From Xanthobacteraceae bacterium (GTDB lineage Bacteria; Pseudomonadota; Alphaproteobacteria; Rhizobiales; Xanthobacteraceae), in assembly GCA_024508855.1 (NCBI GenBank), contig JANINJ010000034.1:1-47380 (forward strand): a stretch of DNA of 47,380 nucleotides, given 5' to 3'. The position numbers and the translations under genes were made by a program. Of this stretch, positions 1-47,380 are shown piece after piece. Position 1 is the first letter of the stretch; the number at the start of each line of letters is the position of its first letter. The notes below the pieces were generated by a model, which saw nothing but the letters and a program-made list of their open reading frames with translations, had not been told where the DNA came from and made no database searches.

Positions 1-55
1 CGAAACCCTAGACACCCTTCCGCTAGTTGCGCTAAACTAGATACATCACAAAGCA
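1..55. repeat. Terminal direct repeat, copy 1 (circularisation overlap)
   Basis: These 55 bases are identical to 47326-47380. Exact terminal redundancy of 55 bp equals a common assembler k-mer size and is the usual signature of a circular contig. Removing one copy gives a 47,325-bp circle. It is therefore probably an artefact of linear display rather than a biological terminal repeat. Confidence 0.93.
9..55 (+). promoter_or_regulatory. Promoter with paired 9-bp operator/iteron units and conserved leader
   Basis: A plausible -35 (TAGACA, 9-14) lies 18 bp before a -10 (TAAACT, 33-38). Two in-phase 9-mers, CTTCCGCTA (17-25) and GTTGCGCTA (26-34), fill the spacer and run into the -10. A conserved leader ACATCACAAAGCA (43-55) follows and ends 26 bp before the ATG at 82. 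The segment from CGCTAAACTAG to AAGCA is identical, 26 bp, on the minus strand at 32975-33000 and nearly so at 2281-2311. Position suggests a repressor or Rep-controlled promoter; the binding protein is inferred, not shown. Confidence 0.7.
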
Positions 56-81
56 ACGGCACTCCGGCGGAAGGAACCCCG

Positions 82-564
82 ATGACCACCATCTCCACGC
101 AGTGCGCGATCAGCCTCGACGAGGGCTGGGTCGACCACATCCTCGTGACCGCCTTCGACGGCCACTACGGCTCGTGCTGGAACTGGAGTCAGGAGAACGA
201 GGACGTCGCAAACGTCCGCTGCATCGACAGTGCGACGGTCGACACTGTCCTGCCTGACGTCCACCTGCTCAAGGCGGTCGAGCTCGACCTCGGCATGGAG
301 CACGCACCGAGCGGACGCAGCAACTGGCGCCCGGAAGCCCTCGGGATCGGCGGGGGTCACTACCTCTGGGCGGCCCGCGCCGACGAGGAGACCCTGTCGT
401 GGGCCTGCGGCCAGATCCTCAGCGACGAGAGCCTCAACCGGACCGAGACGGCCCGTCAGCTCCGCGAGGCGATCACCAGCCCGAACGAGCTGCCCGACCT
501 CGACGCCGAGGCGTGCGACGTCATCGTCCAGGTCGCCGTGTTCGGCGAAGTCATCTACGGCTGA
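82..564 (+). CDS. Hypothetical plasmid protein, first gene of leading-region operon
   Basis: This is a 160-residue soluble, acidic protein with no signal peptide or membrane segment. The ATG follows a purine-rich AAGGAA at 71-76 with normal spacing. It lies directly behind the iteron-type promoter at 9-55 and is followed 19 bp later by the gene at 584, so the two are likely co-transcribed. It has a Trp/Asp-rich N-terminal half (a YGSCWNWSQENED segment) but no motif I can tie to a family. Its place just after the likely origin suggests a maintenance or establishment role, which is inference only. Confidence 0.8.
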   Translation: MTTISTQCAISLDEGWVDHILVTAFDGHYGSCWNWSQENEDVANVRCIDSATVDTVLPDVHLLKAVELDLGMEHAPSGRSNWRPEALGIGGGHYLWAARADEETLSWACGQILSDESLNRTETARQLREAITSPNELPDLDAEACDVIVQVAVFGEVIYG

Positions 565-583
565 GGCCGGGGGAGTGGCAACC

Positions 584-1294
584 ATGACGACCACCTTTGC
601 CCAGGCCGACGACCTCGGCCTGTTCGAGACCGTCGACCTGCTTCCCGCGCTGGTCCTGCCCAACAACCTGTACGCGATGCAGGAGGCGGCGATCCAGCGC
701 GGCGAGGGCCACGCCGTCCTCAGTCTGTTCCAGGCGTGGAGCGAGGAGCGCAACGACCGCTCGTGGGCCGACATCCGCCGCGACGGCCCGGTCTACCGCT
801 GGAGCCCCACCATCTGCGGCCCGCGCCTGAACTCCGACCGCGAAGGCTGCCAGCCGATCATCCTCAACGCCGACCTGCGCTGCGACCACCACCGTCCCGG
901 CTGTCACTGCCCCGGAGACCTCATCTACCGACACCTGTGCACCTGCGGCCACGTCGACGAGGCCCGCGACTGCGAGAACGGTGCCGCCGAGGACGCGATG
1001 GACCACGGCTGGACCGGGTGGCGCGACCTGCCGATCCTCGCGTGCTCGATGCCGATGGAGAAGGGCACGCAGCGCGACCGCTGGACCGAGACCGTGAACG
1101 AGACCTACCCGGCGGGCTGGCTCGAGGCCGGGGGACCGGTGCGCACCGCACGCAGCAACGGCGGCCGACGCCACGTCCCCGGCCGTACGCCCCACGGCGG
1201 CTACGACATGGGCGTCCCGGTCGCCGAAACCTACGCCAGCCACACCTACAAGCCCGGCCTCTACGAGGCCACCCTGATCGACCTCATCGCCTGA
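584..1294 (+). CDS. Hypothetical Cys/His-rich protein (DUF6349-like?)
   Basis: This 236-residue protein starts at the ATG behind GGGGAG (570-575). An open frame extends upstream to 230, but that part overlaps the previous gene out of frame and has the wrong base bias, so it is excluded. The middle of the protein is rich in Cys and His (CDHHRPGCHCPGD, HLCTCGH and a following DC pair), consistent with zinc binding. The phrase DGPVYRWSPTICG reminds me of a conserved actinobacterial plasmid family (possibly DUF6349), but this is recollection, not a search. A perfect-arm hairpin at 1323-1359 follows, so the two-gene operon probably ends here. Confidence 0.8.
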   Translation: MTTTFAQADDLGLFETVDLLPALVLPNNLYAMQEAAIQRGEGHAVLSLFQAWSEERNDRSWADIRRDGPVYRWSPTICGPRLNSDREGCQPIILNADLRCDHHRPGCHCPGDLIYRHLCTCGHVDEARDCENGAAEDAMDHGWTGWRDLPILACSMPMEKGTQRDRWTETVNETYPAGWLEAGGPVRTARSNGGRRHVPGRTPHGGYDMGVPVAETYASHTYKPGLYEATLIDLIA

Positions 1295-1322
1295 CCCAGT
1301 CGGCCGGATACCCGAACTAGGC

Positions 1323-1359
1323 CCCCTGCCCCGCGGCCCGCGACCCCGCGGGGCAGGGG
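1323..1359 (+). terminator. Hairpin terminator after gene 584-1294
   Basis: Perfect 14-bp arms (CCCCTGCCCCGCGG, 1323-1336, with its complement at 1346-1359) flank a 9-base loop. There is no T-run, as is common for actinobacterial terminators. It lies 29 bp after the preceding stop. Confidence 0.75.
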
Positions 1360-1390
1360 AGCCGCAAGACCCTGAAAGTGAGCCCATCGC

Positions 1391-1786
1391 ATGAGCGAGA
1401 ACGGACCCGTCGGCCGCGAGAGCCGCGAGCCGGGCAGAGTCGCCGCGCTTCCAACGCCCTGGGCCGAAGGCTCGATCACGGTGGACGAGGGGCTGACCGT
1501 CGTCCAAGGCCAGTACCGCACCGACCTTCGGTGGAACGGCTGGCTCTGCGTGCGGCTGACGCTGGACAACGCGATCAGGATCCTGACTGCGCTCACGAGG
1601 GGAGCAGAGGGTGATCCCGAGGGCCTCGCGTTCGAGATGGATGGCAACGTCATCGTGGTTCGGGAGCAAGGGCCCGAGGTCGAGATCTACGAGCCGGATG
1701 CGGACGGCATGTACAGCCTCGGCTACGCCGCCTGGTGCTGGGAGGAAGCGACGGACCGGATGCGGGAGCAGGAGTGCGGCCCATGA
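1391..1786 (+). CDS. Hypothetical protein
   Basis: A 131-residue acidic protein with no signal peptide or membrane segment. It contains an alternating beta-like stretch (EGLTVVQGQYRTDLRWNGWLCVRLTL) and a later GNVIVVREQGPEVEIYEPD, suggesting a small beta-rich domain. No family is recognised. Its stop overlaps the next start (ATGA at 1783-1786), so the two genes are translationally coupled. The terminator at 1323-1359 lies upstream, so it needs its own promoter, for which I see no clear match. Confidence 0.7.
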   Translation: MSENGPVGRESREPGRVAALPTPWAEGSITVDEGLTVVQGQYRTDLRWNGWLCVRLTLDNAIRILTALTRGAEGDPEGLAFEMDGNVIVVREQGPEVEIYEPDADGMYSLGYAAWCWEEATDRMREQECGP

Positions 1787-2094
1787 GCCGCCCGCTCGAC
1801 GCCCGGCCCGTCGACGAGGTCCCTACTGGTGGCGACCACTCGGTTCAGCTGGTGCTCGAGATACCCGGCTGGGAGCCGGTGCTGGTCACACCGACGGCCT
1901 CGATGAGACGCGGTGAACAGGGCGTCTTCCAGTGCTCGTGGTGCGGCACCGTCGTGGTGGTCTCCTCGCTGGCACGGACACCTCTCGGAAGGTGCCCGGC
2001 CAAGCACGACCAGCCGACGAGCTGGTGGAAGCAGACGTTGCCTGTCGCCGGCCTCTCCATCGCCTCCGACGAGGGAGACGGGATGGGGGAGTAG
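1783..2094 (+). CDS. Hypothetical protein with CSWC zinc-ribbon half
   Basis: A 103-residue protein whose ATG overlaps the TGA of the preceding gene, so that start is preferred over an upstream in-frame codon at 1735. The middle has QCSWCGTVVVVSS followed by a further Cys (GRCPAKH), a pattern like half of a zinc ribbon. No family is recognised. The gene is followed by about 250 bp of non-coding sequence that carries two copies of the ATCACAAAGCA leader motif (2143-2153 and 2301-2311). Confidence 0.65.
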   Translation: MSRPLDARPVDEVPTGGDHSVQLVLEIPGWEPVLVTPTASMRRGEQGVFQCSWCGTVVVVSSLARTPLGRCPAKHDQPTSWWKQTLPVAGLSIASDEGDGMGE

Positions 2095-2272
2095 CGCCCC
2101 CAGAAGGGCGGAACGGCGCCGCACGAATGCGACGCCGCTCCTATCACAAAGCACAGCACGCCCATCTCGGGAGCGGACTGGCTCGCTCAGCCTAGCGCCG
2201 CCAGGCCGAGTGCCACGAGCGGCAGCCGGCCGAGGTAAACCCGCGACACGCACCCATGAACCACTCGCAACC

Positions 2273-2312
2273 CATACGCCAGTTGCGCTAAACTACAGAC
2301 ATCACAAAGCAC
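2273..2312 (+). promoter_or_regulatory. Iteron-type promoter of the partition region
   Basis: Two in-phase 9-mers, CATACGCCA (2273-2281) and GTTGCGCTA (2282-2290), run into a TAAACT -10 (2289-2294). The conserved leader ACATCACAAAGCA follows at 2299-2311. Over 31 bp (2281-2311) this copy differs from 25-55 at only three positions. It lies 32 bp before the ATG at 2344 and would drive the zinc-ribbon gene and the par genes. The -35 (about 2265-2270) is poor, suggesting an activator or an element I cannot see. Confidence 0.65.
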
Positions 2313-2343
2313 TGTCAGCGTCGCACCCGAAGGAGCAGTTCCA

Positions 2344-2598
2344 ATGGCATCGGTCACCGCACTGCGAACCGCGATCGCCCACGCGGTCACTGGCTCGCAG
2401 TGGAACGACGTCCCACCCCTGGTCGACCAGCTTGCAGCCGCCGACTGGCGGCCGACGTGTCCGACTTGCGCCACCGCGTTGACGTGGGAGCGCGACATGG
2501 AAGATCCCGGCGAGCAGTGGCTGTGGTGCGACACCTGCTCGGCCTCCTGCATGGCCGACCAGTTCCACGCCCTCGCGACAGGAGACGTGGCCCGATGA
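2344..2598 (+). CDS. Small zinc-ribbon protein
   Basis: An 84-residue protein with two CxxC knuckles, CPTC and CDTC, about 30 residues apart, the second followed by SASC. This is the geometry of a zinc ribbon that could bind DNA, RNA or protein. The start is preceded by AAGGAGCAG. It is the first gene behind the iteron-type promoter at 2273-2312, just upstream of parA, so a regulatory role in partition or copy control is possible but unproven. No specific family is recognised. Confidence 0.75.
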   Translation: MASVTALRTAIAHAVTGSQWNDVPPLVDQLAAADWRPTCPTCATALTWERDMEDPGEQWLWCDTCSASCMADQFHALATGDVAR

Positions 2599-2741
2599 GT
2601 CGTGAGTCGGGTGGCCGACGCAACCATCCGCCCGCTCCTCCCTCTCCTCACTGCCTGCCACCCCGACCACCAGTCCATCGTCGGCCAACGACCAGGCCCG
2701 GAACCACGACGGCCCCGAGATTCCCAGGAGCGAACTCATGA
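2595..2741 (+). CDS. Possible short Pro/Arg-rich coupling ORF before parA
   Basis: A 48-codon frame starts at an ATGA overlap with the previous stop and ends in an ATGA overlap with the parA start. Continuous coupling would allow ribosomes to run from the zinc-ribbon gene into parA. The product is low-complexity and Pro/Arg-rich, and codon bias is not convincing, so it may serve only for translational coupling or not be a gene. It contains one copy (2640-2649) of the dispersed CCCTCTCCTC motif. Confidence 0.3.
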   Translation: MSRESGGRRNHPPAPPSPHCLPPRPPVHRRPTTRPGTTTAPRFPGANS

Positions 2742-3550
2742 AGACCTTCGCCATCGCCAACCAGAAGGGCGGGGTCGGCAAGTCCACGACCACCTACCAC
2801 CTTGCGGCCGCCCTCACCACACTCGGGCGCAAGGTCCTGGTCATCGACGCCGACCCCCAGGGCAACCTCAGCTCGGTCATCGCGGCCGAGATCGAGCCCG
2901 ACTGGGTCGGGCTGGCTGACGTCCTCTCGACGCGCTCGGGCGATGTCACGGTCCGCGACGCACTGGTCCCGGGCATCTGGTCGGGCCTGACCGTGCTGCC
3001 GACTCCGAAGGGCACCGTCCTCGGGATGGTCCGCGACGAGCTGGTGGTAGCGGGCACCGGCCGGGAACGCCGCCTTGCCGAAGCGCTCGGCGACGTCGAG
3101 GGCGACTATGACGTCTGCCTCATCGACTGCCCGCCATCGCTGGACCAGCTGACGATCAACGCCCTCACCGCGGCCGCGCAGGTCCTCATCGTCACCCACG
3201 CTCGCCTGTGGGCCTCCGACGGCCTCGCGCAGCTGCTCGGCACGATCGACGAGGTCCGCCGGTACTACAACCAGCAGCTCGGCGTCGCCGGTGTCGTGGT
3301 CAACCAGTACGAGAAGAACACCGTCACCGGACGCGAGCGTCTCGACGAGATGCAGGATTCGTTCGCAGCCAAGGGCATGCAGGTCCTCGGGCCGCCGATC
3401 CCGAAGCGAACGATGCTCGGAGACGCACCCGAATCGAGCACCCGGCTCGAGGAGTGGGGAGCAGACGGCGTGAAGCTCGCCGAGATCTACACCGGCATCG
3501 CCAAGACCATCACCGGCGCCGACGCGACCCGAACGAACGGAGCACTCTGA
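2738..3550 (+). CDS. parA: ParA-family partition ATPase
   Basis: A 270-residue ParA/MinD-type ATPase that drives plasmid segregation by ATP-dependent binding to the nucleoid. The deviant Walker A is intact near residues 9-17 (NQKGGVGKSTTT, including the signature Lys), followed by DADPQGNLS (Walker A') and DCPPSLDQLTINAL (Walker B). There is no N-terminal DNA-binding extension, so it is a short ParA of the type Ib class. The start behind CAGGAGCG is clear. Its stop overlaps the next start (TGATG), coupling it to the presumed centromere-binding partner. Confidence 0.95.
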   Translation: MKTFAIANQKGGVGKSTTTYHLAAALTTLGRKVLVIDADPQGNLSSVIAAEIEPDWVGLADVLSTRSGDVTVRDALVPGIWSGLTVLPTPKGTVLGMVRDELVVAGTGRERRLAEALGDVEGDYDVCLIDCPPSLDQLTINALTAAAQVLIVTHARLWASDGLAQLLGTIDEVRRYYNQQLGVAGVVVNQYEKNTVTGRERLDEMQDSFAAKGMQVLGPPIPKRTMLGDAPESSTRLEEWGADGVKLAEIYTGIAKTITGADATRTNGAL

Positions 3551-4284
3551 TGGCTCGCCCCACTGCGAAGAAGTCGGCGCTGTCCGGCTCGGTCATCGCA
3601 CCTCAGCCGCAGGCTCAGGACGAGCCCGCCGAACCTCAGGCCGAGCAGCCGCGGGCCGCGACGACCCCGGACCCGGTCGTCGGCAACACGGCCACTGACG
3701 CGCCCGCGCCGGAAGAGCCGGCCGAGGCGTCGTCCTCCACGGCCGCCAGCAGGGCGCAGGCCCTCGCCACGGCCAAGGAGGACCCCGGAGCGCTGCGCGC
3801 CTTCGACAGCGCCTTCCAGAGCGGCAAGAAGCCACGGAAGACAACCGCCCAGCGCGCCAGCGACAAGGGCAAGGTGCCGCTCGGTCTGTACTTCCCCGAA
3901 GCCTCCGACCTGGACGAGGCGCGACGCGCCTTCGTCACCGACTTCTGGGAACACGACGGCCCGGACACCTTCGTCGGCTGGATCAGTCAGGCGATCCACG
4001 CGCATGCCGACCGCACCCACGCCGAGCGCGCCGCGCTGACCCAGGAACGCCGTGAGACGCGCCGCGGAGTCCGGGGCATCGTGCGCAAGCTCGACGTCGC
4101 ACCCGAACTCGTCAAGACCGTCGAGGACGGTATCGCGGAAGACCGCAAGGAGCTGCGACGCCAGATCACCGTCGCAGCGTGGTGCAACGACGCCGTCATG
4201 GCCGCGATCGCCGCCACCAAGTCCCGCACGTCCGGCGAGCTCATGGAGATCGACGGGCGCCTGCCACCCCGCTTGAGGAAGTAG
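3550..4284 (+). CDS. Putative ParB-like partner of ParA (centromere-binding)
   Basis: A 244-residue protein coupled to parA by a TGATG overlap. The first ~95 residues are an Ala/Pro/Glu-rich disordered tail. The C-terminal part (KVPLGLYFPEASDLDEARRAFVTDFWEH onward) is helical and could hold a compact DNA-binding fold. There is no canonical ParB/Spo0J box, so the assignment rests on position: short ParA proteins are usually followed by a small unrelated DNA-binding partner. The partition site is not identified; the iteron-type promoter at 2273-2312 is one candidate. Confidence 0.65.
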   Translation: MARPTAKKSALSGSVIAPQPQAQDEPAEPQAEQPRAATTPDPVVGNTATDAPAPEEPAEASSSTAASRAQALATAKEDPGALRAFDSAFQSGKKPRKTTAQRASDKGKVPLGLYFPEASDLDEARRAFVTDFWEHDGPDTFVGWISQAIHAHADRTHAERAALTQERRETRRGVRGIVRKLDVAPELVKTVEDGIAEDRKELRRQITVAAWCNDAVMAAIAATKSRTSGELMEIDGRLPPRLRK

Positions 4285-4330
4285 GGGAGCGGACCGTCAT
4301 GACGATCAATCTCGGGAGATCGGAGACACC

Positions 4331-4504
4331 ATGATCTGCACACCCTGCCGCGACGTTCACACCGCCGCCGACTGCGTCGACTCACTCGCTGGCCGTGAGC
4401 ACCCGTGGCGTCACTGCTTCTGCCAACACAAGTCCCGGCTCGGCGAAGCGGTTCCAGGGCCGACCGAGCAGCCGCTCGACGTGGCTGAGGAAGAGAGAGA
4501 CTGA
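4331..4504 (+). CDS. Small Cys-rich zinc-binding-like protein
   Basis: A 57-residue protein with six cysteines and several histidines (CTPCRDVH, DCVD, HCFCQHK). This is a pattern I recognise from short actinobacterial phage and plasmid proteins ending in CxCQH, and it is likely a zinc knuckle. A mini-ORF of 11 codons (4299-4334) ends in an ATGA overlap with this start, and the stop overlaps the next start (TGATG at 4502-4506). Function unknown; the arrangement suggests one polycistronic message with the par genes. Confidence 0.6.
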   Translation: MICTPCRDVHTAADCVDSLAGREHPWRHCFCQHKSRLGEAVPGPTEQPLDVAEEERD

Positions 4505-4710
4505 TGGGGGCGACCGTGTACTGGCAAGTGCTCCTGCTGGCAGTCCTGTTCGTCGTCGGCCTGGCCACTCTCGCTTGGAGCATCATGCGTCCCAACCGTG
4601 AGCTGCGCGCGCTACTTGCCGACCAACGAACTCGACGCGGGGCGGCCGCCCGGCGAGTTCCGTCGGAGCCCGGCCCTACCGTCGACGAGACCGACAAGGA
4701 GACCAGCTGA
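4504..4710 (+). CDS. Small single-pass membrane protein
   Basis: A 68-residue protein with one strong hydrophobic segment near residues 7-27 (YWQVLLLAVLFVVGLATLAWSI) followed by an Arg-rich, probably cytoplasmic tail. It is coupled on both sides by TGATG overlaps. No family is recognised. Position in a coupled run of plasmid genes suggests a minor membrane component or an establishment function, but nothing specific can be claimed. Confidence 0.65.
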   Translation: MGATVYWQVLLLAVLFVVGLATLAWSIMRPNRELRALLADQRTRRGAAARRVPSEPGPTVDETDKETS

Positions 4711-4901
4711 TGACCACCGAGCTCCCCACCTTCGAGGACATGCGGCGCGCCGCGTTCCGGCTCCTCGGCGACGCCGAGGACGAGCTTCGGTCTGACTGGC
4801 GCTCGGGCGCCGGCCCGACCAGTGAGCAGGCCGACGCCGCACGCGAGGCCCGCCAGTTCATCGCCCAGGCCAAGGCCGCGCTCGACCGGGCCGCACGATG
4901 A
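4710..4901 (+). CDS. Small helical hypothetical protein
   Basis: A 63-residue, mostly alpha-helical protein (FEDMRRAAFRLLGDAEDELRSDW, then ADAAREARQFIAQAKAALDRAAR). It is coupled upstream by a TGATG overlap and downstream by an ATGA overlap. There is no signal peptide, Cys motif or recognisable family. Coupling and codon bias support a real gene. Confidence 0.6.
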   Translation: MTTELPTFEDMRRAAFRLLGDAEDELRSDWRSGAGPTSEQADAAREARQFIAQAKAALDRAAR

Positions 4902-5470
4902 CGCCCCTCGCGAGCCGCGACGACATCGTCGCGCTGGCCACCATGCCGCTGTCGCGGCCCGGCGAGACGACGGTGCCGGTGCGCATGCAGACCGAACACC
5001 TGGTCGCGGTCGAGCGCGACCTCCAGGAGCGCGGTGTCCCGCTCGACATCGTCGAGAAGTACTTCCTCGGCCTGCACCGTTGTGACGAGCTCCCTCGCGA
5101 CCTGTGGGTTGGCATGGTGACCGATGCGTACAACCTTGCTGTCCGATCGTCAGAGGCACCGACCTACGTCGGCGTGGCCGCGCTCGAATGGGCGTCTCGT
5201 GACCGCCTGATGCGTTGGGTCAACGCCGCCCCGGACGGAACCATGTCGGATGCGGAAATGATCGAGGAGTACCTGGGGGAGGTGAACCCGTTCCCCGACG
5301 ACATGCACGTGGAGGTCCTCGAACGGGACGACACCGGGACCTGGTCGCCGGCCACCATCGTCGAGCGCACCGCCGCCGACGAGTGGACCGTCGAGCTCGA
5401 GGACGGGGACCACGTCTGGCGCGACCACACCGAGCTGCGCCCGGTGCGCCCATCGGCCCATCCAGAGTGA
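4898..5470 (+). CDS. Hypothetical protein with C-terminal SH3/Tudor-like segment
   Basis: A 190-residue soluble protein, last in the coupled run starting at 4331. The N-terminal ~120 residues look helical. The C-terminal ~60 residues contain VEVLERDDTGTWSPATIVER followed by WTVELEDGDHVWRDHTELRPV, a repeated beta pattern like a small SH3 or Tudor-type barrel, and this region could bind nucleic acid or protein. No family is recognised with confidence. The operon ends at a 19-bp-arm hairpin (5505-5552). Confidence 0.7.
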   Translation: MTPLASRDDIVALATMPLSRPGETTVPVRMQTEHLVAVERDLQERGVPLDIVEKYFLGLHRCDELPRDLWVGMVTDAYNLAVRSSEAPTYVGVAALEWASRDRLMRWVNAAPDGTMSDAEMIEEYLGEVNPFPDDMHVEVLERDDTGTWSPATIVERTAADEWTVELEDGDHVWRDHTELRPVRPSAHPE

Positions 5471-5504
5471 CCCGTCGCCTCCGACGGCTTCTCGGTCGCC
5501 GGTG

Positions 5505-5552
5505 AACGCGACAGCGCCCCCGAACCTCACGGCTCGGGGGCGCTGTCGCGTT
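5505..5552. terminator. Strong bidirectional terminator between convergent genes
   Basis: Perfect 19-bp arms, AACGCGACAGCGCCCCCGA (5505-5523) and its complement (5534-5552), flank a 10-base loop. It sits between the + gene ending at 5470 and the - gene ending at 5559, so it can stop both transcripts. Confidence 0.88.
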
Positions 5553-5558
5553 CTGAGT

Positions 5559-5888
5559 TCAGGCGCCGGAGGCGTCACCCACCGGCCCGGCCGCAGCACT
5601 GCTCGTGCTCCCACCGGTGCCGCTTCGGCGCGTTCGCTTGGTCGCGGCTGGCTTCGTGCGCCGTGCCTGGCCCGCCACCGGGATGCCGAGCTGTGCCAGT
5701 TCGGCCGCCGTCCACCCGGCGCGGGTCGCAGTCGTCACTGCGTCGCCCAGATTCTCTTCTGCTGTGGCGAGGGCTGCCCTCGCAGTCTCGACGGCAGCGA
5801 CGGCCTCTTCGAGGCCGCCGATCGCGTGAAGGCGCTCCTGAAGGAGTCGCTCGGCACGTGCCCGGACAGTGCTGTTTTCATCGCTCAT
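5559..5888 (-). CDS. Coiled-coil hypothetical protein next to oriT
   Basis: A 109-residue protein whose start is taken as the ATG at 5888 (MSDENSTVRARAERLL). The longer frame back to 5996 lacks a good start and would run towards the oriT region. Residues ~8-60 form a heptad-like helix, followed by AGWTAAELAQLGIPVAG, a helix-turn-helix-like piece, and a Ser/Thr/Lys/Arg-rich tail. It is transcribed away from the oriT/relaxase region, a position often taken by small relaxosome or regulatory proteins. The function is inferred from location only. Confidence 0.65.
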   Translation of the reverse strand: MSDENSTVRARAERLLQERLHAIGGLEEAVAAVETARAALATAEENLGDAVTTATRAGWTAAELAQLGIPVAGQARRTKPAATKRTRRSGTGGSTSSAAAGPVGDASGA

Positions 5889-6023
5889 GGCGCGCAGCCT
5901 ATGCGTTCGACGCAAAGGCTGCCAGCCGCCACCCTCTCCTCGGTGCCGCTCCTCGGGTTTCTCCCGAGTTCCGCCGAAGGTGACTAGGGCCACCAAACCA
6001 TGCTCGGCGGGAGCAAGATGTAC

Positions 6024-6051
6024 GGTATGGTGCCCTTACGGGCGCCATACC
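6024..6051 (+). other. Putative oriT: near-perfect inverted repeat with nic-like core
   Basis: The arms GGTATGGTGCCC (6024-6035) and GGGCGCCATACC (6040-6051) are complementary at 11 of 12 positions around a TTAC loop. The centre reads GTGCCCTTACGGG, which closely resembles the GCGCCCTTACGGG core of known RSF1010/pC221/pIP501-type nic regions as I remember them. It lies about 50 bp upstream of the MobC-like and relaxase genes, the usual oriT position. The predicted nick would be within or beside CCCTTAC; the exact bond is not determined. Confidence 0.75.
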
Positions 6052-6100
6052 GAGGAGAAGGCCGCTGAGCAGCGCGGCCAATGACAAGCGGGGAGAGGTG

Positions 6101-6523
6101 ATGACGGTGGGGGAGAGCAGCAGCGACGCCGGGGCGAAGGGCCTGCCCCGCACGCGGCGCAAGCGCAACCAGCACGGCGCACGCGAGCACCGCACCGTCA
6201 TCCGTCACACCGATGAGGAGTGGGCACGCGTCACCGCGATGGCTGCGCACCTCGGCGTGAGCGTGCCCGGCTTCTACGAGAGGGCGGCGTTCGCGGGATC
6301 CGCCCAGGCGGCCGTCGAGCTTTCGATCATCCACGACGAGCTGTTCGGCGTTCGCCGGCTCCTGTCGAACGCAGCGAACAACCTCAACCAGGTCGCCCGG
6401 TCGCTCAACACCGACGGCACCTACGAGCCTGCTCAGCTCGACGGAAGCCTGCGGCTGTTTGGATCGACCATCGCGCGTCTCAACGACGTGCTCGACTCGC
6501 TTCCGGGTCAAGGGATCGAGTGA
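6101..6523 (+). CDS. mobC: MobC-like relaxosome accessory protein
   Basis: A 140-residue protein with a basic N-terminus (RTRRKRNQHGAREHR), a ribbon-helix-helix-like segment (TVIRHTDEEWARVTAMAAHLGVSVPGF) and the MobC hallmark RRLLSNAANNLNQVARSLN near residue 100. MobC proteins bind next to nic, help melt the strand and load the relaxase. The ATG at 6101 is chosen because GGGGAG (6090-6095) is five bases upstream; a GTG at 6098 overlaps that site. The stop is eight bases before the relaxase start, so the pair is one operon behind oriT. Confidence 0.85.
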   Translation: MTVGESSSDAGAKGLPRTRRKRNQHGAREHRTVIRHTDEEWARVTAMAAHLGVSVPGFYERAAFAGSAQAAVELSIIHDELFGVRRLLSNAANNLNQVARSLNTDGTYEPAQLDGSLRLFGSTIARLNDVLDSLPGQGIE

Positions 6524-6530
6524 TCGCGCG

Positions 6531-8270
6531 GTGATCGTTCGAGCACTCCAGACCGGCAAGGACGCGGCCGGTCTGACTCGCTACCTGTTCGGGCCCGGCA
6601 AGGCCAACGAGCACACGAATCAGCGCATGATCGCCGGCTCGGCCGAACTCACGGGGGAGTGGTCCGGGCAAGCGCTGACCATGCGCGAGGCGACTCACCT
6701 GGGACGCGTGGTCGAGGCGTCCTGGCGTCGCCAGTACGCGCCCGAGTTGGCGATGGTCGGTGCCGGCCAGGGCGGCGTCGCCCGTGAGAACCTGCGGGCC
6801 GGTGATGACGCCGTCGCCGGTCAGGACCACGTCTTCCACGCCACCATCTCGCTGCATCCCAGCGAGGGCCCGTTCACCGACGAACAGTGGGCCGAGATCG
6901 CCGCCAGGTACATGAACGGCATGGGCTTCACCGGGCGTGCCGATCACCCCGACGTGTCCTGGTACGCGGTCCACCACGGCCTGTCGAAGGACGGCAACGA
7001 CCACATCCACATCGTCGCGTGCACCACGCTCCGCGACGGCAGTCGGGTGGACCTGCACAACAGCGGTCGACGCTCGCAGGAAGTGCGCCGCGAGGTCCTG
7101 GAGAAGCTCGACTTCGTTACCCCGCTGCACGAGACCAAGCGCGCCGAGAACACCCCCCGGCAGAGCGACTACACCGCAGCCGAGCACAACATCGCCCGCG
7201 AGCGCGCCAAGGCCGGCCGAGGTCCGTCGACGCCGGACCGGGTGCTGCTGCAGCGCATCCTGCGCGCCGCGGCCGCAGAGGCCACGACCGAGGCCGGCTA
7301 CATCAACAACGTCATCAAGCACCCGCGCATGGAGGTGGTGGCGGCACGCTGGGCGCCGGGCACAGACAAGCAGGAGGTGACCGGCTACAAGATCCGGTTC
7401 AAGGACGGCGTCTGGTTCTCCGCCACGACGCTCTCGCCTGACCTGTCGCTGTCGAAGCTGCGCAAGAACTGGACCGCTGAGACCGACGACTCGCGCTCGT
7501 ACGCGCGAGCGCTCTGGGCCGAGCAAGCACGCGGCGAGAAGCGCGTCGCGACCCCGGACGTTCCCGTACAGCTCGAGCACGCCGCCGCCGAGCTGCGGGC
7601 GGCGAACGACGCTCTCGCGCAACTCGACCCGCACGACCTGGCGGCGTGGAACCACGTCACCGCAGCGGCCGCGGGAGCGACGGCGGTCATGGCTACCGCT
7701 GCACCGCGCGAGGTCGATGCGGAGGGGCGCGACGTTGCCGGGTTCGGCGTCGACGCCGGCCGCGCCTCGGACGTCCTCACCCGCCAGTGGCTCGCTGACA
7801 ACTACCAGGCGCCGGCTGCGCCGAGCGTGCCAACCGGGCTCTCTCGGATGGAGGTCGCGACCCGACACCTGCAGCTCGCCATTCGTGCGGCCGGCACCGA
7901 CCGGCACCATGGCTGGCTCGCGGTGCTCCAGCAGCTGACCCGCACGATGAACGCGATCGCGGACGCCAAGAGCGCACGCGGCGAGGCCGTCGCAGCGATG
8001 ACGCTGCAGCGCGACGCCGTCGCGGCGATGGGGCGCCTCGAGGCGTGGCTCGGTGGCCGCGTCGACGAGCTCGTCGACCAGGGCGCCGGGACCTCCACGA
8101 GCGGCCCCGAGCCTGTGCTCTCCGAGGCTGCCAGAGCTGCCCGGGAGGCGTCCGGGCACGCCACCACGGACCGCAGCTCGACGCCTGCCACAGCGCCGGC
8201 GCACGGTCAGGACGCGACGGTCGACCGCGGCCGGACGCGCGACCACGGTCACGGTCCGCGGCGCAGCTGA
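6531..8270 (+). CDS. Relaxase/mobilization nuclease (VirD2/MobP-like)
   Basis: A 579-residue relaxase that would nick oriT, stay covalently bound to the 5' end and pilot the strand through the secretion channel. The GTG at 6531 is chosen because it follows mobC closely and the protein then opens with VIVRALQTGKDAAGLTRYLFGPG, containing the likely catalytic Tyr (~19). The metal-binding three-His motif is HHGLSKDGNDHIHIV at residues ~148-162. After the nuclease domain comes a long helical region. Near the C-terminus (8118-8159) is LSEAARAAREASGH, which recurs in two other proteins here. The tail is Arg/His-rich, like known type IV secretion signals. Confidence 0.9.
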   Translation: MIVRALQTGKDAAGLTRYLFGPGKANEHTNQRMIAGSAELTGEWSGQALTMREATHLGRVVEASWRRQYAPELAMVGAGQGGVARENLRAGDDAVAGQDHVFHATISLHPSEGPFTDEQWAEIAARYMNGMGFTGRADHPDVSWYAVHHGLSKDGNDHIHIVACTTLRDGSRVDLHNSGRRSQEVRREVLEKLDFVTPLHETKRAENTPRQSDYTAAEHNIARERAKAGRGPSTPDRVLLQRILRAAAAEATTEAGYINNVIKHPRMEVVAARWAPGTDKQEVTGYKIRFKDGVWFSATTLSPDLSLSKLRKNWTAETDDSRSYARALWAEQARGEKRVATPDVPVQLEHAAAELRAANDALAQLDPHDLAAWNHVTAAAAGATAVMATAAPREVDAEGRDVAGFGVDAGRASDVLTRQWLADNYQAPAAPSVPTGLSRMEVATRHLQLAIRAAGTDRHHGWLAVLQQLTRTMNAIADAKSARGEAVAAMTLQRDAVAAMGRLEAWLGGRVDELVDQGAGTSTSGPEPVLSEAARAAREASGHATTDRSSTPATAPAHGQDATVDRGRTRDHGHGPRRS

Positions 8271-8278
8271 TCCAGCAA

Positions 8279-9136
8279 CTACGGGAGCTGAGTGAGGTCT
8301 GCTCGAACGATCCCGTCGGGGCTCGACGTCGTCACCGAGTTGACCCTCCAGCGGCTACCCGCGGGGACGATGAACTGCTCGGCCATGCGGCTGAACGTCC
8401 ACACCGCGTCGCCGATCTCCCGCAGCTCCCGGCTGCGCTGATCCAGCGGCGGGATGTACAGAGCTGCGTGCAGGTTCAGCGTGACGAGTGCCGGCCGATG
8501 CGTGTCGTCGAGCTCCTGGGCCCGCTCGAGGTGAAAGTCGGCAGTCGACCTGGCAAGACTGGCGAACACGTACCCCGGGTCAACGAACTCGTCGCCGGGG
8601 GAGCGGTTCAGCAGGTCGTGAGTGAGCGTGGTGTCGCCGCGCAGAGCCTGAACTGGAACGTCGAGCTGAACCTCGTCACCAAGGGCCGCGAAAGCGTCGG
8701 TGGCCCACGCGATCAGCACGTCGCAGGACGACGCGCCGCAGATGTCAGCGGCCATTCCGTTGAGCGGGTGCGGCCGCCCGGTGCGCAGCTGCAGGTTGAC
8801 GTCATAGGCGCCCACGAACGACAACGATCCGATCGCGTGCAAGTGGTCCCGCAGTGCGCGCAGCTGCCGCTCACCGCTCTCGTTCGCGCGCTCGCCGGCA
8901 GGGCTCCATGCAGCCTCTGGCTGGTACCCATCGAGCTCGGAGGCCAAGTTCTTCAGTCTCACGGCTTCCATGCGTCGCTCGAAGTCGTGCTGCTGCTCCG
9001 CGCGCCAGCGGTCGTCGAACGTCCCGTCCAGCAGCTCCTGTTCATAGATGAGGCCCCGCGAGTAGCACTCGTCGGCCTGCCGCCGCGTCCAGTGCCGGCC
9101 GCTCCTGCACGCGGCGTTGTCGCACAGCACCAACAT
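8279..9136 (-). CDS. Hypothetical protein
   Basis: A 285-residue soluble protein of unknown family. The N-terminus has two or three Cys (CDNAACRSGRHW, DEC) that might bind metal. The rest is mixed alpha/beta with conserved-looking patches (GAYDVNLQLRTGRPHPLNGMAADICGASSCDVLIAWATDAFAALG). It follows the gene at 9151-9915 with a 14-bp gap, so the two form a minus-strand operon convergent with the relaxase gene, leaving only 8 bp between stops and no visible terminator. Confidence 0.7.
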   Translation of the reverse strand: MLVLCDNAACRSGRHWTRRQADECYSRGLIYEQELLDGTFDDRWRAEQQHDFERRMEAVRLKNLASELDGYQPEAAWSPAGERANESGERQLRALRDHLHAIGSLSFVGAYDVNLQLRTGRPHPLNGMAADICGASSCDVLIAWATDAFAALGDEVQLDVPVQALRGDTTLTHDLLNRSPGDEFVDPGYVFASLARSTADFHLERAQELDDTHRPALVTLNLHAALYIPPLDQRSRELREIGDAVWTFSRMAEQFIVPAGSRWRVNSVTTSSPDGIVRADLTQLP

Positions 9137-9150
9137 GATGGGGATGCCCG

Positions 9151-9915
9151 TCAGTCCTGGTCGGAGCGTCGGCTGTGCGCACTGGCGCGCAGCAGTTCGA
9201 CGGCGTCGGCAACATCAGGCTCGGCTAGCCGGGCGCGCATCGCCTCGGCTTGCGGGACATCGCCCGGAGCAGCGCCCAGGCTCCCGATCGCGGCGTCGAC
9301 GCGGCGGCGAGCCGCCCGCAGCTCGCGCTCGCCGACGTCCCGCCAGCGCGCGTGAGCTGACTGGCGTTTCATGCCGGTGGCGACCGCGATGTCTTCCCAC
9401 ACCGCGCCACTGGCTCGGGCCTCCGCGACGGCCGCGTCCAGCTCGTGCTCGGCCTGTCGCACGCGCTCCTGAGCCGCCACGACCCGGGCCAGGGCCTCGC
9501 GACCACCGGCGTGCTCGGTAGTCCAACGGCGCCGGAGCTGCTCCTCGACCTCGCCGCCGTCGGCGACGTAGATGACGTCCTCGTCGGCGGCGTAGATACG
9601 ACCGCCGGAGACGTCCTCGAGGCTGCGCGACGGCACCCGGGCCAGCAGGGCGCTCACCCACTGCTTCTCGGGATCGAGCAGCAGCCCCGAGCGGTCCCGG
9701 CACGCGCACGCGATGCACCAGCCGATCGCCTCGGCCGCGGGGCGGGTCTCGTAGTGAGTTGTCGGCCGACTGGGATCGCTGTCGTCGTAGTGAGAGCCGA
9801 CGATCACCTGGTCGTCGGGAATCCCGCCGCCGCTGATGCCGGCGCCGCGGACGCCGTCCGCGAACACGGGCACGACGTAGCCCTCATGTAGTCCGTCCTC
9901 AGTCATCCAGCCCAT
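9151..9915 (-). CDS. Hypothetical protein with C-terminal helix-turn-helix
   Basis: A 254-residue protein. The N-terminal half contains a tight Cys cluster (GWCIACACRDRSG). A heptad-rich helix (ARVVAAQERVRQAEHELDAAVAEARASG) leads into WEDIAVATGMKRQSAHARW, a good helix-turn-helix of the type seen in small actinobacterial regulators. It could therefore be the transcriptional regulator of this two-gene operon. An inverted repeat at 9939-9963 just upstream is a candidate operator. Start could also be the ATG at 9906. Confidence 0.7.
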   Translation of the reverse strand: MGWMTEDGLHEGYVVPVFADGVRGAGISGGGIPDDQVIVGSHYDDSDPSRPTTHYETRPAAEAIGWCIACACRDRSGLLLDPEKQWVSALLARVPSRSLEDVSGGRIYAADEDVIYVADGGEVEEQLRRRWTTEHAGGREALARVVAAQERVRQAEHELDAAVAEARASGAVWEDIAVATGMKRQSAHARWRDVGERELRAARRRVDAAIGSLGAAPGDVPQAEAMRARLAEPDVADAVELLRASAHSRRSDQD

Positions 9916-9938
9916 GCGAGGGAGTATGTCATGCGCGG

Positions 9939-9963
9939 CTGACAGAACCTAGAAATCTGTCAG
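9939..9963. promoter_or_regulatory. Inverted-repeat operator in divergent promoter region
   Basis: CTGACAGA (9939-9946) and TCTGTCAG (9956-9963) are perfect 8-bp arms around a 9-base loop, with another CTGACA half-site at 9970-9975. The element lies 24 bp upstream of the minus-strand start at 9915, in an AT-richer stretch shared with the + lipoprotein gene. It is a plausible binding site for the helix-turn-helix protein encoded at 9151-9915. Confidence 0.5.
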
Positions 9964-10090
9964 AGATTCCTGACAAATGGCATAACGATTCTTATCGGCA
10001 CATAAGCAACGGGAGTGGGGCATGATCTTCGAGGGCCGCATTACCCAATGTCGGGCCCCCGCGGAGCATGCGTGTTGTACGTTCTGCGCC

Positions 10091-10630
10091 ATGCGCACGG
10101 TTGCCGCGATGGTTGTGTTGTCTATCTCGTTCGTTGTCGCAGGATGCTCCGGCAGCCAGGACGCTGAAAGCCCGAGCAACTCAGGCTCTTCCCCCGGCAG
10201 TGAACCCACATTGGCTGGTGACGGGTCGGGCGCCGGGGGCGGCGCGCAGGACTACTGTGGACTGGTCGATTCCGCCTCCGCGATCAAGGCCGGGTGGGCG
10301 GCAACAGGCGATATCGACGTCGAAGCCGAGCATGACGAGTATCAGAAGATTGTCGCAGCTGCGCCGAGCGACATTCGAGCAGACTGGGAACTCGTCGCGC
10401 AAAGCCACGATGCTGTGGTCGCGGCGTGGGAAGCTGCGGGCCTCTCTCTTGGGACGGTTAACGACGTACTGAACGGCGAAATTGGGCCAGATGCCCCCGA
10501 GTTCGAGCAGGTAACCACCATCTCCCGCGAGAGTGCGTCGGCTCCGCTTGCCGAGAGGATCGAAGCTCAAGGACGCATCGACGAAGCGACGCAGGCTTCA
10601 TGCGGAGTGGATCTGATCGACGCCGATTGA
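10091..10630 (+). CDS. Secreted lipoprotein of unknown function
   Basis: The ATG at 10091 gives a 179-residue precursor with a clean lipoprotein signal: MRT, hydrophobic VAAMVVLSISFV, then lipobox VAGC with Cys at ~19. An upstream in-frame start at 10022 would bury this signal, so it is rejected. After a Ser/Gly-rich linker the mature domain is helical with two Cys (DYCGLVDSAS and TQASCGVDL) that could form a disulfide. Use of A/T is higher than in neighbouring genes, suggesting separate acquisition. There is no clear ribosome-binding site, so it may be leaderless or poorly expressed. Confidence 0.7.
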   Translation: MRTVAAMVVLSISFVVAGCSGSQDAESPSNSGSSPGSEPTLAGDGSGAGGGAQDYCGLVDSASAIKAGWAATGDIDVEAEHDEYQKIVAAAPSDIRADWELVAQSHDAVVAAWEAAGLSLGTVNDVLNGEIGPDAPEFEQVTTISRESASAPLAERIEAQGRIDEATQASCGVDLIDAD

Positions 10631-11050
10631 TCGGTTTCTCGGCGACCTCCCTGCGCAATGGGGGTTCACTCAGAGACCAGCTCGCCCCGGGCGTCGACTT
10701 TGGGACGTAGGCGTAGTGCCGTTGTCTCGCGGCGCGCTGGTGGCCGTCCACCTTGCTTGCCGTGCTGTGGCTCCGTTGCTCGCATTGGATGGTCGGTCGG
10801 GCTCCTAACTGGTTGGTTCGACGCCTCGACCGGGTGCTCATGGCCAGCGCCGTTGCCGTGCGGTTCGCCGATGTGCACGGCGCGGCTGGCGAAGCCGTGC
10901 GGGCGGGGACCGACAGATCGCTTCGACAGGCGGATCGGTCGGACGGTCGTGGTAGCTGCGTCTGCGCCAGGTCTTACGGTTCTTCCAGGCGCGGAACGAC
11001 CGCGACATGACCCCGTGAGATCGCAGAGAAGGCGACCAGAGGACCAGCTC
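10631..11050. other. Unassigned 420-bp region
   Basis: No frame on either strand shows convincing codon bias or a recognisable domain. The open frames that cross it are Arg/Pro-rich and read like shadows. A minus-strand frame near 10930-11010 gives FRAWKNRKTWRRRSYHDRP, which could be the remnant of a basic protein, but I cannot support it. Base composition resembles the lipoprotein gene next to it, so this may be transferred or decayed DNA. Confidence 0.4.
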
Positions 11051-11581
11051 ATGACCAGGCACACCGGACCGCACGTGTTCGTCGACGAGACGAAGAGCCG
11101 TGACTACGTCATGGCTGCGGCTGCGATGCTGCCCGGAGACCTCGCAGCCGCCCGCAAGCAGCTGCGCGGACTGCTGCTTCCCCGTCAGGAGCGGATCCAC
11201 TTCAAGGGCGAGAAGGACGCCCGCCGGCGACAGCTCATGGCGGAGATGTGCAAGCTCGACGTCCAGGTGACGCTGTACATCGCCAAGACCAAGAACCACC
11301 CGGCCGGCCGTTCGGCCTGCATGAAGGCGATCCTCGACGACGCCATCGACGCCCAGGCGCGCATGCTCGTCCTCGAGCTGGACGACTCCGTCGCCATAGC
11401 CGACCGGCGGATGATCGCTCAGCGATTCCGCCTCGAGCCGGCCTCTCCCGAGTATCGGCACCTCCCTGCGAAGGCGGAGCCCCTGCTGTGGATCAGCGAC
11501 GCCGTCGCCTGGTGCTCCCAGCGGGGCGGGGATTGGAAGGCGGCTTGCGCGCCCATCCTCTACGAGGAACGGCTGCTCTGA
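11051..11581 (+). CDS. DUF3800-like protein
   Basis: A 176-residue protein starting at the ATG behind AGAGGACC. An open frame extends upstream to 10658 but lacks coding bias. It begins HVFVDETKSRDYVMAAAAM, like the hhhDEs start of DUF3800 proteins, which have an RNase H-like fold with conserved acidic residues. Further acidic patches are HFKGEKDARRRQLM, LELDDSVAIADRRM and WISDAVAWC. DUF3800 proteins occur in several accessory and defence contexts, but their activity is poorly defined. The neighbours (SRAP and a HEPN-motif protein) make this a possible defence/repair cargo cluster. Confidence 0.65.
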   Translation: MTRHTGPHVFVDETKSRDYVMAAAAMLPGDLAAARKQLRGLLLPRQERIHFKGEKDARRRQLMAEMCKLDVQVTLYIAKTKNHPAGRSACMKAILDDAIDAQARMLVLELDDSVAIADRRMIAQRFRLEPASPEYRHLPAKAEPLLWISDAVAWCSQRGGDWKAACAPILYEERLL

Positions 11582-11733
11582 GCCAGCAGTCAAAAAGGCG
11601 CGAGCCCGGCTCGTTCACCGTCCGGAGAACTGCCGGGCCTACTTCGCAGGGCTACTGCCCCTTGCGAGACCGATTATGCACCCACGGTGCAATCACCATC
11701 AACCCACCATGTCAACGGTCACTCAACGCGGAA

Positions 11734-11763
11734 GCCCCGCGACGTCTCGGGTCATCGCGGGGC
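11734..11763. terminator. Hairpin in the 11.6-11.9 kb intergenic region
   Basis: Perfect 9-bp arms GCCCCGCGA (11734-11742) and TCGCGGGGC (11755-11763) surround a 12-base loop. It lies between the + gene ending at 11581 and the - gene ending at 11878, so it could terminate either. The rest of 11582-11877 shows no gene. Confidence 0.5.
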
Positions 11764-11877
11764 CTCCGGAGCAGACACTCCCACGACGGGCCGACACTTC
11801 GCCGCCGATCCCTCCAAGTCGGGACCTTCGCCCCGGCTGGCCGGGGGTCACTCGTCGCGCGCGGGGGATCAGCCAGC

Positions 11878-12066
11878 TCAGGAAATCTCGCGGTCCACGA
11901 CCCGGAACGACGCGACGCGCCAGCCCGCCGGCATCCGCTCGAGCGCCGCCGCCTTGGCCTCGTCGTAGTCGGCCGCCTCGGTCACGATCCGGTCGAACGC
12001 GAGGACCTCCTCGCCCCGGTACCCCTCCGCCGGCTTCTCCTGGATCACGGTGACGAGCTTGAGCAC
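11878..12066 (-). CDS. Small conserved-looking hypothetical protein
   Basis: A 62-residue protein (MLKLVTVIQEKPAEG...) with a beta-strand start, a helix with YDEAKAAALERMPAGW, and a beta-strand end (RVASFRVVDREIS). Composition and codon bias look genuine. It is divergent from the SRAP gene, with 35 bp between starts, so the two share a promoter region. No family is recognised; a role as a small partner or regulator is only a guess. Confidence 0.6.
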   Translation of the reverse strand: MLKLVTVIQEKPAEGYRGEEVLAFDRIVTEAADYDEAKAAALERMPAGWRVASFRVVDREIS

Positions 12067-12101
12067 GCAGCAAGGCTAAGGGCCTGCCTATGCTCGGGAG
12101 C

Positions 12102-12863
12102 GTGTGCGGTCGCTATGCCTCTACCCGTAGCTCCGATGACGTCGCTGACTTCTACGTCGCCGCGGTCAAGGGCGCCGGCCTAGGGGCGCAGTACAACGTC
12201 GCGCCCACGACCTCCATCTATGCCGTCGTCGACCGCCAGGACAAGGAGTCCGGCGCGATCGAGCGCCAGCTGCACGACGTGCGCTGGGGTCTCGTACCGT
12301 CCTGGGCGAAGGACACCAAGATCGGTAGCCGGCTCATCAACGCCCGGGTCGAGACGATCGCCGAGAAACCGAGTTGGCGGACGGCGTACCGCCGTCGACG
12401 GGCGGTGATCCCGGCAGACGGCTACTACGAGTGGGTGGCCGAGACGGACGAGGCGGGCAACACCTTCAAGCAGCCGTACTACCTGCACCCGGCCGCCGGC
12501 ACGGGGCTGAGCTTCGCCGGCCTCTACGAGTGGTGGCCTGACCCTGAGAAGGACAAGGACGACCCTGACCGCTGGCTGTGGTCGGCCGCGATCATCACCT
12601 GCGAGGCCACCGGCCCCGCTGGCGAGATCCACGACCGGACACCCGTCATCCTCCCGGCTGACCGGATCGACGCATGGCTCGACCCGACATGTCAGGACCC
12701 GGCCGCGATCGCTGAGGTTCTCGAGGGCATCCGCCCGCCGCTCCTCGGCATCCGCGCAGTCTCCCGCGAGGTCAACCGGGTCGGCACGAACGGGCCTCAG
12801 CTGATCGCTCCCCTGCGCGTCGACGAAGTCGACCAGACCATCCAGCTGAGCCACGTAGCCTGA
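12102..12863 (+). CDS. SRAP-domain protein (HMCES/YedK family)
   Basis: A 253-residue SRAP protein, which forms a stable covalent crosslink with abasic sites in single-stranded DNA and shields them. The GTG at 12102 is chosen over the ATG at 12090 because SRAP requires Cys at position 2 after Met removal, and this gives (M)CGRYA. Other family hallmarks are YNVAPT, RWGLVPSWAKD, NARVETIAEKPSWR, RRRAVIPADGYYEW with the catalytic Glu, and HDRTPVIL with the catalytic His. On a conjugative plasmid, such a protein could protect the single strand on arrival. A stem (12858-12889) follows the stop. Confidence 0.92.
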   Translation: MCGRYASTRSSDDVADFYVAAVKGAGLGAQYNVAPTTSIYAVVDRQDKESGAIERQLHDVRWGLVPSWAKDTKIGSRLINARVETIAEKPSWRTAYRRRRAVIPADGYYEWVAETDEAGNTFKQPYYLHPAAGTGLSFAGLYEWWPDPEKDKDDPDRWLWSAAIITCEATGPAGEIHDRTPVILPADRIDAWLDPTCQDPAAIAEVLEGIRPPLLGIRAVSREVNRVGTNGPQLIAPLRVDEVDQTIQLSHVA

Positions 12864-12902
12864 ACGCGCACCCTGCGCGAGGCTGAGGAGGAACCCCGGG
12901 TG

Positions 12903-13931
12903 ATGGACGTGCGAGCCGTGTTCGAGCTGCCCATGCATATCTGGATCACATGCGACGCTCTGGGCAAGACGTACCCGACCGGGTTCGGACCCGTTCGCTT
13001 CAACGTGGTGATGCCCGGTATTGAGCCGAAGCCGCTCGGAGGGCCACCGGCCGTCGCCGGCGTTGCCGACCACCCCGACCTATCCGGGGAGGACGTGGTC
13101 TGGGCCCGAACGAACACCGCGGGATGGGTGCCTGAGTCACTGCGCCCAGCCGCCACTCTGCATCGGGTGGCGCTGACGGACGTCGAAGCGCCAGTCGACG
13201 AGCGCCAGGCGTGGCGCACCGCGGATGCTCAGTTGGCCGAGTACGTCGAGCCCTGGTATGACAACGTCCGAACATGGGTCGAGATCCTCACTGGTCAGGA
13301 CCTCGATCCGAAGCACCGCGTCTACGACGCGAAGTTCGTTGGCGAGGGCCTGACCTTCATCGAGCCCCCTCACGACGACGCTATCGGCATGCAACTCACC
13401 ACCCCGCACGTCCTGCCGCTGCGGGCCAAGGAGTGGCAACTCGTGCTCCGCATCGTGGCCGAGGGCGCTGAGCCGCCGGTCGAGGAGATGCTGAGCCGTG
13501 ACGCCCGCGCAGCTCTACGCCGCAACGCTCCTCGCCGTGCCGCCCTCGAGGCCGCGACCGCTGTTGAGGTCGTCCTGAGCCGGCACGTCCGCGAGAAGGC
13601 CGACAGCGGGGACCTTCCGGAGAACCAGCGCAAGCGCATCAAGCCGTCGACGGCACTCGGCGACTTCATTGACATCGCCGAAAGGTCGAACCTGCCGCTC
13701 GCGGTGACGTTCGACCGGCTGCGATTGCTGAAGGACCGGCGCAACAAGGCCGCCCACGAAGGCAAGGCGCCCACCACCTGGGACGCGAGCGAGTCGGTCC
13801 AGACGATGATCGACTTCCTCGGCGCACACGGACTGTACCGGCGCACCGGCGAGCGAGAGCCGGACGGCGGCGAGCTCCTAGTCGCGCCGGCCAGCGCCGG
13901 TGACGATGCCTCGGGCGAGACGGCTTCCTGA
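12903..13931 (+). CDS. Protein with C-terminal HEPN-type RNase motif
   Basis: A 342-residue protein; the ATG at 12903 follows AGGAGGAA. The N-terminal ~190 residues are mixed alpha/beta and unassigned. The C-terminal part is helical (RNAPRRAALEAATAVEVVLSRHV, then LGDFIDIAERSNLPLAVTFDRL) and includes DRRNKAAHEG, an exact R-N-x3-H arrangement, the Rx4-6H active site of HEPN ribonucleases with the favoured polar residue after Arg. HEPN proteins are frequent toxins and anti-phage effectors. No partner antitoxin such as a MNT nucleotidyltransferase is next to it. Confidence 0.75.
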   Translation: MDVRAVFELPMHIWITCDALGKTYPTGFGPVRFNVVMPGIEPKPLGGPPAVAGVADHPDLSGEDVVWARTNTAGWVPESLRPAATLHRVALTDVEAPVDERQAWRTADAQLAEYVEPWYDNVRTWVEILTGQDLDPKHRVYDAKFVGEGLTFIEPPHDDAIGMQLTTPHVLPLRAKEWQLVLRIVAEGAEPPVEEMLSRDARAALRRNAPRRAALEAATAVEVVLSRHVREKADSGDLPENQRKRIKPSTALGDFIDIAERSNLPLAVTFDRLRLLKDRRNKAAHEGKAPTTWDASESVQTMIDFLGAHGLYRRTGEREPDGGELLVAPASAGDDASGETAS

Positions 13932-14017
13932 CCGAATCCGCTGCGGCCGTCCGTTCCCAGTGCAAGCCTGAGGAGTCCGCGCGGACCCGCGCGGACGTGC
14001 CGACGGGAGGGACAGCA

Positions 14018-14215
14018 ATGGCGCGCATGACTCCGCAGGAAGCGACCGCGGTCAACACCTTGTATGGGTTCCTGACCGGGATCGACCGAGAGATCCCGGC
14101 TGCAGTCGCGCAGGCGATGGCGACCTTGGCCAGCCGCGCCCACAACCGGCTCCAGGCCGGCATCAGCGAGCACACGGTCAAGGCGCAGTGGCCCACCGCG
14201 TTCCCCGCCGAGTGA
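14018..14215 (+). CDS. Small hypothetical protein
   Basis: A 65-residue protein starting at the ATG behind GGGAGGGAC (14005-14013). It has a helical region (EATAVNTLYGFLTGIDREIPAAVAQAMATLASRAHNRLQAG). No family is recognised. It follows the HEPN-motif gene after 86 bp and could be co-transcribed with it, so it should be considered as a possible small partner, although there is no motif support. Confidence 0.55.
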   Translation: MARMTPQEATAVNTLYGFLTGIDREIPAAVAQAMATLASRAHNRLQAGISEHTVKAQWPTAFPAE

Positions 14216-14258
14216 GCCTCACCGTGCTACCGCTCGTCGGCATGCCTCAGGGTGCCGA

Positions 14259-14390
14259 GTGGCTGATCATCATGGCCTCATCGGTGGCGTCGTGATCGTG
14301 CCGCTCGCGCTGGTCATTTGGCTGATCGTCAAAGCTCGCCAGCCGTTGACCGGGCCCGCTAGCGCCACGCGGGCACCTCTCCGAGCGTGA
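14259..14390 (+). CDS. Possible 43-residue single-pass membrane peptide
   Basis: A GTG-started frame gives ADHHGLIGGVVIVPLALVIWLIVKARQPL, a clear membrane segment followed by a basic tail. An AGGG (14249-14252) precedes it at acceptable spacing. Too short for strong codon evidence. It might be a small membrane toxin or accessory peptide, but it could be chance. Confidence 0.3.
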   Translation: MADHHGLIGGVVIVPLALVIWLIVKARQPLTGPASATRAPLRA

Positions 14391-14411
14391 CGCGCCCCCG
14401 GCGGCCATGCT

Positions 14412-14427
14412 TCGAACATGTGTTCTA
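14412..14427 (+). promoter_or_regulatory. LexA (SOS) box
   Basis: TCGAAC-ATGT-GTTCTA matches the actinobacterial/Gram-positive LexA consensus TCGAACNNNNGTTCGA at 11 of the 12 specified bases. It lies 10 bp before the ATG at 14438, overlapping the expected promoter, so damage-inducible expression of that gene is likely. Confidence 0.82.
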
Positions 14428-14437
14428 TTCTGGGTGC

Positions 14438-14641
14438 ATGGCGGCGCAGCACGTGTGGGTGCGGCCGGAATGGACTAAGGCCACCTACCCCGGCCTGCTC
14501 CTTGCGTGGCGGCGCCACCCCAAACGTGGCTGGGAGGCACTCGTCGTCTACGCCGAGAACGACGACGCTCACCGCGTCGAGTGGCGACTCTCGTCAGAGG
14601 TCGTGCCCGCCCCCAACGAGCGGCCGCCTTCCCGATTCTGA
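14438..14641 (+). CDS. Small SOS-regulated protein
   Basis: A 67-residue protein (MAAQHVWVRPEWTKATYPGL...) with repeated aromatic beta-strand patterns (GLLLAWRRHPKRGWEALVVYAE, then RVEWRLSSEVVPA), probably a small beta-barrel. I recognise the pattern from short actinobacterial proteins of unknown function that often accompany SOS or error-prone repair genes. The start is the ATG just after the LexA box. A strong hairpin follows. It may assist repair or respond to the single-strand signal generated by conjugation. Confidence 0.75.
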   Translation: MAAQHVWVRPEWTKATYPGLLLAWRRHPKRGWEALVVYAENDDAHRVEWRLSSEVVPAPNERPPSRF

Positions 14642-14669
14642 GCTGCGGCTTCCGCACGCACAGCAAGCG

Positions 14670-14705
14670 CCGGCGTCGACCACCCCCCAGGGTGGTCGAC
14701 GCCGG
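14670..14705. terminator. Strong bidirectional terminator
   Basis: Perfect 16-bp arms, CCGGCGTCGACCACCC (14670-14685) and its complement (14690-14705), around a CCCA loop. It separates the convergent genes at 14438-14641 (+) and 14732-15289 (-). Confidence 0.88.
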
Positions 14706-14731
14706 GACTCTGTTGGGGTCGCTGAGTCCTG

Positions 14732-15289
14732 TCAGCGGATGGCGGTCACGCAGCGCTTCTTGACCCAGCTGGCGATCGCCGCACCGCTGCGGCCGATCGT
14801 GACGACGGCGCTGGTCGGGAGCTGACCCATCCCCAGCACGTACCGCCAGAAGTACGGGTTCGTCGCGAGACCCCACGCCACACCGATCGGAACGCCGACA
14901 CCGAAGATGCAGCCCACGAAGTTCACGGTCTTGCCCCAGCTGTACCTCAGGCCGCGCCACGGGTCGAAACCGACGAGCTCGAGACCGCCGAGGTCGGCGG
15001 CGGAGACCTCCTCAGCGGGAAGCGCGGCATCCTCGGCCACGCCCGCCGACTGAACCGCCGGACTGCTCTGCTCGGCCGGGCTGACAGCGGCGTCTGCTCG
15101 GTCGGGGTGAGGCTCGACCACGCCCTTGCTGCCGAGCGCGACCAGCAGCGCCACGACCAGCGTGACGACGACGGCCTTCGTCAGCCGGACCGCGCGACGA
15201 AGCGCGCCCCGAGCGTCAGCGGTGGACGGGCTGGTGAGCGTCGGCACGTCGTTGGTGACGTGCGATCGGACGCTGATCGTGTTCGTCAT
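14732..15289 (-). CDS. ECF-controlled exported protein with hydrophobic, cationic C-terminus
   Basis: A 185-residue protein. Residues ~35-58 form a signal or membrane segment (RLTKAVVVTLVVALLVALGS). An acidic Ala/Ser-rich region of ~45 residues follows. The C-terminal ~75 residues are hydrophobic and glycine-rich with two Cys and a basic end (VNFVGCIFGVGVPIGVAWGL ... SWVKKRCVTAIR). No family is recognised. The layout of leader, acidic pro-like region and hydrophobic cationic tail resembles a secreted bacteriocin-like precursor, but a plain membrane protein is equally possible. A promoter matching that of the adjacent sigma-factor gene lies at 15386-15414. Confidence 0.7.
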   Translation of the reverse strand: MTNTISVRSHVTNDVPTLTSPSTADARGALRRAVRLTKAVVVTLVVALLVALGSKGVVEPHPDRADAAVSPAEQSSPAVQSAGVAEDAALPAEEVSAADLGGLELVGFDPWRGLRYSWGKTVNFVGCIFGVGVPIGVAWGLATNPYFWRYVLGMGQLPTSAVVTIGRSGAAIASWVKKRCVTAIR

Positions 15290-15385
15290 GCGAACTCACT
15301 CCTTCGGGAAGGGCCTGGGGGTGCCCAGGGCCGGGTCTCCCCGTCCGTCCCAGGGTTCTCCCGGGGGGACGGGCTTCGCCGATAG

Positions 15386-15414
15386 AGACGAGACGGCGCC
15401 ACGGATTTCCACGG
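15386..15414 (-). promoter_or_regulatory. ECF-type promoter, leftward copy
   Basis: On the minus strand, CCGTGGAAATC (15414-15404) is followed after exactly 11 bases by CTCGTCT (15392-15386). GGAAAT and CGTC are typical -35 and -10 elements for ECF sigma factors. The rightward copy at 15445-15473 has the same two blocks and the same 11-bp gap. It would transcribe the gene at 14732-15289 with a leader of about 90 bases. Confidence 0.8.
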
Positions 15415-15444
15415 CTCATTTTTCTTTTTCTTTTTCAGTGGAAT

Positions 15445-15473
15445 CCGTGGAAATCGGCACGTCGCACTCGTCT
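15445..15473 (+). promoter_or_regulatory. ECF-type promoter, rightward copy (autoregulation)
   Basis: CCGTGGAAATC (15445-15455), an 11-base gap, then CTCGTCT (15467-15473), matching the leftward promoter block for block. The two point away from each other across a T-rich tract (CATTTTTCTTTTTCTTTTTC, 15417-15436). The expected transcript start is near 15480, almost exactly at a GTG (15481) that opens the long form of the sigma gene, so a leaderless message is possible. Confidence 0.8.
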
Positions 15474-15600
15474 GAAAGACGTGAGATCTGTCCAAACCGG
15501 GGCCCTGGTGGCCAGGCCGGCAGCTCTGCCCGAGTCCGGATGTGCGCCTGCGCGTGGACGCGACCCCCGGGACCGAAGCAGTCTGGCAGGATCCTCAGGC

Positions 15601-16131
15601 GTGACGAGCGACGAGGAGTGGGGCCAGCTCACGGCTCAGTTCTTCGCCGAGAACTATCAGCGCCTGTACCGGCTCGCTATGTACCTGTGTCGCAACCAGC
15701 ACAACGCCGAGGATCTCCTCAGCGTGACGATGGTGAAGGTCGCAGAGTCGTGGTTCAGCGCGCGGAAGCAGACGCCCGGTTGGGCCGCCACGATCATGCG
15801 CAACGCCTTCAAAGACGACCTCAAGAAGCGCGACTCCCGTCACCGTGAGGTACCCCTCCAAGAAGGGCAGCCTGGCTGGATTGTGGACGACCCCGCCGTG
15901 ATGGCCCTGAACCGCGAGCAAGCGCAGATCTTCGTGGAAGGGATGACAAGGGAGGAGCTTGCGGTGTTCGCAGGTGTCCTCGCGGAGAAGACGTACGAAC
16001 AGATCGCGGCGGAGCTCGGCTGCCGCAAGTCCAAGGTGGGGAAGGTCCGTCAGCGGTATAGGGACAGGGCAGCCGCGGCCGGCCTCGACATCGAAGACCA
16101 CCCGAAAACTGGGACGAGGACGCAGTCATGA
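15601..16131 (+). CDS. ECF (sigma-70 family) RNA polymerase sigma factor
   Basis: A 176-residue sigma factor (from GTG 15601). The sigma2 region contains FAENYQRLYRLAMYLCRNQHNAEDLLSVTMVKV, matching the helix that binds core polymerase and the -10. The sigma4 helix-turn-helix is TYEQIAAELGCRKSKVGKVRQRYRDRA. An alternative GTG at 15481 adds ~40 residues without family similarity but lies at the predicted transcript start, so the true start is uncertain. It likely drives its own operon and the divergent gene at 14732-15289. Its stop overlaps the next start (ATGA), which often marks a sigma/anti-sigma pair. Confidence 0.88.
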   Translation: MTSDEEWGQLTAQFFAENYQRLYRLAMYLCRNQHNAEDLLSVTMVKVAESWFSARKQTPGWAATIMRNAFKDDLKKRDSRHREVPLQEGQPGWIVDDPAVMALNREQAQIFVEGMTREELAVFAGVLAEKTYEQIAAELGCRKSKVGKVRQRYRDRAAAAGLDIEDHPKTGTRTQS

Positions 16132-16877
16132 GCATCCGCAACGTTCGCGTCGACTACGCCGCTATCGAGGCTGCCGTCGCAGCGGGACTCCGGGCGCGTC
16201 GCCGTCGACGACGGGCCGCAGTCGCGGTGGGCGGTGCCGGGGCCGCAGCCGTAGCTCTCGTCGCCGGGCTGCTCGTATCGGGCGGGTCTGACGGCCAGGC
16301 CGTCCACGACCCTAAGCGACCTCCTGTCCCCGTCACGGACGCGTCCGGTCGACGCCTGATGGAGGTATGCGCGACCTCGTTGAAGTCCAAGAAGGCGACC
16401 GAGGGGACCTTTGCTGTCAACCCAGCTCAGACCTTCGCGATCGCGCTCGTTCGCGATGACAACGAGGCCATCCGGTGCACCAGCGAGGACGGTGATCTTT
16501 ACAGGCTCAAGGTCTCGTACATCCCGCTCACCGATGGGTCCGCGGAGACTGTGGTCCCCGACGCCTGGCGCGAAACGGGATCATCGGACGGGCTTACCTA
16601 CGCCGCCGCCGTCATCGCCACGGGCGGCGGCGGCCCTTGGGTCGGGGGAAGCGACTTCACCATCGGCCCGAAGAAGCAGGTTCTTCGTCATGAGGGAACC
16701 CTCAACCTCGCGCTCGTCCAGCGTCCCCGACCGCTAACCGCCGATCAGTACATCGTCGTGGGCCTCCTCGACGCACCCGGCGGCTGCATGTGCGGGTCCA
16801 CCATCCAGATCTACGGGGAAGAGGCCGACCCCAGCGGCGACAGTCGGACGTTCGTACCGCCAGACACAGGCGGGTAG
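16128..16877 (+). CDS. Membrane-anchored putative anti-sigma or sensor protein
   Basis: A 249-residue protein with a ~30-residue cytoplasmic N-terminus (MSIRNVRVDYAAIEAAVAAGLRARRRRRR), one membrane segment (VAVGGAGAAAVALVAGLLVSG) and a ~190-residue outer domain with several Cys (one cluster GGCMCGS). Coupling to the sigma gene by ATGA suggests it modulates that factor in response to an outside signal. The cytoplasmic part is shorter than a classical anti-sigma domain and no zinc motif is present, so it may be a new type or a co-regulated envelope protein. Confidence 0.7.
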   Translation: MSIRNVRVDYAAIEAAVAAGLRARRRRRRAAVAVGGAGAAAVALVAGLLVSGGSDGQAVHDPKRPPVPVTDASGRRLMEVCATSLKSKKATEGTFAVNPAQTFAIALVRDDNEAIRCTSEDGDLYRLKVSYIPLTDGSAETVVPDAWRETGSSDGLTYAAAVIATGGGGPWVGGSDFTIGPKKQVLRHEGTLNLALVQRPRPLTADQYIVVGLLDAPGGCMCGSTIQIYGEEADPSGDSRTFVPPDTGG

Positions 16878-16896
16878 CAAGACGACCTGCGAGAAG

Positions 16897-18141
16897 CTAC
16901 GTGAGCGAGCGTAGAAGCCTGCTCGCCGCGGCGTACGTGGTGTCTTGTGCTGGATCCCCGGCCACGACGGCCGCTATCCGTAGCTCTGCGGGCGGGTGCG
17001 TCGCGTACCGGCCGTGCCGGCGACGGGTCTCGGGCCGGGAGTCCCATTCCTCGAGGAGCTGCAGCGCCTCGAGGGCAGCGTCGGGACCGAAGCGTCGGGT
17101 TGCGATCAGGTCGCACCGCAGCTCGGTAGCCCGCGAGCGCCAGGCCGACCTGCGGGACTGCAGCACGACGTCGGGCCACCGCAGCAACGTCATGACTCCG
17201 AGCGCGAGCGGCACCAGCGCCAGGGCGAGCGCGAGCAGGATCAGGACCGGCAGGCCGTCGCCCAGGAGGACCAGCAGCGCGCCGCCGAGGGCGTAGGCGC
17301 CGCCGAGGGCGACTACCGCCGCGCCCGCGGTGCGGGCGAGCGTGCGGCCCGTCCACGCGAGACGAGCACGAAGGCTGAGGTCGTCCGCGACCAGGTGCGC
17401 GCACTCGTGTGCGAGCGACCACCGCAGCGCGTCGTCGCTGGCCCTACGTACGGCGAGCAGCGGCACTTCGATGCGAACCGGGTCCGTGCCGCGGCGCGAG
17501 GCCACCGGCCTGCGGATCGCCATCACGGGGCCAGGGTCGGCGGTGATGCTCGCCTGGACGTCTCCGACGTCGGCGGCGACCTCCTCGAGCAGTTGCTCGA
17601 CGCGACCGCGCTCCGCCGCCGTCGGGCCTACAGGTGGCCGACGAAGCTCGCGGCCGCGAGGATGGCCGCGACCGACGTCGACGAGGCCCGGGAGCTCGGC
17701 GCAGTAGATCTGCGCCAGACGCTCGTGCGCCGCCGTGCTGATCACCGTGATGCCGGCGTCGTCGATCAGCGGCACCAGGTGCTCGAAGATCCTGCGACGC
17801 AGCCGCCCGCCAGCGCCGGTCCCCGGACGGGCGCACAGGTGGTCCTCTCGCTGCCACACGGCGCCCCGCTTGGCCGCGATCGCGAAGACCGCGTCGCGCT
17901 CAGGGCTCATGTAGTAGCGCCTGCTCGGGCTGAGCATCTTGGCGACGAACAGCGCCCACATCAGCGGGAGGTAGATCAACCACAGCACGCCCGTGGCGAC
18001 GTTGTAGGTGCGCGCCGCCCTGGACGAGGCCCGGCGCCGCGCGCCGTGCGCGAAGCCGCCTAGCATCCACCAGGTCACGCGGAACGTGTCTCGTGGGCGA
18101 GGGCTCACCGCGCCCGGCACGCTGGGCGGCTTCTCCGGCAC
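16897..18141 (-). CDS. HExxH membrane zinc metalloprotease (M48/M56-like)
   Basis: A 414-residue protein with one membrane segment near residues 50-70 (GVLWLIYLPLMWALFVAKML) and a long hydrophobic pair near 270-320. Between them is SLAHECAHLVADD, a zinc-protease HExxH site, and downstream ATELRCDLIATRRFGPDAALEAL holds a likely third zinc ligand Glu, as in HtpX/M48 proteases. The GTG at 18141 follows GAGGAGAGGGAAG. It is 27 bp downstream of the giant methylase/helicase on the same strand and probably ends the transfer transcript. A role in processing envelope or channel components is a guess. Confidence 0.75.
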   Translation of the reverse strand: MPEKPPSVPGAVSPRPRDTFRVTWWMLGGFAHGARRRASSRAARTYNVATGVLWLIYLPLMWALFVAKMLSPSRRYYMSPERDAVFAIAAKRGAVWQREDHLCARPGTGAGGRLRRRIFEHLVPLIDDAGITVISTAAHERLAQIYCAELPGLVDVGRGHPRGRELRRPPVGPTAAERGRVEQLLEEVAADVGDVQASITADPGPVMAIRRPVASRRGTDPVRIEVPLLAVRRASDDALRWSLAHECAHLVADDLSLRARLAWTGRTLARTAGAAVVALGGAYALGGALLVLLGDGLPVLILLALALALVPLALGVMTLLRWPDVVLQSRRSAWRSRATELRCDLIATRRFGPDAALEALQLLEEWDSRPETRRRHGRYATHPPAELRIAAVVAGDPAQDTTYAAASRLLRSLT

Positions 18142-18168
18142 GGCTTCCCTCTCCTCGCTGCGAGTCTG

Positions 18169-21100
18169 TCAGCGGCTCAACGGACGCCCCGGCGCCCGAG
18201 GCGCCACCGCTGCCGATCGGTCGACCTGTGCCTCCCCTGCACCCGCTCCTGCCGGCGCAGCGCTGGGCTGCGCGAACGTCGTCGACGTCGGCCGTCGGCC
18301 GTGCCCGGATGCCTCGAGCGCGGCACGCGCTGCGTCACTCAGCTCCGGTCCGTCGCCGTCCACGACCGCCGCCGATGCGGGCGGGGCGTTCTCGGGCTCG
18401 GCCTGGGCAGAGAGGGCGGCGTCGACGTCGTCGACCCGCTGCTTCGCCGCGACCAGGTCCTCGGCGTGCGGGAACGGGCGTCCGAGCTTGCTCTCGACGT
18501 CGTCGAGGATCCGGCTCGCCTCAACGATCTCGGATTCGTAGGTGCTGATCCGCTTGCCGATCGCCGTGGCCTTGTTCTCGATGCTGCGGATCAGGCCGAC
18601 GCTCGCCGCCTGCAGCTCGCGCAGGCTGGTCCGGTGCGCGGAGCCGGGCACGCCGGCCAGCGCGACCACCGCCATGTGCTCGGGGTTGCGGTCGATCGCC
18701 GGCGCACGATCGCCGGTCACGGTCACGTCGTGACCGGCGACGGTGCCGAGCACGAGCGGTTCGTCGTACCGCGACGTCGACAAGATCACCTGGTGGTTGC
18801 GGGTAGCCCACGAGGCCACCGCGGCCGCAGCGTCGGCCCGCGAGGTGAACACGGCGCCCGCGACCGTCATCCGGAACGCGTCGCCGGTCGTGTCGATCGT
18901 GCGGCCCGCCGCAGTCCGCAGCTCGTCGACGTCGCGCTGGCGGGTCTCGATCTTCCCTTCGGCGCTGTGCCGGGTCTGGCGCAGCGCGGCCTGGGCGCGG
19001 TGGTGCGCGACCTCTTGGCGGCGCAGCTTCTGGTACGCGGCGTCGGCGTTGGCCTTCTCCAGCACCAGCGGGTTGCCGGAGGCCAGTGCCTTGGCCTCGG
19101 CGGCCGAGAGGGCGGTATCGCCGATGTCCTCGATCTCGCGGGTGTCGAGGCGGCCCTTCATCACCTGGGCGATGAAGGTCGCCTTGCGGCCCACGGTCTG
19201 CCACGAGTACGCGTCGAAGGAACGCTCGACGACGTAGCGGAAGATCGCGACCTCGTCGTTCTGGTTGCCCTGGCGGATGCCCCGGCCGTCGCGCTGCTCG
19301 AGGTCGGCTGGCCGCCACGGGCAGTCGACGTGGTGCATTGCCGAGAGCCGGTTCTGGACGTTCGTGCCGACACCCATCTTGGCGGTCGACCCGATCAGCA
19401 CCGCCACGTGGCCAGCACGCGCCGAGGCGAACAGCCGAGCCTTGGCGGCGTCGTTCTTCGCCTCGTGGATGAACCGGACGGCGTCGGGCGCCATGCCGCC
19501 CTCGATCAGCTTGCGCCGCAGCTCGGTGTAGGCATCCCACCTGGTCTCGTGCGGGGTGCCCAAGTCGCTGAACACCAGCTGGAGGCTGCCGCGCACCGGG
19601 CTCGGCTCGCCCGTGGCCTCGTCGACGTAGACGTTGCCGCGGTTCTCGCGCCAGTGCTCGAGGATGCGGCCTGCGACCGCGTCGAGCTTGACCGTGCCGC
19701 TCTGCTGCGCGGTCTGGTCGACCAGCCGCAGGTCGAGCGCGGCCTTCCGGCCGTCGGTCGAGATCAACAGCATGTTGTCCTCGTGCGCGCTGACCTGGCG
19801 GCTCGCGACCTTCTCGGCCCGGTCTGCGATCGCGCCGATGTACTCCTCGAGCTCGGGGGTCGGCTGCAGCACGACAGTCTCGACGTCGCGCTTGCCGTCG
19901 CTGGCCCGCGGTGCCAGCTCGGGCACCGGGAGGTCGAGGTCCTCGGCCGTCTTCACGTCTGCGAAGACGTGCCACATGCGCAGCATCTCGGGGACGTTCT
20001 GGAACTTCGCGAACCGGGTCTTGAGGCGGAACCCGCCCGCGGGACCCATCTCCATCTCGGTGACCTGCGAGCCGAAGGTGGCCGCCCAGCCGTCGAACGA
20101 CGTCACGCCGGCAGCGGCCAGCAGATCGGGGCGCAGGTAGCGCTGCATCACGTACGCCTCGGTCACCGAGTTCGCCAGCGGTGTCGCGGTGGCCATCGTG
20201 GCCACCCGATCGCCGTACGTCTGGCGCAGGTACTCCAGCTTCATGTGCAGGTCGGTGGCCTGCTGGGATCCCTCGATCGCCGCGTCACGGATGTTCGAGA
20301 CGGTCGCGAGGTTCTTGTACATGTGCGCCTCGTCGACCACCAGATAGTCGATCCCGGTGTCCTGGAAGTTCACCCCCGGGTCGCGCGGCATCGCGAGTGC
20401 CTTCTTGTGCCGCTCCTCGACGGCCAGGATCCGCTTCTCGATCCGCTTCACGCTCATGCTCTCGGCCGCCTTCGCGGCCTCCAGCCCGGCCCGGAGCTCG
20501 GTGAGCTGCTGGTCGATGTAGCGGGCCTCGAAGTCGCCGGAGAGCCCGATCTTCTTGAACGCACCCTGCGTCACGATGATCGCGTCCCAATCGTTCGCGG
20601 CCGCGCGGGCCACGAACAGCCGGCGCTTGTCGCCGGTCAGGTCGGCGGTCGACGCCGCGAGCACCCGCGCCCGCGGGTACGCCTGCAGCCACTCGCGGCT
20701 GAACTGCTCGAGCATGTGGTTGGGAACCACGATCGCCGGCTTCGAGACGAGGCCCATCCGCTTCATCTCGGTGGCGCCGCAGATCATCTCGAGCGTCTTG
20801 CCGGCACCGACCTGGTGGAACAGGCCCACCGACGGCTCGGCGATCATCCGGGCCACGGCGGCCCGCTGGTGCGGGCGCAGCGTGATCGACGCGGTCAGCC
20901 CGGGCAGGGTCAGGTAGTCGCCCGCCTCGGCGTAGTCGCGCAGCCGGATCGAGTTGAACCGTCGGTTGTAGATCTCGGCGAGCTCGCTGGCCCGCTGCGG
21001 GTCTTCCCAGACCCACTCGGAGAACCGCTCCTGCAGCGCGTCGGCCTTCTCCTGGGCGGCCGTCGTCTCGACCGGGTTGAGCACCCGACGTTTGCGCCCA

Positions 21101-24042
21101 TCAGGTCCCTCGATCTCGTCGGAGACCTCGATGCGCTTCTGCTCCATCAGCGCCTGGGCAATCTCCGTCGCCGGACGGCGCTCGGTGCCCCAATCGACGT
21201 TAGCCCGCACACCGTTGCGGTTGCCGCGGACCTCCCACTCGCCGGGCATCGGGTTCTCGACCCGCACGCTGCGGTCCTCGAGCACCTCCTCGAGGAACTG
21301 CTGGTGCAGCTGCGGGCTGATCCACACCGCACCGAGCCGCGCCTCGATCTCCTCCACGCCGATCGGGTCGGGCAGGACCTCACGCAGCGCCTCGACGTTG
21401 ACCCCGAACCGGTCATCGGTGGCCGCCGCCTCGACGGCGGCGTCGAGCTTGGAGCGCACGTCGCCCGACAGATAGTCGGGTGCATGCACCAGCTCGCCGG
21501 TGACCGGGTCGTCGTAGACCAGGTCACCGAGCGCGGTCCGGGCCTCGTCCTCGTCGACGCCGAGCAGCCGCGCGACGAACGGCAGCTCGACGCGGCCGGT
21601 CTCGTCGAGCGACAGAGCGATCGCCTCAGACGGCGTCTCCGCGCCCTGCTTCACCGGCCTCGGCACGACCACGCGCTGCACCAGCAGCGACGCCGGCGTG
21701 CTGGTCTGCGACTCCTCGTCGAACCGCTCCAGGGCCCGCACGAGCGCGCTGTGCGGGTCCTGCCGGAACGTGACCATCGACCGCGGCGTGATCCGCGCCA
21801 TGACCTCGGCGCCCCGCTCCGGGGCACCGGTTGCCGGGTCCAGCACCGGCGTACCGGTCTCGGGGTCGGTCACCGGCTCGTAACGGCCGGTGCCGCGCAG
21901 GGTGTAGCGGTTCAGCGGCCCGTACTTGGCGACGTACCGCTCGTAGTCGGCCCGCAGCGCGGAACGCTGCTCCTGCATCGCCGGGGTGTCCTCGGCGTCG
22001 CCGGCCTCGGCCTCGAGCAGGCGCCGAGCACCGTCACGCAGCTCGAGCAGCGCCCGCAGCTCGACCGCCTGGGTCTTGGGGACCTGCAGAGGCTCAAGGC
22101 GGCCGCCGTGCGCGACACGGAACTCGCTGCCCTCGGCCACGATCGACCCGTCCCACAGGTCCGTCAGCTGGCTGACCGCCTCGCGTCGCTCGGCGGCCTG
22201 CTCGACGCTGACCTGGGTGAACACCTGGCCGCGGCCGCGGGCCCGGTTCACGATGTCGGACAGCGCGACAGCGAGGTGCCCGTCGACGGTGCTCAGATCG
22301 GGGCTGACCACGTGCAGCGTCTCGCCGCCGTACATGCCCTGCCCGACCCGCAGCGTGCCGAGGATGTGGTCAGGGTGCTCGTCGAAGTAGTTGTTCACCC
22401 GCACGACCACCGGACCCTCGGGCCCGTCGAGCTGGCGCGGCGTGACGGTCTCCCAGGTCAGATCCCGCGGCGGTACGCCGTCGGCACGACGCTGGAAGAT
22501 CAGCAGGTCCGTCACGGCCTCCGTGCCGGCGGCTCGACGGTGGGCGCCCGTGGGCAGACGGACCGCGCCCACCAGGTCCGCCATGCCGTTCATCTCGCGG
22601 CGGGCAGCGGGGTTGGTGGCATCCATCGTGAAGCTGCTCGTCAGGACCGCGACCATGCCACCGGGCCGGGTCAGCGCCAGCGACTTGAGGATGAAGTGGT
22701 TGTGCATCGAGTGCCCGCCGGCGTTGTGCTGCGGGTCGTGCAGGCTGACGTCTGCGAACGGCACGTTGCCCACCACGGCGTCGAAGTGGCCGCGCGGGAA
22801 CCGCGTCGTCGCGAACGACTCCCCCCTGATGTCGGCCTGCGGGTACAGGCCGCGGGCGATCGCCGCGGTGGTCGGGTCAAGCTCGACCCCGACCATCCGG
22901 GCGCCCTCGGGCGCCATGCCGATGAACGTGCCCGAGCCGCAGCCCGGCTCCAGCACGTCTCCCCCGGCGAAGCCGAGGTCGGTCAGCGTGATCCAGACCT
23001 GGTCGACGTACGCCGCATCGGTGTAGTGCGCGTTGATCGTCGTACGCCGGGCAGCGTCGTAGGCCGCGTCGTCGAGCAGGTTGCGCAGCTGCTCGCGCTC
23101 CCCGGCCCACTCGGGCCTTTGGTCGTCGAAGACCTGCGGGATCGCGCCCCACGACGACCAGCGGGCGAGGACCTGCTGCTCCTCGACCGTTGCGGGCCGG
23201 CCCTCGGCCTCGAGCCGGCGGGCGGTCTCGATCGCTGCGACGTTCGCAGCGAACCGCGCCTTGCCGCCCGAGGGCGCCAGCTGGTCCTGGGAGCGCGGCC
23301 GGAACGCTACTGCTCGCTGGGCAGGCTCCCGGTCGGCAGGAACGGCGTCAGCGCCCGGATCCGGTCGTCGAGCTCCGTCGAGCTCATCTCCTCCGGCTCC
23401 CGCTCCAGCCGGACCAGCGGGAGCAGGGCCGTCAGCCGGGCCCGCTGCTCCTCCTGGTCGTCGCTGAGCAGTGGCTGGCTCCAGCCCTCCCGCTCGGCCT
23501 CCTCCTCGGCTTCCTGCATCAGCCGCTGGAGCGAGTCCTCGATCATCGCCGGTCCCGGCAGCATCGCCAGCAGCTCGGCCAGTTCCTCCGCCCGCGAGGA
23601 CGGCTCCGGCGTCACCGAGTAGACCAGCTCCGTCAGCACCAGTTCCTCGGCCTGCTTCTGGATCGTCCGCAGTTGCCCGACCTGATCCAGGTACTCCAGA
23701 TCGGCCGGGAGCGTCGCCTCCAGCCGGGAGCTGGTCTCCGCCACCTGCGCGGCCACCGTCTCCCCCAGCGTCTCGAAGAACTCGCTCGGGTCCTCCAGCG
23801 CCGCGTACTTCTGCGGCGCGTGGGTCCTCCAGTGCGCCTGGGCCAGCAGCCCGTACCGATTCATCGAGCTCCCCTTCTGCGTCATCCGTCGCAAATAGGT
23901 CGAGAGGTGGTTGATCGCTGACGCGGACGCCGCCTGCGGGCGACGTCGACGCAGAGCGTGCCTCGTCGAGGCGCGCATCGGCGACCGGTTCTGGGGTGCC
24001 CCAAAGGTCGAGCTCGAGCTGCTCGTCGTCCGGTCGCGCCAC
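18169..24042 (-). CDS. Giant DarB-like N6-adenine methylase/SNF2 helicase
   Basis: An ORF of 1957 codons. A short N-terminal part (LELDLWG, PPLDLF) is followed by ~185 low-complexity codons that overlap a second gene. A methylase domain then has SAM motif VLEPGCGSGTFIG (~366) and GNVPFADV in place of NPPF. A SNF2-type helicase has HQVGAGKTLEM, DEAHMYKN (~1238), ATATPLANS and DGRGIRQGNQND. The C-terminus carries LSDAARAALEASGH (18301-18342), shared with the relaxase. Phage P1 DarB has the same methylase-helicase plan and blocks type I restriction after being injected. A similar anti-restriction role is inferred. No ATG/GTG/TTG exists in frame within the overlap, so the start must be at or near 24042. 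Confidence 0.85.
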   Translation of the reverse strand: MARPDDEQLELDLWGTPEPVADARLDEARSASTSPAGGVRVSDQPPLDLFATDDAEGELDESVRAAGPGALEDPRAAEVRGAGGPERVLRDAGGDGGRAGGGDQLPAGGDAPGRSGVPGSGRATADDPEAGRGTGADGAGLLGDAGAVLAGGGTGRAAGDAAGTGDDRGLAPAADAGSRGGGRAGGLEPATAQRRPGGAAGPADGPAPAGPAGAGAGGDELDGARRPDPGADAVPADREPAQRAVAFRPRSQDQLAPSGGKARFAANVAAIETARRLEAEGRPATVEEQQVLARWSSWGAIPQVFDDQRPEWAGEREQLRNLLDDAAYDAARRTTINAHYTDAAYVDQVWITLTDLGFAGGDVLEPGCGSGTFIGMAPEGARMVGVELDPTTAAIARGLYPQADIRGESFATTRFPRGHFDAVVGNVPFADVSLHDPQHNAGGHSMHNHFILKSLALTRPGGMVAVLTSSFTMDATNPAARREMNGMADLVGAVRLPTGAHRRAAGTEAVTDLLIFQRRADGVPPRDLTWETVTPRQLDGPEGPVVVRVNNYFDEHPDHILGTLRVGQGMYGGETLHVVSPDLSTVDGHLAVALSDIVNRARGRGQVFTQVSVEQAAERREAVSQLTDLWDGSIVAEGSEFRVAHGGRLEPLQVPKTQAVELRALLELRDGARRLLEAEAGDAEDTPAMQEQRSALRADYERYVAKYGPLNRYTLRGTGRYEPVTDPETGTPVLDPATGAPERGAEVMARITPRSMVTFRQDPHSALVRALERFDEESQTSTPASLLVQRVVVPRPVKQGAETPSEAIALSLDETGRVELPFVARLLGVDEDEARTALGDLVYDDPVTGELVHAPDYLSGDVRSKLDAAVEAAATDDRFGVNVEALREVLPDPIGVEEIEARLGAVWISPQLHQQFLEEVLEDRSVRVENPMPGEWEVRGNRNGVRANVDWGTERRPATEIAQALMEQKRIEVSDEIEGPDGRKRRVLNPVETTAAQEKADALQERFSEWVWEDPQRASELAEIYNRRFNSIRLRDYAEAGDYLTLPGLTASITLRPHQRAAVARMIAEPSVGLFHQVGAGKTLEMICGATEMKRMGLVSKPAIVVPNHMLEQFSREWLQAYPRARVLAASTADLTGDKRRLFVARAAANDWDAIIVTQGAFKKIGLSGDFEARYIDQQLTELRAGLEAAKAAESMSVKRIEKRILAVEERHKKALAMPRDPGVNFQDTGIDYLVVDEAHMYKNLATVSNIRDAAIEGSQQATDLHMKLEYLRQTYGDRVATMATATPLANSVTEAYVMQRYLRPDLLAAAGVTSFDGWAATFGSQVTEMEMGPAGGFRLKTRFAKFQNVPEMLRMWHVFADVKTAEDLDLPVPELAPRASDGKRDVETVVLQPTPELEEYIGAIADRAEKVASRQVSAHEDNMLLISTDGRKAALDLRLVDQTAQQSGTVKLDAVAGRILEHWRENRGNVYVDEATGEPSPVRGSLQLVFSDLGTPHETRWDAYTELRRKLIEGGMAPDAVRFIHEAKNDAAKARLFASARAGHVAVLIGSTAKMGVGTNVQNRLSAMHHVDCPWRPADLEQRDGRGIRQGNQNDEVAIFRYVVERSFDAYSWQTVGRKATFIAQVMKGRLDTREIEDIGDTALSAAEAKALASGNPLVLEKANADAAYQKLRRQEVAHHRAQAALRQTRHSAEGKIETRQRDVDELRTAAGRTIDTTGDAFRMTVAGAVFTSRADAAAAVASWATRNHQVILSTSRYDEPLVLGTVAGHDVTVTGDRAPAIDRNPEHMAVVALAGVPGSAHRTSLRELQAASVGLIRSIENKATAIGKRISTYESEIVEASRILDDVESKLGRPFPHAEDLVAAKQRVDDVDAALSAQAEPENAPPASAAVVDGDGPELSDAARAALEASGHGRRPTSTTFAQPSAAPAGAGAGEAQVDRSAAVAPRAPGRPLSR
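23307..23864 (-). CDS. Helical protein nested in the methylase/helicase ORF
   Basis: A 185-residue protein (MNRYGLLAQAHWRTHAPQKYAALEDPSEFFETLG...), nearly all helical and acidic. The ATG follows GAAGGGGAGC. Third codon positions in this frame are almost all G or C, whereas the overlapping methylase/helicase frame shows no such bias here, so this frame is the selected one between 23310 and 23864. I recall similar short proteins beside such helicases on actinobacterial mobile elements but cannot name the family. Its stop lies inside the helicase frame (GCA-GTA-GCG), so every base of the gene is also open in the other frame. Confidence 0.8.
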   Translation of the reverse strand: MNRYGLLAQAHWRTHAPQKYAALEDPSEFFETLGETVAAQVAETSSRLEATLPADLEYLDQVGQLRTIQKQAEELVLTELVYSVTPEPSSRAEELAELLAMLPGPAMIEDSLQRLMQEAEEEAEREGWSQPLLSDDQEEQRARLTALLPLVRLEREPEEMSSTELDDRIRALTPFLPTGSLPSEQ

Positions 24043-24121
24043 GCGTCACTCCTAGGTCGCCGTGATCCTCGCATGCCCTCTACCCCGATTCCCTCTCTCC
24101 TCACCAGCGGCCTGCGCAGCC

Positions 24122-26737
24122 TCAGCGGCGCAGCGTGCGGCCCTGGGTGTGCTTGACCCCGGACCCTCGCTGCACCTTCGCCTGCACGCCCTCGCGACGT
24201 GCCGGCGCGCTCTGCAGCTGGTCCTGCGTGGACTGGGAGAAGCCGTGCGACGAGGCGTCCCTCGCGCTCTCCGCGTGCTCCGACATCTGGTGTCGCTGGG
24301 CTTCGTCTCGGCGGTCGTACGCCTTGGCCTCCGCCGTCTCCGCGTCGGTCGTGATGCCCTCGTCGAGCTGCAGCTGATGCTCGGCCGCGGCCGAGCGGTC
24401 CTCGAGCTGCTCGACCCGCTGCGCACGCGGGTCCGAGTCGGTCAGCGTCGACGGCGTCGAGTCGCCGGCATCGCCGTCCCCCGTCGCCCCGTCAGCCACC
24501 TGACCCGCCCGCGCAGCCGCGAGGTCGCTCGCCGCGGCGTCTGCGTCGGACCGGCTGCCCGCCTCGACCCGCTGCGCCTCGTGGCGGGCGCCCCGGGCGG
24601 CGTCGAGCTCGACACCACGGCGCGCCAGGAGCTCGCGGTCGATCGGGTCCTCGACGTACGGGCTCACCTTCGCGATGAGGTCGTCGAACGACGCCACCGT
24701 GCTCCGGTTGCCGTCGACGAGGGTGTAACCCACCCGCTCCTCCGGCGAGGTGCGGATGTAGCGCTCCACGACCGTCTCTGCGGCCGTGGGTGCCTGCGGG
24801 AGCTCCGCGAGGCTGCTGCGCAGCAGCGCGGGCTTGGTCTCCCACGCCTTGGCCGGGTCCTTGTCGGGAACCTCGACCTGCCGCACGTCGGTGCCGCGCT
24901 CGCTGAGCTTGAAGAAGTCGCCCTCGGTCGCCTTCTGCCCGGCCTCGTCGTTGTCGTTGGCCAGCCACACGCGGCCGTTGGCCTTCTCCGTGATCGCGTT
25001 CGCCTGGGTGTCGGTCATCGCGGTGCCCATCGTGCTGACACCCTGCGCCTTGCCCTCCGAGGCCAGCGTCACCGCGAGCGCGTCGAAGGGTCCCTCGACC
25101 CGGACCAGCCGGGCACCGGGCTGCGCCTCGTACAGGCCGAAGACGTGGTCGCCCTTGCGGAACGCGGCCGTCTCCGCGGTGTTGCGGACCTTCGGCGCCC
25201 GCGGGTCGCCCGACAGATCCCGGCCGAGGAAGCCGACCAGCTCGCCGGTCTCGTGGTGCCGCACCCCCATCATCATCCGGTCACGGAAGATGTCGCGGAC
25301 CCCGAACTTCCCCGGCTCCGCCAGCCCGGCCGCGACCATCTCGCCGTCGGTGGCACCCTTGGACCGCAGGTGATTGGTCAGGTTCTGCCACCCCGGTCGC
25401 GTGGCACCGAGCACCCACGGACCGGACTCGAAGTCCGCTCCCAGCCGCTCGGTGAACTTCCGGTGCGCCGGCGTCCCGGGGCGCAGGTTCGACGCGTAGT
25501 ACTCCGCGGCCATCTCGTTGAGCTCGATCACCCGATCGCCGCTCACCAGGTCTGCAGAGCCACCGGCCGTCGCCGTCGCGGCAGCCGTCGACGTCGACGA
25601 GGTCGCGGCGACGCCGCCCTGTGCGGCTTCCTCGCTGCGCCGAGCACGGTCCTCGGCGTTGCGGCGGGCCTCGGTGTTCACCGACGCCTGCTCCGTCAGT
25701 GCGTCGATGAGCATCGCCTGCGGGTCGAGGCCCCGACGCTCGCGCATCATCGCTGCGAGCCGGTCGGCCGACTTCCGGGCGCCGACGTCGCCCGTGAGCG
25801 AGGCAGTCGACGCGTCGCGCCACGCGGTTGCGACCTCGTCGGCCGTCGCCGCGTCGAACCGGCCCGGCGTCAGGTAGGTGTGCCAGGAGTGGTCCTGGGT
25901 CGCCTCCAAGTCGACGGGCGGGCCGTCGGTCAGGCCCGGGACGTGATCGTCGAGCCGGCCCATCCCGGCCTGGTGCATGGCGGCCTCGTGTTCGCCGATC
26001 TCGGTCGAGACCCGCGCATCGCGGCCCTCGTCCCATGCCCGCGCCAGCGCTGCGTCACGAGCGTCCTCGTCGACGACGCCCGCCTCAGTGCGCCAGCGAT
26101 CGGACGCGAACTCGTCGGCTTGGCCGACGTGCACCGCCCACTGCTCCCACTGCGAGCGCTCGGGGAGCTGCCCCGCCTCGGAGTAGTACTGCCAGTCGGC
26201 GTGGAACGCCTCCTCGACCGCACCTGCGGGCGGCCGGTCGACCTCGAGGGGTCGCACCTCGTCGGGGATGGAGTACCACGACGGTGCGTGCGTGGCCGCC
26301 AGCCCGTACGCCTCGTTCATCGACAGCAACTTCGCGGCCGGGGCCGGGTCTGCCGGCAGCCGCGACGTGTCGGTGAAGTTGATCAGCACCGACGGGTGTT
26401 GGCCGTGAGCCTGCATGATCCTGGCGGCCATGTCCCGCTCGGCGAACCGCGCCGTCGGGTCCATGCCCGACCACGCCGCCGCGGCCGCCCACTTCTGCGA
26501 CGCGGCCACCGGGTGCAGCTTCTCCAGCCGCCCCTCCGAGGTCCACGGCAGGTACTGCTGGCGAGCGGCGTCGCGGTTCGCCAGCCACTCCTCCCGAGAG
26601 CGCGCCGCGGACTCTCGCGACTGCTCCTGCCGGCGTCGGGCATAGCGCTCCATCACCTGCGACAGGCCCGTCACCGCGGCACGCAGTGCCCGGTCCAGCT
26701 CGTGCCCGGCTTCGAACTCCTCATGCCCTGCGCTCAT
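24122..26737 (-). CDS. Toprim/DnaG-like primase domain protein, possible secreted substrate
   Basis: An 871-residue protein. The N-terminal ~400 residues are helical and unassigned. A DnaG-like core follows (LNEMAAEYYASNLRPGTPAHRKFTERLG, then FRDRMMMGVRH). The Toprim centre has VRVEGPFDALAV (~545) and LANDNDEAGQKA (~592), giving the Glu and Asp-x-Asp metal ligands. No CHC2 zinc finger is present, so it probably needs a partner to find its template. The C-terminal coiled-coil tail includes MSEHAESARDASSHG (24245-24283), resembling the motif in the relaxase and the methylase/helicase. Plasmid primases such as RP4 TraC and ColIb Sog are known to be transferred during conjugation. The start overlaps the preceding stop (ATGA). 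Confidence 0.82.
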   Translation of the reverse strand: MSAGHEEFEAGHELDRALRAAVTGLSQVMERYARRRQEQSRESAARSREEWLANRDAARQQYLPWTSEGRLEKLHPVAASQKWAAAAAWSGMDPTARFAERDMAARIMQAHGQHPSVLINFTDTSRLPADPAPAAKLLSMNEAYGLAATHAPSWYSIPDEVRPLEVDRPPAGAVEEAFHADWQYYSEAGQLPERSQWEQWAVHVGQADEFASDRWRTEAGVVDEDARDAALARAWDEGRDARVSTEIGEHEAAMHQAGMGRLDDHVPGLTDGPPVDLEATQDHSWHTYLTPGRFDAATADEVATAWRDASTASLTGDVGARKSADRLAAMMRERRGLDPQAMLIDALTEQASVNTEARRNAEDRARRSEEAAQGGVAATSSTSTAAATATAGGSADLVSGDRVIELNEMAAEYYASNLRPGTPAHRKFTERLGADFESGPWVLGATRPGWQNLTNHLRSKGATDGEMVAAGLAEPGKFGVRDIFRDRMMMGVRHHETGELVGFLGRDLSGDPRAPKVRNTAETAAFRKGDHVFGLYEAQPGARLVRVEGPFDALAVTLASEGKAQGVSTMGTAMTDTQANAITEKANGRVWLANDNDEAGQKATEGDFFKLSERGTDVRQVEVPDKDPAKAWETKPALLRSSLAELPQAPTAAETVVERYIRTSPEERVGYTLVDGNRSTVASFDDLIAKVSPYVEDPIDRELLARRGVELDAARGARHEAQRVEAGSRSDADAAASDLAAARAGQVADGATGDGDAGDSTPSTLTDSDPRAQRVEQLEDRSAAAEHQLQLDEGITTDAETAEAKAYDRRDEAQRHQMSEHAESARDASSHGFSQSTQDQLQSAPARREGVQAKVQRGSGVKHTQGRTLRR

Positions 26738-27744
26738 CGCGATACTCCCGAGGTCGTCGTGCGCTTTGTGATGTTGGCACCTGCCCCGGCCGGCGCAGCT
26801 GCGGCAGCGCCGGCCGGGGAGGTGGTCTTGATATCGCTGGCCTGCGACACAACCGACCGGCCGTCGGCGATGCTGTCGGCGGGCGCTCCAGCAGCCGGGT
26901 TCGAGGTCGGCGGCTGGATCTGGGCCGCCTCCATGACCGCGAACATCCCGTGCGGTGCCGGCGTCAGCTGCCAGGGTTTGTTGGGGGTGTGCTGGCCGGT
27001 CTTGACGTCGCAGTCGAAGAAGACGCCCTCAGGATCGGTCAGTGTGCGCATATGGGTGTCGAAGTGATCGCGCATCCAGGTCGAGAACGACGGAGCGGGC
27101 TGCAGCCGCATCACCTCGAACGCCTCCCAGATCGCCTCCAGCCGGGTGATCGCCTCGGCGTGCTCCCACCACTGGGCGCACCAGTGCACCCGGTTGGCCA
27201 CGTACTTGTGAATCCAGTTCGGCAACACGAACTTCTCCACGAAGAGCTCGACCGTCGCGAACCGCGGCGGCTCCGGCTTCGGGTCGGCCTCCGCCGGGGC
27301 TGCCATCACCGCCCCGAGGGCCTGCTCCTCGGCGTCCAGCTGCTCGCCGGCAGCCGCAAGCTTCTGCTCGGTGCGCTCGACCAGCGTCCCGGCCCGCCGG
27401 AAGGCTCGTCGGGCCTTGGCCAGGTCCTCGCGCGCCGCGGCCTTCTGCCATGGCTCGCGCTCGTCGTCGGCCTCGATCGCCTCGGCCTTGATTTCGAGGA
27501 CCGCGATCCGGCCCTCGGCGTCCGCGAGTGCGTCCTGGGCCGCCTCGTGAGCGTCCCGCGCCTTCTCCAGCGCGTCACGTGCACCCATCACGTCGCCTGT
27601 CGGCAGCGCCGCCGTTGCGCGACGGTCAGGCGCCCCGCTCCCCTCGCTGCGCGGTTCGGTCGCGGCGAGCTGATCCGAGACGACAGCGTCGAATCCGCCG
27701 TACGCGTCCTCGTACCCCTCGAAGTCGTCGTCGCTGATCGGCAT
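26734..27744 (-). CDS. DUF4913-like plasmid protein
   Basis: A 336-residue protein starting at ATG 27744, coupled to the VirD4-like gene by TGATG and to the next gene by ATGA. A heptad-rich helix (residues ~55-155) precedes a compact domain with FVLPNWIHKYVANRVHWCAQWWEHAEAITRLEAIWEAFE and later DPEGVFFDCD, the pattern of DUF4913, common on actinobacterial transfer elements. The C-terminal tail is Ala/Pro/Thr-rich. Constant placement beside the coupling protein suggests it may act in the relaxosome or coupling step. The CATCACAAAGC leader-like motif at 26763-26773 lies inside its last codons. Confidence 0.8.
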   Translation of the reverse strand: MPISDDDFEGYEDAYGGFDAVVSDQLAATEPRSEGSGAPDRRATAALPTGDVMGARDALEKARDAHEAAQDALADAEGRIAVLEIKAEAIEADDEREPWQKAAAREDLAKARRAFRRAGTLVERTEQKLAAAGEQLDAEEQALGAVMAAPAEADPKPEPPRFATVELFVEKFVLPNWIHKYVANRVHWCAQWWEHAEAITRLEAIWEAFEVMRLQPAPSFSTWMRDHFDTHMRTLTDPEGVFFDCDVKTGQHTPNKPWQLTPAPHGMFAVMEAAQIQPPTSNPAAGAPADSIADGRSVVSQASDIKTTSPAGAAAAAPAGAGANITKRTTTSGVSR

Positions 27745-29537
27745 CAGGACACCACCTCTCCTGCGACGACCTCGCACGGCTCGTCGTCGGTCGCTCGGCT
27801 GTTGCTCGTCAGCTCGTCGCCGACCTCCATCCACGGCTCCTTGAACGCCGCGATCGACTCCTCGATCCGTGCGGCGTCTCGGCGCTTCGACAGGTCGACC
27901 AGCTCGGCCAGGATCGACCGGGTGCCCGAGACGAACAGCACGCCGCGGCCGCGGGGCAGGGCCCGCAGGTCGGCCTCGGTGAGGATCCGCTCGTCCTTGA
28001 TCTGCGTCGACGTCGACCGTTGGCCACGCCCCACGCTGATCGAGTTGTCGCGACGCTGGCGATCGCCGACCAGTTGCGCCAGGGCCGAGAGGTGCTCGTC
28101 GTCGTTGATGCCGCGACCGACGAAACTGATGTTCGCGGCCGACCACATCTCGGTGAAGCCGTCTTTGCCCCAGCACTTGAAGCCCTGGGCGCGTGACTGG
28201 AGGATCACCACCAGGATCAGCCCGAGGCTGCCGGAGTAGGAGAACAGCGCCGGCAGCTCGCCCCAGCGCACGATGTTCGCGCACTCGTCGAGCATGAACA
28301 GCACTGGTGTCGGCACCCTGCCGCCGCTCTCCTCGGCCAGCTCGCGCCCGGCCTCCCACAGCGCGATCGTCAGTGCGCCGATCAGGGCCCGGGCCGATCC
28401 CTCGCCGTCCTTCGACAGCAGGTAGATCGTCTGCGTCGACCGGACGAAGTCGCGAGTCGAGAACTCGATACCGCCCTCCTCGGGCTCGGTGACCCACCGG
28501 ACGAAGTCCGGGTTGGCCATCCAGCCCACGCCTGACGCCGCGCCGCCGTAGATGCCGTCCCTGGTCTCCGCGACCTTCTCGCGGGCGGACTCGACCTGGT
28601 CGGCGGCGACCGTGAAGCCGTGCTCACGCAGGATGTCGGCCGGGTTCGCCAAACCGGGCGCCCCATCGGGGAAGTTCAGCCACCGCGAGATCATCGTGAC
28701 CTGCGCCCCGGCGAGCGCGGCGGCCATGATCATGTTCCGCAGCAGCTTGCGGGACTCCGGTCCGAAGAACGCATCCTCAGCGGCTGCTTCGCTCGCCGAT
28801 CGGGAGTTGAGCCAGATCGCAGCGAGCTTCTCGGCCCGCTCGAGGTTCGTGACGTAGGTCAGCGGGTTCCACCAGAACCTCACGCCCTCGCGGTAGATGT
28901 CCTGCGGGTCGAAGATCCACACCTTCCCCAGCTCCGAGCGCGGGCCTCGGGTCAGGTAGACGATGTCGCTCTTGTTCGACGTCGCCACCGCGGCGCCGCC
29001 GTGCTCGACGAGCTGCGGCACCGCGACCGACCGCGTCTTGCCGGCGCGCGGACCCATGATCCACACCTGGCACCACTCGTAGGTCGAGTAGAGCCACTGG
29101 TGGTTGAGGACCGCCTTGCACAGCGAGACGCCGATGCCGGCGTCCTGCGAGCCCAGCCGCTCAGTGTCAGCGGCGACCGCCTCGGGCAGCAGCTCGGCGA
29201 AGTCGCGACGCGAGGACATCGACGCCGCGAGGCTGTCGGTCCACTCCCGGCCGGACAGGGACGTCCGGATCGCCTTCACCAGCCACCAGGTGAAGGCGAG
29301 CAGCGGAACGACGAACGCGACCAGCAGGACCGTGGCCTTGCCCGACCACCGGCCCTTCGGGCCGGGGTCGAGCAGCCAGATACCCGGCCCGCCCTCGCCA
29401 AGGCCCGACAGCGAGGCCGCGAGGTAGGCCAGCATCCAGCCGCCGACCACGACGATCAGCACCCCGAGCACCGCGAGCCACAGCCACAGGCCGTCGTTGC
29501 CGAGGTTCGGCTGCTTGTTCGGCCGCTGGCTAGACAT
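27744..29537 (-). CDS. virD4: VirD4/TraG-type coupling protein ATPase
   Basis: A 597-residue protein. The ATG at 29537 is chosen because GAGGAGG precedes it; a longer frame to 29576 lacks this. Two N-terminal membrane segments (LWLWLAVLGVLIVVVGGWML and ATVLLVAFVVPLLAFTWWLV) anchor a cytoplasmic ATPase with Walker A WIMGPRAGKTRSVAVPQL (~158) and Walker B VLFMLDECANIV (~412). The Lys-Ser-Asp after the first strand (TSNKSDIVYLT) is typical of the TraG/VirD4 group. It would recruit the relaxase-DNA complex, and possibly the two other proteins with the shared C-terminal motif, to the channel. Confidence 0.93.
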   Translation of the reverse strand: MSSQRPNKQPNLGNDGLWLWLAVLGVLIVVVGGWMLAYLAASLSGLGEGGPGIWLLDPGPKGRWSGKATVLLVAFVVPLLAFTWWLVKAIRTSLSGREWTDSLAASMSSRRDFAELLPEAVAADTERLGSQDAGIGVSLCKAVLNHQWLYSTYEWCQVWIMGPRAGKTRSVAVPQLVEHGGAAVATSNKSDIVYLTRGPRSELGKVWIFDPQDIYREGVRFWWNPLTYVTNLERAEKLAAIWLNSRSASEAAAEDAFFGPESRKLLRNMIMAAALAGAQVTMISRWLNFPDGAPGLANPADILREHGFTVAADQVESAREKVAETRDGIYGGAASGVGWMANPDFVRWVTEPEEGGIEFSTRDFVRSTQTIYLLSKDGEGSARALIGALTIALWEAGRELAEESGGRVPTPVLFMLDECANIVRWGELPALFSYSGSLGLILVVILQSRAQGFKCWGKDGFTEMWSAANISFVGRGINDDEHLSALAQLVGDRQRRDNSISVGRGQRSTSTQIKDERILTEADLRALPRGRGVLFVSGTRSILAELVDLSKRRDAARIEESIAAFKEPWMEVGDELTSNSRATDDEPCEVVAGEVVS

Positions 29538-29649
29538 CGCTGCGCCTCCTCGGGAGGCGGACCGCTGCGCGGTCAACCCCAGCAGCGAGGAGAGAGGGGC
29601 CGCAGCCCGGGCGAGCGGGCCCGCTGGTGCAGGCGGTGTTCGTGGACAT
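29530..29649 (-). CDS. Possible 39-residue coupling ORF between VirB4- and VirD4-like genes
   Basis: An ATG at 29649 with GGAGG six bases upstream opens a short frame whose TAG (29532-29530) overlaps the VirD4 start, so it could couple translation of the two ATPase genes. The predicted peptide is Arg/Pro-rich with two Cys and no known match. Its coding sequence includes a GAGGAGAGAGGG copy of the dispersed motif (29587-29598). Confidence 0.35.
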   Translation of the reverse strand: MSTNTACTSGPARPGCGPSLLAAGVDRAAVRLPRRRSDV

Positions 29650-29663
29650 CGTCGATACCTCCA

Positions 29664-31370
29664 TCACGCGACGTACTCGTCGAGGAGAGCCGCGCCACCA
29701 CGGTGGGCGGCAGCGATCTGGTCGTCCCAGGTCTTCGACGTGTTGTGGACGCCGCTCTCACGCTCGAGCGGCGTGAGGTTGAGCCGGAACGGGATCCCCG
29801 GCCGCTTGCCGGCCTTGATCATGAACTTGCCCTTGCCGAGCGGTTCGCCACCCTGACCCGTCTCCGGGTCAGGCTCACCGATCTGGGCCCACTGCGTCAG
29901 CATGTCCTTCTCGACCTCGGAGAGCGCGAAGACCTCCTCGAGGTTGCCCATCTCGCCGGGGTTGAGGCCGCCCATGTAGACCATCTCCGAGCGCGACACG
30001 AAGCCCCACGCCTTCGCCGTCGCCTCGGCGTTGTGGAGCTTCAAGTCGTCCATGCCGTGCGTGCACAGAATCTGGCCCAGACCGATGGTCCGGTTCAGCC
30101 GCGTGATCTCGTCGACGCGGTCGACCATGAACTCCGCGGCACGCAGCGCCCGCCAGAGCTCGTCCATCACCAGCAGGTAGACCCGCCGCGGTGCCAGCCC
30201 AGCCTCGGCCAACACCTTGGCGGCCGCGAGCGCCGTCGACCCGTACGTCCAGCACACCAGCTGAACGCCCGCCTGGAGGATCGGGTCCATCTCCTCGAAC
30301 GCCGACAGGTCGAACACGACCGGCTTGTCGAGCGCCAGCGGCGTGGTCGTGGGCCTGGCGAATACCTCGCCGAAGATCTCGTCACCGCCGGTCAGCGAGT
30401 TCATCGCGTCGAGCAGGCCCTCGGCGCGGTTGTCGTACCGCTCCGTGTCGCCGCGGTCCTGCGCCTGGATCCGGACCTTGGGATGGCGGTCCTTGATGAT
30501 CTGCTGGATGTCGGCGAACACCGGCACAACGCCGTCGTTGTCGGTGTCCCACGCCGAGAGCGCGGCCGAGAGCATGTTGCGCTCATGCGCCTCGAGGTCA
30601 CGACCGAGCGCCAGCGCGCACAGACCGACCGCCACGTTGATCCGCCGACCACGGACGTTGGCCTGCACCCGCGCCCGCAGCTCGTCGGGGAGCTGGCCCA
30701 GCATCTGCGCGACCGGGCCCGGGTCGAGCGGGTTGACGAACCTGTCACTGCGGTTGAGCGAGAGGACCTGGCCGTCCATCTCGCGCACCAGATCGACGTA
30801 GTCCGGCTTCCAGTCCGACAAGATCATCGGGAGGATGCCCTTGTAGGGCAGGAAACCCGCGATGTGCCGGATCAGCGTCGACTTCCCGACACCGGGCCGA
30901 GCGATGACGAAGCCCGACGGGTTGTTGAGCATCCCGTACAGGAACCACGACACCGGGTCACCGCAGACCCAGCCGCGGCCCTCGAGGTGCTCCCCCAACG
31001 GGGTGCCCACCAACGGCAGGCTGGAGCCGACGACGAACGGGTAGAGCCCGCACACCTGCACCGTCGTCCCACGGAACTCCGGCGTCGGCATCACCCGCAT
31101 CGTGCGACCGCCGCCCGGCAGCCGCCAGCCCTTCGGGCCGAGCTTGCCCAGCTCGCCCTCCTCGGCAGCCCTGCGTCGACGACGCGACACCCGCTTGGAC
31201 TTCGCCGGCCGGTCGGGCGCCTGCAGCGCCTTGCGCTCCTTGCGCGACAGCCCGCGGGTCGAGAAGAAGCCCTCGGATCCAGCCTGCTCGGACGCCCGGT
31301 CGACGGCGTGCGCCGCCCGGGCCCTGCGCGCCCGCGCTCCGTCGACCTGCGGCGGATTCGTGAAAGCCAT
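29664..31370 (-). CDS. virB4: VirB4-like secretion ATPase
   Basis: A 568-residue protein with a basic N-terminus and an ATPase domain: Walker A GFVIARPGVGKSTLIRHI (~155), Walker B VYLLVMDELWRALRA (~397) and a later ILCTHGMDD segment. It is shorter than full-length VirB4 because the N-terminal half of VirB4 (with VirB3) appears to be supplied by the separate gene just upstream, a split I know from actinobacterial systems. It would power assembly of the channel and substrate transport from the inner face of the membrane. Confidence 0.9.
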   Translation of the reverse strand: MAFTNPPQVDGARARRARAAHAVDRASEQAGSEGFFSTRGLSRKERKALQAPDRPAKSKRVSRRRRRAAEEGELGKLGPKGWRLPGGGRTMRVMPTPEFRGTTVQVCGLYPFVVGSSLPLVGTPLGEHLEGRGWVCGDPVSWFLYGMLNNPSGFVIARPGVGKSTLIRHIAGFLPYKGILPMILSDWKPDYVDLVREMDGQVLSLNRSDRFVNPLDPGPVAQMLGQLPDELRARVQANVRGRRINVAVGLCALALGRDLEAHERNMLSAALSAWDTDNDGVVPVFADIQQIIKDRHPKVRIQAQDRGDTERYDNRAEGLLDAMNSLTGGDEIFGEVFARPTTTPLALDKPVVFDLSAFEEMDPILQAGVQLVCWTYGSTALAAAKVLAEAGLAPRRVYLLVMDELWRALRAAEFMVDRVDEITRLNRTIGLGQILCTHGMDDLKLHNAEATAKAWGFVSRSEMVYMGGLNPGEMGNLEEVFALSEVEKDMLTQWAQIGEPDPETGQGGEPLGKGKFMIKAGKRPGIPFRLNLTPLERESGVHNTSKTWDDQIAAAHRGGAALLDEYVA

Positions 31371-31387
31371 CGGAGTCCTCCCTGCCG

Positions 31388-32944
31388 TCAGATCTGCTCG
31401 GCGAACGCAGCGAGCCCGGCGTGCTTGGCCGGCACCATCCCCAGCGGGAGCGCGGCGATGAACGCGGAGTCTTGCGCTCCTCGAGGCAGCCGCATCCGCA
31501 GCCGCGCCTGCGGCGCCAAGCGAGAGGTGATCATCCGCGACACCCGGTCCAACATGTCGCGCTCGAAGACGGTGACCGTGACCAGCATCCCGACCCGGAT
31601 CAGGGGTGCACCGAGCGCCTCCTGGTCGGCCGTGCGCTTCGCGGCGATCAGCGCCTGCTCCTGAGCAGCCTTCGCCCGGGGAGACTGCGACACCGCGACC
31701 TGCGCAGCCGTGACGTCACGGTCAGCGATCTGAGCCGAGTTCAACGGAGACTCGGTGCGGAAGCACAGCGCGACCCGCTTGCGAGGAATGTCGCGGTGAG
31801 GCGCGAGCAGCTGCTTAAGCACCGTGGCGAAGAACGCGCCCTTCGGCGCCTCCCGCATCTGCCAAGTCCGCGACCACGCAGTCTCGTGCTGGTAGCAGTC
31901 GAACCGGTTCACCGCCGTCAGCGGACCAGCCTCGTCCCACGTCAGGCCCGTTCCGCCAAGGATCTGCGCCTCCTCGACGTTCGGGGCGACGGACGGATCG
32001 AACGCGACCCGCGTGAAGTCGATGATCTGCTGAGCCGTCGCTGCCCTGCAGCCGGACGACCCGGCACCGGTCGCGATCAGCGTGGAGACCAGCTCGGGCA
32101 GCAGGTCGCGGATCTGCTCCTTCATCTCATCCGCCGAGCGGGTGTGGACCTCGCCGCTGTCGTCGTCCTTCTCCTCGCCGGAGAAGGTGATCGTCAGCCT
32201 GGTCACGATCTGCGGCGAACCAGCCGAGGCCGACGTCTTGATCTGATCGGCCATTGCACGCGAGAACGCCGGCACCGACCCTGCAAGGTCGCCTGCCTCG
32301 TCCTCGACGCGGCCCCGGTCGATCGCCCGCGCCAGGCGCTGGCCCGAGTCAGGCGCCGACTCGACGACGACCTGGGCCGCCACGATGTTGCCGACCTTGT
32401 TCAGCTGCCCCTGCCACGCCGCCCACTGCGCGACCTCGTCGTCGAAGGTCTTCGGGTCCTTGCCCGAGGTCCCTGACGGGTGTGCGTTGATCACCACCGA
32501 GTACAGGTTCGTGTCGCCCCATGTCAGCAGCCCGAACGGGTTGCCGTGGATGTCGGTGTGCTCACTGAGCGAGGTGGAAGCTCCCACGCCCGGGAGGCTG
32601 ATCTTCATGTCAGGAACCTTTCCCGTCAGGCCCTGCGAGAGGATCGTCTCGCCGGCCTTCTCGCCACGACGGAACCCCCGTCGATGGATCGTCTTCGTGT
32701 AGTGGCCCTGGCCGTCGCGCGTCTTGATCGCCTCCGGCAGCAGGCCACCGAGCGCGAGCAGGGTCCACGCTGCGCCGAGGACAAGCGTCCACACGCCCAG
32801 CTGCAGGACCAGGCCGATGACCACGATCCCGACCAGCACGATCGCGCCCAGGACTAGGCCGACTGTCGCGACGAACGACAGGCCCCACAGGCCCGTCAAC
32901 CGGGGTGGACGGGGTGGTGCGTACTGCGTCTGGCTCGCCGTCAT
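31388..32944 (-). CDS. SCO6880-like VirB3/VirB4 N-terminal-type channel protein
   Basis: A 518-residue protein. Two adjacent membrane segments near residues 18-70 (LWGLSFVATVGLVLGAIVLVG and VLQLGVWTLVLGAAWTLLAL) resemble VirB3/PrgI, followed by a large cytoplasmic domain that matches my recollection of the SCO6880 family, the VirB4 N-terminal-like component of actinobacterial type IV secretion. It is immediately upstream of the VirB4-like ATPase (17 bp). The iteron-type promoter at 32975-33013 lies 30 bp before its ATG, so this gene heads the core channel/coupling/primase operon. Confidence 0.85.
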   Translation of the reverse strand: MTASQTQYAPPRPPRLTGLWGLSFVATVGLVLGAIVLVGIVVIGLVLQLGVWTLVLGAAWTLLALGGLLPEAIKTRDGQGHYTKTIHRRGFRRGEKAGETILSQGLTGKVPDMKISLPGVGASTSLSEHTDIHGNPFGLLTWGDTNLYSVVINAHPSGTSGKDPKTFDDEVAQWAAWQGQLNKVGNIVAAQVVVESAPDSGQRLARAIDRGRVEDEAGDLAGSVPAFSRAMADQIKTSASAGSPQIVTRLTITFSGEEKDDDSGEVHTRSADEMKEQIRDLLPELVSTLIATGAGSSGCRAATAQQIIDFTRVAFDPSVAPNVEEAQILGGTGLTWDEAGPLTAVNRFDCYQHETAWSRTWQMREAPKGAFFATVLKQLLAPHRDIPRKRVALCFRTESPLNSAQIADRDVTAAQVAVSQSPRAKAAQEQALIAAKRTADQEALGAPLIRVGMLVTVTVFERDMLDRVSRMITSRLAPQARLRMRLPRGAQDSAFIAALPLGMVPAKHAGLAAFAEQI

Positions 32945-32974
32945 GTTCGACCTGCTTCCATCCGAGATGTATCG

Positions 32975-33013
32975 TGCTTTGTGATGTATCTAGTTTAGCG
33001 TACGTAGCGTAAC
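32975..33013 (-). promoter_or_regulatory. Iteron-type promoter of the core secretion operon
   Basis: On the minus strand two in-phase 9-mers, GTTACGCTA (33013-33005) and CGTACGCTA (33004-32996), run into TAAACT (32997-32992), followed by ACATCACAAAGCA (32987-32975). The last 26 bp (32975-33000) are identical to 30-55, and an ACACCCTTCCG block (33015-33025) is also shared with 13-23. It lies between the VirB6-like gene and the SCO6880-like gene and would add transcription of the latter and everything downstream. Confidence 0.72.
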
Positions 33014-33030
33014 GCCGGAAGGGTGTTCCG

Positions 33031-34392
33031 TCATGACTCGGGTGAGGCGTCGTCGCCGGCTTGGTTCACCTGGCCCGAGATGTTCTGCACCGTCTGCGCA
33101 CCCATCTGGGTGCCGACGCTGCCGCCGCGGTGCTTCCCGCCCCCATCGCCGCCGACTGGCGCCGTGGAGTTGGTGTCGGCCGTGGCTGCCCCGCTGGGCG
33201 ACCCGGCCTGTGGCGAACCAGAGCCGCTCGAGCTCTCGGCCATCTCGCTGACCGCTCCCCCGTCGCCGCCGCCGTCACCGCCACTGCTGCCGCCGCTGCC
33301 GCCGGTGCCTCCTCCGGCCGCGCCGGCGCTCTCGGAGCTGGCCGCACCCGGGTTCATGGTGGCCCCGGTGCCGCCTCCAGCGGCAGCACCTCCACCACCA
33401 GCTCCCCCGGCAGCTGCGCTCGCGCCGCCTGTGCCGGCGAGCGCGACTACTGCCGCGCCAGTCGCGGCAACACCGAGCGCCGCCCCGCCCGAGAACGCAG
33501 ACGAGGAACCCATCGCGGCCGCGGGGGCGACGAACTTGATGAACGCGGGGAGCGCGAGCACTGCCATCACGATGACCGTCAGGCCGTAGATGGCGTTCAT
33601 GAGCTGATCCGAGCTATCGGCCCCGTCCGACATCAGCTTCAGCCCGACGCCGTAGATCACCGCGGCGACAGGCTTGTAGAACACGAAGCCGACGATCAGC
33701 ATGCACAGACGCTTGAACCGCTGCCAGCCTTCTTCGGTCGCGGTGCCCGCCGCCACCACCTGGGCGAAGGACAGCAGCACGATCATGGCGGCACCGCGGA
33801 CCACCATGAAGACAATCTGCGCGAGCGACCCCAGGATCGCGACGATGTACAGGATCAACAGCGCGCCCGTCCCCTGACCCCCGGCAGGACCAACCATCGA
33901 GCCCACGAACGCGTTCTTGAAGCCTTCCGACGTCGACTCCCCCGACGCCTGCTCCAGGATCCACGGCGAGAACAGATCACCGAACTGGATCCCCAGCATC
34001 GTCACCGCCAGGAGCGGCAGACCGCCTGCCAGCGTCGTGACCAGCGACCGGATGATTGCGTTGAAGCCCTCTCCGGCCCTACGGGTGTCGTAGGAAATCT
34101 TCACCAGGGCGATTCCCAAGGTGATCGTGAAGATCACGAACCCGACGGGGGCGATCCACGACTGAATCGAGGTGATCGTCTCCGAGCCCGTCCAGCTCTG
34201 CCCCGACCCGGACGCCACCTCCGGCGACGGCACCTTCATCCAGAAAGTCGACAGCGTCTCGAGCACATCACGCATACCGTCCGCGATGAACTGGAAGAAC
34301 GAGTCCGCGGCGCTCGACGCGACCGCATCGGTCGCTCCGCCCACCACGTCACCGACGCAGTCGCCCCACTCGGTCGGCTTAATCCCGCACAT
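33031..34392 (-). CDS. VirB6/TrbL-like polytopic channel protein
   Basis: A 453-residue protein with at least six membrane segments between residues ~75 and 310 (e.g. WIAPVGFVIFTITLGIALV, LLILYIVAILGSLAQIVFMV, AIYGLTVIVMAVLALPAFI). The last ~140 residues form a Gly/Ser/Ala-rich disordered tail. This plan is typical of VirB6/TrbL-type channel components in actinobacterial systems. The tail is encoded by repetitive GC-rich DNA, so its length may vary between isolates. It is followed by the internal promoter at 32975-33013. Confidence 0.85.
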   Translation of the reverse strand: MCGIKPTEWGDCVGDVVGGATDAVASSAADSFFQFIADGMRDVLETLSTFWMKVPSPEVASGSGQSWTGSETITSIQSWIAPVGFVIFTITLGIALVKISYDTRRAGEGFNAIIRSLVTTLAGGLPLLAVTMLGIQFGDLFSPWILEQASGESTSEGFKNAFVGSMVGPAGGQGTGALLILYIVAILGSLAQIVFMVVRGAAMIVLLSFAQVVAAGTATEEGWQRFKRLCMLIVGFVFYKPVAAVIYGVGLKLMSDGADSSDQLMNAIYGLTVIVMAVLALPAFIKFVAPAAAMGSSSAFSGGAALGVAATGAAVVALAGTGGASAAAGGAGGGGAAAGGGTGATMNPGAASSESAGAAGGGTGGSGGSSGGDGGGDGGAVSEMAESSSGSGSPQAGSPSGAATADTNSTAPVGGDGGGKHRGGSVGTQMGAQTVQNISGQVNQAGDDASPES

Positions 34393-34398
34393 GCGGCG

Positions 34399-35166
34399 TC
34401 ACGCTCCCGGGCCGAAGTTGGTGAATCCCGCAGGGATCGCGGTGATACCGCCGCCCCCGGGATTGGTGGTGCCATCGAGTCGCCAGTCGCCGTCGACCCA
34501 CACGAGCCGCACGTAGATCTGAACCAGCGTGCCCGCCGAGGACGCGACGACACTGAGGTTGCAACGCTCGGCCGAGCACGACTCGAAGCCGTAGCTCACG
34601 AACGACCAAGCCCTCTGCTCCGGATCCTGCGACGCTCCCTCCGCCAGGAGTTCGGCTTGGTATGGCCCGGCCGTCATCTGGTTGGTGACGACTGCCTTGT
34701 AGGTCGCAGGGTCGGTGCTTCCCAGCGACATCGAGATGTTCGTCGCGGCGAACAGGGCGCCCGCAGGCGTGTGCTGATAGCACGTGCGGATCGAGTCGGT
34801 CACCTTTGTCGGGCCGAGGAGGTCAGATGCGGGGACGGAGTATCCGCCGACTGGTTCCCATGTCGCTTCCGGCGCGGTGGTCGGGATCTCGGTCGGCCCC
34901 TTCGTGCCGTTGCAGCCGAGATCGTCCCATCCGGTCGCCGTGGGCGAGTCGCTGGGTGACGGAGCTGCTGAGGAGAGGGGAGGCGGGACCGGGTCGGTAG
35001 CTGGTGCGCTGGTGTCGGGACTGTTGTCGTCACCGGGGAGCACGAGGATCACGACGAGGCCGAGAACGACCATGAGCATCAGGGCGGCCGAGGCATACCA
35101 CCAGCCGTTCCTTGAGAAGAAGCTTGCGACTCTGCTGGTGGTGACGTCGGTGGTGTCGTTGCTCAC
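34399..35166 (-). CDS. VirB8-like single-pass membrane protein
   Basis: A 255-residue protein; the GTG at 35166 is preferred because AAGGAG lies five bases upstream. One membrane segment near residues 22-43 (WWYASAALMLMVVLGLVVILVL) is followed by a Pro/Ser-rich linker and an outer domain with alternating helix/strand pattern (FAATNISMSLGSTDPATYKAVV ... VQIYVRLVWVDGDWRLDG) like the NTF2 fold of VirB8/TcpC. Cys residues (SCSAERC) may form disulfides. It would link the channel core to the outer part. A CCCTCTCCTC copy lies in the linker (34970-34979). Confidence 0.75.
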   Translation of the reverse strand: MSNDTTDVTTSRVASFFSRNGWWYASAALMLMVVLGLVVILVLPGDDNSPDTSAPATDPVPPPLSSAAPSPSDSPTATGWDDLGCNGTKGPTEIPTTAPEATWEPVGGYSVPASDLLGPTKVTDSIRTCYQHTPAGALFAATNISMSLGSTDPATYKAVVTNQMTAGPYQAELLAEGASQDPEQRAWSFVSYGFESCSAERCNLSVVASSAGTLVQIYVRLVWVDGDWRLDGTTNPGGGGITAIPAGFTNFGPGA

Positions 35167-35221
35167 GGGCACTCCTTGGGGTGTTCCGACGAGGGATCGG
35201 GCCGGCGGATGGTTGCGTCGG

Positions 35222-35491
35222 TTAGCCGATAGCGGCGAAGGTCGTGAAGATCGCGCTGGAGGCGCCGAGGCCGATCGCGCAGACGAGGATGATCACCGAC
35301 GCCTGGCCGCCTTCGAACTGGCCGCGGCGCAGGGCTGCGAAGCCGGTCTGGCCGATGGAGACCAGGAAGGCGATGAACAGGCCGAAGGCGACGAGGCCGG
35401 TGATCCAGGCGCCGATGATCGTGAGCTTGTCCATTCCGGGCGGCAGGACCATCGGGACGACGGCGGCGAGCTGGGTGTGGAGCTGGTTCAT
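35222..35491 (-). CDS. VirB2/TrbC-like small membrane protein
   Basis: An 89-residue protein with two membrane segments (LTIIGAWITGLVAFGLFIAFLVS and ASVIILVCAIGLGASSAIFTTF) joined by a short loop containing RRGQFEGG. Size, topology and position between VirB8-like and other channel genes fit a VirB2/TrbC-type pilin or channel subunit. There is no obvious cleavable signal, so it may not be processed. Confidence 0.7.
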   Translation of the reverse strand: MNQLHTQLAAVVPMVLPPGMDKLTIIGAWITGLVAFGLFIAFLVSIGQTGFAALRRGQFEGGQASVIILVCAIGLGASSAIFTTFAAIG

Positions 35492-35546
35492 TGGGTTCTT
35501 CCTTCTCTTGCTGGGCGATTCTGGGCGGTCTTGGGCGGAGTGGGTG

Positions 35547-36578
35547 TCACATGTTCTGGGCGTGGGTCTGAGGTGCAGTCGACTGCCGCTCGACGAGCTG
35601 CTCGGCCTTCTTGAGGATTCGGCGTACGTCGCGCGAGAGCCGGCCCCTCGAGGCGGGTGCCGGGAGGCTGGTGTCGTGTCGGAGGTCTTCGTCCCACGGC
35701 AGGTGCCAGCAGTTCGGGAGGCTCTTCTCGACCGACCGCAGCGTCCGTGCGAGGCCCTTCGACAAGACGGGCGCGTCGTCGACGACGACCACGCCGAGAA
35801 CCATCAGCGGCTCCAGGGTGCGAGAGGCATGCTGCTGCCCGATCCGCATCGCGAGGTCGAGGCCACGAGCGTGCGTCCTGGTCACGAACAAGACCGGCAC
35901 GTCGACGGTGCGCAGCTCGTCGAGGCTGTGGCCGCAGTCGGCCGCCTCCGGCCCGATCAACGCGGCCAGTGTGGAGGTGCCAGCGCCGCCGTGGAGGCCA
36001 ACCAACTGCACCGACGGTGCGCCGGCGTCAGCCCGACGGATCGGCCACGTCGTCGGTACGGGAAGCGCCGGGTTGAGCGGAGCTGGCGCGACCGGCGGAT
36101 CGCTCGGACCGGACACATGGCCGAGCCCCGCGCTCAACACTCCCCTCTCCTCGTCGCCGTCTTCGTTGTCATCGCCGCTCACGGGCGCGCCGGGAAGGAG
36201 CGGGTTCGCCTTCGGCCCAGCGGCAGATGCCGCCGGCTCGCTGGTCTTGGAGAAGAACCGCCGCTTCGTCTCGCTGATCGAGGAGGCTCCGTCGTCGGCC
36301 GGAACCGTGGGCTCAACAAGCGCCGATCCCTCGATCGGTACAGACCCGGTCGGCGCAGGAACAGCCGCCGCGGGCGCGGCCGCGTCGACCTGGTCGACGT
36401 GGGTTCCGACGGTTGCAGCGACCGGCTCCGCATAGTCCTGAGTGGGCTTTGCCGGCTCGCTTGACTCGGCCGCGGTGTCGCGGCGAGGGGACTGCTCGGC
36501 GCGCTGCTGAGCGGTCACTTTGGCGAGCTGCGCCCAGCGGCCCGCACCTCCGGTGCTCGGCTGGTCGTTGTCGCTCAT
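35547..36578 (-). CDS. Degenerate ParA-like P-loop protein (DUF6668-like) of the transfer operon
   Basis: A 343-residue protein starting at ATG 36578 (overlapping the previous stop). The first ~190 residues are disordered and Ala/Pro-rich. The C-terminal domain begins VQLVGLHGGAGTSTLAALIG, a P-loop-like turn in which the usual GK(S/T) Lys is replaced (GAGTST), followed by strands VPVLFVTRTHARGLDLAM and MVLGVVVVDDAP, as in ParA/MipZ-like folds. I recall this as an actinobacterial conjugation family (DUF6668). Loss of the Lys suggests it may bind but not hydrolyse nucleotide. It may position the channel. Confidence 0.72.
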   Translation of the reverse strand: MSDNDQPSTGGAGRWAQLAKVTAQQRAEQSPRRDTAAESSEPAKPTQDYAEPVAATVGTHVDQVDAAAPAAAVPAPTGSVPIEGSALVEPTVPADDGASSISETKRRFFSKTSEPAASAAGPKANPLLPGAPVSGDDNEDGDEERGVLSAGLGHVSGPSDPPVAPAPLNPALPVPTTWPIRRADAGAPSVQLVGLHGGAGTSTLAALIGPEAADCGHSLDELRTVDVPVLFVTRTHARGLDLAMRIGQQHASRTLEPLMVLGVVVVDDAPVLSKGLARTLRSVEKSLPNCWHLPWDEDLRHDTSLPAPASRGRLSRDVRRILKKAEQLVERQSTAPQTHAQNM

Positions 36579-37060
36579 CCTTGCGCTCCTTCCGGGAATC
36601 CGATGCCTTCGAGCCGCCACGGCGCGGTCTTGTCAGCCCGCGACAGGTAGAGGGAGTAACGGCCCTCGTTGGTCGGGACGTAGACCTCAGCGGTGACGCC
36701 CGGTACGTCGGGCGGCTCCGGCGCCTCGCTGAAGTCGCCCGTCACCGTGACCTTGGGGAAGGTCCGAGGGTCGTCGTACACGTGCACGGCTGCTGCGTTC
36801 GGGGTGAGTAGAGGCTTCAACGCTGCCCACCACTGGTCGTAGTTGAGGCCAGCGTTCGCGTTGTCGTTGAACGCCGTCCAGAACGCCTTGGCGAAGGCCA
36901 CGGCGTCGGTCTCGTTGGCACCGGCCACGCTCGGCGAGACTGCCGACGACGAGGTCGCCGGGGTGGCCTTCGCGGGGTCCGTGTCGTCGCTCCGACAGCC
37001 CGTGAGGCCGATGGCAACCGTTATGGCGAGGGCAGCGAGGAGAGAGAGGTTGCGGTTCAT
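36575..37060 (-). CDS. Secreted NTF2-like lipoprotein of the transfer operon
   Basis: A 161-residue precursor with a lipoprotein signal: MNRNLSLLAALAITVAIG then lipobox LTGC (Cys ~22). The mature part (AFAKAFWTAFNDNANAGLNYDQWWAAL ... YSLYLSRADKTAPWRLEGIGF) has the helix-then-strand order of an NTF2 domain, like the outer domain of VirB8/TcpC proteins. Its start overlaps the previous stop and its stop overlaps the next ATG. It may be an outer partner of the VirB8-like protein. Confidence 0.75.
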   Translation of the reverse strand: MNRNLSLLAALAITVAIGLTGCRSDDTDPAKATPATSSSAVSPSVAGANETDAVAFAKAFWTAFNDNANAGLNYDQWWAALKPLLTPNAAAVHVYDDPRTFPKVTVTGDFSEAPEPPDVPGVTAEVYVPTNEGRYSLYLSRADKTAPWRLEGIGFPEGAQG

Positions 37061-37329
37061 CGGTCGAGTCCGTCCTGGTCGACGACGTCCTTGGGAATGG
37101 GGCGAGGATCGGCCAGCCAGCCGAACAGCAGGTCACCCACGGTCAGCGGCCGGCGGCGACGGCGCAGGAACACGGCGTAGCCGAGGACGAGCAGTGCCAA
37201 GCCGGGAAGCGAGATCAACCAGTTGGAGAGCAGTACGCCGACGATGACGACGAGGGAGCCGACGGGCACCGCGATGGCGGGGAGCAGCAGCCCGAGGCTC
37301 GGGATCTGGGTGGGGTTGTTGTCGGTCAC
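37057..37329 (-). CDS. Small two-pass membrane protein
   Basis: A 90-residue protein with two hydrophobic segments (LGLLLPAIAVPVGSLVVIVGVLL and LISLPGLALLVLGYAVFL) and a basic stop-transfer RRRRRP, followed by a short cytoplasmic tail. It is coupled to the lipoprotein gene by an overlapping stop/start. No named family; the position supports a minor channel component. Confidence 0.65.
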   Translation of the reverse strand: MTDNNPTQIPSLGLLLPAIAVPVGSLVVIVGVLLSNWLISLPGLALLVLGYAVFLRRRRRPLTVGDLLFGWLADPRPIPKDVVDQDGLDR

Positions 37330-37341
37330 CGGGTCTTCTCC

Positions 37342-39357
37342 TCAGCTCGGGACTGCCACGGCGTACGTCGGGTGGACGGATGTGAGGCTGCGCCTCGAGG
37401 CGGCCAGCGCCAGGCCGGTGCTGGCGACGAGCTCGGGGGCCCGCGGGGTCGTAGGAACGGTCATGACGGTCACAGCGCCGTCGGCCCGGATGTCGGTGGA
37501 CTTGGTGGCCCACGGGACGGCCCAGCCCTCGTAGGTGAGGTTCCAGATGCCGCCGGTGATGTCGGACGCCTTGCCGATGTCGACGTAGTCCTTGCGCCAC
37601 GTGTCGGTGCCGGCGACCTGGCCGTTGCCGAGGTAGGTCACGACGTGGCCGTAGATCGCGGCCGCGCCGCTCGAGGCGGTGTAGTAGAGCCACGCACCGA
37701 CCGGCGGGGCGTGGCCGTCGACGCTGTTGGCGTCGTGGAAGACGCCTTGGGAGCGGAAGGTGTTCATCGCCGTCTTCGCGCTCTCGTAGCCCGAGTTGGG
37801 GCGACCGGCGAGCTGCGCCACGAAGTTCTGGCACCGCTTGTACCAACCGCCGCCGCCCTCAGCGAACTTCTTCGCCCGGGCGATGAGCTGGTCAGCGGTG
37901 TAGGGCCCGACGTGGTCGGCCACGGTGTTCACCGTGAACCCAGCCCCGCCGCTGTCGGTCGACCCGACGGTGGCCGTGCTGTCGCAGTAGACCGGAACCT
38001 CGACGTTCGGAAGACCGCCACCAGTGGCGGTCAGGGCGAGGTCGACGATCAGCGCGTTGTGGTCGCTCGGGATATTCATCGTGCGCTGGCCCAGCATTGC
38101 TGAGCTGGTCGGGGCGAACACGTAGTCGATGACCGCGCCGCTGTGGTGGGTGCCGATCGGGCCGGCGGTGTCGAAGCTCGCCTGCAGGCCGACGGCCGCG
38201 AGCTGCTTGCGCGGCCCCCACGGGTCGTTGCGCTTGTACTCGGAGTTGAAGTCACCGCCGATGAGCACCGGACCGGCCGTCGAGAGCTGCGTGACCAGAC
38301 CGGCCAGGCGCTGCATCGCGGCCAGTGACAGGCCCTCACGGACCTCCTGGTTGCCGGCGTATCGAGGGTCGATCATGTGGTGCACCGCGACCACGTTGAC
38401 CTGAGCACCAGATCCGTCGGCGGCGCGCAGCGTGACCCACGTGGCCGAGCGGCCTGCGTCCCATTTCTGCGGCCCTTTGGCGAGCAACAGCAGGCGACCA
38501 GCGGCGACCTTCGTCCACCGGTCAGCGCGCCACGCGACCGCCGTGGACCGCTCCTGGGTGTTGCCCTTGTTGATCCGGAACGCCTGGTAGCCCTTGATGG
38601 TCAGAGCCTCGGAGTTGAGGCCCATCGTCTCGGACAGGGCGACGAAATCGACGCCGCTCTCCTGCACCTTGGCGATCGCGGCCGCGTTCCCCTTGACGTT
38701 GGCCGCAGCCATGCGCACCGAGGGGAGAGAGGCAGCGCGACCAGATGCTGCAGCGTTCACGAGAGGGCGGCTCTGCGTCTGCTTCTTGCCCTTCTTGGAC
38801 CCGGGGCTCTTGGTCAGGTGGGCGAGCAGGACGCCAGCGTCGTCCCAGAACTGCTGGTACACGTTCGGGTCCCGGTTGCGCTGCACTGCATGTGCGGCCA
38901 GGGTCGGGAGCATCTTCTCCCAGCCCTGTACCTTCAGCAGGCGGTCGTAGAACGTGTTGGTCGCGTAGACGGGGTCCATGACCTGCTCGAGCGTTCCCCA
39001 GCCGTACTTCGGGGTCTGCTGGAACAGCCCCCACGCGGTCTCGGGGTCGCTGGCGTCCATGCCGATCTGCTTCTTCGGGATCAGACCGGACTCGTCGATC
39101 GCCGTCATCAGGGCGATCTGCACTCCCCGTGGCGGGATGTTTCGCTGCGTCCCGACGGAGACGATGATCGTGGCGTTCTTGATCTGCTCGGCGCTGTAGT
39201 CGCCCCATGCCTTCGCGTCTCCTGCGACGACCTGCAGCGGTGAGCCGCCGACCGGCGAGCACGGGTCTGCGGCCGCGCTGCCGCCCATCATCGGGATCAC
39301 CACGAGCATCAAGATCGCGAGCGGGAGCACGGCGATGCCGACGAAGAGGCCCTTCAC
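37342..39357 (-). CDS. Exported transglycosylase-EEP nuclease-CHAP fusion protein
   Basis: A 671-residue protein starting at a GTG that overlaps the previous stop (GTGA). A membrane/signal segment (GLFVGIAVLPLAILMLVVIP) is followed by three domains. A transglycosylase-like domain (~45-170) has TAIDESGLIP with Glu near 85 and ETAWGLFQQTP. An endonuclease/exonuclease/phosphatase domain (~212-435) keeps the family residues: ANVKG (Asn), LSETMG (Glu), VHHMID (His), LIGGDFNSE (Asp, Asn, ~365) and SDHNALIVDL (~430). A CHAP/NlpC-like amidase domain (~490-600) has CQNFVAQLAG (Cys ~503) and IYGHVVTYLG (His ~570). The first and last would open peptidoglycan for the channel; the role of the middle domain is unknown. 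Confidence 0.82.
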   Translation of the reverse strand: MKGLFVGIAVLPLAILMLVVIPMMGGSAAADPCSPVGGSPLQVVAGDAKAWGDYSAEQIKNATIIVSVGTQRNIPPRGVQIALMTAIDESGLIPKKQIGMDASDPETAWGLFQQTPKYGWGTLEQVMDPVYATNTFYDRLLKVQGWEKMLPTLAAHAVQRNRDPNVYQQFWDDAGVLLAHLTKSPGSKKGKKQTQSRPLVNAAASGRAASLPSVRMAAANVKGNAAAIAKVQESGVDFVALSETMGLNSEALTIKGYQAFRINKGNTQERSTAVAWRADRWTKVAAGRLLLLAKGPQKWDAGRSATWVTLRAADGSGAQVNVVAVHHMIDPRYAGNQEVREGLSLAAMQRLAGLVTQLSTAGPVLIGGDFNSEYKRNDPWGPRKQLAAVGLQASFDTAGPIGTHHSGAVIDYVFAPTSSAMLGQRTMNIPSDHNALIVDLALTATGGGLPNVEVPVYCDSTATVGSTDSGGAGFTVNTVADHVGPYTADQLIARAKKFAEGGGGWYKRCQNFVAQLAGRPNSGYESAKTAMNTFRSQGVFHDANSVDGHAPPVGAWLYYTASSGAAAIYGHVVTYLGNGQVAGTDTWRKDYVDIGKASDITGGIWNLTYEGWAVPWATKSTDIRADGAVTVMTVPTTPRAPELVASTGLALAASRRSLTSVHPTYAVAVPS

Positions 39358-40967
39358 TGCCCGGACCTGTCCCGAGCAGGGGTGAGCGCGTACAGCCACG
39401 CCTCGGTGGTGCCGCCGCCGGTGATCAGGTAGGCCGAGGAGCCGTGCACCGCCTGGGGTGCGGTGACCTGGATCGAGGACGGCTCAGGGTCCGAGTGGCC
39501 GCCAAGGCCAGCAGGGCCGGCCGAGAGGACCTCGGTCGGGCCGACGCCGAACGCGATGTCGTCGCCGACGGAGACGGTTGACCACTCCCCCAGCTCGATG
39601 GTCTTGCCGTTGCGCAGGTCGACGAGGGTGGAGCCATAGACGCCCCAGCGGCCCGAGGGACCGGTCGTCAGTGGCAGCTGTACGCCGAACGCGCCGGACG
39701 TGCTGCTCGAGGTCGTGAGGGTGCTCGCCCACGTCCGGTCCCAGGATCCATCCATGTCGTCGGGGACGGCGTAGCCAGCGAGCTGCGCGCCGGTGCTGGC
39801 TGTCGACGCCGTGGCGTACGCGAGCACCAGCCGCTGGCCGGTCCAGGCAGCGACGCTCACCGTCCCCGGACCGCCCGGCGAGATCGGGCGGCCCTCGCCC
39901 GAGAGCTTGTCGGAAACCGAGGCGTAGACGCGGTCATGAGTGACGGCGATGAGCGAGCCGCCCGGACCCGGGGCGACCGGGAGTGCGCCGGCGGGCATGA
40001 TCCGGGACTTCAGATCGCCGTCGACGATGATCTGCGCAGTGTTGGCCCGGCCGATCACCACCGGTCCGGTCACAGTGATTCGCACCTGGGACGCGGCGGT
40101 CTGGTCGAGTTTCCACTCCCCCAGCTCGCGACCAGTCGAGGGCGAGAGCGTGACGAGCTTCGATGAGGTGGCGGCCGCCAGGACCGTCTCGCCGTCGACC
40201 TTCGTCAGCGCCGGGCCAGCGGTGAGCGGGCCGTCGAGGTCAACCGACCACTGCTTCATGCCGTCGACCGCGGCATACGCGGTGATGTGGTCCGAGGACC
40301 CGGTCGCGGCGTAGACCCGCCGCTCGTCCGCGGCCACCCCGCCGGTCGTCGTACCGGACGCGGTCCCGGTCTTCACAGCCCACGTCGCGACCGGTGCGTA
40401 GCCCTGCGGGGCGACGACAGGCAGCTGGCGGGCCTCCGGCGCCTTCGGCGGCGCCGAGGTCTCGCCGCCACGGAAGAAGAGGATCCAGGCGAAGAACGCG
40501 ATCATCAGGATCGGGAACCCCAAGATCACCAGCAGGATCGGGTGAAACCGGAACTTGGCGGCATCCTCCGCGTCGGGCGTGGCGATCGCGGCCTTCGTGC
40601 TCTTGCCCCGCTTGCTGGTCGAGCTCGAGGAGCTGGTCCCGGCCGGGGCATCGGTGAGGTCGAAGACCTCTCCCGCGGCCGTGACGACCGTCTGGAAGAC
40701 GTCGGCACCCGAGCGGACCTGGACCCTGATCGCCTTGACGTCTCCGAGCCGCCGAGCAGCGCTGCGGGCCGCCGTCGTGACGATCGCGGCCCGCACCGGC
40801 TCCACGTCGAGGTCGCTGGCGACAACCTCGTCGTCGACCAGGCCGACGTACTCGCCGTTGTCCGTGTCGCGGATCTCGGCGCGCAGCATCGGGTACATCG
40901 GGACCGACGACGGCTCGAAACCGCCGTCGGATCCCTCTGCCACCGTCAGGCTCCTCGCCTTCGACAC
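39354..40967 (-). CDS. Membrane-anchored beta-propeller protein
   Basis: A 537-residue protein from a GTG behind GGAGGGAGAG. An N-terminal cytoplasmic domain (~25-110, AEIRDTDNGEYVGLVDDEVV ... VFQTVVTAAGEVFDL) leads to one membrane segment (FHPILLVILGFPILMIAFFAWILFF) and a ~350-residue outer domain of repeated beta pattern (RVYAATGSSDHITAYAAVDGMKQWSVDLDG), like a PQQ/WD-type propeller. Such proteins may act as scaffolds or contact sites on the cell surface. The N-terminal domain resembles that of the protein at 42850-43812. Confidence 0.7.
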   Translation of the reverse strand: MSKARSLTVAEGSDGGFEPSSVPMYPMLRAEIRDTDNGEYVGLVDDEVVASDLDVEPVRAAIVTTAARSAARRLGDVKAIRVQVRSGADVFQTVVTAAGEVFDLTDAPAGTSSSSSTSKRGKSTKAAIATPDAEDAAKFRFHPILLVILGFPILMIAFFAWILFFRGGETSAPPKAPEARQLPVVAPQGYAPVATWAVKTGTASGTTTGGVAADERRVYAATGSSDHITAYAAVDGMKQWSVDLDGPLTAGPALTKVDGETVLAAATSSKLVTLSPSTGRELGEWKLDQTAASQVRITVTGPVVIGRANTAQIIVDGDLKSRIMPAGALPVAPGPGGSLIAVTHDRVYASVSDKLSGEGRPISPGGPGTVSVAAWTGQRLVLAYATASTASTGAQLAGYAVPDDMDGSWDRTWASTLTTSSSTSGAFGVQLPLTTGPSGRWGVYGSTLVDLRNGKTIELGEWSTVSVGDDIAFGVGPTEVLSAGPAGLGGHSDPEPSSIQVTAPQAVHGSSAYLITGGGTTEAWLYALTPARDRSGQ

Positions 40968-41020
40968 GTTGCTCTCCCTCCCCTTGTCAGCGCCACGGCG
41001 CCGAGCAGTGCTCGCCCGAC

Positions 41021-42766
41021 TCAGCCGCCAAACGAGAGGATCTGGAACGCTCCGCCGCAGGCGCCGGCGGGGTCGTTAGACGCGTCGCCGTTGACGGTGA
41101 CGCCCCAGCGGTACCAGCCGGCGTTGCTGCTCGCGACGCTCGTGGTCGCGATGTTGTAGCGACCGTTGCCGGTCACGTACCCGTCGTACTGCTTGCGCTT
41201 CTTCGCCTCGCCGGCGTCGCAGGACGACTGGCTCTTCGAGTCGAACGGCCCCCACAAGGTGGCGTGCCAGTAGCGGCCACCGCTGCCGTAGCCGCCGTTG
41301 TAGTCGAACCAACTGGTGAAGTTCGACCCGGCGACCTGGTTCTGGGTGTCGGCGCTGGGGAAGAGGCCGGTGATCGCCGCCTGAGCGCCGTAGAGGTACA
41401 GCGGCGAGCTGCAGGCCGACGCCGCGGTGTTCTCGTCGTCGCCCGGTGCGTACACGGCGATCCGGTAGTAGCCGGCCACGCCGGGCATCCACCCGCTGGT
41501 GTCGACCGTCGCGTTGCCCTGGAACGTGCGGTAGTCGGTCGCGATCGGCTGGGTTCCGCACGACGAGCCTGCAGCGCTGCCGAACGGGCCGTATAGCTTC
41601 ACCGACGCGGTCTTGATGTGGCTCCCGACGCTGTTGCCGTAGGTGAAGTTCGCGGGGATCCCACCCGGGATCCGCGCGTCAGCGACCGCAACGGACAGCG
41701 TCGGGCGCTGCTTGGTCGTGATCGTCACGCTCGTGCTGAGCGTCTGCTTCCGGGCCGCAGCGACGATCCGCGACGCCTTCTTCCGCTTCGCGTTGCGCAC
41801 GTACAGGGTGTCGGCCTCGAGGCCGGGGGCGGTGACGGTGCCGTTGGTCGTTCCCGCCATCGTGGTGAACGTCCAGGTCGCGATGCCCTCGGAGTTCGTC
41901 ACCGCGTCGATCGTGCCGAGCGTCGGGAGAGTCAGCTGCACCGTCCGGTTGGGCGCCGCGTGCCCGGTTCGGGTCTTGACCGTCGCAGTCACAGTGACCC
42001 GCTCCCCCACCGCGACGTCGGACGCGGCCGCGGTCAGGCTGTAGGGACCCGACTGCGCCTTGGCCTCGGCGACGAGGGCCGCGGCCCGGTTCTTGATGAA
42101 CTTCCGCACGCCCTTCTTTGCACGCGACAGCTTGAGCCGCTTCGCGGTCGCTCGCCCGTCGACCGCCCACTTGCCGCCACAGAGGCGGTCGCCGGTCGCC
42201 ACGTCGACTGCTGCAGCCTCGCGGGAGTTCGCCCCGGCGTCCCCGTGGCGCGAGAGGATGAACGCCGCCTCACGGGCAGCCTCGGCTCCCCACGAGCAGC
42301 GGCGCTTCTTCTTTGCCGAGGCGAGCAGCTGGCCCTCCGCCTTAAACCGGCGCGGGTTGGCCCCGGCTCGCAGGTCGACGCGGTAGTACTTGCCCTTGGT
42401 GTCGGACAGGGTGCCGAGCAGGCCGCACCAGGCGGCTCCACAGTTCTTGGGCATCGGGTAGCCGGCGTAGCCGCACAGCTTCATCCACTTGTAGCCGGTC
42501 GCGCACCCGGCGGCGCGATCCGTGGTCCGGGCGGCAACGCCGTCGGGGTCGGTTGCACCGTCGGCCGACACCGGCGCCGGACTGACCTTCGGGTCCGGCT
42601 CAGTCTGCGACACCACGACACCCGGGTCTGCCTCTGTGCGCGAGGCGTCAGCAGAGGCCGGCCCCGTCGGGACCGCCGCCGCGAGGGCGGCCGGGAGGAC
42701 GAGGGCCAGCGCGACCGCCGCCAGGCGAGCGTGCCACCGCTCGCGGTGGTCTGAGTGAGTGGACAT
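41021..42766 (-). CDS. Secreted Ig-like surface protein of the transfer region
   Basis: A 581-residue precursor; the ATG at 42766 gives a clean signal peptide (RWHARLAAVALALVLPAALAAAVPTGPASA). The mature protein has a Cys-rich N-terminal region (CATGYKWMKLCGYAGYPMPKNCGAAWCG), an Ig-like/Big-type repeat (VAVGERVTVTATVKTRTGHAAPNRTVQLTLP) and two similar C-terminal beta domains with paired Cys. There is no sortase motif or lipobox. It may be a secreted adhesin or mating-pair factor. A leader-like CATCGCAAAGCA lies 36 bp upstream (42803-42814, minus strand). Confidence 0.7.
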   Translation of the reverse strand: MSTHSDHRERWHARLAAVALALVLPAALAAAVPTGPASADASRTEADPGVVVSQTEPDPKVSPAPVSADGATDPDGVAARTTDRAAGCATGYKWMKLCGYAGYPMPKNCGAAWCGLLGTLSDTKGKYYRVDLRAGANPRRFKAEGQLLASAKKKRRCSWGAEAAREAAFILSRHGDAGANSREAAAVDVATGDRLCGGKWAVDGRATAKRLKLSRAKKGVRKFIKNRAAALVAEAKAQSGPYSLTAAASDVAVGERVTVTATVKTRTGHAAPNRTVQLTLPTLGTIDAVTNSEGIATWTFTTMAGTTNGTVTAPGLEADTLYVRNAKRKKASRIVAAARKQTLSTSVTITTKQRPTLSVAVADARIPGGIPANFTYGNSVGSHIKTASVKLYGPFGSAAGSSCGTQPIATDYRTFQGNATVDTSGWMPGVAGYYRIAVYAPGDDENTAASACSSPLYLYGAQAAITGLFPSADTQNQVAGSNFTSWFDYNGGYGSGGRYWHATLWGPFDSKSQSSCDAGEAKKRKQYDGYVTGNGRYNIATTSVASSNAGWYRWGVTVNGDASNDPAGACGGAFQILSFGG

Positions 42767-42802
42767 TCCCGAGATCCCTTCGTCGTGCTGCCTGGAGCAA
42801 AG

Positions 42803-42814
42803 TGCTTTGCGATG
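42803..42814 (-). promoter_or_regulatory. Degenerate copy of the conserved leader motif
   Basis: CATCGCAAAGCA on the minus strand differs at one base from the CATCACAAAGCA leader found after the three iteron-type promoters, and it lies at a similar distance (36 bp) from the ATG at 42766. The 9-mer repeats are absent here, so any control by this motif would be separate from iteron binding. Confidence 0.35.
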
Positions 42815-42849
42815 AACGTGTGTGAGGCCCGGGGGCCGGGGGCGACGCG

Positions 42850-43812
42850 TCATCCGAGACCGCCGTCCACCCCGCCCGGGCCGGGCTTGCTGCCCTTCGA
42901 CCCGCCGGACGAGCCTCCCGAGGAACCTCCGGATCCGGTCGATCCGTTCGACGAGCCGCTGCTTCCCGAACTGCTGGCCGGGGGCGGTGCTGCGGTGACC
43001 TTCGCCGTTCCGGTGACGTCGTCGATGTCGGGCACCTGGACTGTCCAGGTCAGCTGACCGGCCGGGAGTTCGGTGACCGTGACGACGGTTGCCTTCGCCT
43101 CGAGCACGACCAGCCGACGGACTGGCTTCGCTCGCCCGGGCACCGTCACCAGCACCAGAGCCTGCGCCGGTCGGACAGTCGCAACGATCCGGAACCGGAT
43201 CTGCTCGACTCCACCGGTCGCGGACACCCTCACCTTGCGGACCACAGCGGGCGCGGTGGTCGCCGACTCGGTCGGTCCGGTCGGCTCGGTCTCCTCCGTC
43301 GACGAGGGCTGCGAGGAGGAGGGAGTAGAGCGGGGCTCGTTGGCCGCACCACTCTCGTTGCTCAGCATCAGACTGACGCCCGTCACGGCCAGGAGAAGCA
43401 CGACCGCGGCAGCGACCAACATCGGCACCTTCAGCGACGCCCGTCGCCGTCGGGCCGGCCGGGCAGGCCGCTGGTCGACCTCCGAAGGGACCTCGGTCGC
43501 CGCGAGTTCGGATGGCGTCTCGACTGCCTCGACCTCATCTGCCGGGGCAGCGACCGGCAGAGCGACGGGCACGGGGTACACCGACCCGTCAGCATCGAGA
43601 ACAAACTCGGCCGGAGCCTCGCCCTCCTCCTCCATGCGCACGTGGACCCGACCACCAGCGTCCTGAGCCGCGGTGAGAAGCAGATTCATGACGGCGATGT
43701 CGAGCTCGTCGCGAGAGGCAGCCGTGCAGCTGCTGGCGTGACCGAGCGCCGACACGACCGCCCGGTGCTCACGCACCTTGGCGATCGCCAACGGCAGATC
43801 CCGAGAAATCAC
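42850..43812 (-). CDS. Single-pass membrane protein, first gene of the transfer region
   Basis: A 320-residue protein from GTG 43812, behind GGAGG. A cytoplasmic N-terminal domain (~1-85, SRDELDIAVMNLLLTAAQDAGG ... FVLDADGSVYPV) and a charged linker lead to one membrane segment (VPMLVAAAVVLLLAVTGVSLML) and an outer part with a beta domain (VRKVRVSATGGVEQIRFRIVATV) and a Gly/Ser-rich tail. It heads the minus-strand transfer transcript, divergent from the winged-helix regulator gene at 44097. Confidence 0.7.
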   Translation of the reverse strand: MISRDLPLAIAKVREHRAVVSALGHASSCTAASRDELDIAVMNLLLTAAQDAGGRVHVRMEEEGEAPAEFVLDADGSVYPVPVALPVAAPADEVEAVETPSELAATEVPSEVDQRPARPARRRRASLKVPMLVAAAVVLLLAVTGVSLMLSNESGAANEPRSTPSSSQPSSTEETEPTGPTESATTAPAVVRKVRVSATGGVEQIRFRIVATVRPAQALVLVTVPGRAKPVRRLVVLEAKATVVTVTELPAGQLTWTVQVPDIDDVTGTAKVTAAPPPASSSGSSGSSNGSTGSGGSSGGSSGGSKGSKPGPGGVDGGLG

Positions 43813-43906
43813 TCCAACCCTCCAGCCCGAGAACAAACGCGCTCAACCCCCGAGTGGGCCGAGCCAGCCGAACCTAACCGAACGGCCGGACAGATTCCGC
43901 GTCTTT

Positions 43907-43928
43907 GTCGAGTCTTTGCTGACTCGAC
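43907..43928. promoter_or_regulatory. Inverted repeat in the divergent transfer/regulator promoter region
   Basis: GTCGAGTC (43907-43914) and GACTCGAC (43921-43928) are perfect 8-bp arms around TTTGCT. The element lies 95 bp upstream of the first transfer gene (start 43812) and 169 bp from the regulator start, suggesting an operator or RNA hairpin for the transfer message. Otherwise 43813-44026 shows no gene. Confidence 0.5.
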
Positions 43929-44026
43929 CGACCGTCATCTGCCGCTCCGTTCCTGCCCCTTCGTGCGGGCGATCAACCCGAGGCCAATCCAGCGCCTACG
44001 AGGTCTGGCACTCACGCTACCCGGAA

Positions 44027-44045
44027 CATTGCATCGAATGCAATG
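44027..44045. promoter_or_regulatory. Palindromic operator at the winged-helix regulator gene
   Basis: CATTGCAT-CGA-ATGCAATG has perfect 8-bp arms. It covers the ATG at 44043, which argues that translation begins downstream at GTG 44097 and that the palindrome is an operator, probably for autoregulation by the adjacent winged-helix protein. Confidence 0.6.
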
Positions 44046-44096
44046 ATCGGGTTACCGTCATACCCAGACGAACTGCGACTCGGGCAGGATGGGCGC

Positions 44097-44462
44097 GTGC
44101 CGAGCCGCTCCCATGTCCCCGTGCCCGAGGAAGTGCGGGTAGTTGTGGAAGTCATCGGCGGCAACCGAGTCAACATCGCGATCCTGCGTCTCGCGGCGAT
44201 CAAGCCGCGCACAGCAGCCGAGCTGGCGGCCGAGCTCGGCACCAATCACGCGACCGTGTACCGCAAGCTCACCGCGCTCGAAGAGGCCGGACTCATCGGC
44301 GCCGACCGGCCCATCGGTCAACGCGTCGGCGTCACGGTGCACTGGTCGACCAACAAGGACCAGGTCGACCGCATCTTCCGCAGCGCCCGCGCCTTCGCGC
44401 TCGGCGAGCCGGACGAAGCAACGAAGGCCAAAGCCCTCGGACGCTCAGACGGCTCCCAGTAG
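44097..44462 (+). CDS. Winged-helix (ArsR/MarR-like) transcriptional regulator
   Basis: A 121-residue regulator. The core VIGGNRVNIAILRLAAIKPRTAAELAAELGTNHATVYRKLTALEEAGLI is a textbook winged helix-turn-helix (recognition helix NHATVYRKLTALE), followed by a beta wing (GVTVHWSTNKDQ). The start is set at GTG 44097 because the upstream in-frame ATG at 44043 is inside a palindrome. It is divergent from the entire transfer region, so it is the best candidate for its local regulator. There are no Cys metal ligands, so a metal-sensing role is unlikely. Confidence 0.82.
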   Translation: MPSRSHVPVPEEVRVVVEVIGGNRVNIAILRLAAIKPRTAAELAAELGTNHATVYRKLTALEEAGLIGADRPIGQRVGVTVHWSTNKDQVDRIFRSARAFALGEPDEATKAKALGRSDGSQ

Positions 44463-44514
44463 AGCCGAGGGCTCCCTCCTCCGCTCCGACACGCCCAAAG
44501 ACCTCGCAAATCCG

Positions 44515-44535
44515 CGGCTGTAACAGTTACAGCCG
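44515..44535. promoter_or_regulatory. 21-bp palindromic operator at the ribbon-helix-helix gene
   Basis: CGGCTGTAAC-A-GTTACAGCCG is a perfect palindrome with 10-bp arms. It ends five bases before the ATG at 44541, so a bound protein would block transcription or translation start. Autoregulation by the small ribbon-helix-helix protein is likely. Confidence 0.7.
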
Positions 44536-44540
44536 ACAGG

Positions 44541-44756
44541 ATGGGTCGCATGGCCCAGCCTCATCGTGGAAATCGCGTCCTTCTCGGGACCCGTGTGCCG
44601 CCTGACATGGGCGCCACCGTCAAGGCGGAGGCGAAGCGCAAGGGCTTCGCCTCGGTCAACGACTACCTGCTGTGCCTCGTGGCCCAGGACGTCGACTACC
44701 CCATCGAAGACCCACGCAACAGCCACGCTCACCCGGAGCTGCCGCTGACCGGCTGA
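44541..44756 (+). CDS. Small ribbon-helix-helix (Arc/CopG-like) DNA-binding protein
   Basis: A 71-residue protein (68 if it starts at ATG 44550, which has AGGA eight bases upstream). RVLLGTRVPPDMGATVKAEAKRKGFASVNDYLLCLVAQDV has the strand-helix-helix pattern of Arc/CopG/MetJ-type regulators. Just before the Rep/primase gene, it is well placed to be a copy-number regulator like CopG, or a regulator of transfer. No toxin gene is adjacent, so an antitoxin role is less likely. Confidence 0.72.
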   Translation: MGRMAQPHRGNRVLLGTRVPPDMGATVKAEAKRKGFASVNDYLLCLVAQDVDYPIEDPRNSHAHPELPLTG

Positions 44757-44783
44757 TGATCGGGGCAGTGCCCCGAAATGCGA

Positions 44784-44809
44784 AAGGCGACCGTTGGCCC
44801 GGTCGCCTT
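44784..44809 (+). terminator. Hairpin terminator before the Rep/primase gene
   Basis: AAGGCGACCG (44784-44793) and its complement (44800-44809) form a 10-bp stem with a TTGGCC loop, 28 bp after the preceding stop. A smaller CGGGGC/GCCCCG hairpin lies just upstream (44761-44775), and AATGCT-CAT-AGCATT (44884-44898) downstream may be an operator of the Rep gene. Confidence 0.7.
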
Positions 44810-44943
44810 CGCTGAAGCTCTGAAACCCTTCGAACTTCCCTGGCAGGAGTTGGTTGAGGTGGCTTCGTGCTACCCACTCTAGCAATGCTCATAGCATTTC
44901 GTCGCCCCCTCGCGGCCGTGTCGCGAGGCGACGGAGCTGCCTC

Positions 44944-46953
44944 GTGACGCCGGCGTTGACCCCGGCCGAACTCGCGGCCGCCCGCGAAGCATGGGCCCGG
45001 GTCGCCGTACGTCTCGCTGCGCGTGGTCGGATGCGGTTGTCGCGGACCGGGCGGAAGTTCGAGCGCCGGGGCGAGCGCGATGTGACAGTCGAGCTGCCCT
45101 CGCACGTGGCGGCGGTGCTCCTGTACGACGCTCTGGGGTGCGCTCCGGTCTTCGTGGTCGACCTGGACTCCAGCAAGGCCGACGCCAGCGTCGTCGACGC
45201 CGACCATGCGGCGATCGTGCAGCTGCTCGACGAGGCCGGGCTGGCGGCCCGGTTCTCTGACCGCTCCGTGAGCGGTGGCCGCCACCTGTACGTGCCGCTG
45301 TGCACGCCGGTCCCCCACTTCGAGGCCCGTCAGGTCGCGATCGCCCTCGAGGAGCTGTTCGCGACCGTTGACGCGATGCCGATGCGAGGCGCCACGGAGG
45401 GCTGTATCCGCCCTCCTGGCGCGTGGCACCGCCACGGTGGCCACCAGGTCCTCGATGAGCCGATCGAGGCCGCAGAGGCCGCTCTTGACCAGCCGAACGA
45501 CGACGACGCCTGGCGCCGGTTCGTCGACTTGGTCACCACCAAGACCGCCGACGGGCGGCACAACACCCCTCGCACCCCCGCGACCCATGAGCCAGTTGCG
45601 CTAACTCCGCTACGTCCGGCCTATCACAACGTCGCTCAGGCGTCTCCCCTCTCCTCACCGCCCGCTGGTCCGGGCGAGATCGAGGACCAGCTGGAGCCAC
45701 TGCACGGCTGGAGCGAGCCCTCGGCCGACTACCAGCACATCGCCCGTACCGGCGTCTACGACCCCGCTAGGTACCCGCGCCGCGACGGCAAGCCCACGAC
45801 GCCCTCAGACGTGCGCCAGCGGGTGATCTGGGGCTGCGTGGCTGCGGGCTGGTCCTTTGGTGACGTCGTACGGCGCGTGCACGACGGCACGTGGCCCGGT
45901 CTCGCGAGCTTCTACGCCCGCTACAGCGACGGACAGCGCCACGGCGCCCTCCAGCACGACTGGCGGCGTGCGATCGCCCACGAACGCCGGCGACGGCAGG
46001 GCGCCGGCGAGCGAGAACACGCCTCCAAGAGCAACCGGGGAACGAGTGTCCGCACAACCACCACTAGGGGTCGGAAGACACAGGCGGGGGGCTCCCAAGG
46101 GCCAGCACAGAACGAGCAGGCGCCCGCGCGTACGCGGTCCGAGGTCGAGCGGTTCGTGCGGGAGTGGCTGGTAGCTGTCGAGCTGCTCCACGGTCCTGCG
46201 ACTGACCTGACCCTGCGTTCCCTGCTCGTTGCATTGGCTCAGATGGCCATCCTCACCGGCCGCACCGACTTTGAGGTTGGCAACCGGGGGCTCGCTGTCG
46301 CGGCGGCCACCGACAACGGCACCATCAGCCGGCACCTGAAACGACTCCTGGCCGAGCCCAGCGACCGAGCCCTCGTCGACCACGTCCAGCAAGCCCGCGG
46401 CGTCCGTGCCCACGTGATCGCCTTGCGCATCCCGGCGCTCCTGGCACCCGCCTGTGCGGCGCGCCCGTGGCGACGCGGCCGGATCCACGGTATTCGTGCG
46501 CCCTTCCGAGAGCTCGGCCGCGCCGCAGCCTTCGTGTACGACGTCCTCGAGCAACTCGATGCGCCCGCGGGCGGCCGCGACATCGCCGCCCGCGCCCGAC
46601 TGAGCCCAGCTGCGACGTATGAAGCCCTCCAGGTCCTCGCCGCCTGGGGTCTCGCGACGAACACCAGCACCGGCTGGATCCTCGGAGACGCCTCGTTGGC
46701 CCACCTGGCCGAGGCGTTCGGCGTTGACGACGCCGTCCGGGCCCAGATCGAGCGCTACCGCGCCGATCGGCGCACCTGGTGGAACTGGCTCGTCGGCCGC
46801 GGGCTGCTCGACTCGTCCTGGGTCACGGCACGCACCACTCCCCCACCGCAACCCGAGCCACCGCCTCCCCCGCCACGCTGGTCCGACGACACCAGCCTCG
46901 TCGAGCTCCTCCAGCGAGAGCTGGGCGCCGAGGTCATCGAGCTCGCCGGCTGA
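44944..46953 (+). CDS. Archaeo-eukaryotic-type primase, probable replication initiator
   Basis: A 669-residue protein. GTG 44944 is chosen because it follows GGAG and matches the start of clear coding bias; a longer frame to 44854 is weak. The N-terminal ~200 residues hold an archaeo-eukaryotic primase core: VFVVDLDSSKAD (metal-binding Asp ~73 and ~75) and SVSGGRHLYVPL (His ~113). A disordered linker (~215-260) contains DNA-level repeats. A helical domain and, after ~425, winged-helix modules follow (FEVGNRGLAVAAATDNGTISRHLKRL; RDIAARARLSPAATYEALQVLAAWGL). Primase plus winged helices is a common Rep design on plasmids, and iterons lie just downstream. Confidence 0.8.
   Translation: MTPALTPAELAAAREAWARVAVRLAARGRMRLSRTGRKFERRGERDVTVELPSHVAAVLLYDALGCAPVFVVDLDSSKADASVVDADHAAIVQLLDEAGLAARFSDRSVSGGRHLYVPLCTPVPHFEARQVAIALEELFATVDAMPMRGATEGCIRPPGAWHRHGGHQVLDEPIEAAEAALDQPNDDDAWRRFVDLVTTKTADGRHNTPRTPATHEPVALTPLRPAYHNVAQASPLSSPPAGPGEIEDQLEPLHGWSEPSADYQHIARTGVYDPARYPRRDGKPTTPSDVRQRVIWGCVAAGWSFGDVVRRVHDGTWPGLASFYARYSDGQRHGALQHDWRRAIAHERRRRQGAGEREHASKSNRGTSVRTTTTRGRKTQAGGSQGPAQNEQAPARTRSEVERFVREWLVAVELLHGPATDLTLRSLLVALAQMAILTGRTDFEVGNRGLAVAAATDNGTISRHLKRLLAEPSDRALVDHVQQARGVRAHVIALRIPALLAPACAARPWRRGRIHGIRAPFRELGRAAAFVYDVLEQLDAPAGGRDIAARARLSPAATYEALQVLAAWGLATNTSTGWILGDASLAHLAEAFGVDDAVRAQIERYRADRRTWWNWLVGRGLLDSSWVTARTTPPPQPEPPPPPPRWSDDTSLVELLQRELGAEVIELAG
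45586..45612 (+). repeat. Three in-phase 9-bp iterons inside the Rep/primase gene
   Basis: CATGAGCCA (45586-45594), GTTGCGCTA (45595-45603) and ACTCCGCTA (45604-45612) tile without gaps, followed after 17 bp by CTATCACAAC, similar to the leader motif. The same order is seen at the iteron-type promoters. It lies in the codons of a disordered linker, so the DNA could be conserved for binding rather than for protein sequence. Confidence 0.6.
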
Positions 46954-46979
46954 ACTCGCTCACCGCTGCGACCGCGCCA

Positions 46980-47015
46980 TAGCGGATTTATCGCACGTAG
47001 CGCGATTAGCGCATC
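46980..47015 (-). repeat. Four tandem 9-bp iterons (probable origin of replication)
   Basis: On the minus strand the units are GATGCGCTA, ATCGCGCTA, CGTGCGATA and AATCCGCTA, tiled without gaps over 36 bp. The consensus NNNGCGCTA matches units at three promoters. The array begins 26 bp after the Rep/primase stop, the usual position for iterons of an origin. Function as Rep-binding sites is inferred. Confidence 0.7.
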
Positions 47016-47099
47016 GGGTCGGCCCCACACCGAGTACGCCGCGGCGATCGTGTGGTCACGAGCGTTCTGGTTGTAGTCGACGAACACCACGGCCTGGTC
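47010..47099 (-). pseudogene. Remnant of a LigD-type polymerase domain
   Basis: One minus-strand frame reads VVFVDYNQNARDHTIAAAYS then VWGRPDA (codons within 47010-47090). This matches the highly conserved (V/I)FVDxNQNARDRTIASAYSVR block of the LigD polymerase (NHEJ primase) domain, as I remember it. Sequence on either side does not continue the domain and drifts into low-complexity frames, so only a fragment survives. It overlaps the edge of the iteron array by a few bases. Confidence 0.6.
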
Positions 47100-47277
47100 G
47101 CGGTGCAAGGACGGGCGTCGGCGTACGCCGTCTCCGACCAGGAGCGGCCCCCTCCCGGGGTTCGCCGAGGCCTGCTCAGGAAGCCGGCCACGCTGCGCGC
47201 GGCCGAAAGACGGCAGCGAGGAGAGGGGAGACGCCCGGCCCGGGCGTGCAACCGCGCTGGGCAGAGCGGCCAACCGT

Positions 47278-47313
47278 CAGGCGCTACCCGAGGCCCATGC
47301 GCCAAATGCGCTA
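47278..47313 (+). repeat. Second iteron cluster, opposite orientation
   Basis: CAGGCGCTA (47278-47286), CATGCGCCA (47296-47304) and AATGCGCTA (47305-47313) fall in the same 9-bp phase, with one unit position (47287-47295) degenerate. A further pair follows at 47342-47359, which is the same DNA as 17-34. Together with 46980-47015 this gives opposed clusters ~260 bp apart around the likely origin. The remaining DNA of 46954-47325 shows only the LigD remnant and one CCCTCTCCTC motif. Confidence 0.6.
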
Positions 47314-47325
47314 AACCCGATGCCT

Positions 47326-47380
47326 CGAAACCCTAGACACCCTTCCGCTAGTTGCGCTAAACTAGATACATCACAAAGCA
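47326..47380. repeat. Terminal direct repeat, copy 2 (circularisation overlap)
   Basis: Identical over 55 bp to positions 1-55, including the iteron-type promoter. It should be removed once to obtain the circular sequence. Confidence 0.93.

Follow-up and report, generated by a model that had tools for sequence, protein, structure and literature searches.

The window, meaning here the whole stretch of 47,380 nucleotides that was analysed, carries a set of genes for conjugative transfer. On the forward strand, a MobC/NikA-type relaxosome protein (6098..6523; PF05713, 25.4 bits, above the cut-off) is encoded upstream of a MobA/VirD2-type relaxase (6459..8270 as the longest open reading frame; PF03432, 4.6e-12). 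The true start of the relaxase is perhaps near 6531, as judged from the alignment with its counterpart in the Pimelobacter simplex plasmid pB-N39, to which it is 67% identical. The genes described next, up to position 32944, lie on the reverse strand. These include an SNF2 helicase/methyltransferase (18169..24042, start uncertain), a DnaG-type primase with DNAG_N and Toprim domains (24122..26737; PF08275, 1.2e-15, and PF13155, 5.2e-13), and a DUF4913 protein (26734..27744; PF16259), the gene for which is directly downstream of that for a VirD4-like type IV coupling protein (27744..29576; PF02534, 1.2e-25; TraG-D_C, 2.6e-24). The transfer operon also encodes an ATP/GTP-binding protein (29664..31370) and a SCO6880-family protein (31388..32944; NF042935, 1.7e-106). 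The former had no match in the Pfam search and takes its name from the annotation of a pB-N39 gene that it resembles in C-terminus and gene position. Together, the relaxase, the MobC-type protein, the coupling protein and the SCO6880-family protein bear out the conjugation setting proposed in a preliminary description of this DNA. The label DarB-like, given there to the methylase/helicase, is likewise correct: PHROG 10089, "DarB-like antirestriction", matches its residues 172-1907 with 1360 bits. In Pfam, this protein matches SNF2-rel_dom (1.4e-6) and, slightly below the cut-off of that model, Methyltransf_25 (1.1e-5). A protein of the endonuclease/exonuclease/phosphatase family (PF03372) is also found among the transfer genes, at 37342-39399.

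The first and last 55 bases of the window (1-55 and 47326-47380) are identical, which suggests that the contig is complete and closes into a circle, as a plasmid of about 47.3 kb. At 2257-2311 there is a third copy of this end, 80% identical. The 16S gene of the assembly has its best matches in Bosea (93.5%), Methylosinus and Microvirga records, and the GC fraction is 0.58-0.65 in the eight readable stretches out of ten sampled from the assembly, compared with 0.66-0.73 in 2-kb steps along the window. The best plasmid matches of the relaxase, the methylase/helicase and the primase are actinobacterial. The contig is thus probably an actinobacterial plasmid within an alphaproteobacterial assembly, of which it would be a contaminant. 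Genome searches centred on that assembly returned just the window, because the assembly is that of an alphaproteobacterium, and they are not informative on actinobacteria. A contig scan with the primase as query gave a single distant relative, 29% identical, in a deltaproteobacterial record.

The relaxase, the methylase/helicase and the primase share a short motif, or tag, near their C-termini. The tag is LSEAARAAREASGH in the relaxase (8118..8159, forward strand), LSDAARAALEASGH in the methylase/helicase (18301..18342, reverse strand) and MSEHAESARDASSHG, of 15 residues, in the primase (24242..24286, reverse strand). The preliminary description had placed the first two exactly, whereas the range that it gave for the primase, 24245-24283, is narrower than the tag and encodes SEHAESARDASSH. 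Between the tag and the end of the protein there are 36 residues in the relaxase, 43 in the methylase/helicase and 39 in the primase, with net charges downstream of the tag of +2, +4 and +6, respectively. The relaxase and methylase/helicase tags are identical at 12 of 14 residues, and the primase tag is a more divergent copy. In a six-frame regular-expression scan, the pattern occurred nowhere in the window beyond these three places.

That the three C-termini are alike, as first claimed from inspection, is real. When the last 70 residues of the 33 called window proteins were compared in all 528 pairs, the three cargo pairs had the top three alignment scores (81, 61 and 57), the third of them tied by one low-complexity pair with a z of 1.3. 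The z values of the cargo pairs are 7.4, 6.8 and 5.0, and their scores were reached by 0 of 1000 shuffles in each case; the likeness of the tags thus exceeds chance. At the level of DNA, a codon-by-codon comparison of the relaxase tag with the methylase/helicase tag shows the same base at 12 of 14 first, 12 of 14 second and 4 of 14 third positions. Since the first two positions agree and the third has drifted, the peptide is conserved and the DNA has not been recently copied, on which grounds a recent duplication was rejected as the origin of the tag.

In other plasmids, tags of this kind are found on the same proteins and on further ones. The closest relative of the window is pB-N39, and a short-peptide tblastn search found this Pimelobacter plasmid (in two records) and, weakly, one place in Streptomyces. 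In pB-N39 the tag is kept on the relaxase, the methylase/helicase and the primase, so that its absence from the corresponding proteins of a close relative, the outcome named at the outset as refuting, is not what is seen. The tag is also present there on a fourth protein of 261 residues, encoded directly downstream of the primase gene; for this protein, Pfam gave no match, and the plasmid collection yielded no relative apart from the two Pimelobacter records. In Microbacterium amylolyticum, the sequence TGPVT is found 13-15 residues before the stop in four unrelated proteins, namely the methylase/helicase, a zeta toxin, a Fic protein and a protein without assigned function. Shuffling of 32 Microbacterium tails, which held three of these four proteins, gave TGPVT in a mean of 0.004 tails and never in more than one in 20,000 rounds. 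In the same plasmid, the end of the zeta gene, which encodes the tag, is part of a perfect 100-nt repeat (record L010:19785-19884 and 21785-21884); the copies are exactly 2000 bases apart and flank a DNA methyltransferase gene.

Other combinations are observed elsewhere. In Micromonospora maris, for instance, three proteins have AFP-type tags, namely the methylase/helicase, a zeta toxin and the product of the gene that follows the relaxase; in Sinomonas, one tag is common to the methylase/helicase and the relaxase; in Amycolatopsis, YGYPRSTR is common to the primase and a small protein without assigned function; and in two Streptomyces plasmids, the zeta toxin has a tag in common with the product of the gene after the relaxase. 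The relaxase tag of Citricoccus, LDPEVQAMLDRLNAGHGRSATEA, joins an FP-type helix with a GH turn like that of the window. The class of tags is absent in 11 of the 27 plasmids, and only two of these 11, from Brevibacterium and Microbacterium, have a tag of their own by eye. Among the 24 plasmids in which the relaxase tail was read, a relaxase tag is recognisable by eye in five: the window, pB-N39, Sinomonas, Citricoccus and Natronoglycomyces. Neither of the two relaxases of U41 has a tag visible by eye, and the tail of the Kocuria relaxase, which lies in several pieces, was not counted. This low number speaks against a role of the tag in export, for the relaxase is the only substrate sure to require a signal. 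Thus, the motif was rightly ascribed to the relaxase, the methylase/helicase and the primase, but it is not a property of these three alone, as toxins and other proteins also bear it and many relaxases have no visible tag. Tagged proteins are encoded directly after the relaxase at L011:30564-31586, L013:26706-27761, L020:38901-40931 and L041:13867-16212, and the relaxases there are without visible tag; for those in L011 and L020, Pfam gave nothing above the cut-off. As a conjecture, where the Micromonospora and Streptomyces plasmids have their tag on the protein after the relaxase, this protein might serve the relaxase in trans.

The preliminary description had called for a comparison of how the motif varies within each plasmid, and the outcome is positive. 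In this comparison, the last 80 residues of proteins of different types were aligned in pairs, either matched (from the same plasmid) or mismatched, and scored as z against residue shuffles. With the core types, namely relaxase, methylase/helicase, primase, zeta and Fic proteins, 38 pairs from 23 plasmids had a mean z of 1.93 when matched and 0.76 when mismatched, a difference reached in 0 of 20,000 permutations; in the N-terminal control there was no effect (2440 of 20,000). Removal of the window and pB-N39 leaves 31 pairs from 21 plasmids, with a count of 26 of 20,000. When the protein after the relaxase is added to the core types, again without these two plasmids, it is 0 of 20,000 for 49 pairs. 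Three choices were made after the data had been seen: the class "gene after the relaxase", the set of 24 tag strings used in the profile described below, and the division into tag-positive and tag-negative plasmids. The results for the core types are independent of these choices.

Similar results had been obtained with an earlier, smaller set. With the protein after the relaxase included, 47 pairs had a mean z of 1.91 when matched, compared with 0.83 (0 of 20,000 permutations; N-terminal control, 6635). This count was 1 of 20,000 once the window had been left out (44 pairs, 19 plasmids), and 22 with pB-N39 left out too. For the core types of the smaller set, the counts were 0 with all plasmids, 2 without the window and 132 without the window and pB-N39. 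In this set, the N-terminal 80 residues without the window gave 5435 of 20,000, and two internal segments showed no effect (15,118 and 18,924 of 20,000). The co-variation is seen in the last 80 residues and not in these other segments, and this is the C-terminal position that is also that of type IV secretion signals. Pairs with Fic proteins are mostly near zero, with the highest z in Microbacterium (1.8) and Kocuria (2.4).

Some features of the sample define these numbers. No cargo pair came from pA-N39, Nocardioides QY071 or Paenarthrobacter YJN-5; the first of the two U41 relaxases was taken, as was one relaxase each for Dermacoccus and Nocardia. The script-based gene calls missed some genes: a 242-residue protein of Amycolatopsis was added by hand, and the Microbacterium zeta protein is absent from the scans of called proteins and present in the cargo comparison. 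An unselective scan, in which all C-termini of 706 proteins were compared with each other at z >= 4.5, gave similar C-termini of unrelated proteins in 43 of 12,271 pairs within plasmids and in 123 of 35,403 between plasmids, with no excess within; its N-terminal control was slightly higher within (55 of 12,271 versus 118 of 35,498). The co-variation is thus limited to a small set of proteins.

A profile of the motif was also built from 24 tags, with the plasmid group under test left out each time, and the tagged proteins were ranked among all proteins of their own plasmid. They ranked first in 12 of 24 cases and in the top three in 19. In the controls, these numbers were 2 and 2 for N-terminal, 0 and 2 for reversed, and 2 and 4 for shuffled sequences. 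The tagged proteins of the window, at ranks 1, 3 and 5 of 28, were the weakest together with those of pB-N39, at 3, 6, 7 and 14 of 31, so that in this test the GH-type tag of the window is only weakly linked to the FP-type tag found elsewhere. Citricoccus and U41 were added after the tags had been chosen and are outside the profile. The methylase/helicase and relaxase of Citricoccus rank 1 and 2 of 31, and the methylase/helicase of U41 ranks 1 of 27. A Yimella protein with an N-terminus like that of the window primase, from an early sample and also outside the profile, ranks 1 of 27. In the other 11 of the 14 plasmids outside the profile, no candidate cargo exceeded the highest score reached by an N-terminus of its own plasmid; the Brevibacterium and Microbacterium plasmids with other tags by eye are among these. 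A profile from the methylase/helicase tags alone had little power, with the other matches near the controls; its best non-helicase match is the relaxase of Sinomonas, a plasmid that was in the training set.

The DUF4913 protein encoded beside the coupling protein is a candidate for recognition of the tag. PF16259 is found above the cut-off in 20 of 26 plasmid records, in one of them barely, and also in the window. It is present in all 16 tag-positive plasmids (window included) and in 5 of the 11 tag-negative ones, an association with a Fisher p of 0.0016, or 0.0026 without the window and pB-N39, for a split made post hoc and plasmids that are related to each other. The single-sequence fold predicted for the DUF4913 protein is poor (mean pLDDT of 56.6), and the literature searched, which left out most subscription papers and all preprints, holds no mention of DUF4913. 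This protein may be the reader of the tag or an adaptor, and the association is a lead only.

Taking these observations together, the tag is likely an address peptide that directs proteins, by their C-termini, to the type IV (conjugative) secretion machine of their own plasmid, where a VirD4-like or DUF4913 protein would read it. Judging from its sequence, the tag would begin as a short helix, acidic at the start, and continue through a G/F-H/P turn into a loose basic tail. Its bearers would have their targets in the incoming DNA or in the recipient. In the window they are the relaxase, the DarB-like methylase/helicase and the primase, to which other plasmids add Fic and zeta toxins and further proteins. 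Candidate readers are the VirD4-like coupling protein and the adjacent DUF4913 protein. From there, we infer, the tagged proteins would pass into the recipient, either together with the DNA or alongside it. Once there, the relaxase would close the strand, the primase would start the second strand and the DarB-like protein is predicted to counter restriction, and toxins or other tagged proteins would act on the recipient itself. Reader and tag would evolve together, which would give each plasmid its own version of the tag.

The main rival holds that the tag is a docking peptide that gathers the relaxase, the helicase and the primase on one partner within the donor cell, for instance the DUF4913 protein, a relaxosome protein or a DNA-bound platform, and is no export signal. 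Sharing of the tag, its co-variation and its position would all follow from a common partner as well, and the association of DUF4913 with the tag class fits such docking. By contrast, the zeta and Fic toxins that are tagged in other plasmids have no evident part in a DNA-processing complex of the donor. Moreover, MobF relaxases belong to the proteins known to be exported, and in a relative plasmid a primase domain is fused to one of them, which also argues against docking in the donor. We thus regard donor docking as unlikely. The fusion in question is encoded at L008:30443-36199 in Dermacoccus nishinomiyaensis, where a MobF relaxase carries DNAG_N and Toprim domains, and the same arrangement is suggested for several other actinobacterial plasmids, in which the primase match falls on genes annotated as MobF. 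The methylase/helicase of Micromonospora sp. NBC_00821 likewise includes a fused DNAG_N domain. Thus, the activities of the three window proteins also occur combined within one protein.

Two further explanations fare much worse. A tag that governs stability or turnover, by degradation or protection, and perhaps clears the proteins after transfer, would also be short and C-terminal; nevertheless, a host proteolysis tag is expected to be specific to the host and not to the plasmid, and why it should co-vary within plasmids is not apparent, which makes this very improbable. It is equally hard to believe that the tails are functionless, alike through low complexity or the copying of gene 3′ ends within a plasmid, as in the one perfect 100-nt copy in Microbacterium, given the drift of third codon positions (4 of 14, versus 12 of 14 at the first and second) and the failure of shuffles of the same residues to match the observed scores.

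An address peptide for export would have precedents, as C-terminal signals of type IV secretion systems are of a known kind, which the tag resembles in its C-terminal position, its occurrence on functionally unrelated proteins within a system and the net positive charge of the residues after it. In Bartonella, VbhT, the TraA relaxase and the Beps carry a BID domain with a positively charged tail, as set out by Harms et al. 2017 (PMC5675462). There, a single C-terminal signal is common to a relaxase and a Fic toxin of a conjugative plasmid, much as tags occur here on some relaxases and on Fic toxins. The Bartonella signal, however, is a domain of alphaproteobacterial substrates (PMC5675462), whereas the tag is a short peptide in actinobacteria that, unlike BID, occurs on four or more protein families and varies between plasmids. 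No BID domain was found by Pfam in the three window proteins at an E of 0.01. The same study proposes that a PezT toxin belonging to another conjugation system is likewise a substrate, anticipates that more toxins of toxin-antitoxin systems travel with conjugative DNA, and calls short signals of this type notoriously difficult to predict (PMC5675462). Against the PezT model, the two zeta toxins scanned here gave weak matches. For the F plasmid, according to a 2024 mSphere study (PMC11288057), conjugation systems export other proteins, for which a signal at the C-terminus, in many cases with positive charge, can be sufficient. The F-plasmid signals differ from each other within a single system, whereas here a shared motif co-varies with the plasmid, and nearly all tested F-plasmid substrates also pass through two other conjugation systems (PMC11288057). 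Polyvalent proteins, multidomain effectors, have been proposed to travel with conjugative DNA (Iyer et al. 2017, PMC5512222), and the accessible sections of that paper describe no C-terminal tag common to separate proteins. What seems new is a short actinobacterial tag that extends across several protein families and varies by plasmid; among the matches listed, the literature searched, again without most subscription papers and all preprints, holds no description of such a tag.

In Gram-positive bacteria, the known functions of type IV secretion systems are nearly all limited to DNA translocation, which a 2025 review (PMC12857230) calls surprising; one exported effector is named there as an exception, and effector export is treated as a long-standing question. 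Tentatively, and with less confidence than in the address peptide itself, it can be proposed that actinobacterial conjugative plasmids are multi-effector injection systems, in which a private tag and a DUF4913 protein beside VirD4 would load a set of proteins that act on the recipient. If so, plasmid-specific tags would stop co-resident plasmids from loading each other's cargo. Co-variation of tags within plasmids would also offer a way to predict type IV secretion substrates in actinobacteria, and the tags already name concrete candidates, among them one Fic and several zeta toxins.

The DarB protein of phage P1 is an antirestriction protein packaged in the capsid. The methylase/helicase of the window resembles it as a methyltransferase-helicase that would arrive with the DNA; the route of P1 DarB is the capsid, whereas here it is likely the conjugative apparatus. 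The DarB-like query also matches a protein of 5247 residues, with the annotation DEAD/DEAH box helicase, that is encoded by the Streptomyces plasmid NZ_CP107821 (L040:13588-29331). This plasmid, which encodes phage portal and capsid proteins, was kept outside the counts on account of these phage structural genes and of the absence of a type IV secretion system from the stretch seen.
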